Under the pieces are notes generated by a model. That model was not told where the DNA came from. It searched no databases and was given only the letters and a program-made list of their open reading frames with translations. A DNA stretch of 64,000 nt from Gemmiger formicilis. Lineage in GTDB: Bacteria; Bacillota; Clostridia; Oscillospirales; Ruminococcaceae. The translations under genes and the position numbers were made by a program. Of the stretch, positions 1-64,000 are shown in pieces. Location of the stretch: assembly GCF_900167555.1 (NCBI RefSeq), contig NZ_FUYF01000001.1, positions 1 to 64,000 of the forward strand, given 5' to 3'. Within the stretch, counting starts at the first letter, position 1. Each line of letters begins with the position of its first letter.

Positions 1-917
1 AGGAGCTGGAGATCAAGGCAGAGCCCGACAAGCTGATCCGCGAACTGACGGCGGACGAGATGGACGCCGTGCGCACGATCATCGATGCTATGGTAAAAAT
101 GGCCGGCACACCGCGCGGCAATGATAAGATGATCGACGGCGGCAACGCAACGTTCTTCCAGACGATGAACAACGTCATTGACAACTGCGGCGGTCTGCGC
201 CGCTGGTTCGAGGGTGTCGCCACCCGCTACGCCGCCAAGGTCATCCCGGTGGCACGCACCAAGAGCGCTCCCCTGCCCTACCTGTCCCGCGCAATTTTGG
301 AGGACCTGGAAAATTATCGTATCTACGTCACCGGCGGTATGCCGGAGGAGGTGGAGGACGACTACGGCGCACCCGAGACGCCGGACATCGTCGAGACCAC
401 CGACTTTGTGGAGACCGACGCCGAGCCGGTCAACCAGCTGGTGCCGGAGGATGCCGCGACGAAGAAAGAAGTCACGGCGGCGCTGCTGCGCTACATTGAC
501 CGCGACACGCTCTCGGCCCGGCTGACCACCGGCCAGATGGAGGCATTCGACGATATTTTGCAGATGACGGCCTATTTTTGCCGTCGCAACGTCAAAGGCA
601 AGGACGACGGCATGATGGAGGGCAAGGCCAACATGCAGTTTTTGGACGCTTTGAACAAGGTCATTGCCCGGTATGAGAGCCTGACCCCGCTGTTTGAGGC
701 GATGTCGGTCATGATGGACTACGACACCTACTGGAAGGACCTGATGAAGAACCCCAGGATCAAAAATCCGAAGCTCGTCTTTCAGTCTGAGGTCGAAAAG
801 GCCCTGCTGATGCCGTCCGCCATCATCGGCGAATACACCGCCCGCAAGGCCCAGAGCGACACCGGCCACACGCTGCACCGGGAATACAACTGGACGAAGG
901 CCTTTGACGAAGAATAA
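1..917 (+). CDS. Unrecognised protein, 5' end outside window
   Basis: The reading frame is open from base 3 to the TAA at 915-917, and the Met at 60 has no ribosome binding site just upstream. The true start is therefore probably outside the window, and at least 304 residues are visible. I do not recognise a family. The visible part is soluble, with no membrane segment. A strongly acidic linker (residues about 95-130 counted from Met60, rich in E, D and T) separates two globular-looking parts. The C-terminal part is rich in Met, Lys and aromatic residues. It is the only clear plus-strand gene before 41.6 kb and it is followed by its own terminator. It could be a plasmid, phage or chromosomal conserved hypothetical; no function is proposed. 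Confidence 0.75.
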   Translation, partial: ELEIKAEPDKLIRELTADEMDAVRTIIDAMVKMAGTPRGNDKMIDGGNATFFQTMNNVIDNCGGLRRWFEGVATRYAAKVIPVARTKSAPLPYLSRAILEDLENYRIYVTGGMPEEVEDDYGAPETPDIVETTDFVETDAEPVNQLVPEDAATKKEVTAALLRYIDRDTLSARLTTGQMEAFDDILQMTAYFCRRNVKGKDDGMMEGKANMQFLDALNKVIARYESLTPLFEAMSVMMDYDTYWKDLMKNPRIKNPKLVFQSEVEKALLMPSAIIGEYTARKAQSDTGHTLHREYNWTKAFDEE

Positions 918-960
918 GAAGAAAAAGCGGAATTTTTGAAAATGTGCCCTGAATAACAAC

Positions 961-1000
961 AGCCCCGGGATTTTCCAAAGCAGAAAATCCCGGGGCTTTG
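961..1000 (+). terminator. Rho-independent terminator
   Basis: A perfect 15-bp stem (961-975 with 983-997) closes a 7-base loop and is followed by a modest T-rich stretch (ttt, then tgtctgtatatttatt). It lies 44 bases after the stop codon of the gene ending at 917 and ends that plus-strand transcript. Confidence 0.85.
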
Positions 1001-1103
1001 CTGTCTGTATATTTATTCGTACGTATAAATATTCACAACCGCTTAACAACCGGCGCGGTGCGGGCGGATACAACGTGTGCCCTTATCGTTTGCGCCAGAC
1101 GCT

Positions 1104-1134
1104 GTAGGGGGCGGCGTCCCCCGATGCCCCGTGG
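1104..1134. repeat. Interspersed GC repeat, copy 1
   Basis: The 18 bases at 1104-1121 (core gggggcggcgtcccc) recur exactly in reverse complement at 10031-10048. The following gatgccccg also matches loosely. The rest of 1001-1202 holds nothing else that I can name. Confidence 0.7.
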
Positions 1135-1202
1135 CCGTTTGCGGCAGTGACGAGTGTCACCTGGGCAAATTTCCGCATCGCTCGATCTGCCCGCAGACGC
1201 GC

Positions 1203-2141
1203 CTAGCAGCCCCTCACAGCCGCCTCAATCGCGGCCTTATCCAACCCTTCCCCAATCACGATCAGCACCTCCTGACCGCTGGGAATGGGCTGTACGGTTA
1301 TGGCATCGCGGGCGGCGTTCAGCTCGACCCAGCCGCCGCCGTCGGGGATAAACCCCTTGACGCGCAGCACATGGCCGTATTTCGCGTCGTGCAGGAGCGT
1401 CTGCGCGGCCTGCCGGACCTGCGCGACACTGCGCCCGGCCTCGAGAAAATACAGCGAGGTAAACGCCTTGTGCTCGTCAAAATGCAGCTTGACGTAGCTT
1501 GTCTGCCGCCAGCCGCAGCGATCCACGCGGGCAAAATCAGCGGTTGTCAGCGCGTTCCAGTCCCGGCACAGTACATCGTCCGCGCCAAAGCGGCGGACAC
1601 AATGGCAGCCGGCCAGTGCGCGGTTCAGGTGGCCGATGACCGCTTCCGCCTCGCCGGGCGCGGCCAGCTGCGTGCGGCTCATGACGACAAGCCCGGCACT
1701 GGCGGCCTCGGAGGCTAGCAGGTAGTCGGCCTGCGGGGAAAGCTCGTTTTCCAGCTTGGCGTCCACAATGGCAATGACGCTGCCCAGCGTATACCAGCGG
1801 TCCAGCGGCTCGTCCCGCAGAATGTCGTAGAACTCGTCCACGTCAAAGATGCCGCTCGGCTCAATGACGACCCGGTCAAAGCCGCGCATTGCCATTGAGA
1901 TCAGCTTGGTGCGCATCCGGCGCTGGTGGGTGTCGCAGTCACAGCCGCCGCTGATCGTCTCTATGTCGCAGTGCTCCCCAATCAGGTCCTGCAGCAGCAT
2001 GGCATCGACGTTCACCGCGCCGAAGTCGTTTTCCAGAATGCAGACGCTGTGCCCCTGCGCGACGAGATACTGCACGTAGCGGCGCAGGAACGTCGTCTTG
2101 CCGGAGCCGAGAAACCCCGTGATCAAATCGACCTGTACCAT
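1203..2141 (-). CDS. CobW/P47K (G3E) family GTPase, metal-insertion type
   Basis: A 312-residue G3E P-loop GTPase of the CobW/YjiA/ZNG family, which load metal ions (Zn, Co, Ni) into target enzymes in the cytoplasm. The Walker A motif GFLGSGKT is at residues 9-16. The switch region carries a GGCDCD motif (about residues 65-70), a variant of the family CxCC metal site with one Cys replaced by Asp. The conserved IEPSGIFD stretch is at about 94-101. A C-terminal CobW_C-like domain follows from about residue 215. The start is chosen by a GGAGGAG ribosome binding site directly upstream. Neighbours give no clue to the client protein. The family is secure; the metal is not. Confidence 0.85.
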   Translation of the reverse strand: MVQVDLITGFLGSGKTTFLRRYVQYLVAQGHSVCILENDFGAVNVDAMLLQDLIGEHCDIETISGGCDCDTHQRRMRTKLISMAMRGFDRVVIEPSGIFDVDEFYDILRDEPLDRWYTLGSVIAIVDAKLENELSPQADYLLASEAASAGLVVMSRTQLAAPGEAEAVIGHLNRALAGCHCVRRFGADDVLCRDWNALTTADFARVDRCGWRQTSYVKLHFDEHKAFTSLYFLEAGRSVAQVRQAAQTLLHDAKYGHVLRVKGFIPDGGGWVELNAARDAITVQPIPSGQEVLIVIGEGLDKAAIEAAVRGC

Positions 2142-2239
2142 CTTACTCCTCCTTCGGGCAGGTCATGCCCCGCTGGCGACCAATGGCCGCCCCTACACAC
2201 GCAGTACGGCAAGAATGCAATTTTTTTGACGGTCTGACT

Positions 2240-2620
2240 TTATTCGTGAATTTCCAAAGGAAGATCGTCAGGGTCGGAAAAGAATGTCATTTTTTTGCCT
2301 GTGTAAGCATCGACTCGGATCGGCTCGGTTATGATGCCCTTTTTATTCAATTCTCTTACGGTATCATCGACAGAGTCTACAGCAAAGGCAAGATGCCGGA
2401 GGCCGTAAGCCTCTGGATAACTGGGGCGTTTCGGGCAATTTTTAATGATAAAAAGTTCTAATTCCATCCCATCGAGTTGAAGATCGATTTTGTAATCATC
2501 GCGTTCCGGTCTGTAATTTTCTCGAATGACAGAAAAGCCTAACAGATCCACATAAAAGCGCCTTGATTTCTCATAGTTGCTCCCGATAATGGCAATGTGA
2601 TGAACTTTTTTCAAATTCAT
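2240..2620 (-). CDS. yaeR: YaeR-like VOC-superfamily protein (glyoxalase fold)
   Basis: This 126-residue protein has the paired beta-alpha-beta-beta-beta fold of the vicinal oxygen chelate superfamily. It carries the YaeR-type signatures HHIAII near the start, FYVDLLGF at about 22-29, GLRHLAFAVD at about 73-82 and the closing FFSDPDDLPLE. Metal-ligand candidates are the first His pair, the His of GLRHLAF and the final Glu. The substrate is unknown. Codons are visibly richer in A and T than in the neighbouring genes, so it may have been acquired horizontally. A GAGAGG ribosome binding site precedes the ATG. It stands alone between the CobW gene and a tRNA. Confidence 0.8.
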   Translation of the reverse strand: MNLKKVHHIAIIGSNYEKSRRFYVDLLGFSVIRENYRPERDDYKIDLQLDGMELELFIIKNCPKRPSYPEAYGLRHLAFAVDSVDDTVRELNKKGIITEPIRVDAYTGKKMTFFSDPDDLPLEIHE

Positions 2621-2663
2621 GGCGTATTTACCTCTCCCCTGCCTGGTGTGCGGTACCCTGCAA

Positions 2664-2713
2664 ATAAAAAACGTACCCGAACCCTTTTCCGTAAAGAATT
2701 GGGTTCGAGTACG
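2664..2713 (-). terminator. Terminator of the tRNA-Val transcript
   Basis: A 13-bp stem (2672-2684 with 2701-2713, one G-T mismatch) is followed on the minus strand by a T run (plus-strand A run ending at 2671). It lies just downstream of the tRNA 3' end. Confidence 0.75.
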
Positions 2714-2720
2714 AACTGTC

Positions 2721-2797
2721 TGGTGGAGGATGGGGGACTCGAACCCTCGACCTCTGCGATGTGAACGCAGCGCTCTAACCAGCTGAGCTAATCATCC
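2721..2797 (-). tRNA. tRNA-Val, anticodon CAC
   Basis: A 77-nt cloverleaf with encoded CCA (complement of 2721-2723). The anticodon stem is 2754-2758 paired with 2766-2770. The 7-base loop gives CAC as complement of 2761-2763, reading Val codon GUG. The TTCGA of the T arm and the AGCTGG of the D arm are present. Position 4 of the acceptor stem reads U opposite C69, a mismatch in an otherwise good helix. A promoter and a terminator bracket the gene, so it is transcribed alone. Confidence 0.93.
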
Positions 2798-2817
2798 GTA
2801 TGCGATTGACAAATGAT

Positions 2818-2846
2818 AGTATACAGGATTTGCCCGGATTTGTCAA
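2818..2846 (-). promoter_or_regulatory. Promoter of tRNA-Val
   Basis: On the minus strand TTGACA (complement of 2841-2846) is separated by 17 bases from TATACT (complement of 2818-2823), about 20 bases before the tRNA 5' end. This is a near-consensus housekeeping promoter. Confidence 0.85.
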
Positions 2847-2898
2847 GCGCAAATTTTCAATTGTTTTGTTGTTGTCCTCCTCTCCCCCCCCTGCCCGC

Positions 2899-2944
2899 AA
2901 AAAAGACCCCGCCTCACGGCGCGAGAGACGCGCTGTGAGGCGGG
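2899..2944 (-). terminator. Terminator of the flavodiiron gene
   Basis: A stem of about 16 bp (2908-2923 with 2929-2944, loop agaga) is followed on the minus strand by a T run (plus-strand A run 2899-2904). It sits 24 bases beyond the stop codon of the gene at 2968-4122. Confidence 0.85.
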
Positions 2945-2967
2945 CTTGCAGTTGAGAGGAAAAGAGA

Positions 2968-4122
2968 TTACCTGCTCAGCTCATCGGCCAGAGCGGCGAG
3001 CTGGGCCTCGCTGGCGGCATTCAGCGCGCCGCGGACCGTGACGGTGGTGGCAGCGTAGGTCAGGTTCTTGCTGCCCTCAAGCATTTTGGTCATGACCTTG
3101 GCGGCCATCGGCGCCCAGGAGCCGTTCTCAATAAAGGCCACCGTGCGGTTCTGGTAGTTGCGCTCGGTCAGATGATGGATGAACTCCTTCATGAAGGGGA
3201 ATACATCGGCGTTGTAGGTAGGCGTGGCCAGTACCAGTTTGCTGAAGCGGAATGCCTGCGCGACGGCCTCGGCCATATCGCAGCGGGCCAGGTCCATGGC
3301 AACCGTCTCCACGCCCTTCTCGCGCAGGGCCTCGGCCAGGCGGTTGGCAGCCTCGGCAGTGTGGCCGTAGATGCTGCTGTAGGCGACGAGCACACCCTCG
3401 GTCTCGGGGCGGTAGGCACTCCAGGCGTCGTAGGCGGCCAGCACATCGCCCAGCTGCTCCTTGTGCAGGACGGGACCGTGCAGGCTGCAGACGGTCTCGA
3501 TGTCCAGCGCGGCGGCCTTTTTCAGCACGGCCTGCACCTGCACGCCGTATTTGCCGACGATGCCGATGAAGTAGCGGCGGGCTTCGGGCAGCCACGGCTC
3601 CTCCACGTCGAGTGCGCCGAACTTGCCGAACGCATCGGCGCTGAACAGGACCTTGTCTGCATCGTCATAGGTCATGATGACCTCGGGCCAGTGGACCATC
3701 GGCGCGGTGACAAAGTGCAGCGTGTGGGTGCCCAGCGGCAGGGTGTCCCCCTCCTTGACGACGACGCGGCGGTCCGCGTAGTCGGTGCCGAAATAGGCCT
3801 TCATCATGTTGAACGCCTGGGCGGACGCGACGATGGTCGTGCCGGGGTACGCCTGCGCGAACGCGGCGACGGAGCCGGAATGGTCAGGCTCCATGTGCTG
3901 CACGACCAAGTAGTCGGGTGTGCGCTCGCCCAGTGCGGCGGCGATCTTGGTGATCCACTCGTCGGTAAAATGGGCATCGACGCTGTCCATGACGGCGACC
4001 TTGTCGTCGCAGATCAGGTACGAGTTGTAGGCCATGCCGTTGGGCACGTCGTACTGGCCCTCAAACAGGTCAACAAGGTGGTCGTTGACGCCGACATACA
4101 AAATATCTTTGGTGATCTCCAT
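2968..4122 (-). CDS. fprA: Flavodiiron protein (FprA-type A-type flavoprotein)
   Basis: Reduces O2 to water and/or NO to N2O in the cytoplasm, protecting anaerobes. The N-terminal metallo-beta-lactamase-like domain (residues about 1-250) keeps every diiron ligand: HMEPDH (H-x-E-x-D-H), the His of MVHWPE, the Asp of FSADAFG and the His of SLHGP. The C-terminal flavodoxin-like domain (about 250-384) starts VLVAYSSIYGHT, the FMN phosphate loop, and has APTYNAD-like flavin contacts. The start is the Met of MEITKD at 4122, because GGAGG lies about 9 bases upstream; an earlier in-frame Met lacks a binding site. The 384-residue length is normal for a two-domain FDP with no fused rubredoxin. It has its own promoter and terminator, so it is monocistronic. 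Confidence 0.93.
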   Translation of the reverse strand: MEITKDILYVGVNDHLVDLFEGQYDVPNGMAYNSYLICDDKVAVMDSVDAHFTDEWITKIAAALGERTPDYLVVQHMEPDHSGSVAAFAQAYPGTTIVASAQAFNMMKAYFGTDYADRRVVVKEGDTLPLGTHTLHFVTAPMVHWPEVIMTYDDADKVLFSADAFGKFGALDVEEPWLPEARRYFIGIVGKYGVQVQAVLKKAAALDIETVCSLHGPVLHKEQLGDVLAAYDAWSAYRPETEGVLVAYSSIYGHTAEAANRLAEALREKGVETVAMDLARCDMAEAVAQAFRFSKLVLATPTYNADVFPFMKEFIHHLTERNYQNRTVAFIENGSWAPMAAKVMTKMLEGSKNLTYAATTVTVRGALNAASEAQLAALADELSR

Positions 4123-4167
4123 ACGTGTAAACCTCCCGAAAAATACCAGAGTTGTTATTCTGGACAC

Positions 4168-4196
4168 AGTATAGCATAGTTTTAGGAATTTGTCTC
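4168..4196 (-). promoter_or_regulatory. Promoter of fprA
   Basis: On the minus strand GAGACA (complement of 4191-4196), 17 bases, then TATACT (complement of 4168-4173), with the ATG about 45 bases downstream. The -10 box is good and the -35 box weak. Confidence 0.6.
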
Positions 4197-4243
4197 GGTT
4201 TTTTCAAAAATAGTTTGATAAAATTTTTAAATACAGTTGATAG

Positions 4244-4421
4244 GTAGGGGCCGCACATGTGCGGCCCGTAGCTTTCCGGGGAAATGGCGTTCGCCTTATA
4301 CGCTGAGGGCCGGGCATGCCCGGCCCCTACATGGCGGCAGGAGTGCGGTGTTATCGCTGCCGCCCGTGCAGCGTGGCGGCTGCCGTCAGGTTCTGCGGAG
4401 GGGTCAAGACCCCTCCCTACA
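4244..4421. repeat. Cluster of palindromic intergenic repeats A
   Basis: This non-coding stretch holds three GC palindromes: 4244-4267 with core ggccgcacatgtgcggcc, 4307-4330 with core gggccgggcatgcccggccc, and 4396-4421 with core ggggtcaagacccc. The first two recur in swapped order and inverted orientation at 9838-9922, and the third recurs exactly at 10156-10181. All of 4200-4445 is otherwise empty of genes. Confidence 0.8.
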
Positions 4422-4447
4422 GAGCCAGAGGAAAGCGCGGGTAAAGC

Positions 4448-4480
4448 AAAAAAGCTCCCCGCCGATTCTTGGCGGGGAGC
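4448..4480 (-). terminator. Terminator of the rnf operon
   Basis: A perfect 10-bp GC stem (4454-4463 with 4471-4480) is followed on the minus strand by six T (plus-strand A run 4448-4453), 22 bases after the rnfB stop codon. Confidence 0.88.
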
Positions 4481-4502
4481 GCAGAGGATGTTTACCTGAA
4501 AA

Positions 4503-5351
4503 TTATACGCGCGTTTTCAGAACCTCGTGCGCGGGCACGGGGGCGTCGATGGGACGGGGCGTGCCCTCGACCCACTGGATGGCCTTCTTGGGGCACTTGC
4601 TGACGCAGGTGCCGCAGCCGTTGCACTTGGTATAGTCGATGACAGCGACGTTGTCCTTCAGGAAGATCGCCTGGTTCGGGCAGTTGCGCACGCAGAGACC
4701 GCAGGCAATGCAGCCCACCTTACAGGTCTTGTTGACCAGCGCGCCCTTGTCCTTGTTGGAGCACTTGACCGCGGGCTGCGGGGCGATGGGCTTCATCTGG
4801 ATGACGTGGCGCGGGCAGGTCACGGTGCAGGCCGTGCAGCCGGTGCACTTTTTGCGGTCCACGACGGCCACGCCATTGATGACGTGGATGGCGTCAAACT
4901 TGCACGCGCGGGTGCAGTCGCCCAGACCCAGGCAGCCATAGGCGCAGGCGCTGGGGCCGCCCGCAATGGAGGCCGCAGCAGCGCAGGTCTGGATGCCCTG
5001 GTAGTCAAACCGCTTGCCGCAGTTCTCGCCGCCCGCACAGATGACGGTGGCGCGCAGGCTGGGGCGGTCGTCGGTGGCATTGCCCATGATGGTGTTGATG
5101 GCGTCGGCAGTCTTGTCGCCGCCCGGGGCACACTTGAAGGTGGGGGCACCGTTCTCCACGATGGCCTTGGCGTAGTCGGCACAGCCGGCGTAGCCGCAGC
5201 CGCCGCAGTTGGCGCCGGCCAGACATTCCGTGACCTGCGCAATGCGCGGGTCCTCATACACAGCCATGAACTTGGAGGCCAGCACAAGGATCACGCCGCC
5301 GGCCAGGCCCAGCACCACCACGACAACGATAGCAAATACGATCGGGTTCAT
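4503..5351 (-). CDS. rnfB: Rnf complex subunit RnfB, multi-cluster ferredoxin subunit
   Basis: The electron-entry subunit of the ferredoxin:NAD+ oxidoreductase, anchored in the membrane. The N-terminal membrane helix (residues about 4-27) is followed by the Fe-S domain CGGCGYAGC (about 49-57) with further Cys at TECLAG and FKCAPGG, then about ten more paired Cys in ferredoxin modules (CTGCTAC, CIACGLC, CNGCGTC). Two in-frame ATGs lie 9 bases apart; 5351 sits 8 bases after AGGGGA and is preferred over 5360. It is the last gene of rnfCDGEAB, 18 bases after rnfA, and is followed by the operon terminator. Length about 282 residues is normal for the clostridial long form. Confidence 0.95.
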   Translation of the reverse strand: MNPIVFAIVVVVVLGLAGGVILVLASKFMAVYEDPRIAQVTECLAGANCGGCGYAGCADYAKAIVENGAPTFKCAPGGDKTADAINTIMGNATDDRPSLRATVICAGGENCGKRFDYQGIQTCAAAASIAGGPSACAYGCLGLGDCTRACKFDAIHVINGVAVVDRKKCTGCTACTVTCPRHVIQMKPIAPQPAVKCSNKDKGALVNKTCKVGCIACGLCVRNCPNQAIFLKDNVAVIDYTKCNGCGTCVSKCPKKAIQWVEGTPRPIDAPVPAHEVLKTRV

Positions 5352-5369
5352 TCTCTCCATTCCCCTTTC

Positions 5370-6011
5370 TTAGAATATCGCGTTGATGATGTTTTCGACC
5401 AGACCACCAAAGCCCATGAAGCTCATGGAGGTGATAGCGGCAGAAACCAGCGTGATGGGCAGGCCCTTGAAGCTCTCCGGCGGGTTGGCGGCCTCGACGC
5501 GGGAACGCACGCCGCAGAACAGCAGCATGGCGACCAGGAAGCCGACGCCCGCACCGGCGGCGCAGACAAGCGCCTCAGCGTAGGCCAGGCCGAAGCCGAA
5601 CTCGGCCACAACGGCGGAGTAGTCCTGCACAGCCAGGATGGTGACGCCCAGCACGCAGCAGTTGGTCGTGATCAGCGGCAGGTAGACGCCCAGGGACTGA
5701 TACAGCGCCGGGACGTACTTTTTCAGCGTGATCTCGATCAGCTGGACCAGAACGGCGATGACGAGGATGAAGATGATCGTCTGCAGGTAACCCAGATTAT
5801 AGGCATCCAGCAGGAAGATCTGCAGCGGGAAGGTCACAGCCGTGGCAATGACCATGACGACGATAACAGCAGCGCCCATGCCCGCGGAGGAATCCAGCTT
5901 TTTGGAAACGCCGAGGAACGGGCAGATACCCAGAAACTGCACCAGTACGTAGTTGTTGACCAGGATCATGCTGAAGAAGATGGTGGCAAACGTTGCGATC
6001 TGAGAACTCAT
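5370..6011 (-). CDS. rnfA: Rnf complex subunit RnfA, integral membrane
   Basis: A 213-residue polytopic protein with six hydrophobic segments; in Rnf/Nqr complexes it forms, with RnfE, the core that holds an intramembrane [2Fe-2S] cluster and takes part in ion transport. It keeps the conserved cysteines in GICPFLG (about residue 29) and TTNCCVLG (about residues 117-118). Its start overlaps the rnfE stop by four bases (ATGA), implying translational coupling. It is the reference for the degenerate A-type protein at 56172-56825. Confidence 0.95.
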   Translation of the reverse strand: MSSQIATFATIFFSMILVNNYVLVQFLGICPFLGVSKKLDSSAGMGAAVIVVMVIATAVTFPLQIFLLDAYNLGYLQTIIFILVIAVLVQLIEITLKKYVPALYQSLGVYLPLITTNCCVLGVTILAVQDYSAVVAEFGFGLAYAEALVCAAGAGVGFLVAMLLFCGVRSRVEAANPPESFKGLPITLVSAAITSMSFMGFGGLVENIINAIF

Positions 6012-6700
6012 TGTGCGGCACCCTCCTTCTGTTCTTCCTTGGCGGCGTCGATCTTCTCGAGCATGACGTCGCCGCAGCTCTTGCGCTCAATGGGCTTGTT
6101 CAGCTTGCGCTCCAGCCAGACACAGCCGGCCATCAGGCAGCCAAAGACGAAGAAGCCGCCCGGCGCGGAGTTCATGACGGTCATGCGGTCCACGCTCTCG
6201 GGGATGATGGTGATGCCCATCCAGGTGCCGCTGCCGATGATCTCACGGACGGAGGACATGAGCAGCATCGTCAGGATGTAGCCGATGCCCATGCCCAGAC
6301 CGTCCAGCGCGGAGTCCACGACGGTGTTCTTGCAGGCGAACATCTCGGCACGGCCCAGAATGATGCAGTTGACGACGATCAGCGCCAGATACACGCCCAG
6401 CGCCTTGTACAGGTCGGGCACGAACGCCTGCAGCACCATCTGCACGACGGTAACAAACGTTGCGATGATAACGATGTAGCACGGCAGATGCACCTTGGCC
6501 GGGATGACCTTGCGCAGTGCCGAGATAACGATGTTGGAGCAGACCAGAACGAACGTCATGGCCAGGCCCATGCCCACAGCGCCGGAAACGGTGGTGGTGA
6601 CAGCCAGTGCGGAGCAGCAGCCCAGCACCAGGCGCAGAACGGGGTTCTCACGGATGATGCCCGCGGTAAAAACCTTCCACTTGCTTGGTTTTTCGTTCAT
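6008..6700 (-). CDS. rnfE: Rnf complex subunit RnfE, integral membrane
   Basis: A 230-residue six-helix membrane subunit related to RnfA with inverted topology. It has cysteines in VLGCCSALA (about residue 28) and IVVNCIILGR (about residue 112), the positions that bind the shared intramembrane [2Fe-2S] cluster in Rnf/Nqr structures. It begins two bases after the rnfG stop with a GGGGTG binding site and overlaps rnfA by four bases. Confidence 0.95.
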   Translation of the reverse strand: MNEKPSKWKVFTAGIIRENPVLRLVLGCCSALAVTTTVSGAVGMGLAMTFVLVCSNIVISALRKVIPAKVHLPCYIVIIATFVTVVQMVLQAFVPDLYKALGVYLALIVVNCIILGRAEMFACKNTVVDSALDGLGMGIGYILTMLLMSSVREIIGSGTWMGITIIPESVDRMTVMNSAPGGFFVFGCLMAGCVWLERKLNKPIERKSCGDVMLEKIDAAKEEQKEGAAQ

Positions 6701-6702
6701 CG

Positions 6703-7278
6703 TTACTGCACCCCCTTGATCTCATTGTTGTAGCAGTCGATGGCTGCGTTGATGGCGTTGAACGCGCCGTTGCTGGAATACGTTGCACCGGCAATGCTGT
6801 CCACAGGGCTGCCGGAGGCGACCTCTCCCCCGTTCCAGCCGATAAAGCCGGAGGCGAAGGAATCGCCGGAGACCTTGGAGCCGATGCCGGTGGTCTGGGT
6901 GGAGCCGTCGATGGAGATACCGGAAATGGCACCCTCGGCGTCAAAGGCAACGTAGACCGTGACGTCCTTGCCGGAGTAACCGGAGGCCGCAGCCTTGACG
7001 GCGACATCGCCGTTCGCGGTCTTGACAGCACCCTCGACGCTGGCGGTGGTCAGACCGTCGATGGCAGTCATGCTGTCGGTGGTCGTGCCCTCGGGCAGGA
7101 CGGAGACATAGGCGGCCAGGGTCTCGGCTTGGGTGTTTTCCGCAATGATGGGGGCGGTGATGTCGTTCAGCACAGCCAGCAGCGCGCTGCAGACCAGGCA
7201 GATGACGACCAGCACGATGACGGGTAGCACAAGCTCCTTGAAAGTGCTCTGCTTCTCGGTGGTTTGCTTTTCAGCCAT
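6703..7278 (-). CDS. rnfG: Rnf complex subunit RnfG, covalent-FMN subunit
   Basis: A single-pass membrane protein whose extracytoplasmic domain carries covalently bound FMN and relays electrons between RnfD and the other subunits. One membrane helix spans residues about 17-38 after a short charged cytoplasmic start. The flavinylation site is the Thr of the C-terminal SIAGATYSS (family pattern S/A-G-A-T-x-S/T). The start is the Met of MAEKQT at 7278, which overlaps the rnfD stop by one base; upstream in-frame codons lie inside rnfD. The 191-residue length is normal. The flavin transferase ApbE that it needs is not in this window. Confidence 0.92.
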   Translation of the reverse strand: MAEKQTTEKQSTFKELVLPVIVLVVICLVCSALLAVLNDITAPIIAENTQAETLAAYVSVLPEGTTTDSMTAIDGLTTASVEGAVKTANGDVAVKAAASGYSGKDVTVYVAFDAEGAISGISIDGSTQTTGIGSKVSGDSFASGFIGWNGGEVASGSPVDSIAGATYSSNGAFNAINAAIDCYNNEIKGVQ

Positions 7279-8234
7279 TATTCCGCACCGCCTTTCTTGG
7301 CTTTTTTGGCCTTTTTGTAGCCCAGCGGCGTCTGGTGGCCCCAGGCGTTGAACCACGGGGTCATCAGGTTACCCAGCAGGATGGCGTAGCTCATGCCCTC
7401 ATTCATCGAGCCGAAGTGGCGGATGAGGAAGGTGATGAGGCCGATAAACACGCCGTAGAACAGCTTGCCCTTGGTGGTGAACGGGCTGGTCACGTAGTCC
7501 GTCGCCATAAAGACGGCACCGAACAAAAGACCGCCGGACATGCACTCGATCAGAGCGGTGTAGGCACTGCCGGTGTTGAGTGCAGTCAGCACAAAGACTG
7601 TGGCAACGATGGTCACGGGGATGGTGGCCTGGATGGTCCGGGTGGCAACCAGATAGGCGAAGCCCAGCAGGATGGCCAGCACGCAGACCTCGCCCATCAT
7701 GCCGCCGTGGAAGCCCAAAAAGACGTCCAGCAGGGGCAGCGTGGTCTTGTCGGCCACGGCCAGCGGCGTGGCAGAGGCCAGCGCGTCAACGGCCATGTCG
7801 GGGTAGACGTAGGCGGTCATGCGGGAGGTGAAGCCGAGGAACAGCACGATACGGCCCACCAGCGCGGGGTTGGCGAAGTTGTAGCCAAGGCCGCCGAACA
7901 GCTGCTTCGTGATGACGATGGCGATGAACGCGCCGACAACGGCGATCCAGAGCGGCATGCTCACGGGCATGTTCAGCGCCAGAATGATGCCGGTGACAAC
8001 GGCGGACAGGTCGCCCACGGTGTTGGGCTTTTTCAGCAGCTTTTCATAAATGTACTCAAACGCCACACAGGCCAGGGTGGTCACAGCGACCAGCACCAGC
8101 GCCTGCACGCCGAAGATCAGACCCGCGGCCAGCACGGCGGGCAGCAGCGCAATGACAACATTGCCCATCAGCCCGCGGGTGGTGGATGTATCGCGGATAT
8201 GCGGCGAGGCGGTAACGATCAGACGATCTTCCAT
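7278..8234 (-). CDS. rnfD: Rnf complex subunit RnfD, membrane flavin subunit
   Basis: A 318-residue protein of the NqrB/RnfD family with about ten membrane segments and a role in Na+ or H+ translocation. The covalent FMN site is the Thr of LASATPLA (about residue 158). KQLFGGLGYNFANPALVG and GAVFMATDYVTSP are family signatures. GGAGG precedes the ATG, three bases after rnfC ends. The Lys-rich tail (KKAKKAKK) is cytoplasmic. Confidence 0.95.
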   Translation of the reverse strand: MEDRLIVTASPHIRDTSTTRGLMGNVVIALLPAVLAAGLIFGVQALVLVAVTTLACVAFEYIYEKLLKKPNTVGDLSAVVTGIILALNMPVSMPLWIAVVGAFIAIVITKQLFGGLGYNFANPALVGRIVLFLGFTSRMTAYVYPDMAVDALASATPLAVADKTTLPLLDVFLGFHGGMMGEVCVLAILLGFAYLVATRTIQATIPVTIVATVFVLTALNTGSAYTALIECMSGGLLFGAVFMATDYVTSPFTTKGKLFYGVFIGLITFLIRHFGSMNEGMSYAILLGNLMTPWFNAWGHQTPLGYKKAKKAKKGGAE

Positions 8235-8237
8235 GGG

Positions 8238-9575
8238 TTATTTGCCTCCTTTCCGCAGCTCGGCCATGTACCAGCCCTTGGCAAGGCCCATCGTCTGGCT
8301 GACGGGGCGCTTGGCCGGGCAGGCATAGGTGCAGCTGCCGCAGGCTACGCAGAGATCCACGCAGCGTGCCTTCAGCGCAGCAAAGTCCTTGTTGGAAAAG
8401 TCCTGCGCAATGACGACGGGCTCCAGACCCATCGGGCAGGCCTCGATGCAGCGCCCGCAGCGGATGCAGGCGGACGGCTCGGGCAGCGCGGCGGCCTTCT
8501 TGCTGAACAGCAGCAGGCCGTTGTTCTGCTTGAGCACCGGGAAGTCGGCGCTGGGTGCAGCGCCGCCCATCATCGGGCCGCCGAAGATGATCTTGCCCAG
8601 CTCGACGCCCTCCTTGACACCGCCGCAGGCGTCGATGACGTCGCGGTACAGCGTGCCGATGGGCACCTCGATGTTCTGGGGCCTGGCGATGGCGTCGCCC
8701 TCGACGGTGACGCGCTTCGTCACCAGCGGGATGCCGGTCTTGAGGAACTTGCCCAGTGTGGAGACGCTCGTCACGTTCATGATGACGCAGCCCACGTCGG
8801 CGGGCAGGCCCGGCTTGCCGGAGGGGCCGACCTGCGGCACCTCGCGCCCGGTGCAGGTCTCGACGAGCGTTTTCTCCGCGCCCTGCGGATAGCGCATCGG
8901 CAGGCCCTTGACCTCGACGCCCTTCATCTCGCGGGTCAGCGAGGTAAGCAGGTCGATGCACTCGGGCTTGTTGCGTTCAATGCCGATGATGCAGTGCGGG
9001 ATCTCGCAGTACTTCATGACAGCGGTGATGCCGGAGATGATCGTGTCGCTGCACTCCAGCATCTCGCGGCAGTCGGTGGTCAGGTAGGGCTCGCACTCGG
9101 CAGCGTTGATGAGCAGCGTGTCGATGGTGTTGGCCGCCAGCTTGACATGCGTCGGGAAGCCGGCGCCGCCGACACCCACCAGGCCGCAGGCCTGCACGGC
9201 AGCCAGCAGGCTGGCTTTGTCGGTGACGACGGGCGGCACACAGGCCGGATCAACGGTCTGCGCACCGTCGGTCTTGATGGCAACAGCCGTCGTCATCGCG
9301 CCGTTGACCATGCGCAGCGGTGCAATGTCCTGCACAGTGCCGGACACACTGGAGTAGATATTGGCGGATACAAAGCCGCCGGCCTTGCCGATCACGGTAC
9401 CGACCATGACGGTGTCGCCCTTTTTGACGACAGGCTCCGCGGGCGCGCCGATGTGCATCGACATGGGAATGACGACGTGCTCGGGCACCGGCATCTTGTT
9501 GGTCGGCTGCCCGGCTGTCGCCTTCGTGTGCGGTACGGCAGCACCCTTGGCAGAGCGCTTTAGGGACTTGAACAA
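8238..9575 (-). CDS. rnfC: Rnf complex subunit RnfC, NADH-side subunit
   Basis: The peripheral subunit that carries the FMN/NAD-binding domain and two [4Fe-4S] clusters. It has an N-terminal RnfC barrel with MSMHIGAPAEPVVKKGD (about 38-54), a GGAGFPTH nucleotide loop (about 137), and two ferredoxin motifs near the C-terminus (CIRCGRCIEACP and CVACGSCTYACP). It is the first gene of the operon. The start codon is TTG (complement of 9573-9575), 8 bases after GGGGGA; no ATG with a binding site is available. About 445 residues, normal. Confidence 0.93.
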   Translation of the reverse strand: MFKSLKRSAKGAAVPHTKATAGQPTNKMPVPEHVVIPMSMHIGAPAEPVVKKGDTVMVGTVIGKAGGFVSANIYSSVSGTVQDIAPLRMVNGAMTTAVAIKTDGAQTVDPACVPPVVTDKASLLAAVQACGLVGVGGAGFPTHVKLAANTIDTLLINAAECEPYLTTDCREMLECSDTIISGITAVMKYCEIPHCIIGIERNKPECIDLLTSLTREMKGVEVKGLPMRYPQGAEKTLVETCTGREVPQVGPSGKPGLPADVGCVIMNVTSVSTLGKFLKTGIPLVTKRVTVEGDAIARPQNIEVPIGTLYRDVIDACGGVKEGVELGKIIFGGPMMGGAAPSADFPVLKQNNGLLLFSKKAAALPEPSACIRCGRCIEACPMGLEPVVIAQDFSNKDFAALKARCVDLCVACGSCTYACPAKRPVSQTMGLAKGWYMAELRKGGK

Positions 9576-9659
9576 TCTGATTTCCCCCGTTTCTCTGATT
9601 TTTCTCGCCGCGGACGGGATTTCTGCTCCCCCGTCCGTGGTGGATAACTATACGGATTT

Positions 9660-9687
9660 ATTGTACCATTTTTCAAAAGCATGTCAA
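9660..9687 (-). promoter_or_regulatory. Promoter of rnfCDGEAB
   Basis: On the minus strand TTGACA (complement of 9682-9687), 16 bases, then TACAAT (complement of 9660-9665), leaving a leader of roughly 75 bases before rnfC. Confidence 0.75.
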
Positions 9688-9837
9688 GCAACCAAGTATG
9701 ACAAAAGGTCGATTTTGCATCGAACACGCAAGATTTGCAACAATTTGGGCAATCGCCGCAGAATAAAAGGCTGTATAAAAATTAACAATCCCACAAAGAA
9801 AACCCCTGGCAGATGTCGGTCTGCCAGGGGTGATATG

Positions 9838-10181
9838 GTAGGGGCCGGGCATGCCCGGCCCGCGGCCTTCCCATAAGAGGTCGTTGGCCGTCATGCTGCG
9901 GGCCGCACATGTGCGGCCCCTACCGCGCGGCCACACAATGGAACTGTGAGGCTACGCAAGCTGCTGCGGCGGCCTGTGGGCAGGCCGCCCTACGTCCTTC
10001 CCGTTGACTGCTGCTGACCTGCGGGGCGTCGGGGACGCCGCCCCCTACAGGGGACAATCGTAGGGGCGGATTTATCCCTCCCGGCTGCGGGTAACTGTCA
10101 TAGCGTGCAACTGGGCTTCTGTGGGCTTGTAGGGCGGCCAGCCCTCTGGCCGCCGCGGAGGGGTCAAGACCCCTCCCTACA
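9838..10181. repeat. Cluster of palindromic intergenic repeats B
   Basis: The gap between the rnf promoter and pepV holds palindromes at 9838-9861 (core gggccgggcatgcccggccc) and 9899-9922 (core ggccgcacatgtgcggcc), the inverted repeat of the 18-mer found at 1104 (10031-10048), and the 26-base element 10156-10181 (core ggggtcaagacccc) identical to 4396-4421. No gene is visible from 9690 to 10250. Confidence 0.8.
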
Positions 10182-10206
10182 ATACTGCCTTCCCAGGGTA
10201 GAAAAC

Positions 10207-10248
10207 AAAAAACGGACAACTACCTAAAACAGCAGTTGTCCGTTTTTT
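10207..10248 (-). terminator. Terminator of pepV
   Basis: A 10-bp stem (10212-10221 with 10234-10243) is flanked by an A run on the left and a T run on the right, so it can act in both directions. It lies a few bases after the pepV stop. Confidence 0.85.
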
Positions 10249-10251
10249 TAT

Positions 10252-11652
10252 TTACAGCTCGATCTCCTGCAGCCGCAGCAGCGCCAGAATATAAATCTTC
10301 AGCGCCTCGACCAGCTTCTCAAACGGGGTGCCCTCGTTCGCGCCGTGCATCGGGCCCGCAAAGGACGGGATCTCAATGTCGGTGTGCTCGGGGCCGAAGC
10401 TGACGGCATAGGGGAAGTGGCGCGCATAGGTGCCGCCGCCCATCGTAAAGGGCTTCTTGCCCTCGCCGGTGACGTCGTTGTAGGTGTTGATGAGTGTCTG
10501 GATGGCCGGGCTGTCCGCGTCGATGTAGAATGGCACGCGGCTGCTGACGTTCTCCAGCGTGGCCGCGCCGCCGCAGACCTTCCGGATGGCGGCAGTCATC
10601 TTTTCGGGGTCGGTATTCGTCGGGTAGCGGCAGTCAAAGCTCTGGCGGATGACGCCGTCAGCCATCTCGATCGTGCCGCCGATGATGGTCAGCGGGTCAA
10701 ACAGGCCGTCGTCCGCCGCAATGCCCAGTGCGCTGCCGTCGGTGTCGGCGTGCAGCGTGTGCAGCACGTTCAGGTAGGCCTCCTCCTGCGGGGTGCAGAC
10801 GCCGCTCTTGAGCAGGCAGTTGACGATCAGGCTGATGGCGTTGACCGTGCCCTCGGGCATGGCGGCGTGGCCGCTCTTGCCCCAGCCGCGGATGACGGTG
10901 GCACCGCCCTCCCCTGCCTCGAAGGTCACGCCCTCGGTCTGGACGAGGGCGCCCGCGCCGACCTGCACCGTGCAGGAGGCGCGGTCCGGCACGGCGTTGT
11001 GGGCGACGCCGCCCTCGAACGCCGTGATGATGCCGTTCTCAAACTTCGGGCTGACGAGCTCGCCGTTGAAGCCGCCCTTCTCGCCGTTGCAGACCGGGAA
11101 CTCGGCGTCCGGCGTAAAGCAGAAGGCGGGCATCGGGTAATGCTCGGCGTAGTAGTCTACGTCGTGCATGTTCGTCTCCTCGTTGGCACCCAGCAGGGCA
11201 CGCACGGGGTATTTCAGCGCCGCGCCGCTGTCCTTCAGGTACTTCAGCGCGTACAGGCAGAGGATGCTTGGGCCTTTGTCGTCGGCCACGCCGCGGCCCA
11301 GCAGCCAGACGTCCCCCAAGCGGACCAGGCACGGGAAGCCGGCCAAGACGACCACACCGGGCACAACCACCGCACGCGCGACACGCGCGAGGAACAGCCG
11401 CCCGACGCCCACCCTGCACGACGCGCCCCAGCCGATGAAGCCCGCCGCCCAGAACGTCACCAGGACCACCGAGACGCCCAGCTCCAGCAACGCCACCAGC
11501 ACCACCGAAAGCCAAAGCCCCAACCCTGCGCCCAGCACCAGAGCCACCTCCACGCGGGACACGGCCAACAGAAGCGCCACCGCCCGCACGATCAGGTCGC
11601 CGGTGGTCTCCACAAACGCCGAAACGAACACCAAAACCGCATCGCCCACGTT
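10252..11652 (-). CDS. pepV: Dipeptidase PepV (M20 family); N-terminal third unreadable
   Basis: A Zn-dependent M20 dipeptidase of the cytoplasm. The clean part (10252-about 11320) shows GRGVADDKGPS with the bridging Asp, the catalytic TNEET-like ANEET, the Asp/Glu ligands of SPDAE-type FTPDAEFP, and the C-terminal His in the GPMHGANEG signature, so the catalytic C-terminal and lid domains are intact. Further upstream the sequence enters the T-depleted block, yet the same frame still shows VVP 20 residues before GRG (21 in the Lactobacillus enzyme), LLELG and a V-E...G-x-x-G pattern where the family has them. The metal motif H-x-D reads R-A-V at 11368-11376. The original start is therefore near 11650 (about 465 residues, normal). 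The gene is damaged in this sequence, not truncated by an insertion. The end at 11652 is approximate. Confidence 0.8.
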   Translation of the reverse strand, partial: NVGDAVLVFVSAFVETTGDLIVRAVALLLAVSRVEVALVLGAGLGLWLSVVLVALLELGVSVVLVTFWAAGFIGWGASCRVGVGRLFLARVARAVVVPGVVVLAGFPCLVRLGDVWLLGRGVADDKGPSILCLYALKYLKDSGAALKYPVRALLGANEETNMHDVDYYAEHYPMPAFCFTPDAEFPVCNGEKGGFNGELVSPKFENGIITAFEGGVAHNAVPDRASCTVQVGAGALVQTEGVTFEAGEGGATVIRGWGKSGHAAMPEGTVNAISLIVNCLLKSGVCTPQEEAYLNVLHTLHADTDGSALGIAADDGLFDPLTIIGGTIEMADGVIRQSFDCRYPTNTDPEKMTAAIRKVCGGAATLENVSSRVPFYIDADSPAIQTLINTYNDVTGEGKKPFTMGGGTYARHFPYAVSFGPEHTDIEIPSFAGPMHGANEGTPFEKLVEALKIYILALLRLQEIEL

Positions 11653-14600
11653 CAGAAGAATCACCACCAGACGCGCCACATTCAAGATACCACACCGGCC
11701 AAAGACCGAAAAGCAAAAGAACGTCGGGACCAGCAAACCCATCGGCGTACCCGACCCCCCGCACCACCAAAAGCACACCACCGCACCAAAATAGAAGACC
11801 AGCAGACGATGAACGGGAAAAGGAAACAGCGCGCGGCCAGCAAACAACCCCCCCCCGCAACGGAGGAAAAAATCCGAGACGCACCCGCCCACAAACCCCA
11901 GGAAAATAGCAACAGCCCCCGACACCGAAACCCACCGCCAACACAGCGCAGACGCCACCGCAAAGACGGCGGCCCCCCACACCACCAACGCCAGGCGCAA
12001 CCACGGCCGCACCAAGCCCGTGGCCGACACACCCAACAGCGCCAAGGACCCCGCCCACAAGGACGCCCCCCACAACCCCGCCCAGCACAAGATCGACACC
12101 ACAGACCGAGGGCAGACCACCGAGGACAGCGCGCCGCACGCAGGGCAGCTCAACAAGACCAACCACGGCACAAAAGACAAAAACCCCAACGCGGGGCAAA
12201 GCCACGGCGAAACCCTCGACACACGGCCCTCCCCGACCACCCTGGACACAAACCAGCCCAGCAGCGCCCAGGCCACGGGCCCCGCAGACCCCGCCATGAC
12301 AGCCGCCAGCGGCACCAGCCAGCGCGCCACCAGCGGCAACCACAGCACCGAACCCGCCACCAAGATACACGCCACGATGCACGCCGACCTCGACCCCAAG
12401 CCCCCCGCCATCCAGAGGCAGCAGCACCGCAGGAAGCACACACCAGCCACCCGCAGGCCCAGCGGCCAAGAGACGACCCAGGCAGACCGGGAAACCAGCG
12501 GGTTGCAGCCCCCCGGCAAGGACGTCCCAAAAACAGACGAAAGCGGAAAGCACGCCGAGCCCCCAAACCGAAAGAACCTGGGCAGCGAAACCGCCAGAAA
12601 AACCGAGCAAAAACCGGCCCCCACCGCAGCACCCGTCGCCGGGACCCTGAAAAACACCACACACACGGCCCACCTCGCACTCGCCCACCGCCCGCATCAC
12701 CACCCCGACCGCCACACCCAGCACAACGATGACCTCAGACACAGCCGCAACACCCGCAGACCAGACGGCCACCACCACATACACGGACGAAAAGGCCACC
12801 TCAAACACCACATGACACACACAGAACACGCACCGCAACAACACCCCCCCCACACCGCACACGCCCAGAGACCACGGCCAGGAGAGCCTCGCCGCAAGCA
12901 AGCACCACGACGGCGCAGCCGCCCGCCAGAAAACCGAAGAACGGAACCGGACCCACGCTGACAAAGCGCCAACGAAAACAGCCACAAACGCCCGCCACAT
13001 GGCCAGCCGGCCCCCACCCGTGCACGAGAACACGACGGCGCCCACCACAAAAACCCGCAGCAAAACCGCCGAGAACACAGAAGCGAAGCCCCCCACCGCC
13101 GACGAACGCGACAACAACATCGACCCGACGCCCCCACCCACCGGACAGCCCCAGCACCCCCGGGACCAGGCGAGCACCGCGAAGGCGCGGGCGACCGATC
13201 CGAAAGCCCAGACCGCACCAACGGGCAAGGCAAAAACGCCGCGGGACGCGATCATCGCCCGGTAGAAGGCACACCAGCACGCCAACAAGCCCACAATCCC
13301 GACCGTGCCCCAGCCACCGCGCCCAAAAACAGCCGCAAAGCAGGACCTCGGCCCCGCCAAGCCGAGCCCCCAGGAAACGCCCAGCCCCGCGGCAAAGCCC
13401 AACCGCACCCGCCGCATCGCCGCCAGAAGGAACCGCCACGACCCGGCCAAGAACACCAAAAAACCGCAGAAAGGACACCCCACCAAGAAAAGGGGAAACA
13501 AGGAGAAGAGCGGAGTGCCCCCGCCAACGCAAGCCACAAACAGAAAAGCAACAAAATGCTAAGAAGAAAAACACAGCACCGCCAAACCGTAACGCGCAAA
13601 CAGCAAAGTGTTGGAAAAACACACACAGAGCCCGCAACCGAAGCACTGGCGCAAAGAAACGAAAACAAAGGGCGGGACGCAAAACAACACAAAAAAAACA
13701 AAAAATACACGATCATGCAGGATCGGGGCCATGCAGCGCGTAAAAAACACGCAAGCACAAAAAACGGAAAACACCCCAAAAGCCAGCAGACATTTGACCG
13801 CGACAGACGCACCGGCCAAACGGGCAAAAAAGGATAAAAAGAAGACCCAAAACTCAACCAAACAGCAGCAAACAGGCCCGAAGCCCAGGAGTAAGAGAGA
13901 CGCCAACGCAAAAAGCCCCCTACCACCACACGCACTCAGCAGAGGCGCCGCAGCGACCGCGCAAGCACGACCCCACAAGTCAAAGCGATACAACAAATCC
14001 ACCAAGGATCACAAAAAGGCAGACAGCACCCCAACCCAACCCACACGCCCCTCGCGCGAACCCCACCACGCAAAGACCAGGGCAAAAAACCACCAGCACA
14101 CCGCCCAACAGCAGCTGCAGCCAGAAGGCACGGACTATGACACAAAAATACGCAGCACCGGTCAACCCCCCCGACCAAACGATGGTCAAAATGAACGCGC
14201 CCGCCACCGAAAGACCCAACAGCACCCCCGGCAGGGCCCAGGGCTCATCCAGCAGCACCCCCAACACAGAGAAAAACCAAAAACCGCCCCAGGCGTAAAA
14301 CACCGCAGCAAAATATTCAGAGAAGACACTGACAGAGAACACGGCCTAAAGCCCCCCGGCCCAAACACCGCGAACCGCACCCAACCCAACCACCTCAGCG
14401 GCCCGCAGCAACCTGAAAAAAACTACCGCAACAACATCACCGCCTACAAACAGAAAACCACCACCACACAGCCGGAAACCACCAGCCAGACAACTAAAAT
14501 CGAGGCGGACCAGAAAAAAACCGGCAAGAACCCGCGGCAAGCCGCCGACGGCGGGACCTCGACAACGCAGCAAATGCCACAGCCCACAACAAGGAAAAAA

Positions 14601-17600
14601 CGAGAACCGGCAGGCGAGCACAACTCAATCTCATAAAAAAACACACCACCCAAACCGATCACCATGAGAAGGGCAAAATGACCCAGAATCGGCGGCAGGG
14701 GCCCGACAACCCCGGCCACGTCGGCAAAGGAAGACGCAGCCACACCCAAACCCCCCCCGCCAAAAACGCCCGCCACCCACACGCGAAGAACCTCCTCACG
14801 CCAGCCGATCACAGAAGACGTCCCCGGCGGCGGCCCCAGCACACACGGCGGCCTGCCCAACCACGACGCAGACGGCGTCCGCGCAGAGCCGCTAAACAGA
14901 GCCCAGCACAAGCCCCACAGAATAACAACCCACACGGCCGACCCCGCAGAGAACCGCGCCACCGGAGCCGTCAAAAGGGCGCTACACCACGGGCTCACCC
15001 AAGACGAAAGACCACACCGGCAGGGCCGCCGCCAGCTCAACCACAACGGCCGCACACCCGTACGCCATGCCGCGACCGCAATCGCCCCCAGCGCCCACCG
15101 ACCCCAGCACAATCGGGAAGGAACAGCCACACAACATGGCAGGGACACACCACCCAGACAGACCGCAAAAGGTCCAGCCCGACCAGATGCTCAACGAACC
15201 AGCCTTGGCCAAAGACCCCAGCGAGCCCCCCGACGCAAAGCCCCAGCCAGAACACCAGCACCAGGACAGGACAAGCCACATCACGCAGCTCATAAAGGAC
15301 CCCCTCCCCGCCCCGATGGCAGCCGGCAAGGAGAAACACGGGGGATTCCCCACCAACATGTTGCACGAGCAATCCCAGACCCCGGTAGAACAGAGAGGTG
15401 GCGTAAATGCACCCCTGCGGAACAGCCTGGACGCACCCGACAACTGCACAAACGCCAGGCCACGGCAACGGCAACACAGCACCAGAGACACAAACCCCAT
15501 AGAAGAAGCAGCGCTCAGAGACCGGCAGGCAAGCGGGGCAGGAACAAACGACGACAAGGACGAGACACCCACCATCGCACCCACCCAGAAGGCAAACGAC
15601 CCGCAACACGGCGCCAAAGCGCCAGACACAACCACAGAGCTCCCCGCACCGCCGGCACCACAATACGGCGCCGCCCACGCCAACCACAAAGCCCAGCGGC
15701 ACGGCACCCACGCAGACAAGGGACACAACACCCCGAGAAAAAGAGCCCTCAACAACGGCCGGGACCAGGCCGAGTACGACAAAGAGGACAGGATCGGAAA
15801 GGAAGAGGAGATCAACGGGGAACACACCGAAAGCAAGAAAGCACAGAGGACCTCCATCGGAGAACCAGGCCAAGACGGAAAGGGCACGCGGGCGAAGACC
15901 AAACAGTACGGCCCCGCCACGACCCCCCCGCCGATGCCCAGAAAGAGGACACTGTAGGCAACGATGCCCACAGCACACGGGCGGCCCACACCGGCAGACA
16001 CCAAGACGAAGACGCGAGCACACCCGCAGCAATACCCCGCGCTCCAGCAAACAACGCTCAAAATCGTGCATTCCCACCCCCCGTAGACGGAAAAGCCACC
16101 CGGCCAGAACACCACATACCCCCCCGTCATGACGGAAAAACCCAAGGAAACCCCCCACTGGACCTCCGCCCACCGACGCGAAGATGCGCAAGAAGCACCC
16201 AGCCACAACGGCGCCCAACACCACAAGACCAAAACCAGGCCGCACGCAGTCGACATCGACGGAGCGAACCACCACCGCACCCGCGCCGCAACGAACGACC
16301 AGATCCACACACCCCAGCACAACAACACCTCCGTCCCCGCGCCCGCCCTGGACGAAAAGCACGAATGCACCGGACACACCAGCAAGATCGACAGAGAACA
16401 CCACAAACAGGAGGCCCTAGACCAGCGCGGCACCCGCGAGGAGGCCCGCGTCGCGGAGGGCACCCGAACAGACGCAGACCTGGCCCCCGCCAAATCGCAC
16501 CACGCGATAAAACCCGGCCAGCACATCGAAGACACCACCGACGGGCAGCGCGAGAAAAACCCCGCGGGCGACGCGGCGCAAAAGAACGGCGAACAGCCCG
16601 CCCCCATCGACGCGAGCGGCAAGAACGCAGAAAACCACAGAGCCCCCACAGGAGGCCCGAAAGAACCGAGCCAGCCCGACGCCATACCCCAGATCATGCA
16701 GCCCAGCAAAATCGACACCAGGGACCACGCAACCATGGTCGACGTCCAGAAAAGGAAGTACACACCCAGCGAACAGAAAATCACGCCCACCTTACGCAGA
16801 GAGGACTACGAGATATCGCCGCTAAGCATCTCGACGAACTGCCGCTCCAACAGCCACACACCCCCGGCCAGACCAAACACGCCCGTACAAATCAAAGCCC
16901 CCAAAACCGCGCCGAGGCAGCCCATGACGGAAAGCCCGGCCACCGCGCCCAAGGCCGCAACCCCGACGCCGACCACCACCTCCAGCACAAGAACCGGCAA
17001 AACCGAAAGCTAAAGCCACATACGGGTCCCCTGCAGCGAGACCGACCCGGAAACATCGCCGGCAATAACGGACACAACCCACGCATGGCCGCAGCGCCGG
17101 CAGAACACAACGACCGGCTCGGCGGCAACCGCCGTCAACCCCACGACAGACACAGACACCACCACCACGCCAACACCGACCGCAATAAGGCACACGCAGA
17201 GCAGACACACGACGAACCTGAAAACCAAACCGATGACGCCCACCCGCCCCAGAAGCCAGCGCTCCGCCCCGAGGGCAAGAGACCCGGGCAGGCCCGCCGC
17301 ACCGCCCATCCCCCCGACGACATCGATGGAGAGACCGCCCAGCTGCGCAAGGGCGACAAGAACCGCCAAATTGGCCCTGGAGCCAACCGTGGCAACACCA
17401 AAATCCACAACACGAAAAAACGGAGCACACCACAAAAAAAAGGCAAAAGCACAGCCGAAGACGTAAAAGTCACAAACGGCCATCCGGTCGTAAGCCACCG
17501 CAGAAAGACGAACCGCCCAACCGCCAAGCAGGACAAAAAACCGACAAAGCGACAGGCAACGGCCGCACCCTCCCCTACAGCCCGGCAAAGCCCTGCAACA

Positions 17601-20600
17601 CCCGCAGGCCGCGATCACCGGATTTGCCCGCCCGCAACCGGAAACCGCACACCAGCACCACCCGCAAAACGACAGCGACGGGCACGCAGCACTCGACACC
17701 CCCCACGGCAGAGGCACCCCAGCGACCGACGAAAAACCTGACAACCGAATACACCCACAAACCGACGTCGAAGCACTGCAACAGCGCGTCGGCCTAGCCC
17801 ACGAGCACAAAGTCCAGCGCAGGCCAGACGATGAGGGGCACCGAAACAGCCAGAACGGAAAACTCGGCCAAAAGCGCGCAAACCGCGACCAGAATCAGCC
17901 CGAGAAAGCCAGACGCCCCCGAAGACCAGCCAGGCGCAAACAGAAGCCGCACCCACAAGCAGAGGCCAAGCAGCGGCATCGACCCCGAAACCCCGCGCAA
18001 AACCCGCACAACGCACGTGGCCTCGAGCCTGCCCAGCGCGTAGGCGAAAGCACAGACAACCACCAGAAGAAAAAGAACCGACACCAGCAGCGAACAGGAA
18101 ACGCGGAACACCCGAAACGATACGCCCAGCCATAAGACGCACGACGACACCCTGAACAGCACCCCCACCACCTACGCAAAGAACACCAACAACTAGGACA
18201 CCCCCCAGCAGAACAAAACGCAGACAGCCACCAACAAGAAGGGCAACAGAAAATGCAAGCACACCCATGCACGCGCCCTGAAGGACGCCGCCGAACCGCC
18301 AGATATGCACCCACGAACGCAGCAAAAACCGCAAAGAACAGAGACAGCCAAGAGAATACCAAAACCGCAACCCGCAGACAGTCCGAGAACAACGAAGCAG
18401 CCAACCAGCAAACAAAAAACCCGCGCGCACACAACCCCCCAAAAAACCCAACAAAGGACAGACACCCCCACGCCGCAAACAAAAAACGCATGCCCCACCA
18501 AAACACCGGAAACCCCCCCCAGCCAAACCCACCCCGACTACGCCCGCGCACGCCAATGACCGGGGCCGGTACACCACCAAAAGAGGCCCCCGAGCAGATC
18601 CCCGACGCGCCCGCGCCCCGAGCCACCCCGCGAACACTGCAGGCGCCACAGCGGAAAGTGAAAAGGCGCAAAACCGAAATCAACCCGCGACACGCAAACC
18701 AGAAACCCAACCGTGCACCCCCTAAACGAGACCGGCAGCAAAACCGAGAGCAAAGCACGAAGCACAAATAAGGACCCAAAACCCGCAAACAGCACCACCA
18801 GCAAGGCACGAACACCAAAAAAACAACGACAAAAACAACGACGATACCGAGGTAAGAACCCAGCACACCAGCGATGGCGGCCACCCGCGCAACCAGCCGC
18901 GGCGGCAAAACCCGCCCGCCAATAACAATCGGCTCGCCCAGGCCGCAGGAGATCTGCAAAACCAGGCTCACCTCAGCCCCCACCGCCACGATCAGCTGCG
19001 CCAGGTCCACGAAAACACACAGGACCGCGCAAAAGCCGAAACCCACATCCACGAACGCCAGCCCCCCGCCCCCGCCCCAAAACACGCCAACCACCAGCAC
19101 CAGCTGCCCGTCGCGAACGCCAAAGCAAAGGAGATCCACCAGACCCACGCCCAAAGCGAGCGCAAAAGCCACGTCCACAGCGCCGTGCGCCAAAGCAGAG
19201 CACAGCCGCACCCCAGGCACAACCCCAGCCACCGCCGCCGCCACGCCAGCCACACGAGCGAAACCATCGGCGGCCCCCCCAAGAATAACAACGCCAACGA
19301 CATGAACAAGAGCGCCAGCGGCGGACGGCTCAAGAGAAGCGACGGCGAGGATAAAAGAACCGCCCACACGGGCAACTCCCCCGCCCAAAGCAAGAAGGAA
19401 ACGAACGGCCAGAAGGACACACCCGATCGCATCGAGCAGAACACGGCAGAAGAAAACCCCAGCCCCCGCAACACAACACCCGAGGACGATGTACCAAACA
19501 TGGAATGCCCGAGCTCCCACGAAGCACCCGTCATCACCGCACGAACCATGCCGGGAACCGGAGGGCCGGACACCCCCAGACACAACACGCCCCCGGGCAC
19601 ACCGAGATGAAAAAGAAGCCACAAACGACTCGACAAAAGAAAACACGCATACACGCCGACAGCGGCGGAAACCCCCCCAGCGCGACCAACAAAACCACCC
19701 ACAACGCGCCCGCCAGCCACAAGTTGAACCCGCGGAGCAAGAAGGCCAGCACGCCAGACCCACCACGGAAAGACAACAAAAAACAAAGAAAAAACCGGAC
19801 ACCTAGGTCAGCGACACACCCGCAGAAAAAACCCACAACGGCCACGAGAAGCAAGCGACGAAAACCCCGCACGCGCCCTTGAAGGCAAACGCAGTCCCCA
19901 AAAAGAACAGCCACACCAACACCAGCACCATCTAACACCTCCTGCGCGGCAAAACCGACCACCCGCCCCAGCACCACCCCCAGGGCCGCCCCCGCGCAAA
20001 AGATAAAGCAAAACCGCTGCACAAAACCATCCACCCCCAGCAGCCCCAACAACCCCGCCCTAAAACCGAGAGCCACCCGGACCTGAGCCCCCGCAAAATA
20101 CCCGCCAAGCCCCACACGCACCGCAAGGACCAGGAAGACACGCCCCGCCGGCACCACCAAGATCAGCACCGCAAACACGACATCGACGCAGAGCACCAGA
20201 ACCGAAAGCGCAAGGACAACCACGGCACCAACACCCTCACCCAGCACGACACCGACAATAACGCCACCGTGCGGCTCCACGATGGCACCGGCGAGGACAG
20301 CGCGCGGCACCGCAGCGACCCGCACCTCCACCCCAGCCTGAACCACCCGGGCGAAAACCAAACGGACGGCGACAACCACCGGACCCCCCAACACGTCGGG
20401 CTCGCCCCCGCCGACAACGACCGCGGCGACCCACACGGCGGCACAAGCCCCAACTACCAGAACCAGAACGTCCAACAGAACACCGAGCATAACAACGCCA
20501 ACAACAACCAACAAAACCCCCTCTGCCGCAACCACGAAGACAATCACGACACACACAATCTGAAACAAGCCCGAAAAACCCCCCGGGCCCGAGGAAAAGC

Positions 20601-23600
20601 CGGCCACGGCCTATCCCACGCCCAGTGCAAAAAGCAAATCAAGGCCCGCAATGACCCAGCCAGCAAGAAACGAGGGGGCCACCAGCCCGGCCCGGCCCGC
20701 ACGGGTCAACAGAACCATCCGCCCGAAGCCCCCCACCCGCACCGGAACCACATCCATCAACAAGGCCGACAAGTACCACGCCCACCCGCCCACCACAAAA
20801 ACGCCCGCACCCAGAAAGCCGGTGAACGTCCGCCAAAACACGACCCCGAACTCCTCGGTGAACACAAAGGGGGCAAACACATGCAGACCAGCCAACGGGC
20901 CCACGCCCTACGCCGACAAAATCAGCGGCGTGACGAACGCCGCACAGAAATCCACCACCTCCGCAAAGGCGTACGCAACGTCGGCCAGACCGACCCGCAC
21001 GTCGGACAACCCGGAGTAGCCGAAGATGCAGACGAACTCCATCAGGCCGGCCGCGACGCCCGCCCGGAAATCCGCAAGAAACCAAACCACCGTGACCGCC
21101 ACGTCCGCCGCGGCCCGGATGTCACCCTGCACAAACACCGCGCGCCAGAACTCACCAAAGCCATACAGAAAGAGCACGGTGCAAGGCCCGCCGCCAACGC
21201 ACCAAACAACAACGCAAGCGGGGCGCATGTCAACCTCGAGCATCCCCCGCAGCAAAGCAACCGCGCAGAGATCGACAGAAAAGCCCCGATAACGGTCACA
21301 GCCCGGGCCTGCAACGACGCCCACGGCGCGACAATAGCCAAGAACAACGAGGACAAGACCAAAACACAGGCCAGAGAAATCCACCCCGTAAGCGTAACAA
21401 CGCAAACGCAGCCACCGCGCCGCCAGCAACGCGCACAGCCAAAAATCACAAACCGTCAAGCAACCAGCAAAGCCCCGCCCACGGAAGCCCGAAACCCCAC
21501 ACGCCCAGCCACCCACAAAAGACAACGGCCCACCCCGAAAAACAAAAGCGCACACACGGACCCCCACGACGCGGAAACAAAACCCCTGCCGACAATCCCC
21601 ATGGCCGAACCGCACCACCCCACGGAAAACACAACGCCGCCCGGCGCGACGAGGAAACACCCCACAAAGCCCCACCGGCACGCGACCACCAGCACCCGCG
21701 GCGCAGGCCACAACGCGGTCCCCCGCGACCACAAGCCCCACAGCAACGCGGACCCCGCCCACCCGAGCCACCCCGTAGCCAAGCCAACCGGCAACAACGG
21801 CGGCGACCGGCACAGCGCCGACACAGGCCGCAGCGGCCCAGCAAAGCGCCACAGCGCGGCTAAGGACAGCACAAAGCAAAAAGCCAAAGCCCCCCACGTG
21901 AACACCCGCAGCAGGCAGGCACACCGTCCCCCCCTCAACACCGCGAACGCCAGCCCCGCCACAGACCAAGAAAACACAACACCCCTCGAAGACGACAGGC
22001 AGCCAGCCATGCCCAAGGCCAGCCGCCACCCCCACACCGACCCGCACAGCCCCGCCGGCAAAACCCACAGCGCAGACAGCGCCCCCAAACGGCAGGAACA
22101 CCCCCAGGCGGCGCGCGAGCCCCTCACCGTTCAGCCCAACCACCCCGGCAGGGCGAACAGCCCCGAAACCCAGCAACCGGCGCACGCCCCCAGACACGCG
22201 GAAAGCCCGGCGGTACGAAGCCAGGCCGCAATCGCGGCGCAAAGCAAAGCCAGCACCCTCGCCAGTGCAGCAGCCCGGAACCGCAACGCGCCCACAAGAC
22301 CCATCAGCGAGCAAACGGAAATCACACACACCACACAGAGCACGGACACCGCGGCCAGAATTGGAAGGCCCAGACACACAAAGGACCCCTCCCCCTCGGC
22401 GCCAAACACCCCCATCCGCGACAAACACACCCCCGAGACGGGCGAGAAGGCACGGAGCGCCAGACGGGGGAACCAGACCCCAACACCAGAAGAAAAGAAC
22501 TCGCACGCAACCCCAAAGAGCCGGGCCATCGCAACGATCGACACCCCAACGCCGGCCGGCAGAGCCCCCACCCAGACGGCCACAACAGAAAAAGTCATGA
22601 CCGCTCCCCACGGCAGAAAGAAAGAAGAACCCGCAGACAGGGACGACGCACCAAACCGCGACGAACACCATGTGCGGGACCCACACGGCCCAGACAGGGC
22701 ACGCAGGCACAAGGAAGCCCGCGCCGCCACGGCAAAGCACGGGACAGCGACAGCCATAACAGTCCGACCCCGCCCAGCCGACACAAACCCCAGCAGAAAA
22801 GACGGCAGCAAACTTGGAAACGGCAAAGCCACAAACATAACCCACACAGGCGAGCGGAAACCCAAACGCACGGTGGCGGACGCGACCACACCCAGCCCGC
22901 ACCAGCCCCATAAAAACCCGGATGCCCGAAAACCGCCGCCACCACATCAGCAGACCCTACACCATCAGGAAAAACGTAGCGCCGGAGCCCAGAACCAACC
23001 GCCAGCCGTCGAGGACGAAGCCCACCACACCGGCGGGAGCAGCCTGCCCCACCGCAACATAACGCAAAAAACAAAAAAACCCAAACCGCCCGTAAAACAA
23101 AAACGCGCCGTACGCCTCGACAAAATCACCCCGGGCAGCCCTCCCCCACCCAACCGCCGACCACACCGGCAGCAACCAGCCCGGCAGACGCGACAAAACC
23201 AGCCCGCCGCCGGGATACCCCAACACAACCCAGCGCCACAGCGCGAACGGCAGCGGCGCCAAAGCCGCGAGCCAAAACGGCGGGCAGTCGAGCAGCGCCA
23301 GCAGCAAAAACACCCTCAGGCCCCACGACGGGCGCCCCAGGGCCCTCAACTGCGCCACCAGGGACGGCTGCAGCCACCCCGAACCCATCGTCAGCACCCC
23401 GCCCCGCGCAAACAGGCGCAGGGCCAACCACCACCTCAAAGCCCCAAAGATGATCCCACTCATCACCGGCAGGCGCACCGGCCCGAAAAACACAAACAAC
23501 AACGCCCACAACAAAGCCACCCACCCCAAGACCGACCACAGGCTGCAGCAAAAACACAGCCAAAACCCATTTTCAACGAAAAAGCACGCAAACTCCGGGA

Positions 23601-24925
23601 CAAAACCACACACACCCCCAAAATACAACGCCCCACGCCCACAATCCCGATAAGAAAAAAACAAGCGGTAGAACACAATGTAAAACTGGACGAAACACGG
23701 GCGGCAGGAAACCATCGGACACGAAATGTCCAAAAAACAGGCGGAGTACCAGAAGTAGACGACCCACCATGCACCCACCACGGCCATCTCACCGGCGGCC
23801 CAGGCCATAGCGCAGGGCATCCCGACACAGACCACCGCCAGAGTGAACAGCACGCGGAACAGCAGCCAGGCGCACAAAGGCAGCGCACGCAAGCTCAACC
23901 AAGCGAGCCACACCGCCAGATTGCCCACCGCCACCTCCCCCAGCCGCTCCCAAACACCCGCAGCCGGCGCCAGGAACCCGCACACCAACCCGACCAACCC
24001 CACAAAGACCGCCGCACAAGCGATCGGGCCGACCAAAGAACCGGGCATCGCGGGCACGGGCACGCTCGCCAAAAAATGCCCGGACAGAAACAAGAACAAA
24101 AACGCCCGAACGCCGCCAGCAAAGAACCAGCCCAGCCCCCACAGCCACCCGGACAACCCACCCAGCGCGAGCCTGCGGCAACCGCAAGACACGCAAGGCG
24201 CGCCAAAATCCACCCGTGAGCCGCACCAGGAATACAACCGCAGCAACGAGCCCAGAAAGCGGGCCATAAGCCCACTAAAAGCCCACCGCCCAGCCAATGA
24301 CATCACCAGTAAAGCCCCCAACACTCAGCCAAGCGAGCCAGCGCTACCAAAAAGAAGAACTCCCCCAAAAGAACCCACCCGCCAACGCCCCCACGAGTGC
24401 AGCGGGCGTACGGACGAGCCTGGCCAGAGGGCCCGCGACGCACAAGGCCCACAACCTGCAACCCGCCCACGACGGCAGAGTGCCCCCCAAAGCTGCCAAG
24501 AAGCCCAGCGGCAAGCATCGGGCACACACAAGCCGCGGCACCGCCGACCTACCCGGCGCCCTCAACAACCCCACAGGCAACGACGGAAGCCGACGAGGAA
24601 ACACGCGCCGCAACGGCGCCCCCAGCAAAGATCAGATCCCAAAACGGGACCAGCTCCGCACACAGGCGCACCAGATAGGAACCAACAACGCCCCGCAAAG
24701 CGGCCAGATACACGGCGCCACGAGCGGACCGGCAACTGACGGACCGGCCATAAACACCCCAAGCCTGACACCGGGCCCAGCAAAAGTCATCCCGAAAAAC
24801 CACACAAGCCGCACAACAAACAAAGCCGACGGTAACGCGGCCAACCAACAAGCCGCCGTACGCCCAGCCGGCCAGGAGGAACGAACTGGACAGACACGGC
24901 AGGACACGCCGGCCCCCAAGACCCG

Positions 24926-24951
24926 CGGAGGGGGCAACACCCCTCCCCACA
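24926..24951. repeat. Corrupted copy of the 26-bp intergenic repeat
   Basis: The sequence aligns without gaps to the clean copies at 4396-4421 and 10156-10181, with three substitutions: T>G at 24934, G>C at 24938 and T>C at 24948. It marks an intergenic point inside the block. Confidence 0.7.
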
Positions 24952-27806
24952 AAGCCACAATAAAACAGCGGCACATTCACAAGGCAGCCGACCAGGCAGC
25001 CCCAGCCCCCACAAACCACCAGCGCAAAACAACCCCGAAAGAACACGCACATCCCCGCAAACCAGCCCCAGAGAGACCCCCAACCCAACATAGACGCCGC
25101 GCACACCGTCGCACGGAAGGACACCGGCCAGCCCCCGAAAAAGGAGCGGATCCACAGGAAGCACATGCCCGGGCAAAAGAACGCGATCCTGGGCCAAACC
25201 CCAGAGAGCAAACCGCACACTAAGGTCAGCCCGCAAACGGTGAACGCCCCGGCGCCGGGGCACGCATACCGCAACCACACCGCGCCGGGCCAGAAGCCCC
25301 AGCTCAACCGGAAGGACAAGCACCGGACATAGACCCCACGGACCCGACAACACGACGGGCAGTAGACCGGAGAAAAAAACAGATCCCCGCGGAAAAGCCA
25401 GAGAAAAGAACCCACCGCCCGCGCAACCGAAAGTATAAGCAGAACGAGGTCTGAGAAAGCATCCACTGTAAGAAACCCCACGAGCACAAAGAATAAATAA
25501 CAAAGAAAAAAAAACAAACGCGGAGGTTCCAGACGCCGCACCACAAGAAAAAAGAGCAGGCAGCCCACAGCAGCACAGCCGACGAACACGGAAAAAACCC
25601 CAACCAGCGTAGACCCCAACCACCCGGAGAAAACCCCACACTGCAGAAGACCGCTCAATAAAAAGCCGCGAAACGAAAAAACAAGAGGCAGCAGGGAGAC
25701 CCCCAGCCGCCCCCCACAAAGGGCAAACACCCACCGAACGAAACCAACCCCCAACCCCGGAAAAAGCAACAACAGCGACAAAGCACCCAGCAAGGGACAC
25801 AAAGACCACAACGACCGGCAAAAGTACGACAACGAAAGCAACCACGAGCAGGCCATAAGCCCCAGAGTACCGACCAAAGAACACACAAACGCCGAGAGAA
25901 ACGGCAGCCACAGCCCGAGCCCGAACGCAGACCAGCGGTCCGACAAAAGCGGCCCAAGCCGGGACGAAGGCAAACAGCACAAGCAGCCAAACAGCAGGCA
26001 CACAAACAAAAACAACCATGCGGGCACACAGACCGCACCCGGACAGACAAACAACACCGGCAACACCACAAACCGCACAGCCAACACACCCAGAAAACCG
26101 CGGCACCACGAAAACGACAAAACCCCCAAAAGCCGGCAGAAAAACGACACACAGAGCAAGAGCAGCAAAGAGCCAGAAACGAACCACAACGAACGCGGGC
26201 ACCACGGAAACCCCCCACAGCACAGCGAGCCCCACGAGACAGCCAACCAACAGAACGTGCACACCAGCGAAACACACACGGGAGAAAGCAAAAGCGACAA
26301 AAAAAGAGAGAACGACCGGCAAGACCGAGACGACGACGCACACAAAAACCAGCCGCCGAACAAAACAAAGAAGCGGCACCCAAGGCCAGACCCCCACACA
26401 ATCAGGCAGAACCCGAAGCAAGACGACACACTCAAGGAGGAACCAAAACACCTCCGCCCGCACAGAGAAGCACCCAGAAAAAACACAAAGCAAAGAAAGC
26501 ACAACAACGCCAGACACCACCAGCAGCACGGCGTACAGCACAAAGCGCACCACAACAACATACGCCCCCACCGAGCCGAGCGAGGTCGCAACTACGGCAG
26601 GAGCCAGAGAACCTTCCACCAGCCAGAAATAGTTCAGGCACCAGCCAAGCAACCGCACCAACCGCACAAACACCAACACCACAAACAGAACCAGCCAAAA
26701 AGCACTCGCGCACCAAAACCACAACCGCATGACCAAGCCCACGCTCAAGAGGCAGGAAAAAAGGAACAGGCACGCACTGCCCCCGCACCCAGGCAGCAGC
26801 AGCGACAGCCAGGCAAAAACAGGGAACAACGCGATGGTCACCAAGAACAGAAAGAACAAGCAGGGCAAAGCCACCCACACCAGGGCCACCGGCCAGAAAA
26901 AAGGCCACCTGCGCCCAAAAACCAGCGCCGCAGCCCCCGCCACCTCGCGGTTCGCCCAAGGAAGACAGCACAGACAGATCACAAGGCAAAAACACATGGT
27001 CGACAAAACGCTGAACAGCAAAACCGTGAGCAAGGCGGCCTCCGTAACACAGGCCCACGCCGACACCGAAAACAAGACAAGCAGGACAAAGACCGCCTTG
27101 ACCGGGCCCAGGGAGCGGCTGAAAATCAGCGCCCAAAACCCAACAACGCAGAACACAAAGCCAACGTACGGCAAGAAAGAAACGCCACACAAGAACAGCA
27201 GAAACCTGACCTCCGGCGTCACAAACATCGCCAGACCAAGGCTGAACAACAAGGACACCAGAACCATGCCGAACGCGGACACCAGCAGATTGACAAAAAC
27301 AACCCTGAAAGCCTGCACACCCAACAGGGCAACAAACTCGCCCAGGACCAGCAACGCGACCGGAGCGACACAAAACCAGTCGCAGAACGAAACCACGACA
27401 GCGAAGATCAGGGGCAACAGCGCAAACAGCCAGAACCCGACCAACACAGCGACAATGAAGCGGCACGCAACCACAATAGCGCGAACAGACCAGCTCACGC
27501 CGCGCGTGACGGCCGCCAGCACAGCCGCCGTGATCTCAGCCAGCGGACAGACCCCCCAGCTGCGCCGGCAAGAAATAACGGGCAGGAGCGCCCGCCCGAC
27601 CCACATAGAAGGAAAAGCAAAACCAAAGAAAAAGAAGACAGAAAACGCAGTAGGAAGCACCCCAAGACAGCCGGCACCCGCGCCCGCACGCGGCCGAGGA
27701 AAGCCCCAACCGCCGAGATCGAAGCCACCACGACGGCATACACGGCGGTAACCACCATCACCAGCTCGGAAGCACAGTCAGAAAGAGCCAACTCGAGATA
27801 CACCCC

Positions 27807-27831
27807 CGGAGGGGGCAAAGACCCCACACAA
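27807..27831. repeat. Probable second corrupted copy of the same repeat
   Basis: cggagggggcaaagacccc resembles the clean element (cggaggggtcaagacccc) with T>G and one extra A. The second half has diverged further. This assignment is weaker than the copy at 24926. Confidence 0.35.
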
Positions 27832-30800
27832 CAAACCGCAGAAAAAAAGCCACCGATACACGACACGATACCGCTGCCCCCAGCACGGCCAACCGCGCAG
27901 AAGGCACCGACCCCACCAAAACACCGGGCACCAGCCTCAGAAGCGCACCACCGAACCAAGGCCAGACCAGCATCCCGATGCCCAGAAGAACCGCGCACGG
28001 CAAGGCCAGCCACAGCACCCAGAAGAAAACCGGCAGGGCCACCGCCCGCATGAGGAGACCAAACGATGCCAAAGCGGACCGGCGGGACACAACCGCAGGC
28101 AGACTCCCCAGGGCACCAAGGCAGGCGAAAGACAAACCACAAACACAGCGCACAAAGAGCACCCCGACCCGGCTCAAAAGCACCAAAATAACCAAAACCA
28201 CAGCGCGCAGCCGCGCCGCAGGCACGGAGAACACCCCCACCCCGCCCGCAAAAAACCAGCCCGGAGCAAGCAGGCAGCAAAGCATAACCCCCGCCAACAA
28301 CGCACCGCGCGCCGTCCAGCATGCCAAACACCCAGCCCCGACAACCCCAACGCTGCGACAGAGCGCCGTAGAAACCGCACGCAAAAACGACCCCCAGCAC
28401 AGCACCCGCAAACCCCGCCAGCCCCACACACGCAGGGCCAGACCCCACACCGCCCCGACAGAAGACGGCCAGACGGCAGAACAAGACCAAGAACCCAGAG
28501 CGGAACAGCACAGCCAAAGAAGGACCGCCCGCACAACGCAGCTGAAAAACAACCCCGACGAACCTACCCTCGGCACGGCCCACCGGGCCACCAACAGGCC
28601 CAACAACACCGAGGAGAACCACGCGGCACTAACAGGGCACAGCCTGGAGCGACAGAACAGCCAACCCACCGCAGCCGCCAGCCACAGCGCAAACCAGAGC
28701 GGTCAGCTAAACCGCAGAGCCCACAGCAGGCACAGCGAAGCCGACGCAAAGCGGGCCCCCCACATACCCACCAACCACACCACACCAGCAACCAGAGCAC
28801 TCCGCACCCCACACAGCCCAATGAAGCCCGACACCCGCGCCGACGCAACCGCGGCGATCGGCAAAGCCCGCCGTGCAAGAACCGCGGCCAGCCCCGCCAC
28901 AAACGGTACCAGAGCGAGAGGCCCCGGAACCCCCGAACGCCCCCACACACAGGACCACGGCACCTCACACGCCGAGACCAGCAAAACGACGCACACCACG
29001 CAGAACGTTTCGCCGCCCAAGAACAAAACATGGCTGCAGAACACCGCCTTCACCCCCGCAGGCCGGCCCGACCCGCACATGGCCAAGACAACACACAAAC
29101 GACCCAGCAAAATGGAGCGCACGCAGCCGCCCACCACGGAAAAACTGACCCCAGCACCACAAACCCGCCGCAAAAAACCGGAACCGTCGTAAGAAACACG
29201 CAACATATAGCGGCCCATACAGTCCCCCCCCCCCGCGCAGCCGTCCCGGCGGCTATTCTGCACAGCGGGGCCACTCACACGCCAAGTAAAAGAAGCAAGC
29301 CAGGCAGAAACCCCCGTCCGTCAGCGACCCCACCTTCCCGCAGGACCTGCAGGCGTACTCAAACAAGGACAGAAAGAAGCAGTCATCGACAAGCACAAAG
29401 TACGACACACACGCACCCACGCAACGCAGCAGACCCGGAAGATGGTCGAGACCCTCGGCCAACACCCCCTCACCCCCCCCACCAAAAAGCACCACAGGAC
29501 CGACCAGCAGAAACGCAAGAACATCCAGAACGCAAAGGATGCACGGCACACCGCCAAAGCCCCCATCCCCCGCCACCCACACGAGAGCGAACACCTGGAC
29601 AACCAGCGCGCCGACAACCAAGGCATCCGCACCGAACTGCTAAACGACAAAACCCCCAGCAAACACGCACAGACGAAAAAACCAAAACACAAAGCCAACA
29701 AAAACGCGATGCGCACGATAGCAAAAAGCAAGCACCTTCCACTCAGCAAAGCCTCGAAGCGGAAAACGAAAGGAGCCACAGCGGACAAAAATCAAGCAAC
29801 CAGCACACCAAACAGACGGCACCGCACGCAAGATCACCAATCACCAAAAACCCGGGCGGACGACACCCGCCCCCAACCCCGAAAACGAAGATCCCAGCCA
29901 GCCAAAACCAGACCCGCCACCAACAAACTGAACCCGCACGCCACACACACCACAGACCACGGCCGAAGAGATCGCCACCCTGCCCAAAGCCACCCCCCCC
30001 CGCGCAGAGGCACCCGAACCCAAGCCGCAAAGCCGGAAGGCCAAACAGCAAAAAACCGCGACACCAGCAACCGCAGCCACCGAGCCGCCCGCAACCGACC
30101 CAACGCCGACGGAGACGAAGCCGGACAGCTGCACAGAAACAAGCGAGACCCCAACACCGACGGCCACACACGCGACCCCCGCAGCACAGCACAACCGGAA
30201 AAGCGCGACACCAGAGCAAAACAGGAACTGTACCTGAACGACGGACACCCCAACGGCAACACACAACGACAGAACACCCGAGCGGCGGGCCCGCGCCGCA
30301 GCAGCCGGACAGCAAACCGGCAGCACCCATGAGCACAGGACGCCCCGCTGCACCCGAGAAGCCACCAACCAAAGGCCCCGCCGCAAAGCCACACAGAAAA
30401 AAAAAACCCCGACCATGCCGCTGCCGACCCAGATATGCAATCCAACAACGAGCGCGGCGAAAACGGACCCGAAACCAACACCAGGGCAGACAGCGCCACA
30501 CCACGGACGGACCACCCCCGCAAGCACGAAAAGCACAAGCAGCACCGCCAACACCCGAAACAGCAAAACCAGACCAAACAACACGGCAATGATAATACGC
30601 CCAACAGCACCAAGCAGAGGGCAACCATCCAGCACGCCCCAGCCATAGCACAAAGACCCAGACCAATAAAAAACCGGAGCAAGAGCAGGCCCAAGACCAA
30701 CGAACGCATGGCAACACCGCATAAGGAGAACGCCCGACACAACGACCAAGGCACGACACAGCAGAACCCAAAAGCCCACACAATAACGCAGGACGTAACC

Positions 30801-33800
30801 AACATCGAGGAAAAGCAGATGAACCACAGCAGCCGCAGCACCCGGGCCAAAGCACAAACCCGCGAAGAGAACGCGATCGCCCAAGCCAAGCAGCAGAAGG
30901 GCAAGGCCCGCGACCGCACACGCCAGAGCAACCGCCACACCGCCAACCACCACCCCCGCAGCCACCTAACCGAAGACAGCACCGACACAACGCAGGACCA
31001 GCCCGCAAACACCCAGCACAACACCCGCCCCGACAAAGACCACGACAAAGACCGCCATGTCGGCAAGACCAACAGCCACAAGCGCCTACAAAACAACCTC
31101 GGCCAGGCCGACGCCCGGAGCATCCAGAGTGACACCGAAAACAAAACAACAGTAACAAGCCAAATCCAAGGCCCCCACAACCAAAAAGAAAAACGCCTCG
31201 GCCTGGCACCACACGAGGACGACGAGACGACCAGCAGCCGGCACAGAGCCCAACACAGCCCAGACGCAACGGGACACCGCGGGCCCAAAAAGGCCCCGCC
31301 ACCGCAAACAACCCCGAAAAGCCCCGAAGGCCCGGTCAGCAGAAGCAGCCGCAAACCCCAGCAGCCCACAGAAGGAGGCCAGAAACGGACGGCCGAGAAA
31401 GCGCCGAAGCCTGCCATAACCACGGATACGCACTCCCAGCCTGCAGCAGGCGGAACACACAGAAGGAAAAAGACCAGGCCAAAAGCAGCAGACCGCGCCG
31501 CCCAAAGCAAAAAAAAGAAAAGAGCAATCACACAGAAAACAGCCTGAACGAAACGCGAAAACACGCCCGCCCAACCGCCAAAAAACAAAAAAAACCGCGC
31601 AGCCCAGCCACCCCCCCAGGCAGCAGCCACACCCCACCGAAAAGCCGCAGCCGCCAGAGAGACGGCCGGCGGGTCACGGAACGCCACCCCACAGACCGCC
31701 ACGCTGCCCAACTGCCCCCTGCCTGCAAACCACCGCCACAAAGAGGCGCGAGAGCCACACCACAAACGACAAACAGGCCAACAAGCAAGCACGCAACGCG
31801 GACCACCCCCGCGACACGCAGGACACACCAACCGCGGCCAAAATAACGCCCCTGACGCGCAACCGCCAGGCAACGCCCGCAATCATCGGGGCCGCGGCCA
31901 CGCGAAGAGCACCACGACCCAGAAACTAGACGGACACCGAAACGGAAAACTACCAGACAGATTTGACACAACGAAAGCACCACTACAAAAAAATGGGCGC
32001 CACACAGAACGGGGAACGACACAGCAAAAAGCAGCGACAGCCAACAACACCCCTGCGCCACACGACCCCGGCCACAAGAAGGCGAGCCGGCGGCCGGAAA
32101 CCACCAAACCCCCAACACCCAAAAACACCACCGCCCGCAAGGAGGCCCCCAGAGGCAACAATATAGCCGCGATCATCGGCCACAGCCGCGGACACAGAAC
32201 GAGCCAGCAGCAAACCAAAAGGCCACCCCGAACTAAGGAAGCCACCCAGCTCCACAAAAAACCGAGACAGGGCATCGGGAGCGAGCCACTCCCACCAGCA
32301 GAACACCTGCAAAGAAACGCAGGGCCCACACCGAACGCAAGGACTAACACACCAGCCACAACCACCGCTCTCACAACGAATGACACGGAAGAAAGGGGGG
32401 CAAAAAGCGCCAGAGCCACAGCCAACGGGACCACAGGCAGACAAGGAACCGACAGCAACAAGAAGCAAAACAGCAACCAACCCCGCAAGAACCAACAGCC
32501 CGACCCAATCACCCAGATAGCCAACCGAGCCGCAGCACAAAACCGGAAAGGCGACGAACGCCAGACCGCGCCCCGGCAGAAAGCCATAACAGACACACGA
32601 AACAAGACCGAGCTGCCACGAAAAAAACAACAGCAAGTCACCAAAAACGCCGAACGCGACAAGCCGGACAACCCCGACCCGGACCGACAACGCACACGCG
32701 CCCCGACGGCAAAGCCCCAGGCCGGGAAGAACCGCACCACACATACACCACCACTCACCCACCTCGCCTAGCGCAAAAGAAACCACAACCCCGGGCAGCG
32801 GCCCGCCCACAACACCGAGATCCGCGACACGCCACACAGACCGCTGCAAAAAAGAACCCGGCCCATGAAAGACCGGACCCCCGACGAAACCACCGCACTG
32901 AAAACAACCGCCGGCAGCCCGCAGGGACAAGCGCGAGACAAAAACCCCCCCAGCCAGGCCGCGAAACTCAGCAGCGACAACAAACGAACCCCGCCGACGC
33001 CCCAACGCAACGCCCAAGTCTGCCGGAGGCGCAACCGCCACGAGCCCAGGCGCAACTAGACGCCAAAGGCCACACAGAACCAACCGCCAGCCGCCACAAA
33101 CTGACAAAAGGCAGAGGAACAGCCCAAACAAGTGCAGCAGACCGCACACAACAACGACGCCGGTGTGAACGACAACCGGAAAGACCCCCCCAGCACCCAG
33201 GCAGCACAGCAGCACAAAAAAGCAACGCGCACGACGCGCAAAACACTGCAACGGCGCCGCAAAAGGACCCCAACCGCCGGGGAAGACGGCAGACCGCAGC
33301 CCAAGATCAGGAACAGCGCCCAATACATCGACAACACCAAAAAGGCAGGACCATAATACCGAAACTAAGCCCACGAAACCCAGCTGGCAGGGGCACAAAC
33401 GGTACGGGAAAAACCGCGCAGCAAAAAAATGACCAACCCGCACAGCAAAAACCAGGACGCCCGCGACTTGGCCCACACCAGCCCCGCCAAACCCCACCAG
33501 GACCCGCCGCAACACCACAACGACAGCGACAGCACCAACCGGCACAACCACACCAAGGCCACAACCACTCAGCGCAAGCCCACCGACCCGGCAGAAACCG
33601 CCGCCCCCACCGCCACCCAACAAGCCGCCAACCCCAGCAAAAGCAAGAGCCACACCCCCCCCGGCACAAACACACTCCACGGCAAAGCCCCCAGCAACGC
33701 CAACACCAACAACCAAAACGACCCGCCCACCAGCAAAAACAAAAAAGAACGCACAACCATACAAAACCACCCCGCACAAGAGACATACACAAAAAAGACG

Positions 33801-36800
33801 CACAGCCCACAGCGGGAAAACATCTGGAAAAGACAGTCCGACTGGCACAAAAGAAACCACTTCCACCAAGACGGAACCAAACACCACCACCACCCCCACA
33901 CCGAGGAGGCCCCCCCAGACCGCACCGACACCGAAACGCACGACAGCCGCAAAACGGACCCTCACCACCCCCACGCCAGCGGCACCGGCCCCCAACGGGA
34001 AAGCCACAGAGCACAACTGACACAGACCCGCCAGAACCGCCCCGAGGAGACCCAACACCCGCGCACCCAGGCCAACACACTAACGAGCGGCGAGAACCAA
34101 GCCCTGGACCGCGACACAGACGCGGTCGACCCGCGCCCCGCAGAACCCCTGAACGGCGCCCACAAAAGCGGAACCGAAAACGCGCCCACCGCCCACCCAA
34201 ACCGGCGCCAACACGCACCCGACACGCCAGACCACACACGCACATACCTTACACAACACCATCCCCTCAAAAAACGAGAAAACGAGACAAAACAAAACGA
34301 AACCCACCAACATCAAGATAAGCGACACCAACGCCATGACGCCCCGGACGGACACACCCCACACCCAGGTCAGCCAGGGGAACATCAACGCCTACAAGCA
34401 CGCGGACAGCGTCACCCTCGAGATCGACACGCCCGCCCACTACCTGACCACCCACAGCGAGGACACAACGCCCAACACACGCGCCCACGTCGCCAAGAGC
34501 AAGATCAACCCCAACACCAAGCTCGCCAAGCAGGCAACCACCAACAGCACCAAGAGCACGACCGACGCATCCAAAAACATCCACGCCCACATCGCCAACC
34601 CGGAGGAGACCGCCGCGCCCAGCAACCTGCCCGACAACCCCGACAACGAGCAAAGAGACACCGACTCCATCCCCAAGCCCCACGCCAACGTGCACACCCG
34701 CGGCAAGACCGCCTCAAACACCCGCAACGCAACCGACACCACGTACCACAACAACGCCCACGGCACCACCACCAACAAGAACGCGGCCAGCAACAGCGAC
34801 CCCAACGCCGCAAACACGCCGGACTCCGGCCGCAACATCACCACCCACCAGCGGCCCATCACCCCGCACGCCGACATCCCGAAGGAACCCGCGGCCACCA
34901 AGCACAACGTGGAACCGCACCACCCCAGCCACGAAGCGCGGGAGCCAAAAAAGGCCGCCGCACACCAGTGCGCGCCCAGCGCACCGAACACCATCAAGAG
35001 CCGGAACCCGGCGGAGCGCACCAAGCCCGACGACCCGGCCCCCATCACCCACCGGACCCAGAACGAGACCAGCAGCAGCGAAGCGAAAAACCGGCAATAA
35101 ACGCACCAACACCAAACCCCCACGACGCGCCCCGACGGGAACATGGCCATACAAAAATAAACAAAAAACAAAAAGCACCGCAGCCTGAAACCGGAAAGAC
35201 AGGTGAGCAAAGTCACGGCAAACGAACCCACGGACCCCAGATACCCAACCAACCCCCCGACAAACTGCACAACACCCACGAAAGAAAAAAACCACCACAG
35301 ACCCGCCAGAACGGCGGAGCCGCAGCAGACCAGCAAACGCCCAAAGAACAAATCAAAGACCGCGACACTACCAACATACCAATCCCCAACAGAGCCCGCC
35401 CACAGCCGCAGCCCATAAAAACCCATAAAGGAGAGCAGACCCCATGGGACATCCAAAAGCGGTAAACCAAAAAACATAAACGGCTCAGCCAAAATTGCCA
35501 GAGGCGAACAAGACACCGCCGCCAAGACAAACGCCATAGCAGACAACGACCAAGAGCATCAGCGCAACAACCACCGGCAAGTATATGCTTGAAAAAAAAA
35601 CCCCAACGCCCAAAAGCGAGAAAAAAAAATGAAGGCCCGAGACACCGCGCCCCGCAAGTAAATCAGCAGCGCCGAGGACCCCGCCCTGGACACAAACCGG
35701 AACAGCGCCCACCACGTCGCCATACCGGATGCGCCCGACCAGCCAGACACCCACACGCAACACCGCAGCGCCCAAAGCAGCAACCCCCGCAGCGCGCAGC
35801 ACCGCCAGCAGATGATCAACACGAGAAACCAGAACGGGGTCCCAAAGAGAAAAGGAGCCAACACAAACCCCGGAAAAGAGCTGCCCAGCACCCAGAAAAC
35901 CACCGACGGTGTAGCGGACAAAAACCCAGCCCAGAACCCCACACACATCCCCCACAGCAACACGCACGCCCCCAGGGCCAGCGGCAGAGAGCACGTCAAG
36001 AACTACGCGAAGATAGCCAGCCCCCCCCACGAGGCGCCACCCCGCAAAAGGATGCCAAGCCCCAAGCCGACCACGAGGACCGACCACAGCACAGCCACCG
36101 CCGGACCGGCGGTCAGGCACCAGAGGGTCGGGAAGAGCCACGAAAAAAGGCCCAGAAACCCCGGAACCAGCATGCGGGCCCAGACCGTAGCGGCACCGAA
36201 CGACCACCCGCACGAAAAAAACCCAAGCACGAACAGCACGAAAGACAAAATAAGCGTCACGCCCCACAGCGACAGCGGCACAAAGCAGCCCACAACGATC
36301 CACAAACCCGAGACCCGGCCAACCCACGCACGGCGCCGCACAAGGAAGAAGGACAACAAAGCCGCAAAGACGGCCACCGCCCAGGTAAGCAGCCAAAATG
36401 CACGCACCCCCGCAACCGCGGGCAAACAGCATGGCGTAAACCACAGACCCCAACCACTCCGTCACGCCCCGGCCGAGGCCCACGGTGCAAAACGTCGTCA
36501 TCTGCGCCCAAACTAAATCAGAAATATAGCACCACAAGACCACACAGAGCAACTCCAGCGCATCCCAGCAAGAGCCCAGCACGAGCAGAGTCGACAACAC
36601 CCCCGTCAAAAAGAAAAAGAAAAGCGGCACCTCAAACTGTGCCGCGTACACCAACACCTGCGGCGCGAGGTTCACCACAGACCCGGCGGGAGATCCCACC
36701 CACAGCGCCGGACCAAACAGGGAGGCACGCGCCCCAACCCCCACCACAGCCGCCAACAGCAGCGACAGCAACAGAACGAACACGAAGCAAAACAAAATCG

Positions 36801-37141
36801 CGCAGAAAGGTTGCAAACCCAAAAACAACTCCAGAAAGCCACCGATCAAAACACCAAAACAGAAGACAAAAGAAAAGGGAGAGAAAGGAAGCAAAAGCGC
36901 CCGGCGGCGGGAATCGCGCGGCAAAAAAAATCGCCGCTATAGGGAGCACAATCCCCAACGCCCCGCAGAGCACAGCACCTTCCCACCAACAGCAAAATGG
37001 GCGCGGCGCCGAAAACGCGCCGATGAGGAGCAACAGCACAGGAAAGAACGCCGGCGGATTGCCAAACGGAAACGCACCCCGCAGCAACCCACCGCACACG
37101 GCAGCCACCCCCGAGGGGAAAGCCAAAAAAGGCTCCAAACT

Positions 37142-39178
37142 CAACAACCCTGCCGGCTCAAACAACCGACCCAACACATCGGAAAAAACCCACCGCACAG
37201 CGCACAGCAGATACGGGTACTCACCCAACAAGGCCTTGGCTCCGGCCCACACCACGCGCAACCCGCCGCACAACTCCAAAAAATCCGCCACCCGCAGCCG
37301 CGGCAGACCGTGCGGCGCAAAGCCAAACAAAGCACCCCCGCCACGGGCCGCCAGAGCAAACGACGCCACAACAAAACCATCCGACGGCACGCACAGGAAT
37401 TCCACCCACACGCCCACCCCGCAGGAGCCGTCCACCCAAACCAGAAGAAAGCAGCAAACAGCTCCCACGCGCCCCACGCGCCCGCCCAGCGGGGGCAGAC
37501 CCGACACGCCGAAAAAATCCCAAAAAACAATCACCACCACCATCGCCCTCCAAAAAAAAACGCCGACCGCGATGACGCTCCGCAAAACAAGCACGTCCAC
37601 ACAACCGGCCTGGAATCCCGCCAACACAACCGCCGTAACACAGCGCACAAGCGTACCGGAAAACACGACAAAGCGACACTACGGCACCAAAGAAAAAGAA
37701 ATAGCGCTAAAAAACCCAAAAAAAAACAACACAGCACCCAGGGCGGCGCGGACCAAAAGGGCCGAACAGAACAAGAAGACACAAAGCCCCCACAAGATCC
37801 GATGATACAGAAAACCGGACATAAAGAGGAGCTTTTGCAAAGGAAACAACAAAGTACGGAGAAAACGACCCCAAAACCCAACCACAACAAAAACCAAAAG
37901 ATCCAGGTCGCCGTACATGAGCAGCCCCAGCGTGCGCGGGATGGGCGTGGCGCTCATGACCAGCAGGTGCGGGCTTTGTGCCTTGCCCGCCAACAGGCCG
38001 CGCTGCCGCACGCCGAAGCGGTGCTGCTCGTCCACGATGGCGAGGCCGAGATTTTTAAATTCCACGGTGTCGGTCAGCACGGCATGCGTACCTACGACTA
38101 AATTTGCCCGCCCATCGGCGATAGCCTCCAGCGCGATGCGCTTCTCCTTCGCTTTCATGCCGCCGACCAGCAGCGTGACGTTGACGCCGAACGGCTCGAG
38201 CCGGTCCGCCAGCGTGGCGGCGTGCTGGCGGGCTAAAATTTCCGTGGGGGCCAGCATGGCGCTCTGCCAGCCGTTCTGCGCGGCAAACCAGATGGCCGCG
38301 GCGGCCACCAGCGTTTTGCCGCTGCCGACGTCGCCCTGCAAAAGCCGGTTCATCGGCACGTCGCCGCAGAGATCGGCCAGAATTTCCTCGGTGGAGCGCT
38401 TTTGCGCACCGGTGGGCGGGTACGGCAGGCTGCGCCAGAACGGGCCGAGGTCCAGCGGGTGCATGGGGGCGCTGGTCTTGCGCCGCCCGTGGCTGCGCAG
38501 CAGGAAGATGCCGATTTGGAGCAGGTACAGCTCCTCGAAAATCAGCCGCCGCCGCGCCGCGGCAAGGTCGTCCGCGTTTTTGGGCGCGTGGATGCCCCGC
38601 ACGGCCTGCGCCTTGGCGGGCATCCGGTAGCGGGTCAGCAGCTCGGGCGGCAGCGGGTCCACAAGCTGGTCCGCGAACGCCAGCGCTGCATGGGCACAGC
38701 TGGCGTGGCGGCTGGCGGGCAGACCGTCGGTGCCGGGATAGACCGCCACAAACGGGCAGTCAGCGACCTGAGCCTCGGTGCGCACCAGCGGGTGCAGCAG
38801 CTCGCGGCGGGTCAGCGCCCCGCCGATGCGGCCCTCAAAGTAGTAGGTCTCCCCCACTTCCAGTTTGTCCGCCGCGTAGGGCGCATTGAACCACGACAGT
38901 GCCAGAATGCCGGAATCGTCCGCCGCCAGCACCCGGTTCATGACCCGCCCGCCCTTGACGCGCCGGGCAGGCTCCTTTTGCAGCACGGTTGCGCGGACGC
39001 AGCATTCCACGTCATACGGCGCGGACACGACGGTGTAGGGCTGCGTGTAGTCGATGTATTTGCGCGGATAGCACAAAAGCAGGTCGCGGATCGTGAGGAT
39101 GCCGAGCTTCTCAAATTTTTTGGCGAAGGCCGGGCCAACGCCCTTGAGAAATTGGACGGAATCGTTGATGGTGGGCAT
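37142..39178 (-). CDS. recG: ATP-dependent DNA helicase RecG; C-terminal third lies in corrupted block
   Basis: RecG remodels stalled forks and Holliday junctions. The clean part (37901-39178) has the wedge/OB domain (about 1-230), Walker A GDVGSGKT, motif Ia LAPTEILA, the DEQH box (VDEQHRFGV) and motif III MSATPIPRT. Inside the block the same frame continues, ignoring a spurious TAG at 37679-37681: SVIAVGV (37559-37579) for STVIEVGV, GGRVGRVG (37463-37486) for RGRVGRG, SDGF (37373-37384) and HGLPRLRVAD (37283-37312), all at family spacing. The original protein would end near 37142, about 678 residues, normal. The start at 39178 follows AAAGGAGG. The end coordinate is approximate. Confidence 0.88.
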
Positions 39179-39261
39179 GGGAGCCTCCTTTCTTTGGGAT
39201 GGCGGGCGGTTGGCAGGAAATGGGCAGTGACGCAAGGCAGCGGGAACGAAAGCGGTATACC

Positions 39262-39301
39262 AAAAAAGGCGAACTCGGAACATCCCCAAATTCGCCTTTT
39301 T
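39262..39301 (-). terminator. Terminator of asp23-fakA
   Basis: A ggcgaa/ttcgcc stem with A/T runs on both sides (39262-39273 with 39291-39301) lies 18 bases after the fakA stop. It separates fakA from recG. Confidence 0.7.
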
Positions 39302-39319
39302 AATGTTATAACGTCCGAA

Positions 39320-41005
39320 TTACTCCACAGAGATCATGTAGTAGTACACGGGCTGGCCGCCGCTGATGTGGCTGACCTCAATGTTGCCGCCGCACTTGGT
39401 GCGCACCAGATCGGTCGTCTTTTCGGCGTCCTCGTCGCTGACGTCGCAGCCGGAAATGACCGTGATGAACTGGGTGTCCTTCTTCTTCATGGAGCGGGCC
39501 AGACGATAGGTCATCTTGACCAGGTCGGTGCCGGTGGCAACGATTTTGCCGTTCTCCAGCGCCATGATCTCGCCCTTCTTGATGGGCTTGCCGTCAAACT
39601 CGCTGTCACGGGCGGCATAGGTGATCAGACCCGTGCTGACGCGGTCCGCCGCCTGCATCATGGCAACGGCGTTCTCCTCCGGCTTCAGGTCGGGATCAAA
39701 GTTCAGCATGGCGGTCATGCCCTGGGGCACGGTGCGGGTGGGCAGCACGATGACCTTGCGGTCCGCGAGCTTCTGCGCCTGCTCGGACGCCATGATGATG
39801 TTCTTGTTGTTGGGCAGAACGAGCACGGTCTTGGCGGGCACGCTCTGGATGGCGGCGAGGATGTCCTCGGTGGAGGGGTTCATCGTCTGGCCGCCGCTGA
39901 CAACCGCGTCCACGCCTAGGTCGCCGAACACAGCCTTCAGGCCCTCGCCCGCGGCCACGGCCACAAAGCCGTACTCGCGCTCGGGGTCAACGGCGGCGTA
40001 GGGGAACTCGCTGTCCTTCTTCTCCTCGGCCTCGGCCTGCTTCTCCAGACCCTTCGCCTGCTTCTGGCGGGCGAGGAACTGCTCGTGCATGTTTTCAATT
40101 TTAAAATTGGTCAGGTAGCCGTACTTGATGGCCTCGCTCAGCATCATGCCGGGGTCGGAGGTGTGGACATGGCAGTTGGCAACATCGTCGTCCTCGATCA
40201 CAACAACGGAGTCACCGTTGGACTCAAGGAAGGCGCGCAGGCGGGTAACGCTGGCATCGGCATCCTTGTGCAGCAGGAACTGGGTGCAGTAGCCGTTTTT
40301 GATGTCCTCGACCTTCATCAGGTCGTCGGCAAAAACACCCTTGCCTGCGGCTTCGCTGGATACCTTGGGCTTGGCGGCGACCTCGGCACCGGCGATGATC
40401 TCGCCGCCGTCGAACACCTGCTTCATGCCCTCAAAGATCAGCATGATGCCCTGACCGCCGGCGTCCACGACACCGGCCTTTTTCAGCACGGGCAGCAGGT
40501 TCGGGGTGTCGTCCAGCGCGGCCTGACCGGCCTGCAGCGTGGCGTCCCACATGGCAGGAACGTCCAGCTCGGTGCACTCGGCGGCCTTCTCGGCAGCCAG
40601 ACGGGAGACGGTCAGGATCGTGCCCTCGGTGGGCTTCATGACGGCCTTGTAGGCGGCCTCGACGCCCTGCTGCAAGGCGGCAGCCAGGTCAGCGGAGGAT
40701 GCCTCGGTCTTGTCCTTCAGCGCCTTGGAGAAGCCGCGGAACAAAAGGCTCGTGATAACGCCGGAGTTGCCGCGGGCACCGCGCAGCATGGCGGAGGCAG
40801 CGGTCTTGCTGGCCTCGGCCACGGTGCAGCTGTCGGGCATGGCCTCAAGCTCGGCGCGAGCGGCGCCGATGGTCATGCTCATGTTCGTGCCGGTATCACC
40901 GTCCGGAACGGGGAAAACGTTCAGCTCATCCACGCGGGTGCGCTGGTTGGCAATGTTGTTGGCGCCGGAAAGAATGGCGTCGCGCAGGGTCTGGCCAGTA
41001 ATCAT
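39320..41005 (-). CDS. fakA: Fatty acid kinase FakA / DAK2-domain protein
   Basis: The ATP-binding subunit of fatty acid kinase, which phosphorylates FakB-bound fatty acids for phospholipid synthesis. The N-terminal DhaL/DAK2 domain (about residues 1-200) has VPDGDTGTNM (Mg-ATP binding Asp cluster), a LRGARGNSG loop and the DAGGQG motif. The middle and C-terminal domains (about 230-561) contain NCHVHT and the PNNKNI stretch typical of the family. A charged linker rich in Lys and Glu (about residues 315-330) separates the two halves. The start at 41005 follows AGGTG; an earlier ATG overlaps that binding site. It lies 39 bases after asp23, the usual Firmicute pairing. No FakB is in this window. 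Confidence 0.92.
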   Translation of the reverse strand: MITGQTLRDAILSGANNIANQRTRVDELNVFPVPDGDTGTNMSMTIGAARAELEAMPDSCTVAEASKTAASAMLRGARGNSGVITSLLFRGFSKALKDKTEASSADLAAALQQGVEAAYKAVMKPTEGTILTVSRLAAEKAAECTELDVPAMWDATLQAGQAALDDTPNLLPVLKKAGVVDAGGQGIMLIFEGMKQVFDGGEIIAGAEVAAKPKVSSEAAGKGVFADDLMKVEDIKNGYCTQFLLHKDADASVTRLRAFLESNGDSVVVIEDDDVANCHVHTSDPGMMLSEAIKYGYLTNFKIENMHEQFLARQKQAKGLEKQAEAEEKKDSEFPYAAVDPEREYGFVAVAAGEGLKAVFGDLGVDAVVSGGQTMNPSTEDILAAIQSVPAKTVLVLPNNKNIIMASEQAQKLADRKVIVLPTRTVPQGMTAMLNFDPDLKPEENAVAMMQAADRVSTGLITYAARDSEFDGKPIKKGEIMALENGKIVATGTDLVKMTYRLARSMKKKDTQFITVISGCDVSDEDAEKTTDLVRTKCGGNIEVSHISGGQPVYYYMISVE

Positions 41006-41044
41006 GGTTTCGTTACACCTCATATTTTTTGGGTAAAACAGTCT

Positions 41045-41398
41045 TTAGTCGGCAATGACGTCGTCCACGTAGACATCGATGCGGGCGACCTTTAAGCCGG
41101 TGGCAAGTTCAACTTCGTCCTTGACGCGGTGGGTGATGCTTTGGGTGATGGTCGAGATGTTCAGACCGAACCCGACCTTGATATGCAGGGCGATGACCAG
41201 CTTGCCGGCCTCCTGCGTGACGGTGACGCCCTTCGGCGGCAGGCTGCCGGTGCGCAGGGCGCTGCGCACAACGCTTTCAGCCGGGGCCTGACCCATGGCG
41301 GCAATGCCGTAGCACTGCTTGGCGGCCTGCTCCACCAGGCCGGAGAAGTAGTCATTCGTCAGCGAAATATGTCCATAGGGATTGACCTTGGTGATCAT
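41045..41398 (-). CDS. Asp23/Gls24 family envelope-stress protein
   Basis: A 117-residue Asp23-fold protein of the short form found next to fakA (YloU type). It starts MITKVNPYGHISLTNDY and has the core VTQEAGKLVIALHIKVGFG and a late RVKDEVELATGL helix. It is thought to act at the membrane in envelope homeostasis. GGAGG lies 8 bases before the ATG. It is the first gene of asp23-fakA. Confidence 0.88.
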   Translation of the reverse strand: MITKVNPYGHISLTNDYFSGLVEQAAKQCYGIAAMGQAPAESVVRSALRTGSLPPKGVTVTQEAGKLVIALHIKVGFGLNISTITQSITHRVKDEVELATGLKVARIDVYVDDVIAD

Positions 41399-41464
41399 CT
41401 GCGATCCTCCTTTTCAGGGTTAGCTGCGGCTAAACCCGCAGCTGTACTATATGAATCTTTAGCT

Positions 41465-41493
41465 ATTATACACCATTTTTCCCTGCTTGAACA
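41465..41493 (-). promoter_or_regulatory. Probable promoter of asp23-fakA
   Basis: A perfect TATAAT (complement of 41465-41470) lies about 65 bases before asp23. The -35 region at 17 bases (TGTTCA) is poor, so the call rests mainly on the -10 box. The rest of 41400-41617 holds only this and the leader of the divergent CBS gene. Confidence 0.45.
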
Positions 41494-41617
41494 GGGCATT
41501 TCGGAGAAATTTATTTTGGCGCGTGGATTTAACATTCCATTCACAAAGTTTACAGCGCAAGAGTATATACTGTTTACAGAAGTATGACAACCTTACCAAA
41601 GGAGCTCGGTTTAAACC

Positions 41618-42064
41618 ATGAACCTTTTATTCTTTTTGACACCCAAGCAGGACGTCCTGTACATTTACGAGGATTTCACCCTGCGCCAGACGCTGGAAAA
41701 ATGGTCCAACCAGCGCTACGCCACCATCCCTGTTCTGAAGCGCAACGGCGAGTATGTCGGCAGCATCACCGAGGGCGACATCCTCTGGGGCATGAAAAAT
41801 CTGCACGGGCTGGACCTTGAAGCCAGCGAGGACGTGCCGATTTCCAGCTTCCCCCGCCGCCGCGATTACAAGGCCGTTACCGTGACCACCGACATGCCGA
41901 CGCTTTTAAAGGCAGCCATCGAACAGAACTTTGTGCCGGTGGTGGATGACCGCAATGTGTTCATCGGCATGGTGCGCCGTACCGTGTTGCTGCGGGAGCT
42001 GTACGACAAATATACGACCCTGCCGACGGATAAGCGCTTCAAGGGCAGCCACCCGCCGATGTAA
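41618..42064 (+). CDS. Tandem CBS-domain protein, CbpB/YkuL type
   Basis: A 148-residue stand-alone pair of CBS domains (about residues 18-62 and 80-130). It resembles the c-di-AMP-binding CbpB/YkuL proteins of Firmicutes, which sense nucleotides in the cytoplasm. Visible signatures are the first-repeat IPVLKRNGEYVGSITEGDIL and the second-repeat VPVVDDRNVFIGMVRR. AAAGGAG lies about 12 bases before the ATG. It is divergent from asp23-fakA and is followed by a terminator. The ligand is inferred from family resemblance only. Confidence 0.82.
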   Translation: MNLLFFLTPKQDVLYIYEDFTLRQTLEKWSNQRYATIPVLKRNGEYVGSITEGDILWGMKNLHGLDLEASEDVPISSFPRRRDYKAVTVTTDMPTLLKAAIEQNFVPVVDDRNVFIGMVRRTVLLRELYDKYTTLPTDKRFKGSHPPM

Positions 42065-42068
42065 GGGC

Positions 42069-42097
42069 TTGCAATCCGCCGCGCGTTGCGGTATAAT
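42069..42097 (+). promoter_or_regulatory. Promoter upstream of the dead C26 gene
   Basis: TTGCAA (42069-42074), 17 bases, then a perfect TATAAT (42092-42097), pointing at the gene remnant. The hairpin at 42109 lies just downstream of the predicted start point. Confidence 0.6.
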
Positions 42098-42108
42098 CAG
42101 CACAACGG

Positions 42109-42141
42109 ACAGAGAGGTCGCACAGGACTTCTCTGTTTTAT
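42109..42141 (+). terminator. Terminator of the CBS gene or attenuator
   Basis: An 11-bp stem (42109-42119 with 42126-42136, one G-T pair) is followed by ttttattttttt. It ends transcripts from the CBS gene and would also stop transcripts from the promoter at 42069. Confidence 0.7.
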
Positions 42142-42160
42142 TTTTTACAGTGAGGTGTGA

Positions 42161-42331
42161 ACGCTTGCGCCGGGGCTGGCGGCTATGGCCGTCTCGGAGG
42201 ATGGACTGACGGAGGCCGTATGCCTGGCGGATAAAAGGTTCGTCTGGGCTGTGCAGTGGCACCCCGAATTTTCGTTCCGCGTGAATGAGGACAGCCGAAA
42301 GATTTTTAAGGCGCTTATAGAAAGCTGCTGA
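42161..42331 (+). pseudogene. C-terminal remnant of a C26 gamma-glutamyl hydrolase (PuuD-like)
   Basis: From 42161 to the TGA at 42329-42331 the frame reads the last 56 residues of a class-I glutamine-amidotransferase-like peptidase of family C26. It runs LAPGLAAMAVSEDG, then EAVCLADKRFVWAVQWHPEF with the catalytic His and Glu of Q-W-H-P-E, then a closing helix. No start codon, no nucleophile-Cys domain and no room for them exist upstream; the preceding bases are a terminator hairpin. This is a truncated gene left after deletion. The only Met (42185) has no binding site. Confidence 0.82.
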
Positions 42332-42340
42332 AACAAAAAG

Positions 42341-42379
42341 CCGCTGCAGCACAGGCTTCTGTGCTGCAGCGGTTTTTTT
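42341..42379. terminator. Bidirectional terminator
   Basis: A perfect 14-bp stem (42341-42354 with 42359-42372) has loop gctt. Seven T follow on the right and an A-rich run precedes on the left, so it serves both the remnant on the plus strand and the GLUG gene converging from the right. Confidence 0.88.
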
Positions 42380-42435
42380 GTGCGAGGCATCTGCCGTATG
42401 CGCGGGTCGATGACGAGCATCGGCCCGGCAGGGCC

Positions 42436-45400
42436 TTACGCGGTTTTCTTTGCCGCGGCCCTCTTCTTTTTCATCTTGCGGGCGATGAACAAAATCACGA
42501 GCAGCAGTGCGGCTGCGGCGCCGCAAGCCGCCGCGAGCAGGGGCACCTTGCTGGCGGGCATCTGCACAGCGGCGAAGGCCGTCGTACCGGCGGGGGCGGT
42601 GCAGGTCAGATAGCTGCCGTCCACGCTTGTGTCGGCCTGCTGCCAGCCTGCGTCGGTCCTGACCCACAGCACGGTGTTGTCCGTCGTCTCCGGCGGCATA
42701 TAGCGCAGCGTGTGGCCGGTGTCGGCGGGCAGCTCCAGGCCCCACGCCTCCACCAGCGTGCCGGGGGTCTCGGGCGCGTCGTCCACCTCATGGAGCATCA
42801 GCTCGTCGGTGGTGTCGAAGCTGCCCTCCACCAGCACAAGGGAGCGTTCACCGCGCTTTTCCTGGCTCTGGCGGACCGTGTTTATGTCGCTGTACTCGGC
42901 GTGGATCGTCGCGTCAAACGTCATGCCGGTCAGATCCACATCCTCCCAGTTGCCGTACTGGCCCTGGTGGTTGGGAACCGGCGGCAGTTGATCCGTCGGG
43001 AAGTCGCTGCCGTACGGGATGTGGTATTCCTGGACCAGCGAATCCTCGTCGGTCACAAAGCGGACACAGATGCTGCCGAAATCGTCGGGCAGATTTTCCT
43101 GCGCGACGAAATCCTCGTAGGCCAGCGGTTCGGCAATGCCCTGGTAGCTGACGCTGTCAATGCCCGCGACGCCCCCGTCCACGAAGGTGTTGCCGGTCAC
43201 GCTGCCGTCCAGCGGGTCGTCCACGATACCGGCAATCGCACCGATCTGTTCGGCAGCGTTGTCGATCATGACCATGGCGCGGCAGTTTTCGATGGTGGCA
43301 CCGCTGCCGACAATGCCGCCGACCTGCTTTGCACCGGACAGGCGGCCCTTGGCGCAGCTCTCGCGGATCGTGGATTTGCTGATACCGGCCACGCCGCCGA
43401 CGCCGGTGGCGTCCTCGGCATCGAGGGTGCCAAAGCCCCTGCAGTCGATGACAGAGCCCATCTCGGCGTCGCCGACGATGCCGCCCGCGTTCTGCTTTTT
43501 GGCGCTGACCGTGCCGTAGTTTGTGCAGTCACGGGTGACGACGCGGGTCTTGAAGGTAAAGTTCAGCGACTCGCTGCCCGCGGTGGTGTAGTCGTCCTCG
43601 GGGTCCAGATCGTTCTCGCGGGCCATTGCACCGGTAATGCCGCCGGCGTTGAGGTCGGCATTGACCGTGCCGCTGTTGATGCAGTTCGTGACCTTGGCCT
43701 CGACGTCGTCATCGGTGTCGTCATCGGAAACATCGTCCACGATGTCGTCTGCATCCCGGTTGACATTCTCGCTGGCACCGGACAGCGTCTGGCCGATCTT
43801 GTTGATCTGCTTCGAGATCGCCTTCACGTCGTTGATCAGCGCCTGGCTGTTGCTGCTGGCGTTGTTGTTCAGGCTGCTGACGATGTCGCCCATGCTGGTC
43901 AGGCTGCTGCTCAGATCGTTGCGGCTGGCCGTGATGGCATCGCGGTTCGTCAGCTCGACCTTTGGAATTTCGACGTCCACGGAGTCCGGCAATGCATCTG
44001 AAATGTCATTGAGCACATCCTTTGTGTCGGGCAGACCCTCGGTGATGAGCGTATAGCCCGGGTCGATCGGATAGCGCTCGTCCGGCTTTGTGGCAGCGCC
44101 GTCGTCCTCGCTGACAACGGTGCTGTCAGCGGAATCGTCAACGGCTTCGGGGGCGGGCTGCCCGTGGGAGGTGCGGTCCGCCTCGCTGCCCTCTGCAGCG
44201 GGCTCCTGTGCAGGCTCCTGTGCGGGGGCAGTGTCCTGCGCTGCCGTACTGCTTTCGTCAGGCGTGGAGAGGTCAGCACTCTGCGCGGGCTCCTCCGAGG
44301 GGGACAGCGTGTAATTCGGATCGACAGGGTCGGTGTCAGACGGAGGCGTCGCTTCGCTGTAGTCGATGACTGTGTCCGAGTCCGCGGCATTGTCTCCGTC
44401 GTCCGCGCCGGGCAGGTTGGTATTCTTGAGGTCCTGCTTGAACTGACTCAAGTCGGTCTTGACGGTCTGGGAACCGATGGACACGCCGTTTTCAGCCTGC
44501 TTCAGCAGATTCTCAATGGCATTGCGGGAGCTGGTCACGTTGTTCTTCAGCGCTTCGAGCTGGTTGGAAAGGTCACTGCTGGCGGCGCTGGCGTCATCGC
44601 AGGCGCGGTTGACCAGCGTCTGCAGCGTGCTCATCTCGTCGGAAAGCTCCTGCAGCGTGTCCTTTGTGTATTCCAGCGTGCTGCTCGGCTCCATCTGGCC
44701 GACGATGCCGCCGCCCTCCTTGCGGGCGTAGATAGTGCCGTAGTTGACGCAGCCCTCAATGTAGCCGGTCTGGCTGCCCGCGATGCCGCCGACGTTGTAG
44801 CCCATGTGCTGGTAGCCCACGGTGCCGCGGTTCATGCAGGCGCGGATGACACCGCCGGACTGGCCCGCAATGCCGCCGATGTCGGTGATGTCGGCGACAT
44901 TCTCGGTGCCGATCAGGTCGTTCAGCGTCAGCGAGGAAAGGTCGATGTCGTTCTGCTCCACCGTCGTGTTGACGCTGGAGGTGTTCGTGCAGTTGGCAAT
45001 GATGCCGTGATTTTCACCGGCGATGCCGCCGATGAAGTGTGCACCGTAGACACTGCCCGTGGTCGTGCAGCTTTCGATGACGCCGGCGGCCAGATTTGTG
45101 CCAGCGATGCCGCCGACAACGGACGCGCCGGAGGACACGCCCTCAAAGCGGCAGTTGTGCAGCGTACCGGCGTTGCTGCCCGCAATGCCGCCCACGGTGG
45201 AGCGGCTGCCGGTGGGCATCGAGCGGCCCCGGATGACGAGGTCGCGGACGTTGGCCCCCTGCTGCACATAGCGGAAGAAGCCGATGACCGAGCCGTCATT
45301 TACAAGGCTCAGGCCGGAGATCGTGTGGCCCTGCCCCTCAAATACGCCGCTGAAGGACGGGATGCCCGCAAAGCCGCTGCCGGTCAGCTCCAAATCGGCG

Positions 45401-45621
45401 TCCAGATAGACGGTGCGGTTTTTGCTCCAGCTGTCCAGGCGGCAGGAATCGGCCAGCTGCAAAAGGTCATCGACGGTGCCGATGTGGAAGGTCTCCTTTT
45501 CGGCGGTGTCGGCGGTCCCGCTCTCCCCTTCCGCAAAAACGGGCAGGGTCAGCGCCAGCACAAGGCAGAGCGCCAGCAGCGCAGCCCAGAGGCGGCGCGT
45601 CAGGTCAGAAATGCGGTTCAT
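42436..45621 (-). CDS. Large secreted GLUG-repeat surface protein with membrane anchor
   Basis: A 1061-residue exported protein. The signal peptide (about 1-31) ends LTLPVFA. Repeated GLUG-type units follow (about residues 90-300 and again 650-830): GGIAGSNAGT, GGIAGTNLA, GGIAGENHG, GGIAGQSGG, GGIAGSQTG, then GGITGAMAR and GGIVGDAEM. Between them lies a coiled-coil-prone part (about 330-410), an acidic Ser/Thr/Pro linker (about 410-540), and a second helical part. A C-terminal hydrophobic segment (about 1029-1049) with a KMKKKR tail anchors it to the membrane. GLUG repeats usually form surface beta-solenoids. It overlaps the exporter gene upstream by four bases (ATGA), so the two are translationally coupled. 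The ligand is unknown. Confidence 0.85.
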   Translation of the reverse strand: MNRISDLTRRLWAALLALCLVLALTLPVFAEGESGTADTAEKETFHIGTVDDLLQLADSCRLDSWSKNRTVYLDADLELTGSGFAGIPSFSGVFEGQGHTISGLSLVNDGSVIGFFRYVQQGANVRDLVIRGRSMPTGSRSTVGGIAGSNAGTLHNCRFEGVSSGASVVGGIAGTNLAAGVIESCTTTGSVYGAHFIGGIAGENHGIIANCTNTSSVNTTVEQNDIDLSSLTLNDLIGTENVADITDIGGIAGQSGGVIRACMNRGTVGYQHMGYNVGGIAGSQTGYIEGCVNYGTIYARKEGGGIVGQMEPSSTLEYTKDTLQELSDEMSTLQTLVNRACDDASAASSDLSNQLEALKNNVTSSRNAIENLLKQAENGVSIGSQTVKTDLSQFKQDLKNTNLPGADDGDNAADSDTVIDYSEATPPSDTDPVDPNYTLSPSEEPAQSADLSTPDESSTAAQDTAPAQEPAQEPAAEGSEADRTSHGQPAPEAVDDSADSTVVSEDDGAATKPDERYPIDPGYTLITEGLPDTKDVLNDISDALPDSVDVEIPKVELTNRDAITASRNDLSSSLTSMGDIVSSLNNNASSNSQALINDVKAISKQINKIGQTLSGASENVNRDADDIVDDVSDDDTDDDVEAKVTNCINSGTVNADLNAGGITGAMARENDLDPEDDYTTAGSESLNFTFKTRVVTRDCTNYGTVSAKKQNAGGIVGDAEMGSVIDCRGFGTLDAEDATGVGGVAGISKSTIRESCAKGRLSGAKQVGGIVGSGATIENCRAMVMIDNAAEQIGAIAGIVDDPLDGSVTGNTFVDGGVAGIDSVSYQGIAEPLAYEDFVAQENLPDDFGSICVRFVTDEDSLVQEYHIPYGSDFPTDQLPPVPNHQGQYGNWEDVDLTGMTFDATIHAEYSDINTVRQSQEKRGERSLVLVEGSFDTTDELMLHEVDDAPETPGTLVEAWGLELPADTGHTLRYMPPETTDNTVLWVRTDAGWQQADTSVDGSYLTCTAPAGTTAFAAVQMPASKVPLLAAACGAAAALLLVILFIARKMKKKRAAAKKTA

Positions 45622-48128
45622 TCAGCGTCGCCTCCCTTCGTGTCAGTGTCGGGCGTATCGGGTGTGCCTGGTTCGGGGGCACCGTCCTCGGATTCGTGGA
45701 TGTTCTTCTCCGACAGGTACATGTCGGGCTTGTCAACGGTAAATTCGGTGCCGGTGGCAATGTTCGCACTGAACTGGCCGTGCAGCACGCCCTTGATTTC
45801 AGCATCTACGACGCCGTTGATGTAGCCGCGCACGCGGCCATTGACGTGCATTGTGCCGCTGGCCGTGCGGGCCATACCGGCAACGCCCTTCATCTCAAAG
45901 CTCGTGCGCTCGATGATGGTGTCGCCCAGGATCAGGATCTGCGGCAGGACGAACAGAACCAGAAGGATGGAAACGATCGTGCCGCGGCCCAGGCAGGTAC
46001 CGATGGCGGAGATAACGGGGTTCGTGGTCAGCACGCTGATCAGGATACCCGCGGATGCCAGAATCGAGCCGGAGGTGAAGATCGTCGGGAACGACTCGTT
46101 CAGGGCTGCGACGATGGCCTCCCGCGGGCGCATGACCTTCTTCAGGTCGGTGTAGTGGCTGGAGATAACGATGGCGTAGTCGATGTTTGCACCCATCTGA
46201 ATGGAGTTGACGATCAGGTAGCCGAGGAAGTACAGCGGGGTGTGCTGCAGGTACGGCACCGAGAAGTTGATCCAGATACTGCCCTGAATGACGATGATCA
46301 GCAGCACGGGCAGACCCGCGGACTTGAATGTGAACAGCAGGACCAGGATAACGAACAGCGCGGACAGCACACTGATCAGCAGGTTATCCTCGCCGAAGGA
46401 GCTGGACAGGTCCATGGCGCTCGTCGTATTGCCGACAACGTAGAACGAATCGGTGGCGTAGTATTTGCCGATGATGTCGTGCATCTTGTTGACGAAGGCG
46501 AACGTCTCGTCGGTCTCCTCGGGCAGGTTCAGATAGACGACCATACGGCTGTAATCGTCGCTCTGCAGCTGCTTCTGGGCTTCATCGAGCTGGTCGAACA
46601 GGTCGTCCAGCGTGTCCTGCACATCACCCGAGAGCGTGATGTTGCCGTCGTGCATCTCCTGTTCTAGGAACCTGAACATGTCGTAGATCGGCACTTTATA
46701 ATCGTCCAGGCCGTTGATGATCTCGCCGTACTCGTCATGGTCGACGGCGTAGGCGCCGTACAGTGCCTTGGCAACCTCGTAGTCGAGGTCGGCCATCTCG
46801 GCCAGCTGGCGCGGTGTCACAGCGTCGGTCAGCATATAGCCGTCCATCGCTTCAATGTTGGCCAGACCCATCGTGGATTTGACTTCGGCGCAGGCGTCCA
46901 GCTCGTCGAGGATCCTGCCCTCGGACTCATAGTCGCCCGACGGCACAATGACGGCCACCATGTTGCTGGAACCGAAGGTGTTTTTGATTTTCTGGTAGGC
47001 GATCTGGCGCTCGCTCTGCTTGGCGGTGACCAGGTCGGTGTAGGTGTAGCAGTAGGGGCACAGGTTGGCAAAGACCGCCGCCGCCACGATGATGACGCCG
47101 AAGATCGGCGGGATGATAAAACGGGTCTTGATGTCGAACTTGCCGACGGCGGTGATCTTGGGAATCAGGTTTTTGTGGCGGGTCTTGTCGATCAGCTTGC
47201 TGAACAGCACCAGCAGGCCGGGCATCAGCGTAAAGACACAGAGCATACTGAACAGGATAGCCTTGATCAGGACCGTAGCCAGGTCGCGGCCAATGCCGAA
47301 GTGCATGAACGCCAGCGCGGCCAGGCCGCTGATCGTCGTGAGCGAGGAGGAAGAAATCTCCGGGATAGCCTTGGAAAGCGCGGCAATGCAGGCCTCGCGG
47401 GTGGGCAGCGTCTCATGCTCATCGCTGAAACGGTGGCACAGAATGATGGCGTAGTCGATGGCCAGCGCCAGCTGCAGTATGACGGTGACTGAGTTGGAGA
47501 TGAAGCTGATCGTGCCGCACAGGAAGTTTGTGCCCATGTTCAGCAGCGCCGCCGCGCCGAAGGTCATGAGGAGGACCGGGACCTCGGCATAGGAGCGGGA
47601 GGTCAGCGTCAGCACGACGACGATGATGATGGCCGCGATGATGACGATGACGAGCATTTCCGATTGCAGGTCCGCGGAGGAATCGTAGCCGACCTCGGAA
47701 TAGATCGAGGTGTCGTAGCTGCCCTCAAGCTCGTCGCGGATCTCCTGCAGGGCGTTCTCGGCGCGCTCGTCCCCTACTTCTGCATCAAAGCTGACGGAGA
47801 ACAGCGCCGACGCATTCGTGTAATGCTCGTCGGTGTCGTCAAATTCGACGGTGGTGACACCCTCGATGTCCTCAAGCCGGGACTGGATGTCCAGCGCAGT
47901 ATCGTAGGTGATGTTGGACACCATGACGTTGGCTGTGCCGTAGGTGACGAAGTTGTCATTCATCACGGTCAGGCCCTGGCGGGTCTCGGTGGTGTCGGGC
48001 AGGTAGGTCGTGATGTCGTCCTCGACCTTGACCCAGCCCGTGGCGATGGCACTGAAAATCAGCGCAAATATGTATAACAGGAAGAACAGGTTGCGTTTAT
48101 CAACGATAAACGAAGCCAGCTTTTCCAT
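45618..48128 (-). CDS. MMPL/RND-family transporter
   Basis: An 836-residue RND-superfamily exporter of the MMPL type. It has two repeats of one membrane helix, a large extracytoplasmic loop, then five helices (first set about residues 10-340, second about 350-760), with the sterol-sensing-like helices seen as MLVIVIIAAIIIVVVLTL and the DYAIILCHRF / DYAIVISSHY pairs. The Asp in each DYAI motif is the proton-relay candidate. The C-terminal extension (about 770-836) is a short V/G-rich beta stretch (GRVRGYINGVVDAEIKGVL) followed by an acidic Pro/Thr tail; MMPL proteins usually lack it. Start 48128 follows GGCGG; an upstream ATG is weaker. It is coupled to the GLUG gene by a 4-base overlap, which suggests that they work together. 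Confidence 0.87.
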   Translation of the reverse strand: MEKLASFIVDKRNLFFLLYIFALIFSAIATGWVKVEDDITTYLPDTTETRQGLTVMNDNFVTYGTANVMVSNITYDTALDIQSRLEDIEGVTTVEFDDTDEHYTNASALFSVSFDAEVGDERAENALQEIRDELEGSYDTSIYSEVGYDSSADLQSEMLVIVIIAAIIIVVVLTLTSRSYAEVPVLLMTFGAAALLNMGTNFLCGTISFISNSVTVILQLALAIDYAIILCHRFSDEHETLPTREACIAALSKAIPEISSSSLTTISGLAALAFMHFGIGRDLATVLIKAILFSMLCVFTLMPGLLVLFSKLIDKTRHKNLIPKITAVGKFDIKTRFIIPPIFGVIIVAAAVFANLCPYCYTYTDLVTAKQSERQIAYQKIKNTFGSSNMVAVIVPSGDYESEGRILDELDACAEVKSTMGLANIEAMDGYMLTDAVTPRQLAEMADLDYEVAKALYGAYAVDHDEYGEIINGLDDYKVPIYDMFRFLEQEMHDGNITLSGDVQDTLDDLFDQLDEAQKQLQSDDYSRMVVYLNLPEETDETFAFVNKMHDIIGKYYATDSFYVVGNTTSAMDLSSSFGEDNLLISVLSALFVILVLLFTFKSAGLPVLLIIVIQGSIWINFSVPYLQHTPLYFLGYLIVNSIQMGANIDYAIVISSHYTDLKKVMRPREAIVAALNESFPTIFTSGSILASAGILISVLTTNPVISAIGTCLGRGTIVSILLVLFVLPQILILGDTIIERTSFEMKGVAGMARTASGTMHVNGRVRGYINGVVDAEIKGVLHGQFSANIATGTEFTVDKPDMYLSEKNIHESEDGAPEPGTPDTPDTDTKGGDAE

Positions 48129-48211
48129 CCCGCCGCCTTTTGGCTTTTCGTTCTCCAAGAGTATACAGCCTCACTTTCCCATTTTATTCGATACAAAAAG
48201 GATACATCAAT

Positions 48212-48240
48212 ATTATACGAAATGCAAGGCCCATGCAACA
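48212..48240 (-). promoter_or_regulatory. Probable promoter of the MMPL-GLUG operon
   Basis: TATAAT (complement of 48212-48217) lies about 85 bases before the ATG. TTGCA-type -35 candidates sit at 15-16 bases, shorter than ideal. Confidence 0.4.
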
Positions 48241-48294
48241 CGGTCAAATTCAGAGGAATGTACAAAGAAGCGAGGAAGTTTTTGTTAAGGTACA

Positions 48295-48331
48295 CAAAAA
48301 AACACCGTGCGGTGTAAAACCACACGGTGTT
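48295..48331 (-). terminator. Terminator of rplJL
   Basis: A 9-bp stem (48301-48309 with 48323-48331) is followed on the minus strand by a run of T (plus-strand A run from 48296). It lies 23 bases after the rplL stop. Confidence 0.8.
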
Positions 48332-48354
48332 GAAAAAGCTATTGGTAAGCTAAA

Positions 48355-48729
48355 TTACTTCAGCTCGACCTTAGCGCCGACCTCGGCCAGCTTCTTCTGG
48401 ATGTCCTCGGCGTCAGCCTTGGAAGCCTGCTCCTTCAGCTTGGCGTTCGGGGTCTCAACCAGCTTCTTGGCCTCCATCAGGGAAGCGCCGGTCAGCTCCT
48501 TAACGGTCTTGATGACCTGCATCTTGTTGGCGCCAACGTCAGCCAGGATGACGTCAAACTCGGTCTTCTCCTCCTCAGCGGGAGCAGCAGCGCCGGCGGC
48601 AGCGGGAGCGGCAGCAGCAACAGCAGAAACGCCGAACTCCTCGCAGATGGTGTCAACGAGCTCTTTCAGCTCCAGAACAGTCATAGTCTTGACAGACTCG
48701 ACAATGGCAGTAATCTTCTCAGAAGCCAT
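48355..48729 (-). CDS. rplL: Ribosomal protein bL12 (L7/L12)
   Basis: The 124-residue stalk protein that recruits translation GTPases. The N-terminal dimerisation helix (about 1-35) is followed by an Ala/Pro/Glu-rich hinge (about 38-57) and the C-terminal domain with [21 protein letters not shown]-like helices. Start 48729 is set by GGAGGT 9 bases upstream; an in-frame Met five codons earlier would overlap that site. It follows rplJ in the usual rplJL pair. Confidence 0.96.
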
Positions 48730-48821
48730 GGTAGTTACCTCCATAAATTTTATAGTTTTAAGCGGCGCGGTTTGTATTCAAGGAGCGCTGCGCCGGTGCG
48801 CTCAACCTGCTAAACCTAAAC

Positions 48822-49334
48822 TTAGGCAGCAGTCTCGTCCTGCTTGTCGACGATACCCTGCAGGGCAACAGCCAGACCGCCAACGATACCGTTGAGGGAG
48901 CCAGCCAGCATGGAGAGCAGGCCTTCGCGGTTGGGCATGGTAGACAGGCTCTTGATACCTGCAGCGTCCATGACCTGACCATCGCAGAAGCCGCCCTTGA
49001 CGACGAAGCGCTTGGACTTGTCGGCGTCAGCAAACTTGCACAGGATGCGAGCAGCAGCAGCCGGATCCTCCGGAGACAGAGCGATAGCCGTGTCACCCTT
49101 GAAGTACTCGGTCAGACCCTCGTACTGGGTGCCCTTGACGGCCAGGCGCAGCATGGTGTTCTTGACGACCATGTAGTGCACGCCAGCCTCACGCAGCTCC
49201 TTACGCAGCTTGGTGTCATCAGCAACGCTGATGCCGTTGTAAGCAACGACAACACCGGCCAGAGAGCCTGCGATCTTCTCGTTCAGATCAGCAACAAGAG
49301 CCTTCTTAGCTTCCAGAATCTTTGCACTGGGCAT
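48822..49334 (-). CDS. rplJ: Ribosomal protein uL10
   Basis: A 170-residue stalk base protein. It starts MPSAKILEAKKALVADL, has the typical VVKNTMLRLA stretch for 23S rRNA binding, and a C-terminal helix that binds L7/L12 dimers. It is preceded by an L10 leader with an attenuator, which allows autogenous control by the L10-L12 complex. Confidence 0.96.
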   Translation of the reverse strand: MPSAKILEAKKALVADLNEKIAGSLAGVVVAYNGISVADDTKLRKELREAGVHYMVVKNTMLRLAVKGTQYEGLTEYFKGDTAIALSPEDPAAAARILCKFADADKSKRFVVKGGFCDGQVMDAAGIKSLSTMPNREGLLSMLAGSLNGIVGGLAVALQGIVDKQDETAA

Positions 49335-49398
49335 TTGAAATTCACCTCATTCCACTTACAGATTGGTTTCGGTAAGCGGCTTTTTATGTGATATACAG

Positions 49399-49515
49399 AA
49401 AAAAGCCCCTTCCCGTCGCCGGGAAAGGGCTTGAAAGCATTGCAATCAAACGCACGTTTCTCGGCAGGTGGGTAAAACCCGTTATGCCTTGCGGCACCTG
49501 CTGTCTCAAAAACAG
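49399..49515 (-). promoter_or_regulatory. Ribosomal protein L10 leader with attenuator
   Basis: The untranslated leader (minus strand) contains the L10-leader hallmark gacagcaggtgcc with a following helix (complement of about 49440-49507), then a strong hairpin with T run (complement of 49399-49432: agcccctt/aagggct type stem) just before the rplJ binding region. In Firmicutes the L10-L12 complex binds this leader and favours termination. Assignment is by position and motif; no covariance search was run. Confidence 0.8.
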
Positions 49516-49522
49516 CTTAATT

Positions 49523-49551
49523 AGTATAGCACGCGAACGTGCGTTTGTCAA
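49523..49551 (-). promoter_or_regulatory. Promoter of rplJL
   Basis: On the minus strand TTGACA (complement of 49546-49551), exactly 17 bases, then TATACT (complement of 49523-49528). It lies between rplA and the L10 leader, so rplJL can be made independently of rplKA. Confidence 0.88.
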
Positions 49552-49578
49552 GCGTTTTTCAGCTCAAAGCTGAAAAAC

Positions 49579-50271
49579 TTATACGCCGTACTTGTTGGTA
49601 GCAACGCGGACGCCGGGGCCCATGGTGGTGGCGATGGTAGCGCTCTTGAAGTACTGGCCCTTGGCAGCGGCGGGCTTAGCCTTGGCGATGGCATCCAGGA
49701 CGGTGTCCAGGTTGGTCATCAGCTTCTCGGCGCCGAAAGATGCCTTGCCGATGGGCACATGGATGATGTTCTGCTTGTCCAGACGGTACTCGATCTTACC
49801 GGCCTTAGCGTCGGTAACAGCCTTGCCGACGTCGGGGGTAACGGTGCCGGCCTTCGGGTTGGGCATCAGACCACGGGGGCCCAGGACCTTACCGAGACGG
49901 CCAACGCGGCCCATCATGTCGGGGGTGGTGACCAGAACGTCGAAGTCCAGGTAGCCGCCGGCGATCTTGGCGATCAGATCGTCATCACCGACCTCCTGCG
50001 CACCGGCAGCCTCAGCGGCCTTGGCGGCGTCGCCCTTGGCGATGGCGATAACGCGGACGTTCTTACCGGTGCCGTTGGGCAGGACAACAGCGCCGCGGAC
50101 CTGCTGGTCGGCGTGACGGCTGTCAACGCCCAGGCGGACGTGCAGCTCAACGGTCTCGTCGAACTTAGCGGTAGCGGTCTTGCAGCACAGCTCCAGGGCC
50201 TCGGTGGGATCGTAAGTCTTGTTATTCTCGATCAGCTTAGCAGCGTCGATATACTTCTTGCCGTGTTTCAT
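49579..50271 (-). CDS. rplA: Ribosomal protein uL1
   Basis: The 230-residue L1-stalk protein. It starts [15 protein letters not shown], has the rRNA-binding VRLGVD stretch and the conserved [14 protein letters not shown] loop (about residues 128-141). It follows rplK by 18 bases. Confidence 0.97.
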
Positions 50272-50289
50272 TGCGTATTACCCTCCTAT

Positions 50290-50715
50290 TCAGCCCTCAA
50301 CGGTAACGCCCATGCTGCGGGCGGTGCCCTTGATCATGCTGACAGCGGCCTCCAGGGAAGCAGCGTTCAGGTCGGGCATCTTGGTCTTGGCGATCTCCTC
50401 GGCCTGAGCCAGCGTGATGGAGCCAACCTTGTTCTTGTTGGGCACGCCGGAAGCAGTGTCGATGCCGGCAGCCTTCTTGATCAGAACGGGCGCCGGAGGA
50501 GTCTTGGTGATGAAGGAGAAGGAGCGGTCAGCGTAAACCGTGATGACGACGGGGATGATCATGCCCATCTGGTTCTTGGTACGCTCGTTGAACTCCTTGG
50601 TGAACGCCATGATGTTGACGCCCTTCTGACCCAGAGCAGGACCAACAGGGGGAGCCGGAGTTGCCTTGCCGGCGGGAATTTGCAGCTTGATGTAGCCAGT
50701 GATTTTCTGTGCCAT
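50290..50715 (-). CDS. rplK: Ribosomal protein uL11
   Basis: The 141-residue protein of the GTPase-associated centre. Start [18 protein letters not shown] at 50715 follows GGAGGTG; the open frame extends further upstream without a binding site. The conserved [15 protein letters not shown] stretch follows. The 151-base gap to nusG (50716-50866) contains GC-rich inverted repeats that may form a leader; no clear promoter is seen there. Confidence 0.97.
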
Positions 50716-50866
50716 AATACTTGCACCTCCAAATTTTGTGGTGAGTTGCGGCCTGCGGTGCAGACCTCCCACGGGCGCACGACCTCCGCGCGCCCTATAA
50801 AAACCGTACCCCGGGCACAGGCCCGTTCGCGGTCTTTACCGGAAACTAGGGTGTCCTGAGAAAAAC

Positions 50867-51406
50867 TCAGAACAGCTTGACCTGATGCAGCTCCAGCTCT
50901 GCCGGAAGCTCGCGGCCAAACATGGTGATCCTTACGCGCACCTTGCGCGCAGGAATGTCGATCTCGTCGACGGTGCCGACAGAGCCTTCCATCGGACCGG
51001 CGGTGATCTCAACCGTATCACCGACCTTGTACTCGACCTCAAGGTCAACGGTGGTTTCGACGCCCATCTTGGCAACCTCCGCCTCGGTCAGGGGCTCGGG
51101 CTTGGACTCCGGGCCGACAAAGCCGGTGCAGCCGCGCGTGTTGCGCACGATGTACCAGGTGTTGTCGTTCATGACCATTTTGATAAAGACGTAGCCGGGG
51201 TAGAGCTTCGACTGAACCTCTTTCTCGCCGGTCTTGTTGCCGCGCTTGTCAAAAACTTCTTCAATGCGGGTCTCGGTGGGAACCTTGACGTCGCAGATCA
51301 GATCCTGCAGGTGGCGGTTCTCCACCATCGTCATCAGATCGGTTGCGACCTTGTTCTCATAGCCGGAATAGGTATGTGCCACATACCAATTTGCTTGCTC
51401 AGCCAT
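50867..51406 (-). CDS. nusG: Transcription antitermination/pausing factor NusG
   Basis: A 179-residue factor that binds RNA polymerase. The NGN domain (about 1-115) has WYVAHTYSGYENKV and KLYPGYVFI. The C-terminal KOW domain (about 125-179) has VGDTVEITAGPMEGSVGTV. It lies between secE and rplK, as is usual. Confidence 0.97.
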   Translation of the reverse strand: MAEQANWYVAHTYSGYENKVATDLMTMVENRHLQDLICDVKVPTETRIEEVFDKRGNKTGEKEVQSKLYPGYVFIKMVMNDNTWYIVRNTRGCTGFVGPESKPEPLTEAEVAKMGVETTVDLEVEYKVGDTVEITAGPMEGSVGTVDEIDIPARKVRVRITMFGRELPAELELHQVKLF

Positions 51407-51430
51407 TGTCTTTGCCTCCGCTCAACGCGC

Positions 51431-51724
51431 TCAGGCGCCGATCAACAGGTGGATGGCGCCGCCAAAGATGAGGTCCAGCAGGATCAGCACGACAGCTGCG
51501 ACCAGCACGACCACGATAACGGTGATCGTATTGGTTTTGACGTCGTTCTTGCTGGGCCACACGACCTTTTTCAGCTCGCTCTTCGTATCTTTGAAATACT
51601 TGCCGATCCCTTTGAAAAAGTTCTTGACCTTGTCGAAGAAGGAGACCTTCTTCTTGCCGTCGTTCTTTTTGGGCTTGTCGCTTTGAGTCTGGGCTGCAGC
51701 GGTGGCTGCTTTATTGTCTGCCAT
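51431..51724 (-). CDS. secE: Preprotein translocase subunit SecE
   Basis: A 97-residue single-pass subunit of SecYEG. A Lys-rich N-terminal extension (about 1-40) precedes the amphipathic helix ending ELKKVVWPSKND and one membrane helix (about 66-90). The WPSK motif is diagnostic. The N-terminus is longer than in minimal Gram-positive SecE. Confidence 0.94.
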   Translation of the reverse strand: MADNKAATAAAQTQSDKPKKNDGKKKVSFFDKVKNFFKGIGKYFKDTKSELKKVVWPSKNDVKTNTITVIVVVLVAAVVLILLDLIFGGAIHLLIGA

Positions 51725-51740
51725 CTCTAAGCTCCTATCC

Positions 51741-51890
51741 TCACTTGGTTTCGCGGTGAAGGGTATGCTTCTTGCAGAAACGGCAATACTTCTTCATCTC
51801 AAGACGGTCCGGAGAGTTCTTCTTGTTCTTCTCCTTGTTGTAGTTGCGCTGCTTGCACTCCGTGCAGGCCAGGGTGATCTTGACAGTCAT
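51741..51890 (-). CDS. rpmG: Ribosomal protein bL33, Zn-ribbon form
   Basis: A 49-residue protein read from ATG (complement of 51888-51890) to TGA (complement of 51741-51743): it starts [12 protein letters not shown] and ends KHTLHRETK. Two C-x2-C pairs (CTEC and CRFC) mark the zinc-binding, Zn-replete form. A GGAGGTG site precedes it. It is the first gene of rpmG-secE-nusG-rplK-rplA, 16 bases before secE. Confidence 0.95.
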
Positions 51891-51988
51891 TGTTCGGCAC
51901 CTCCATTATCGGTTAATAAGCCTCCCTCGCGCTTGCAGGCGCCCTTGAAAAAGGGCATAAAAAATAAACCCGCAAAAGAGGTGCTATC

Positions 51989-52017
51989 ATAATAACACGA
52001 CTGCGGGTCTACGTCAA
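51989..52017 (-). promoter_or_regulatory. Promoter of rpmG-secE-nusG-rplKA
   Basis: On the minus strand TTGACG (complement of 52012-52017), 17 bases, then TATTAT (complement of 51989-51994), about 100 bases before rpmG. Confidence 0.8.
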
Positions 52018-52108
52018 GCGGTTTTGCAAAAATTCTTGTAAAATTTTGACGGCCTTGCGCCGAACGCAGAAGCGGAAGCTCCGCGGGCGGGCATAGCCGC
52101 GTTCCCCG

Positions 52109-52984
52109 TCACAGCAGGAGGGCGCAAACGGCTGCCATCCCCTCCTCCGTCAGCTGCACGCCGCCCCGGGCAGCGGCCACGGCGGCGGTGGTGTAGTCGA
52201 TCGTCAGGGCGGTGCGGGCACTTAAATAGGCCAGTGTCTCGCCCAGGGCGTTCAGGTCTGCGGCCAGCAGGTCGGTCAGCAGCCGGGCACTGCGGCTGCG
52301 CAGACCGTCGGGCAGACCGGCCAGCAGCGCCGGGTCCTGCCGCAGGAACGCCGCCCAGACGGCGGCGCGGGCCATGCAGCCCTCCCCTGCCCCGGGCAGC
52401 GCCGCCTGCAATTGGGCGATCAGCTCCGACGCCTGCGCGGCGGTACACACGGCGATGGGGTCCTCGCCGTAGCCCAGGCGCGTGCGTGCGGCGGCATCCA
52501 GCAGCGATGCCGTGTCGATGCGTGCCGAGGCTGTGCGGCCCGCGCAGTCCGCCCAGGTGGCGGGCGTGGCCGCGATATAGTGCAGCGCCGGGGCGGCGGT
52601 CTCCCCCGTAGCCACCGTGCCGACGAGCAGTTGTGCGGCCCGCCCGGCCCCGGCAGACAGCGCACACTCCGCCAGCGTTGTTGTACCCGAGGGTGCGCTG
52701 ACGCGCAGCGAACCCGGCAGTGCGCAGAGTGTGACCGTCTGCTGCGGGCCGTCCGCACGGGCCAGCACAAAGGCGGGCTCCTCCTGCTGGACGACGAGCA
52801 GCAGCGTATACACGCCCTGCGCACCCGGCTTGATGTGCAGCGTACTGTCCGCCGCCGACGCCTGGCGCAGGAGCTGCTGCTTCTGATATTGGTCGGTGAA
52901 GAACGCGACGGTCAGCACCATCGGCAGCAGCAGAAGCAGCGTCAGCCCGAGGCTGTACCAGAAAATTCCGCGGTTGGAACGCAT
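52109..52984 (-). CDS. Membrane-anchored protein of unknown function
   Basis: A protein of about 291 residues with one N-terminal membrane helix (about 8-31, GLTLLLLLPMVLTVAFF) and an Ala- and Leu-rich extracytoplasmic domain with little charge. I recognise no family. The start at 52984 fits GGGGGAG about 8 bases upstream better than the ATG three codons earlier. It is divergent from the small gene at 53070. No signature residues are evident. Confidence 0.7.
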   Translation of the reverse strand: MRSNRGIFWYSLGLTLLLLLPMVLTVAFFTDQYQKQQLLRQASAADSTLHIKPGAQGVYTLLLVVQQEEPAFVLARADGPQQTVTLCALPGSLRVSAPSGTTTLAECALSAGAGRAAQLLVGTVATGETAAPALHYIAATPATWADCAGRTASARIDTASLLDAAARTRLGYGEDPIAVCTAAQASELIAQLQAALPGAGEGCMARAAVWAAFLRQDPALLAGLPDGLRSRSARLLTDLLAADLNALGETLAYLSARTALTIDYTTAAVAAARGGVQLTEEGMAAVCALLL

Positions 52985-53069
52985 AACCCACACTCCCCCA
53001 GCAAAGACTATGCCTACAGTGTAGGCCGCAAGGGCCGCGCTTATACACTATTATAAAGGAGTGTCTGGT

Positions 53070-53252
53070 ATGTTTGATGAATTTGGACCCCGCGGTGCCG
53101 AGGATGAGCGCGAAGGCTTCTGGACCGATTTGAGCGAGGTGCCCGACGAGCAGTACCGCGATGAGGATGAGCCGAAGCAGACGCAGGAGGTCATTGTCCC
53201 ACCCGCGCAGGAGCCGTATGGCCCGGGAATCGTGCCGCCGGAGGAGAGCTAA
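53070..53252 (+). CDS. Small acidic protein of unknown function
   Basis: A 60-residue, strongly acidic protein (many D and E, Pro-rich end), with no membrane segment, so probably soluble and disordered. The ATG at 53070 lies 8 bases after AAAGGAG; an in-frame GTG three codons earlier sits on top of that site. The gene is divergent from 52109-52984. No family was recognised. The good binding site and clean stop argue that it is real. Confidence 0.6.
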   Translation: MFDEFGPRGAEDEREGFWTDLSEVPDEQYRDEDEPKQTQEVIVPPAQEPYGPGIVPPEES

Positions 53253-53261
53253 AGTAAAAAG

Positions 53262-53407
53262 GCTTCCCCCGCGGGGGAAGCTGTCGCCGCAGGCGACTGA
53301 TGAGGGGCGAGCTTGCGGAGGCAGCCCGCACACGGGGAGACGTCGCAAGCTCGCCCCTCATCCGGCCTCGGGCGGGGCCTCGGCCACCTTCCCCCACGGG
53401 GGAAGGC
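53262..53407. repeat. Nested inverted repeat element C
   Basis: An inner perfect 19-bp inverted repeat (53299-53317 with 53344-53362) lies inside an outer imperfect one (53262-53282 with 53388-53407, each itself a ttccccc/gggggaa palindrome). It fills the gap between the small gene and rlmA and could act as a terminator for both. It shares cgagcttgcg with the element at 63640. Confidence 0.75.
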
Positions 53408-53415
53408 ACGTACAT

Positions 53416-54231
53416 TTATACCTTTTGATACACCAAAAACCGGAACCCGATCTCTGTCGTCAGGCGTTCACATTCCGCAAGCCGGGCTGCGCCGTCGGCG
53501 GGGGTGTTCCAGTAATAGGGCGTCATGGCGAACAAATCCTGCACACTCTGCCCTTCCAGCGTGATGACAGCGGTGGACTCAACGGCCTTCACAAACGCAA
53601 AGCCGTCGTATTCGGTCTGTCGGACCTCGTTTTCATACGGGCAGTCGTACAAAATCTCTTTCAGGCCGAACAGATGCCGCGCGGTGGGCACGGCGTAAAC
53701 AAGATGCCCGCCCGGGCGCAGCATACGGGCAAACTCGGCCTCGGCCATAGGCGAGAAGATGTTCAAAAGCAGGTCGGCCCAGCCGTCGCACACCGGTGCA
53801 CAAAAGCTGCCGCCGACACAGAATGCCGCGTCGGGCACGAGCTTCGACGCCAGCCGCACGGCCTCCTTAGACAGGTCGAACGCCGCAATCTGAGGGCAGC
53901 CCAGCGCGTCATACAAATACTTATCGTAGCTGCCCTCGCCGCAGCCGGCGTCCACAATATGGTCGTGGGGCAGTGCGGCGCAAAGCGCGGCCAGCGTCGC
54001 CATCAGCGGGGCGTAGTGCCCTGCCGACAGGAACGCGCGGCGGGCGCGGACCATGGCCTTGCCGTCGCCGGGGTCGGCGGCGTGCTTCTTCTGCATCGGC
54101 AGCAAGTAGGCGTAGCCCTCTTTGGCAAGGTCAAAGCTGTGGGCTCTGGCACAGCGCAGGCTGCGCCCGGCCAGCAGCAACGGACCGCCGCATACGGGGC
54201 AGCGCAGGGCTGCCGCGGTGGCGGGGGTCAT
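53416..54231 (-). CDS. rlmA: 23S rRNA (guanine-N1)-methyltransferase RlmA-type
   Basis: A 271-residue SAM-dependent methyltransferase that modifies 23S rRNA helix 35 (G745/G748). The N-terminal zinc finger uses CPVC at about 11-14 with a later Cys and His (RCARAHSFD). The Rossmann domain has the SAM loop VDAGCGEGSYD (about 93-103), AFDLSKEA, and the LNIFSPM stretch typical of RlmA. It overlaps the upstream gene by four bases (ATGA), at the end of the long operon from rpe. RlmA(I) versus RlmA(II) (tylosin resistance) specificity cannot be told from sequence alone. Confidence 0.88.
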   Translation of the reverse strand: MTPATAAALRCPVCGGPLLLAGRSLRCARAHSFDLAKEGYAYLLPMQKKHAADPGDGKAMVRARRAFLSAGHYAPLMATLAALCAALPHDHIVDAGCGEGSYDKYLYDALGCPQIAAFDLSKEAVRLASKLVPDAAFCVGGSFCAPVCDGWADLLLNIFSPMAEAEFARMLRPGGHLVYAVPTARHLFGLKEILYDCPYENEVRQTEYDGFAFVKAVESTAVITLEGQSVQDLFAMTPYYWNTPADGAARLAECERLTTEIGFRFLVYQKV

Positions 54232-54845
54232 TCGGCAGCCTCGGCGGGCGTGGCCGTCTCGGGGGTGTCCGCTGCGTCCGATGCCTCGGGCGGCAGCGGC
54301 ACAGTCATACCGCCGTGGGCGGCGAGATAGTCCTCGAAATTTGCGAATTTCTGCTTCGGCGGGCGGCGGGAGATCAGATCGAGACCCGGCTGCTCCGGCG
54401 CGGTGCTGCGCGGGGCGCGGGCATTGCGGGGCGGGCGCGGTGCCTTGGGCTGGTCGCGCAGCGGCTGGCTGGGCACCTGCGGGGCCGGGCGGGCATTGCG
54501 GCGCGGCGGCTGGGGCGCGGCAGGGCGTGCGCTCTGGGGCGCATTCTGGGGTGCAGCCGGGCGCTGGGCCGGGGCATTCTGGCGCGGTGCCTGCTGGCTC
54601 TGCGGTTGGGCGGGTCTGCCCTGCCCGCGGCGAGGGTGGCTGCCATTGGCGCGGGGCGCATTCTCGCTGCGCGGTGCCTTGGGGGCTGCGGGCGCAGCGG
54701 CCTGCGGGGCCGGCTTGCGCGGCTGTGCGGGGGCTTTCCCCTCACGCGCGGGCTGCTGCGCCTGCGGGGCGCTGCCATTGCCAGCAGGGCGACGGCGGCG
54801 GCGACGGTGCGGTGCACCGTTCGGGGTTTGTGCAGCTTTTTCCAT
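54228..54845 (-). CDS. Pro/Ala/Arg-rich disordered protein
   Basis: A 205-residue low-complexity protein. A basic patch (HRRRRRRPAG) near the start is followed by about 130 residues of Ala, Pro, Gln, Arg and Asn in loose APQN/RP repeats, with a more ordered tail containing KQKFANFEDYLAAHGG. It is probably intrinsically disordered and nucleic-acid binding by composition; that is inference. It is translationally coupled to rlmA and 17 bases after the DUF1015 gene. Similar low-complexity sequence makes up the N-terminus of the RnfE-like protein two genes upstream. Confidence 0.65.
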   Translation of the reverse strand: MEKAAQTPNGAPHRRRRRRPAGNGSAPQAQQPAREGKAPAQPRKPAPQAAAPAAPKAPRSENAPRANGSHPRRGQGRPAQPQSQQAPRQNAPAQRPAAPQNAPQSARPAAPQPPRRNARPAPQVPSQPLRDQPKAPRPPRNARAPRSTAPEQPGLDLISRRPPKQKFANFEDYLAAHGGMTVPLPPEASDAADTPETATPAEAAE

Positions 54846-54862
54846 AATTCACCTGAATCCTG

Positions 54863-56152
54863 TTATACGCCGATGACACGGCATTCATTGTAATATCGTT
54901 TTTCCTCGGCATGGCCCATGCTGAAGGTCTTGCGGGGCAGCACGCCGCCCAGCACAACGCCCTTGAACAGGTCAGCCTTCGCAAAGTCGGGCAGCAGAAT
55001 GGCCGTGGCTGGTTTGGCCGGGTCGGAGGCCAGCGCCAGCGCCGTGCTTTCGCCGTGGATGTAGTCCACGGTCACGCCGGGATGGGCGGGCAGGAAGTCC
55101 GCCAGAAATGCCTCCACACTGCCGACGGTCAGCGGCGCGGGCGGGTTGGCCAGCGCAACGGCACTCTCGCCGTGGGCATCGGCCAGGCGCAGACGCTGGT
55201 CGGACATCGTCGTACTGCTCCCCTGCTGCTGGTCCCAGGCGTCGAGCGCGGCATACAGCTCCTTGGCACCGACGCCGAACACGACGCGGTGGATCGGCTC
55301 GATCTCAATGGCGGGGCTGTGGACGTTGCAGACCTCGGCCAGGCACCAGCGCGCCGGATGGGTCCTGCGCTGCTCCTCGCTCAGGGTGGGCTTCAGCTCC
55401 TCCCAGTAGGCCTTGGCGGTGGCCAGGCTGTGATTGCCGTCACCGACGGCCAGTACCATCGGCTGCTGCCCTTTGGCAGCGGGCCAGCGGCGGGCAAAGG
55501 CGGCGGGGTCGGCCAGCGCCGCCAGCGCGGCGTCGATCCCGGCGATCAGCGCGGGGTCCTCGACGGCCCAGCCGCGCAGATGCCCGCCGCCCAGCATCAG
55601 CTCACCGTCGTAGAGCGGCGGCAGCTGGTTTTTGATAAGCCCGATGGGCTCGATCAGCGTGCAGTCGGCGTCGTCGGCCAGCATCATGACGTGGGGCGTT
55701 TCCAGCGTCGCCCCGCGGCGGACCTTGAGGCGCGGCGGGATGCGCTCCACGACGGTGCTCTCGCTCGGGCGGATGGCGGGCTTGGAGCCCTTCGCGTAGT
55801 CGTAGGCATCAAGATCGACAGCGCCGACAAGGCCCTGCCGGACCGTGCCGTCCATCTGGGTACGCTCAACATAAACGTAGCCATGTACTTTCCGGGTCAG
55901 AACGGATTTACGGTACTCCTCCATCGTGCGGCGGATGCTCTCTAAGCGCTCGGCCTCCTGCGGGGTGCCTAAGTACGCCTCCGGCAGAACGATGTGCAGG
56001 GTGCTGGGTTTGCCGTCGGCCAGGTGCTCGGCGCGCTGCCAGTACTCCGGCTGGGAGGTAAACTGGTCAACGGCGATGCAGGCCCACGGGTTCAGTGGGA
56101 CCCCGGCGGCGGGCAGTAAAATATCGGCTGCGGTAAAGCAGGCTTCGGACAT
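54863..56152 (-). CDS. DUF1015 family protein
   Basis: A 429-residue DUF1015 protein. Family signatures are VDQFTSQPEYW near the start, the SRG/R-x-E-type GSKPAIRPSESTVVERIPPR (about 131-150), an AVGDGNHSLATAKAYWEE stretch (about 237-254, family GDGNHSLATAK), and VCNVHSPAIEIEPIHRVV. The fold is related to ParB/SerK-type kinases, so a small-molecule kinase role is possible but unproven. It is 19 bases after the RnfA-like gene. Confidence 0.85.
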   Translation of the reverse strand: MSEACFTAADILLPAAGVPLNPWACIAVDQFTSQPEYWQRAEHLADGKPSTLHIVLPEAYLGTPQEAERLESIRRTMEEYRKSVLTRKVHGYVYVERTQMDGTVRQGLVGAVDLDAYDYAKGSKPAIRPSESTVVERIPPRLKVRRGATLETPHVMMLADDADCTLIEPIGLIKNQLPPLYDGELMLGGGHLRGWAVEDPALIAGIDAALAALADPAAFARRWPAAKGQQPMVLAVGDGNHSLATAKAYWEELKPTLSEEQRRTHPARWCLAEVCNVHSPAIEIEPIHRVVFGVGAKELYAALDAWDQQQGSSTTMSDQRLRLADAHGESAVALANPPAPLTVGSVEAFLADFLPAHPGVTVDYIHGESTALALASDPAKPATAILLPDFAKADLFKGVVLGGVLPRKTFSMGHAEEKRYYNECRVIGV

Positions 56153-56171
56153 AACAACGACCCCCTAACAG

Positions 56172-56825
56172 TTACAGAACAACGGTGTGGCCAACCAGGG
56201 CGTAGATCGCCAGCGACAGCACGCCGACGTAGATCATCGAGCTGGGCAGACCCTGGAAGATCGAGGAGATGGCCTTGCTGCGCAGACGGCGGCGGCCCTC
56301 CCGAACGATAAAGACGGCAAAGACATAGCCCAGCCCGCTGCCCAGAGCGAACGCGACGCTTTGCAAAATCGTATAGTTCTGGTTCGCGCAGATGAGCATC
56401 GTGCCCAGCACGGCGGTGCTGCAGGTGGCAAGGCTGAGTTGGCTGCGGCAGCTGGCGCGCAGCTTGCGGGGCAGCACGCCCAGCAGCAGCCAGGCCACGG
56501 CCATGGCCGCGATGCCGCAGGTCAGGTAGACGATGGGCCGCAGGGCCGAGATGGGCAGCCATGCGGGCAGATAATCACGAAGCCACGGGAAAAACAGGTC
56601 GTGTGCGGCCCAGCCGGCAGGTGCGGACAGCGTGATGACCAGCAGCAGCGGCAGGCAGAAATCCCACACCTGCGCGCGGTGGTCGGGCACAAGCTTCATC
56701 AGGCGGGTGACGCCCAGCGCGCGGGCCAGGATGACATTCTCCGCAAAGACGGCCAGCACCATATAGCTGATAAACTGCACAACACCGTTTAAAATCGGCT
56801 GCAGCTCAGTGCTTACGGTCAGCAT
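56172..56825 (-). CDS. RnfA/NqrE-like membrane protein lacking the Fe-S cysteines
   Basis: A 217-residue polytopic protein of the Rnf-Nqr family (six hydrophobic segments). FAENVILARALGVTRLM lines up with the VNNYVLVQFLGICPFLG start of RnfA, and LATCSTAVLG with TTNCCVLG. At both places the cluster cysteines of RnfA are replaced (CPF region by TRL, NCC by STA), so it should not hold the intramembrane [2Fe-2S] cluster. The start at 56825 follows AGGAGGTG and overlaps the RnfE-like gene by 20 bases. Part of the operon rpe - D - E - A - DUF1015. Confidence 0.82.
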   Translation of the reverse strand: MLTVSTELQPILNGVVQFISYMVLAVFAENVILARALGVTRLMKLVPDHRAQVWDFCLPLLLVITLSAPAGWAAHDLFFPWLRDYLPAWLPISALRPIVYLTCGIAAMAVAWLLLGVLPRKLRASCRSQLSLATCSTAVLGTMLICANQNYTILQSVAFALGSGLGYVFAVFIVREGRRRLRSKAISSIFQGLPSSMIYVGVLSLAIYALVGHTVVL

Positions 56826-58185
56826 ACAGGCGGCGCACCTCCTCATGTTTATAATCGGTGTACAGGTTGGCGGCGGCGCACCAGATGGCGGCCAGGATAC
56901 CCACGATGACAAAGCCGCCCGCGGGCAGTGCAGCCAGCGGCAGCAGCGCATTGTGCAGGATGATGTTGCCAAAGACCGCGCCCGTGGCCAGCAGTTCACG
57001 CAGGCAACCCACGATGAGCAGCACAACACACATGCCGAGCGCGTTGTTGAAGCCGTGGCGGAACGCATCCCTCACGGGTTCAAGGTCGGAGAACTCCATG
57101 CGCTTGACGATGGCGGGCTCCACGACCATGATCGGCAGGTAGATGCCCAGCAGCGTCAGGTCGGAGCCGAACAGTGCGTAGAGTAAAACATACGTAGGGA
57201 TGTAGAGAAGCGCCGCAGAGTAGCAGTACACCACGGGGCGGAAGCGGTTCTTTGTCAGGTGGCAGATGGCCACGGCCAGCACACGGGTGAAGGTGACCAA
57301 AATCAGCGAGGCGATACAGAGCATGAGCGCCCGCCGGCCGTCCAGCGCGGCACCGATGACCGGGGCCATGCCGAGGCCGCGCACAAGCACGGGGTTGGAC
57401 AGCCAGATGTGGTCGGCGCGGATGCGCTCGTTCAGGGCAGCCTCCGCCGCGGCGTAGGAACGCGAGGCGCTGGCTTTTTTGGACTTCGGCGCGGGGGTCG
57501 GCTCCGGGTGGGCGGTGTGCTCTGCCGGGGCGGGCGCAGCCGGTGCCGCAGGGGCCGCCTTTTGTACCGGCGGCATGACCTGCGTGGGCTGCTGGGCGGG
57601 CTGTGCCGCGGGTGCAGGTGGCTGCACGGCATGGGCGGCAGGCTCGGCGGTTCTGCGCTTCGGGATCGAGATCGTGCGGGTCTCGTCAGCTGCTGCGGGC
57701 GTCTGGCTGCTGCGGGCAGCGGGAGTGGGCTGGGGTGCTGCGGACGGTGTGACCGCGGGGCTCCTGCCGTACTCCCGGTCCCGGTAGCTGCGGAACCGAT
57801 CCTCCTCGGCCTGGGCTTCCGCCTGGCGGGCGGCCTCGCGCTCAGCTTGGCGGCGCTGGACCTCCTCCAGCATGGCGCGGCGCTCCGCGGCGGTGTACCG
57901 CGGGCGGCTCGTCGGGATGATGCCGCCGCTGCGGGCGGCATCACTGCGCCCGGGCGCGGGCTGCTGCGGTGCGCCGGGCTGCTTTTCCGGTGCAGGGGCC
58001 GCCGGGGCGGCGGGCGCCTTGCCGGTCTGCATGGCGGCAAGGGCGGCCTCGATCTCGGCGCGGGAGGCACCCTTCTCCGCCATGGCGCGGGCGACCTCGA
58101 GCATCTCCCTGGTGATGTGCGGGATAATTAAGGTCTCGGAGCGCTCCTCGCCCCGGCGCTTATTCGGGTTTTGTTGAATTGGCAA
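56806..58185 (-). CDS. RnfE/NqrD-like membrane protein with long disordered N-terminus
   Basis: A 459-residue protein. About 245 residues of Ala/Pro/Gln/Arg-rich cytoplasmic sequence with one short predicted helix bundle (about 25-50) precede an RnfE-type membrane domain (about 255-450). In that domain SNPVLVRGLGMAPVIGAA matches ENPVLRLVLGCCSALAV of the true RnfE, and GIYLPIMVVEPAIVKRMEF matches GVYLALIVVNCIILGRAEMF. Both cysteine sites are lost (CC to MA, NC to EP). The start is TTG (complement of 58183-58185), 7-9 bases after GGAGGAG, overlapping the D-like gene by 26 bases. The true RnfE has no such extension. Confidence 0.82.
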   Translation of the reverse strand: MPIQQNPNKRRGEERSETLIIPHITREMLEVARAMAEKGASRAEIEAALAAMQTGKAPAAPAAPAPEKQPGAPQQPAPGRSDAARSGGIIPTSRPRYTAAERRAMLEEVQRRQAEREAARQAEAQAEEDRFRSYRDREYGRSPAVTPSAAPQPTPAARSSQTPAAADETRTISIPKRRTAEPAAHAVQPPAPAAQPAQQPTQVMPPVQKAAPAAPAAPAPAEHTAHPEPTPAPKSKKASASRSYAAAEAALNERIRADHIWLSNPVLVRGLGMAPVIGAALDGRRALMLCIASLILVTFTRVLAVAICHLTKNRFRPVVYCYSAALLYIPTYVLLYALFGSDLTLLGIYLPIMVVEPAIVKRMEFSDLEPVRDAFRHGFNNALGMCVVLLIVGCLRELLATGAVFGNIILHNALLPLAALPAGGFVIVGILAAIWCAAANLYTDYKHEEVRRLYADRKH

Positions 58186-59179
58186 GGCGCTGCTCCTCCT
58201 CTCTCATAAAGCGGATGCGTTCGGTGCGGTGGCTGATGAGGTCGAGCCATTCGGGGATGGAGCTGACGATCAGCAGCGCACAGCAGGCCGCGCACTCATA
58301 CGGGCTGAACACGCGGAACACATAGGTCATGATGCCCAGCGCCGCGCCGTAGATGATGCGGCTCATGCGGCGGTCCGGCATCGTGACCGGCTCACAGATC
58401 AGGAACAGGCCGGTGAACAGTGCCGTGCCGGACAGGACGACATATTTTTCCAGATAGAAGCGCTGGCGGATATATTCCCACGGCAGGCTGAAGGTCGGCA
58501 GCTCGTTCAGGTTCGGGAAGAACCACGGCAGGCCGATGACAAAGATAAAGAACGGAATAACGACAGAAAGCTTGATGTGCCCGCGCACAAGCAGGAACAG
58601 CCCGCAGGCCATCACGACCAGCGCTGCGCTGGTGCCCATGGCGGCGGAGACGTTGCCGGTCAGCAGGTTCATTGTGCTGGCACTGGGCAGACCGCCATCC
58701 CGCAGAGTGGCGTTCATGCCCTCGACGAGAGTGGTGTTCACGCTGCCAAACAGCGGCAGCTGCGTGCCGGGAATGGGGTACGAAAAGACGTCCTGCGGCC
58801 ACGAGATACCGGCCACGACGACGCCGACGGCGGCGGGATGGAACGGATAGTGGCCCTCGCCGCCGAACGCCTCCTTGACGAGCACGGCGACGATGACGGC
58901 GGAAATGACGATGGGATACGAGATGCTGGCAGGCATCAGCAGCGCGATGAGCGCGGCAAAGCACTCACTGGACGGCTCATGGGACTGGTAGCCCGTGCCG
59001 TGCAGCGGGGCCAAGGCACAGTCGCACAGGTAGGCGGTCAGCAGTGCGGCCAGCAGCAAAAGCACCGGGCGCGCACCGTAGTAATACCACGACATGCCGA
59101 TCAGCGGGACTGTGCACCACAGCAGGTCACTGTAGTAGCTGTAGTTCGCGCTGCGTTCAACTTTTTTACGATTGGGCAT
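58160..59179 (-). CDS. RnfD/NqrB-like membrane protein
   Basis: A 339-residue member of the RnfD/NqrB family with about ten membrane segments. VKEAFGGEGHYPFHPAAVG matches the true RnfD KQLFGGLGYNFANPALVG, and FLICEPVTMPDRRMSRIIYG matches the late DYVTSP region. At the covalent-FMN position the true RnfD has SATP; here it is SAST (GLPSASTMN), so flavinylation is uncertain. It begins 15 bases after rpe. No RnfB, C or G homologue accompanies it. Confidence 0.85.
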   Translation of the reverse strand: MPNRKKVERSANYSYYSDLLWCTVPLIGMSWYYYGARPVLLLLAALLTAYLCDCALAPLHGTGYQSHEPSSECFAALIALLMPASISYPIVISAVIVAVLVKEAFGGEGHYPFHPAAVGVVVAGISWPQDVFSYPIPGTQLPLFGSVNTTLVEGMNATLRDGGLPSASTMNLLTGNVSAAMGTSAALVVMACGLFLLVRGHIKLSVVIPFFIFVIGLPWFFPNLNELPTFSLPWEYIRQRFYLEKYVVLSGTALFTGLFLICEPVTMPDRRMSRIIYGAALGIMTYVFRVFSPYECAACCALLIVSSIPEWLDLISHRTERIRFMREEEQRLANSTKPE

Positions 59180-59194
59180 AGGGAAAAAGCTCCT

Positions 59195-59848
59195 TTACTT
59201 GCTGTGCAGGACGTTTACCACAGCGGCGGGATCCATGGCATGGAACAGCGAGCTTCCGGCCACGAGCCAGTCGACCCCGGCAGCGATGCACAGGGGGCCG
59301 GTCTCGGTGTTGATGCCGCCGTCCACCTCGATCAGGGTATCACAGCCGCGGCGGGTGCGCTCGGCACAGATGGCGGCAATGCGCGTGGGGGTGGTGGGGA
59401 TGAACTTCTGCCCGCCGAAACCGGGCTCCACGCTCATGACCAGGATCAGATCGACAACGCCCAGATACGGGAAAACAGCTTCCACCGGCGTGCCGGGGCG
59501 GATGCTGATGCCGACCTGGCAGCCCGCAGCGCGGATAGCGGCGATGACCTCCTCTGCCGTGTCCGGCACAGCTTCGAGGTGGAAGGTGATGAGGCTGGCC
59601 CCTGCCCTGGCAAAGTCGGCGGCGTAGCGGGCCGGGTCACTGATCATCAGGTGGACGTCGTAGTAGACGTCGGGCATAGCGGCATGCAGGCATTTCAGCA
59701 CCGGCGCGCCGTAGCTGATATTGGGTACAAAGTGCCCGTCCATCACGTCAAAGTGCATCAGGTCGACACCGGCCTCCAACAGGCGGGTGCAGTCATGTTT
59801 CAGGTTGGCAAAATCAGCCGACAGGATCGATGCGGCAATTTTCGTCAT
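59195..59848 (-). CDS. rpe: Ribulose-phosphate 3-epimerase
   Basis: Interconverts ribulose-5-P and xylulose-5-P in the pentose phosphate pathway. A 217-residue TIM barrel with AASILSADFANL, the metal/acid motif HFDVMDGHFVPNI (about 34-46), HLMISDP, MSVEPGFGGQKF and EVDGGIN, all diagnostic. The start at 59848 (MTKIAAS) follows AGGGAG; earlier in-frame codons have no site. It is the first gene of the long operon reaching to rlmA at 53416. Confidence 0.96.
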   Translation of the reverse strand: MTKIAASILSADFANLKHDCTRLLEAGVDLMHFDVMDGHFVPNISYGAPVLKCLHAAMPDVYYDVHLMISDPARYAADFARAGASLITFHLEAVPDTAEEVIAAIRAAGCQVGISIRPGTPVEAVFPYLGVVDLILVMSVEPGFGGQKFIPTTPTRIAAICAERTRRGCDTLIEVDGGINTETGPLCIAAGVDWLVAGSSLFHAMDPAAVVNVLHSK

Positions 59849-59916
59849 AATGTATATACTCCCTTGATAGTCCCTCTTTGTTGTACGTAGTATGTGCAGT
59901 GCGCACATATAAAACT

Positions 59917-59945
59917 ATTATAGCCCATTGCGCCCCAAAAAGCAA
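59917..59945 (-). promoter_or_regulatory. Promoter of rpe-rnfDEA-like-DUF1015-rlmA operon
   Basis: On the minus strand TTGCTT (complement of 59940-59945), 17 bases, then a perfect TATAAT (complement of 59917-59922), about 70 bases before the rpe ATG. Gene spacings downstream (15, -26, -20, 19, 17 and -4 bases) support one transcript. Confidence 0.75.
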
Positions 59946-59947
59946 GA

Positions 59948-59980
59948 AGCCCGCAGACCGGGTGTCCCGGTTTGCGGGCT
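59948..59980 (-). terminator. Terminator of the glycosyltransferase operon
   Basis: An 8-bp agcccgca/tgcgggct stem (59948-59955 with 59973-59980), extended by an inner ccggg/cccgg pair, is followed on the minus strand by ttcttgcttttt. It abuts the rpe promoter. Confidence 0.65.
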
Positions 59981-59984
59981 GGGA

Positions 59985-60200
59985 GCGTCTTGCCTCCCTC
60001 TGCGAGGGAGGTGGCCCGTAGGGCCGGAGGGAGAGAGCCTTGCCATGGCCCGAAATATTTCGGACAGCGGCAAAGTTCTCTCCCCCACCGCCTGCGGGCG
60101 GAGCCCTTCGGGTCCGGGCCCCTCTGTCGCTTCGCGACATCTCCCCACACTGTGGGGAGTCACCCTCGCAGAGGGGGCCAAGGAGTTTTGTGACAAACGG
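59985..60200. repeat. Intergenic palindrome cluster D
   Basis: A run of short palindromes: cctccctctgcgagggagg (59993-60011), ggcccgtagggcc, gcctgcgggc, ccccacactgtgggg (about 60143), and a distal arm ccctcgcagaggg (about 60164) that can pair with the first. There is no coding sign on either strand. Confidence 0.6.
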
Positions 60201-60224
60201 GGGATCCTCCCCGAGGGGGAAGGC

Positions 60225-61160
60225 TTATTTTTTTTCACTGCGCCAATGATGCACGGTCTGCAGCTGGAACTCAAAGTCGCGGGCATCCTTGGCAAGCTGG
60301 CTCGAGAGGATGATGCCTGAGATAAACAGCAGCAGCGCCGCCACCAGCACAAAGCAGCAGACGATCAAAGTCGGGAAGCGCGGCACAAGGCCGGTCCGGA
60401 AATACTCGCCCAGCACCGGGATCATAAAGCCGATGCCGAACACGGCCAGGATCGCGGCCAGAATGCCGAAAAAGCTGAACGGGCGGTAGTTCTTGAACAG
60501 CCGCGCAATCGTGCCCAATACTTTAAAGCCGTCGGAGTAGGTGTTCAGCTTGCTCTCCGACCCTTCCGGACGATCACGGTAGTCAATGACAACGTTCTCG
60601 ACCTGCATATTGCGCTGCAGGGCGTGGATCGTCATCTCGGTCTCGATCTCAAACCCGCGGGACAGCACGGGATAGGTCTTGACGAACTGGTAGCTGAACG
60701 CGCGGTAGCCGGTCATAATGTCCTTGATCTTGCCGCCAAACAAATGATTTGTGAAGAACCGCACCAGATCGTTGCCGAAGTTGTGGAACGGGCGCTTGTT
60801 CTGGGTGTAGTAGGTGCTGGACAGGCGGTCACCGACGACCATGTCGGCCTGGCGCTCGGTCACAGCGGCGACCATCTCGGGCGCAGCCTCCGCAGGGTAG
60901 GTGTCGTCGCCGTCCACAAGAATGTACGCCTCTGCGTCGATCTCGCGGAACATGCGGCGCATGACATTGCCCTTGCCCTGCTGGTACTCGTGGCGGACGA
61001 CCGCCCCGGCTCCGGCGGCCAGCTCGGCAGTGCCGTCGGTGGAATTGTTGTCGTAGACGTAGACGGTGGCGTCGGGCAGGACGCGGCGGAAATCCGAGAC
61101 GACCTTCTCGACAGTCTTGGACTCGTTGTAGCAGGGGATCAGAACGGCGATTTTATCCAT
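60225..61160 (-). CDS. Family 2 glycosyltransferase, polyprenyl-phosphate sugar type
   Basis: A 311-residue GT2 enzyme resembling dolichyl/undecaprenyl-phosphate glycosyltransferases. The GT-A domain (about 1-220) has IPCYNESKTV, the DNNSTDGT nucleotide loop, the VDGDDTYP DxD motif (about 82-89) and the acceptor-site MTGYRAFS. Two C-terminal membrane helices (about 231-257 and 267-291) anchor it. It likely makes a lipid-linked sugar donor for the membrane protein encoded 24 bases upstream (61185-63587). The sugar is not determinable. Confidence 0.9.
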   Translation of the reverse strand: MDKIAVLIPCYNESKTVEKVVSDFRRVLPDATVYVYDNNSTDGTAELAAGAGAVVRHEYQQGKGNVMRRMFREIDAEAYILVDGDDTYPAEAAPEMVAAVTERQADMVVGDRLSSTYYTQNKRPFHNFGNDLVRFFTNHLFGGKIKDIMTGYRAFSYQFVKTYPVLSRGFEIETEMTIHALQRNMQVENVVIDYRDRPEGSESKLNTYSDGFKVLGTIARLFKNYRPFSFFGILAAILAVFGIGFMIPVLGEYFRTGLVPRFPTLIVCCFVLVAALLLFISGIILSSQLAKDARDFEFQLQTVHHWRSEKK

Positions 61161-61184
61161 AATAACAGGACCTCCGGGCGGATT

Positions 61185-63587
61185 TTACATCCAGAATTGA
61201 ACAAGGCGGCTGACGGTGTAGTAAAGGGAAGGATTCATGCCCTGCAGATACGGCTCCATGGCGAAGAGTGTGCAGAAGCGGTAGACGGCGGTATATGCCA
61301 CAGCGGCGGCCATGACGGTGTGCAGTGCGGGCAGCGCTGCAGCGGCGGTGCCCTCCCCCAGAGCTGCGCGGCGGGAGAGTGCGCCCTCGGCGCAGAACCA
61401 GCACAGCGCCGCACCAAGCAGCAGCACGGGGCTGTAATCCATTAGATAACGGTAGAGCACCCCGGCCATCTCGCAGTCAACGACGGTCATGACGACCATG
61501 GCGGCCAGGCTGCCGTAGACCACACAGGCGGCGACACGGCGGCGGTGCAGACAGCGGCGGAACGCGGGAAGCAGCGGCAGCGCCAGCACCCACAGGTACG
61601 GCGTGGCGGCCAGAATGCCGCCCGTGAACTTCTCGCTGATCGTGCGGATGACGGCGTTCGTCTGGACGTCGGTCTCCCGCAGGAACGGGAAAACACCCTG
61701 CCAGCTGGGCAGCTCGAACAGACTCGTGAACACAGCCGGGCCGATGCGCACGGCGTTGAAGCCGCGCTGGGTCATATCGTTGCCGGTCAGGTTGTAGTTG
61801 GCGCCAAAGTCAAAGGGCGAGCCGAACCGCGCAGCGTTGTACCACATGAGCCCGGCAGCGACCACCACCACCGGCAGCAGGAACGCGGCGGCCTCCCCTG
61901 CTCCGGCGCGGCTGCACAGCCGCTTCTGCCCGATGTACCGCGGCCAGAAGATGGGCACGGCCAAAAACGCAAACAGCTCCATCTGGGGGCGGCACCCGGC
62001 GACGAGCGCCACGCAGAGGCTGCCGAAGACGAGCTTGACGACCAGCGCACCGCGCTTTTCCACCGGCGTGCTGGCGGCGGAGAGCCAGAGCCAAAGCCCC
62101 AGCATCAACAGCGCCGCACCGCAGAGGATGGCATATTCATAAATGTAGGGGCGCAGCAACAGATAGTAGAACTGACTGCCCAGCGCTACGGCGGCCACGG
62201 CCAGCAGGTACGCTGCGGCGGACGCCTGCGGGAACCACCGGCGCACGGCCTGCCCGACGACGCCGAAGCAGGCGGCGAGGAAGATCAGCCCCAGCAGGAC
62301 CATGCAGGGCGCATAGGCCAGGTTCTGGATGCCGGTCAGTGCCTCAAACGGCAGCTGGAACAAAAGACACGGTACAATGCCAAAATAGACGTAGTAGCGC
62401 CCATTGTAAAAGGCGTGGTCCCAGTGGATGTCGTTGATTTGCGCGGCGTCGCGCGCCCCGGCATCGTAGGGGTTGTCCAGCGCCAGCAGCTCGGCGGGCG
62501 GGTCGGCCTCCAGGTCAAGGCGCCCGTTCAGCAGGCTGTGCGCCAGCGCGCCGTACTGCTGGTAGACGAAGCTGACCGTGCTCTCCCCGTCCCAGAACGC
62601 GGTGTTGTAATCTTTTGTGGCAAGGCCGGTGTTGCTCGGCTCCCAGAACGGGATGACCACGACGAAGGCAGCCAGCACAAGGCCCAGCACGGCGGCTGCG
62701 GCGCGGTCACAGACGTTGCCCGCCAGCCAGCGGCGGTGCCACAGCCCGCTGGCCGGGCGCAGGCCGTAGACGGCCAGCAGCGCCAGAAATATCGCGCAGA
62801 AGCGCAAAATCGAGAAATCCAGCGCGCGCGGCGCGTTGGCCGTGATGCCGCGGAAGGTCAGCGCCACCGGGAACTGCACGTAGGTGGAGCTGTACCCGGC
62901 AGCGGTCAGCGTCAGCATCCCGACGGAGCCGGTCAGGTCCAGGCTGATGACCTGGGTGCGCGGGGCCTGCAGCCCCACCTGCCAGCTGCCGAAGCGGGTC
63001 AGCTCGGTGTTGGCGGCGTCGGTGCCCTCAATGGTGAAGATCACGGCGCTGTCGGCGTGGAGCGGCTCGGTGTCGTCGCTGACCAGACCGTCAAACCGCA
63101 GGTTGTAGATGGGCTGGTCAATGTCGAGGAACCGCAGATAGGTGCGGCCCTCGTCGAGCGAGATCGTGCCGACGCCGCGCCCGACGTTGATGTTGTCGTC
63201 AAGGTAATCGACGAGCTGAAACGGCGTGTAGCTGTGGGTGTTGAAGTAGGCCACATTGCCGACGAACACCTCCAGCCCCAGCGCCGTGACGGCCAGCAGC
63301 GGGACGACGGCCTTTAACCCTTTGCGCCCGAGGCTGCGCAGCCCGGCGGTGACAAGCCCCGCCCAGCCGGTCATGGCGGTGAGGGCGACGAGCCGGAACG
63401 CGTGGAAGCCGACGGTCAGCCCGGGGCGGTGGTAGGCGCACAGAGCGAACACCCAGACGGCCAGCCAAAGCCCGACGGCCCAGGCAGCGTCGCGGCGGGA
63501 AACCCTGCGGCGGGATACTACCGCAGGAACCGCACCGAAGATGCCGGAGACGAGCACGGTGAGGAGCAGGGTGATTATAATAAACAT
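61185..63587 (-). CDS. Large polytopic membrane protein, probable GT-C-type glycan enzyme
   Basis: An 800-residue integral membrane protein with roughly 14-16 hydrophobic segments and an early extracytoplasmic domain (about 115-250, with LDIDQPIYNLRF). Later loops include NDIHWDHAFYNGRYYVYFGI (about 385-404), the kind of acidic/aromatic loop seen in lipid-linked-sugar glycosyltransferases. I do not recognise a named family. Its place beside a polyprenyl-phosphate-type GT2 and a GT4 enzyme points to surface polysaccharide decoration; that is inferred from context. Confidence 0.72.
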   Translation of the reverse strand: MFIIITLLLTVLVSGIFGAVPAVVSRRRVSRRDAAWAVGLWLAVWVFALCAYHRPGLTVGFHAFRLVALTAMTGWAGLVTAGLRSLGRKGLKAVVPLLAVTALGLEVFVGNVAYFNTHSYTPFQLVDYLDDNINVGRGVGTISLDEGRTYLRFLDIDQPIYNLRFDGLVSDDTEPLHADSAVIFTIEGTDAANTELTRFGSWQVGLQAPRTQVISLDLTGSVGMLTLTAAGYSSTYVQFPVALTFRGITANAPRALDFSILRFCAIFLALLAVYGLRPASGLWHRRWLAGNVCDRAAAAVLGLVLAAFVVVIPFWEPSNTGLATKDYNTAFWDGESTVSFVYQQYGALAHSLLNGRLDLEADPPAELLALDNPYDAGARDAAQINDIHWDHAFYNGRYYVYFGIVPCLLFQLPFEALTGIQNLAYAPCMVLLGLIFLAACFGVVGQAVRRWFPQASAAAYLLAVAAVALGSQFYYLLLRPYIYEYAILCGAALLMLGLWLWLSAASTPVEKRGALVVKLVFGSLCVALVAGCRPQMELFAFLAVPIFWPRYIGQKRLCSRAGAGEAAAFLLPVVVVAAGLMWYNAARFGSPFDFGANYNLTGNDMTQRGFNAVRIGPAVFTSLFELPSWQGVFPFLRETDVQTNAVIRTISEKFTGGILAATPYLWVLALPLLPAFRRCLHRRRVAACVVYGSLAAMVVMTVVDCEMAGVLYRYLMDYSPVLLLGAALCWFCAEGALSRRAALGEGTAAAALPALHTVMAAAVAYTAVYRFCTLFAMEPYLQGMNPSLYYTVSRLVQFWM

Positions 63588-63639
63588 AAGAATAATGCTC
63601 CTCCTTTTGTGGGATAGGTGATGTGGCAGCGGGAAATGG

Positions 63640-63775
63640 CCAGAGCCCTTCCGGTCATCGCTGGCGCTCGACCACCTCCCCTGAAAAGGGAGGCTTTTTT
63701 CGGGCGTACGCCCGTGAAAGGCGCCCCACAGGGTGGGGAGCTGGCCGAGCTTGCGAGGCCTGAGGGGTCTTACCC
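63640..63775. repeat. Intergenic palindrome cluster E
   Basis: Palindromes cctccc...gggagg (about 63676-63692), cgggcgtacgcccg (63700-63713) and ccccacagggtgggg (63724-63738) are followed by cgagcttgcg shared with element C at 53307. No gene lies between 63588 and 63791. Confidence 0.6.
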
Positions 63776-63791
63776 TGCGGGAGCTGCCGCT

Positions 63792-64000
63792 TCACTGCTT
63801 TGCATACTTCTCCATCTCGTGCAGCCAGAACTCGGCGGTCTTGTCCCAGCTGTACTTTTTCAGGACCTCGTCGGGCGCGGCCACGGGCTGGGCGGCCAGC
63901 GCGTCAAGATCCACATCATAATCATACGGGTCAAAATACCGCGCCGTATCGCCGTACAGCTCGGGCAGGCAGGTGGCGTTGGCCAGCGCGACCGGCGCGC
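63792..64000 (-). CDS. C-terminus of a family 4 (GT1-clan) glycosyltransferase, partial
   Basis: The final 68 residues of a GT-B enzyme, running off the right edge. APVALANATCLPELYGDTARYFDPYD matches the UDP/sugar-binding E-x7-E region (family pattern P-V-x-x-S-x-x-x-x-x-P-E-x-x-G-D-A-A) and its closing KKYSWDKTAEFWLHEM matches the usual W-x-x-x-A C-terminal helix. It is the furthest upstream member visible of the glycan gene group. Confidence 0.82.
   Translation of the reverse strand, partial: APVALANATCLPELYGDTARYFDPYDYDVDLDALAAQPVAAPDEVLKKYSWDKTAEFWLHEMEKYAKQ

Follow-up and report, generated by a model that had tools for sequence, protein, structure and literature searches.

When contigs are joined through a wrong overlap or a wrong gap closure, the misassembly normally consists of one piece of sequence appended to another. 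Strand-biased hypermutation, caused by deaminases or by retroelement mutagenesis, leaves one or two kinds of change. When ALLPATHS-LG efasta is converted to fasta, a single letter is kept out of the alternatives listed for a position (PMC6434015, PMC6617929). The locus described here resembles a wrong overlap between two contigs in that a short chance identity lies where the unrelated pieces join, but differs from it in that both pieces appear to be merged letter by letter, over 26.6 kb. It shares a strong strand asymmetry and a clear border with hypermutated DNA; its changes, however, are of six kinds and match a second locus. As with flattened alternatives, there is one letter per position, and alternatives that were sorted before the first was taken would give the alphabetical minimum. 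Flattened alternatives normally differ at few positions, unlike those in this block, and the sorting is assumed here, as the passages of PMC6434015 and PMC6617929 concerned mention no alphabetical order. A search of the open part of PubMed Central returned no description of such an overlay.

The window analysed here comprises the first 64,000 nucleotides of contig C68 in a Gemmiger formicilis assembly (genome of 3.24 Mb in 92 contigs, completeness score 99.67%). It contains a block of extreme composition which we consider, with a probability of about 0.97, to be an assembly artefact: two pieces of the same chromosome would have been overlaid, and the alphabetically first letter kept. We refer to the pepV-recG interval as layer 1. 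Layer 2 would be the chromosomal piece due after contig C69 and leading towards the start of C68. The features of the locus are as follows (positions in the window; a strand is given for the two genes).

10252-11308, minus strand: pepV, clean C-terminal part left of the block, M20 peptidase (Pfam Peptidase_M20 domain)
11289-11302: 14 bases identical in pepV (layer 1) and at the end of C69 (aspartokinase) by alignment, adjoining the first change on the left
11309-37900: putative overlay block, from composition, one-way changes and edges; its start may lie up to 23 bases earlier (11286)
11309-20450: layer 2 identified as the sequence after the aspartokinase gene (relative G013, contig C90, ~49.5-58.5 kb, and relative G014)
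20450-35200: same one-way rule, layer 2 not found in relatives; short repeats of the same genome at ~30700-30850 and 34740-35020
35200-36380: layer 2 identified again (G013 C90, ~58.7-59.9 kb; G014 at 35210-35510)
36380-37900: last part of the block, layer 2 not found in the stretches of relatives scanned
37901-39289, minus strand: recG, clean part right of the block (Pfam RecG_wedge and DEAD domains)

Between 11321 and 37900 the base frequencies were A.343, C.394, G.223 and T.040, in contrast to A ~.19, C ~.30, G ~.32 and T ~.19 in the flanks on both sides. T thus made up 4.0% of the block as compared with 19.1% before and 18.9% after it, A and C were raised, and G was lowered (.223 against ~.32 outside), so that the depletion is not confined to T. 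Every 1-kb window from 12001 to 37000 held 24-57 T per 1000, and the two edge windows held 85 and 61. The abrupt, T-poor block of 26.6 kb with an excess of C and A, which an earlier note on this DNA had pointed out, is thereby borne out. Stop codons numbered 62-88 per frame, compared with 159-230 in a right flank of equal length. All six frames are therefore low; the earlier remark that frames stay open together as an effect of composition and not of coding was right, but the effect is not limited to the minus strand. In the 0.88 Mb of this genome examined besides the window no block-like composition was found; there, a single 1-kb window had any base below 10% (A, 9.3%).

Both edges are sharp and fall inside genes, as had been claimed: the left one in pepV and the right one in recG. 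The first change common to the relatives that were lined up is at 11309 (four of six loci alignable there), and the last one is at 37900 (five of eight loci alignable). The Pfam domains of recG were called on an ORF at 37679-39289, 222 bases of which are inside the block.

We compared the block with the two closest relatives, G014 and G013, which belong to the same genus and carry pepV and recG on one contig each. The distance between the two genes was 24.7 kb in G014 and 30.1 kb in G013, similar to the 26.6 kb here; a piece of about 5 kb in the interval is present in G013 only. The block was colinear with both intervals, with few gaps and some stretches unaligned, and its identity to the relatives was 58%, as against 89-90% for the aligned flanks. 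Ten layer-1 ORFs taken from G014 gave Pfam matches in six cases, with domains of, for example, histidine biosynthesis, tRNA nucleotidyltransferase and nicotinate phosphoribosyltransferase. By sequence comparison, layer 1 is the genuine stretch between pepV and recG in this Gemmiger chromosome.

An island or foreign insert would have sharp edges and a deviating composition, as the block does. The block, however, occupies and aligns to an interval that is ordinary in both relatives and brings no extra DNA, so the earlier judgement that it does not look like an island holds, and we regard an insert as the least probable of all the alternatives considered here. Five of the longest ORFs of the block had no Pfam match at E 0.001, which also speaks against an island; by the same token, any gene annotation inside the block would be spurious. 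A search of a plasmid collection returned five records, all weak, the best covering 13% of the query at 68% identity.

We then counted substitutions at positions where G014 and G013 agree on the letter. From 11309 onwards, 6390 of 17,512 positions had changed to a letter earlier in the alphabet and only 222 to a later one. In the flanks the counts were 135 down and 114 up among 5698 positions on the left, and 47 down and 33 up among 1637 on the right. Over 17,492 positions from 11330, A was retained at 96.5%; C became A at 17% and was unchanged at 81%; G became A at 21% and C at 28%, and was unchanged at 51%; T became A at 18%, C at 32% and G at 30%, and was unchanged at 20%. All six downward kinds of substitution are thus present. 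The rule held over the whole block, with 96-98% of the changes downward in each of eight sub-ranges, and it also held within ~20450-35200 (3614 down, 130 up). The letters that substitute for T had the same base composition as ordinary DNA of this genome. Such a one-way matrix is what results when the true sequence and another, unrelated one are merged by taking the minimum at each letter. Two clean stretches of this genome, 20 kb each, when merged in this way had the composition A.350, C.393, G.222 and T.035, near the values of the block.

The earlier note favoured a consensus or base-calling failure in which T was seldom called. T is indeed the most depleted base, and a consensus artefact remains our reading too; T was not specifically missed, however, since C and G were displaced as well, and each time by a letter that precedes them in the alphabet. 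A simulation in which only T was lost gave A.246, C.349, G.360 and T.045, unlike the block, and a second real sequence (see below) accounts for the letters. A failure to call T is therefore exceedingly improbable. A strand-biased hypermutation scar in real DNA, which would explain the abrupt edges and the strand asymmetry, is still less probable. A simulated process of T-to-C and G-to-A changes (A.300, C.460, G.197, T.043, at rates that we chose) came nearer to the block than T loss, yet it yields none of the transversions observed; furthermore, the new letters, of six downward kinds, are those of a specific other locus. The identification of that locus excludes the mutational scar that the earlier note had envisaged should the DNA be real.

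Scanning the stretches of this genome for layer 2 gave one strong match, of 80.5 bits, to the last 74 bases of contig C69. The alphabetical minimum of the G014 letter and the C69 letter equalled the window letter at 80 of 80 positions (11304-11383). C69 stops within an aspartokinase-like gene (AA_kinase and ACT domains), and its last 1000 bases had one full match in this genome, cut at the contig end, besides 15 others of fewer than 100 bases each. The 14 bases that adjoin the first change (11289-11302) occur once on the plus strand of the window and encode Leu-Gly-Arg-Gly in pepV; by our own reading of the aligned letters, aspartokinase would read Leu-Gly-Arg-Gly at the same 14 bases. They are probably the anchor of a wrong join made on this chance identity.

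Other sources within the assembly did not fit layer 2. Comparing the block with itself, either shifted by a fixed distance or reverse-complemented, gave weak signals only, the strongest at codon-like lags, and scans of the remainder of the window and of the rest of contig C68 found no second layer. When 3 kb of the block was searched against this genome as plain DNA, matches other than the block itself did not exceed 43 bases.

Downstream of aspartokinase, layer 2 could be followed in the relatives, where the matching end of this gene precedes the end of the pepV match by 26.4 kb (G013) and 27.1 kb (G014), with no change of strand. When 132 windows of the block were compared with the sequence after aspartokinase, 37 exceeded 25 bits with G013 and 32 did so with G014, all of them plus-strand matches and in order; with reversed letters as the null, the best scores were 12.1 and 9.8, respectively. 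When G013 supplied both layers, their minimum agreed with the window at 87.8% of 6549 positions (58.7% for layer 1 and 57.7% for layer 2 by itself), a figure that describes the identified parts only, as the positions were selected from windows scoring at least 20 bits. The same selection was passed by 157 of 530 windows with G013; with three control sequences it was passed by none of 530 in each case. For ranges picked by hand after the scan because of the matches there, the minimum fitted at 83-93%, falling to 47-61% when the second layer was slid by 37 bases. Since G013 differs from this strain by ~10% in the flanks, little is left to explain in the identified parts.

Layer 2 was thus identified over about 40% of the length of the block. 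Within the second identified range, the G013 matches are at 35700-36380, and a weaker G013 match at 35210-35510 was grouped with them. Of seven further ORFs from the G013 counterpart of layer 2, one, a short-chain dehydrogenase, was above the curated Pfam cut-off. The start of C68 matches G013 ~14 kb after the end of aspartokinase, which places the missing piece between C69 and C68.

We also searched this assembly for a separate copy of layer 2. Among the 40 of 432 candidates that were scored, the 9-kb G013 counterpart matched the end of C69, a dispersed repeat, one place of 104 bases and, weakly (62-69%), three places inside the block. For a first repeat-free piece of the counterpart, the 40 of 96 candidates scored included no match in this assembly, and for a second piece the 40 of 132 scored included only weak matches in the block; as a positive control, the first piece recovered G013 and G014 at full length. 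As judged from these scored candidates, the part of layer 2 searched (not its middle) would exist in the assembly only within the overlay. The dispersed repeat, of about 140 bases (L084:6866-7009 in G013), gave 44 match rows at 38 places in this genome; it is often readable on both strands, and a nearby Rfam match was far below the gathering score.

Taken as an overlay, the block suggests the following course. Layer 2, as one continuous piece, would have been laid gap-free over layer 1 for ~26.6 kb, apparently anchored on the 14 shared bases, and positions at which the two differed would have received the alphabetically first letter, either through a tie rule or through two-base ambiguity codes of which only the first base was kept. 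In one version the record itself holds two-base codes in the block, which a later step, at the submitter or in a database copy, flattened. Cutting such codes to the first base gives exactly the alphabetical minimum, and only A, C, G, T and N were present in 181 loci (2.46 Mb); this absence also fits the rarity of the codes, however, and may reflect nothing else. We rate this version at somewhat under even odds.

The T-poor block does not exist as such in the chromosome. The two layers of 26.6 kb, together about 53 kb of genuine chromosomal sequence, are consequently not directly readable here, despite the completeness of 99.67%. The test for one-way changes against relatives is simple and can be applied wherever an assembly has a block poor in T and rich in A and C. 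It is conceivable, though we think it rather unlikely, that letter-by-letter overlays recur in public assemblies as a class of error that has gone unnoticed and that the one-way alphabetical matrix can detect; if so, they hide real genes and create false ORFs, which then turn up in databases as orphan proteins.

The central part of layer 2 (about 20450-35200) was absent from the stretches of G034, G026, G027, G002, G003, G004 and G008 that were scanned, except that its first bases, at 20410, match in G008, and a scan of the DNA around pepV in 75 of 80 loci did not reveal it either (best score 19 bits). It contains repeats shared with contig C46 (~34740-35020) and with contigs C77, C75, C55 and C79 (~30700-30850). 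Repeats of the genome itself fit an origin of layer 2 in the same genome, and the hidden layer of ~14.7 kb may be a strain-specific insert that carries them.

At its right end, layer 2 showed no overlap with the start of C68, and no partner contig was found for the right edge. Among 28 contig ends there was no end-to-end overlap of at least 14 bases that might have pointed to the assembler; five pairs of contig ends share 20-69 bases within their last 300. Contig C65 contains a run of exactly 10 N (L054:16473), with the look of a fixed-length scaffold gap. The window ORF at 60-917 had no Pfam match. C68 begins within the counterpart of a gene (window 1-966; L084:16587-18539) that in G013 has Rep3 initiator domains of the plasmid type.
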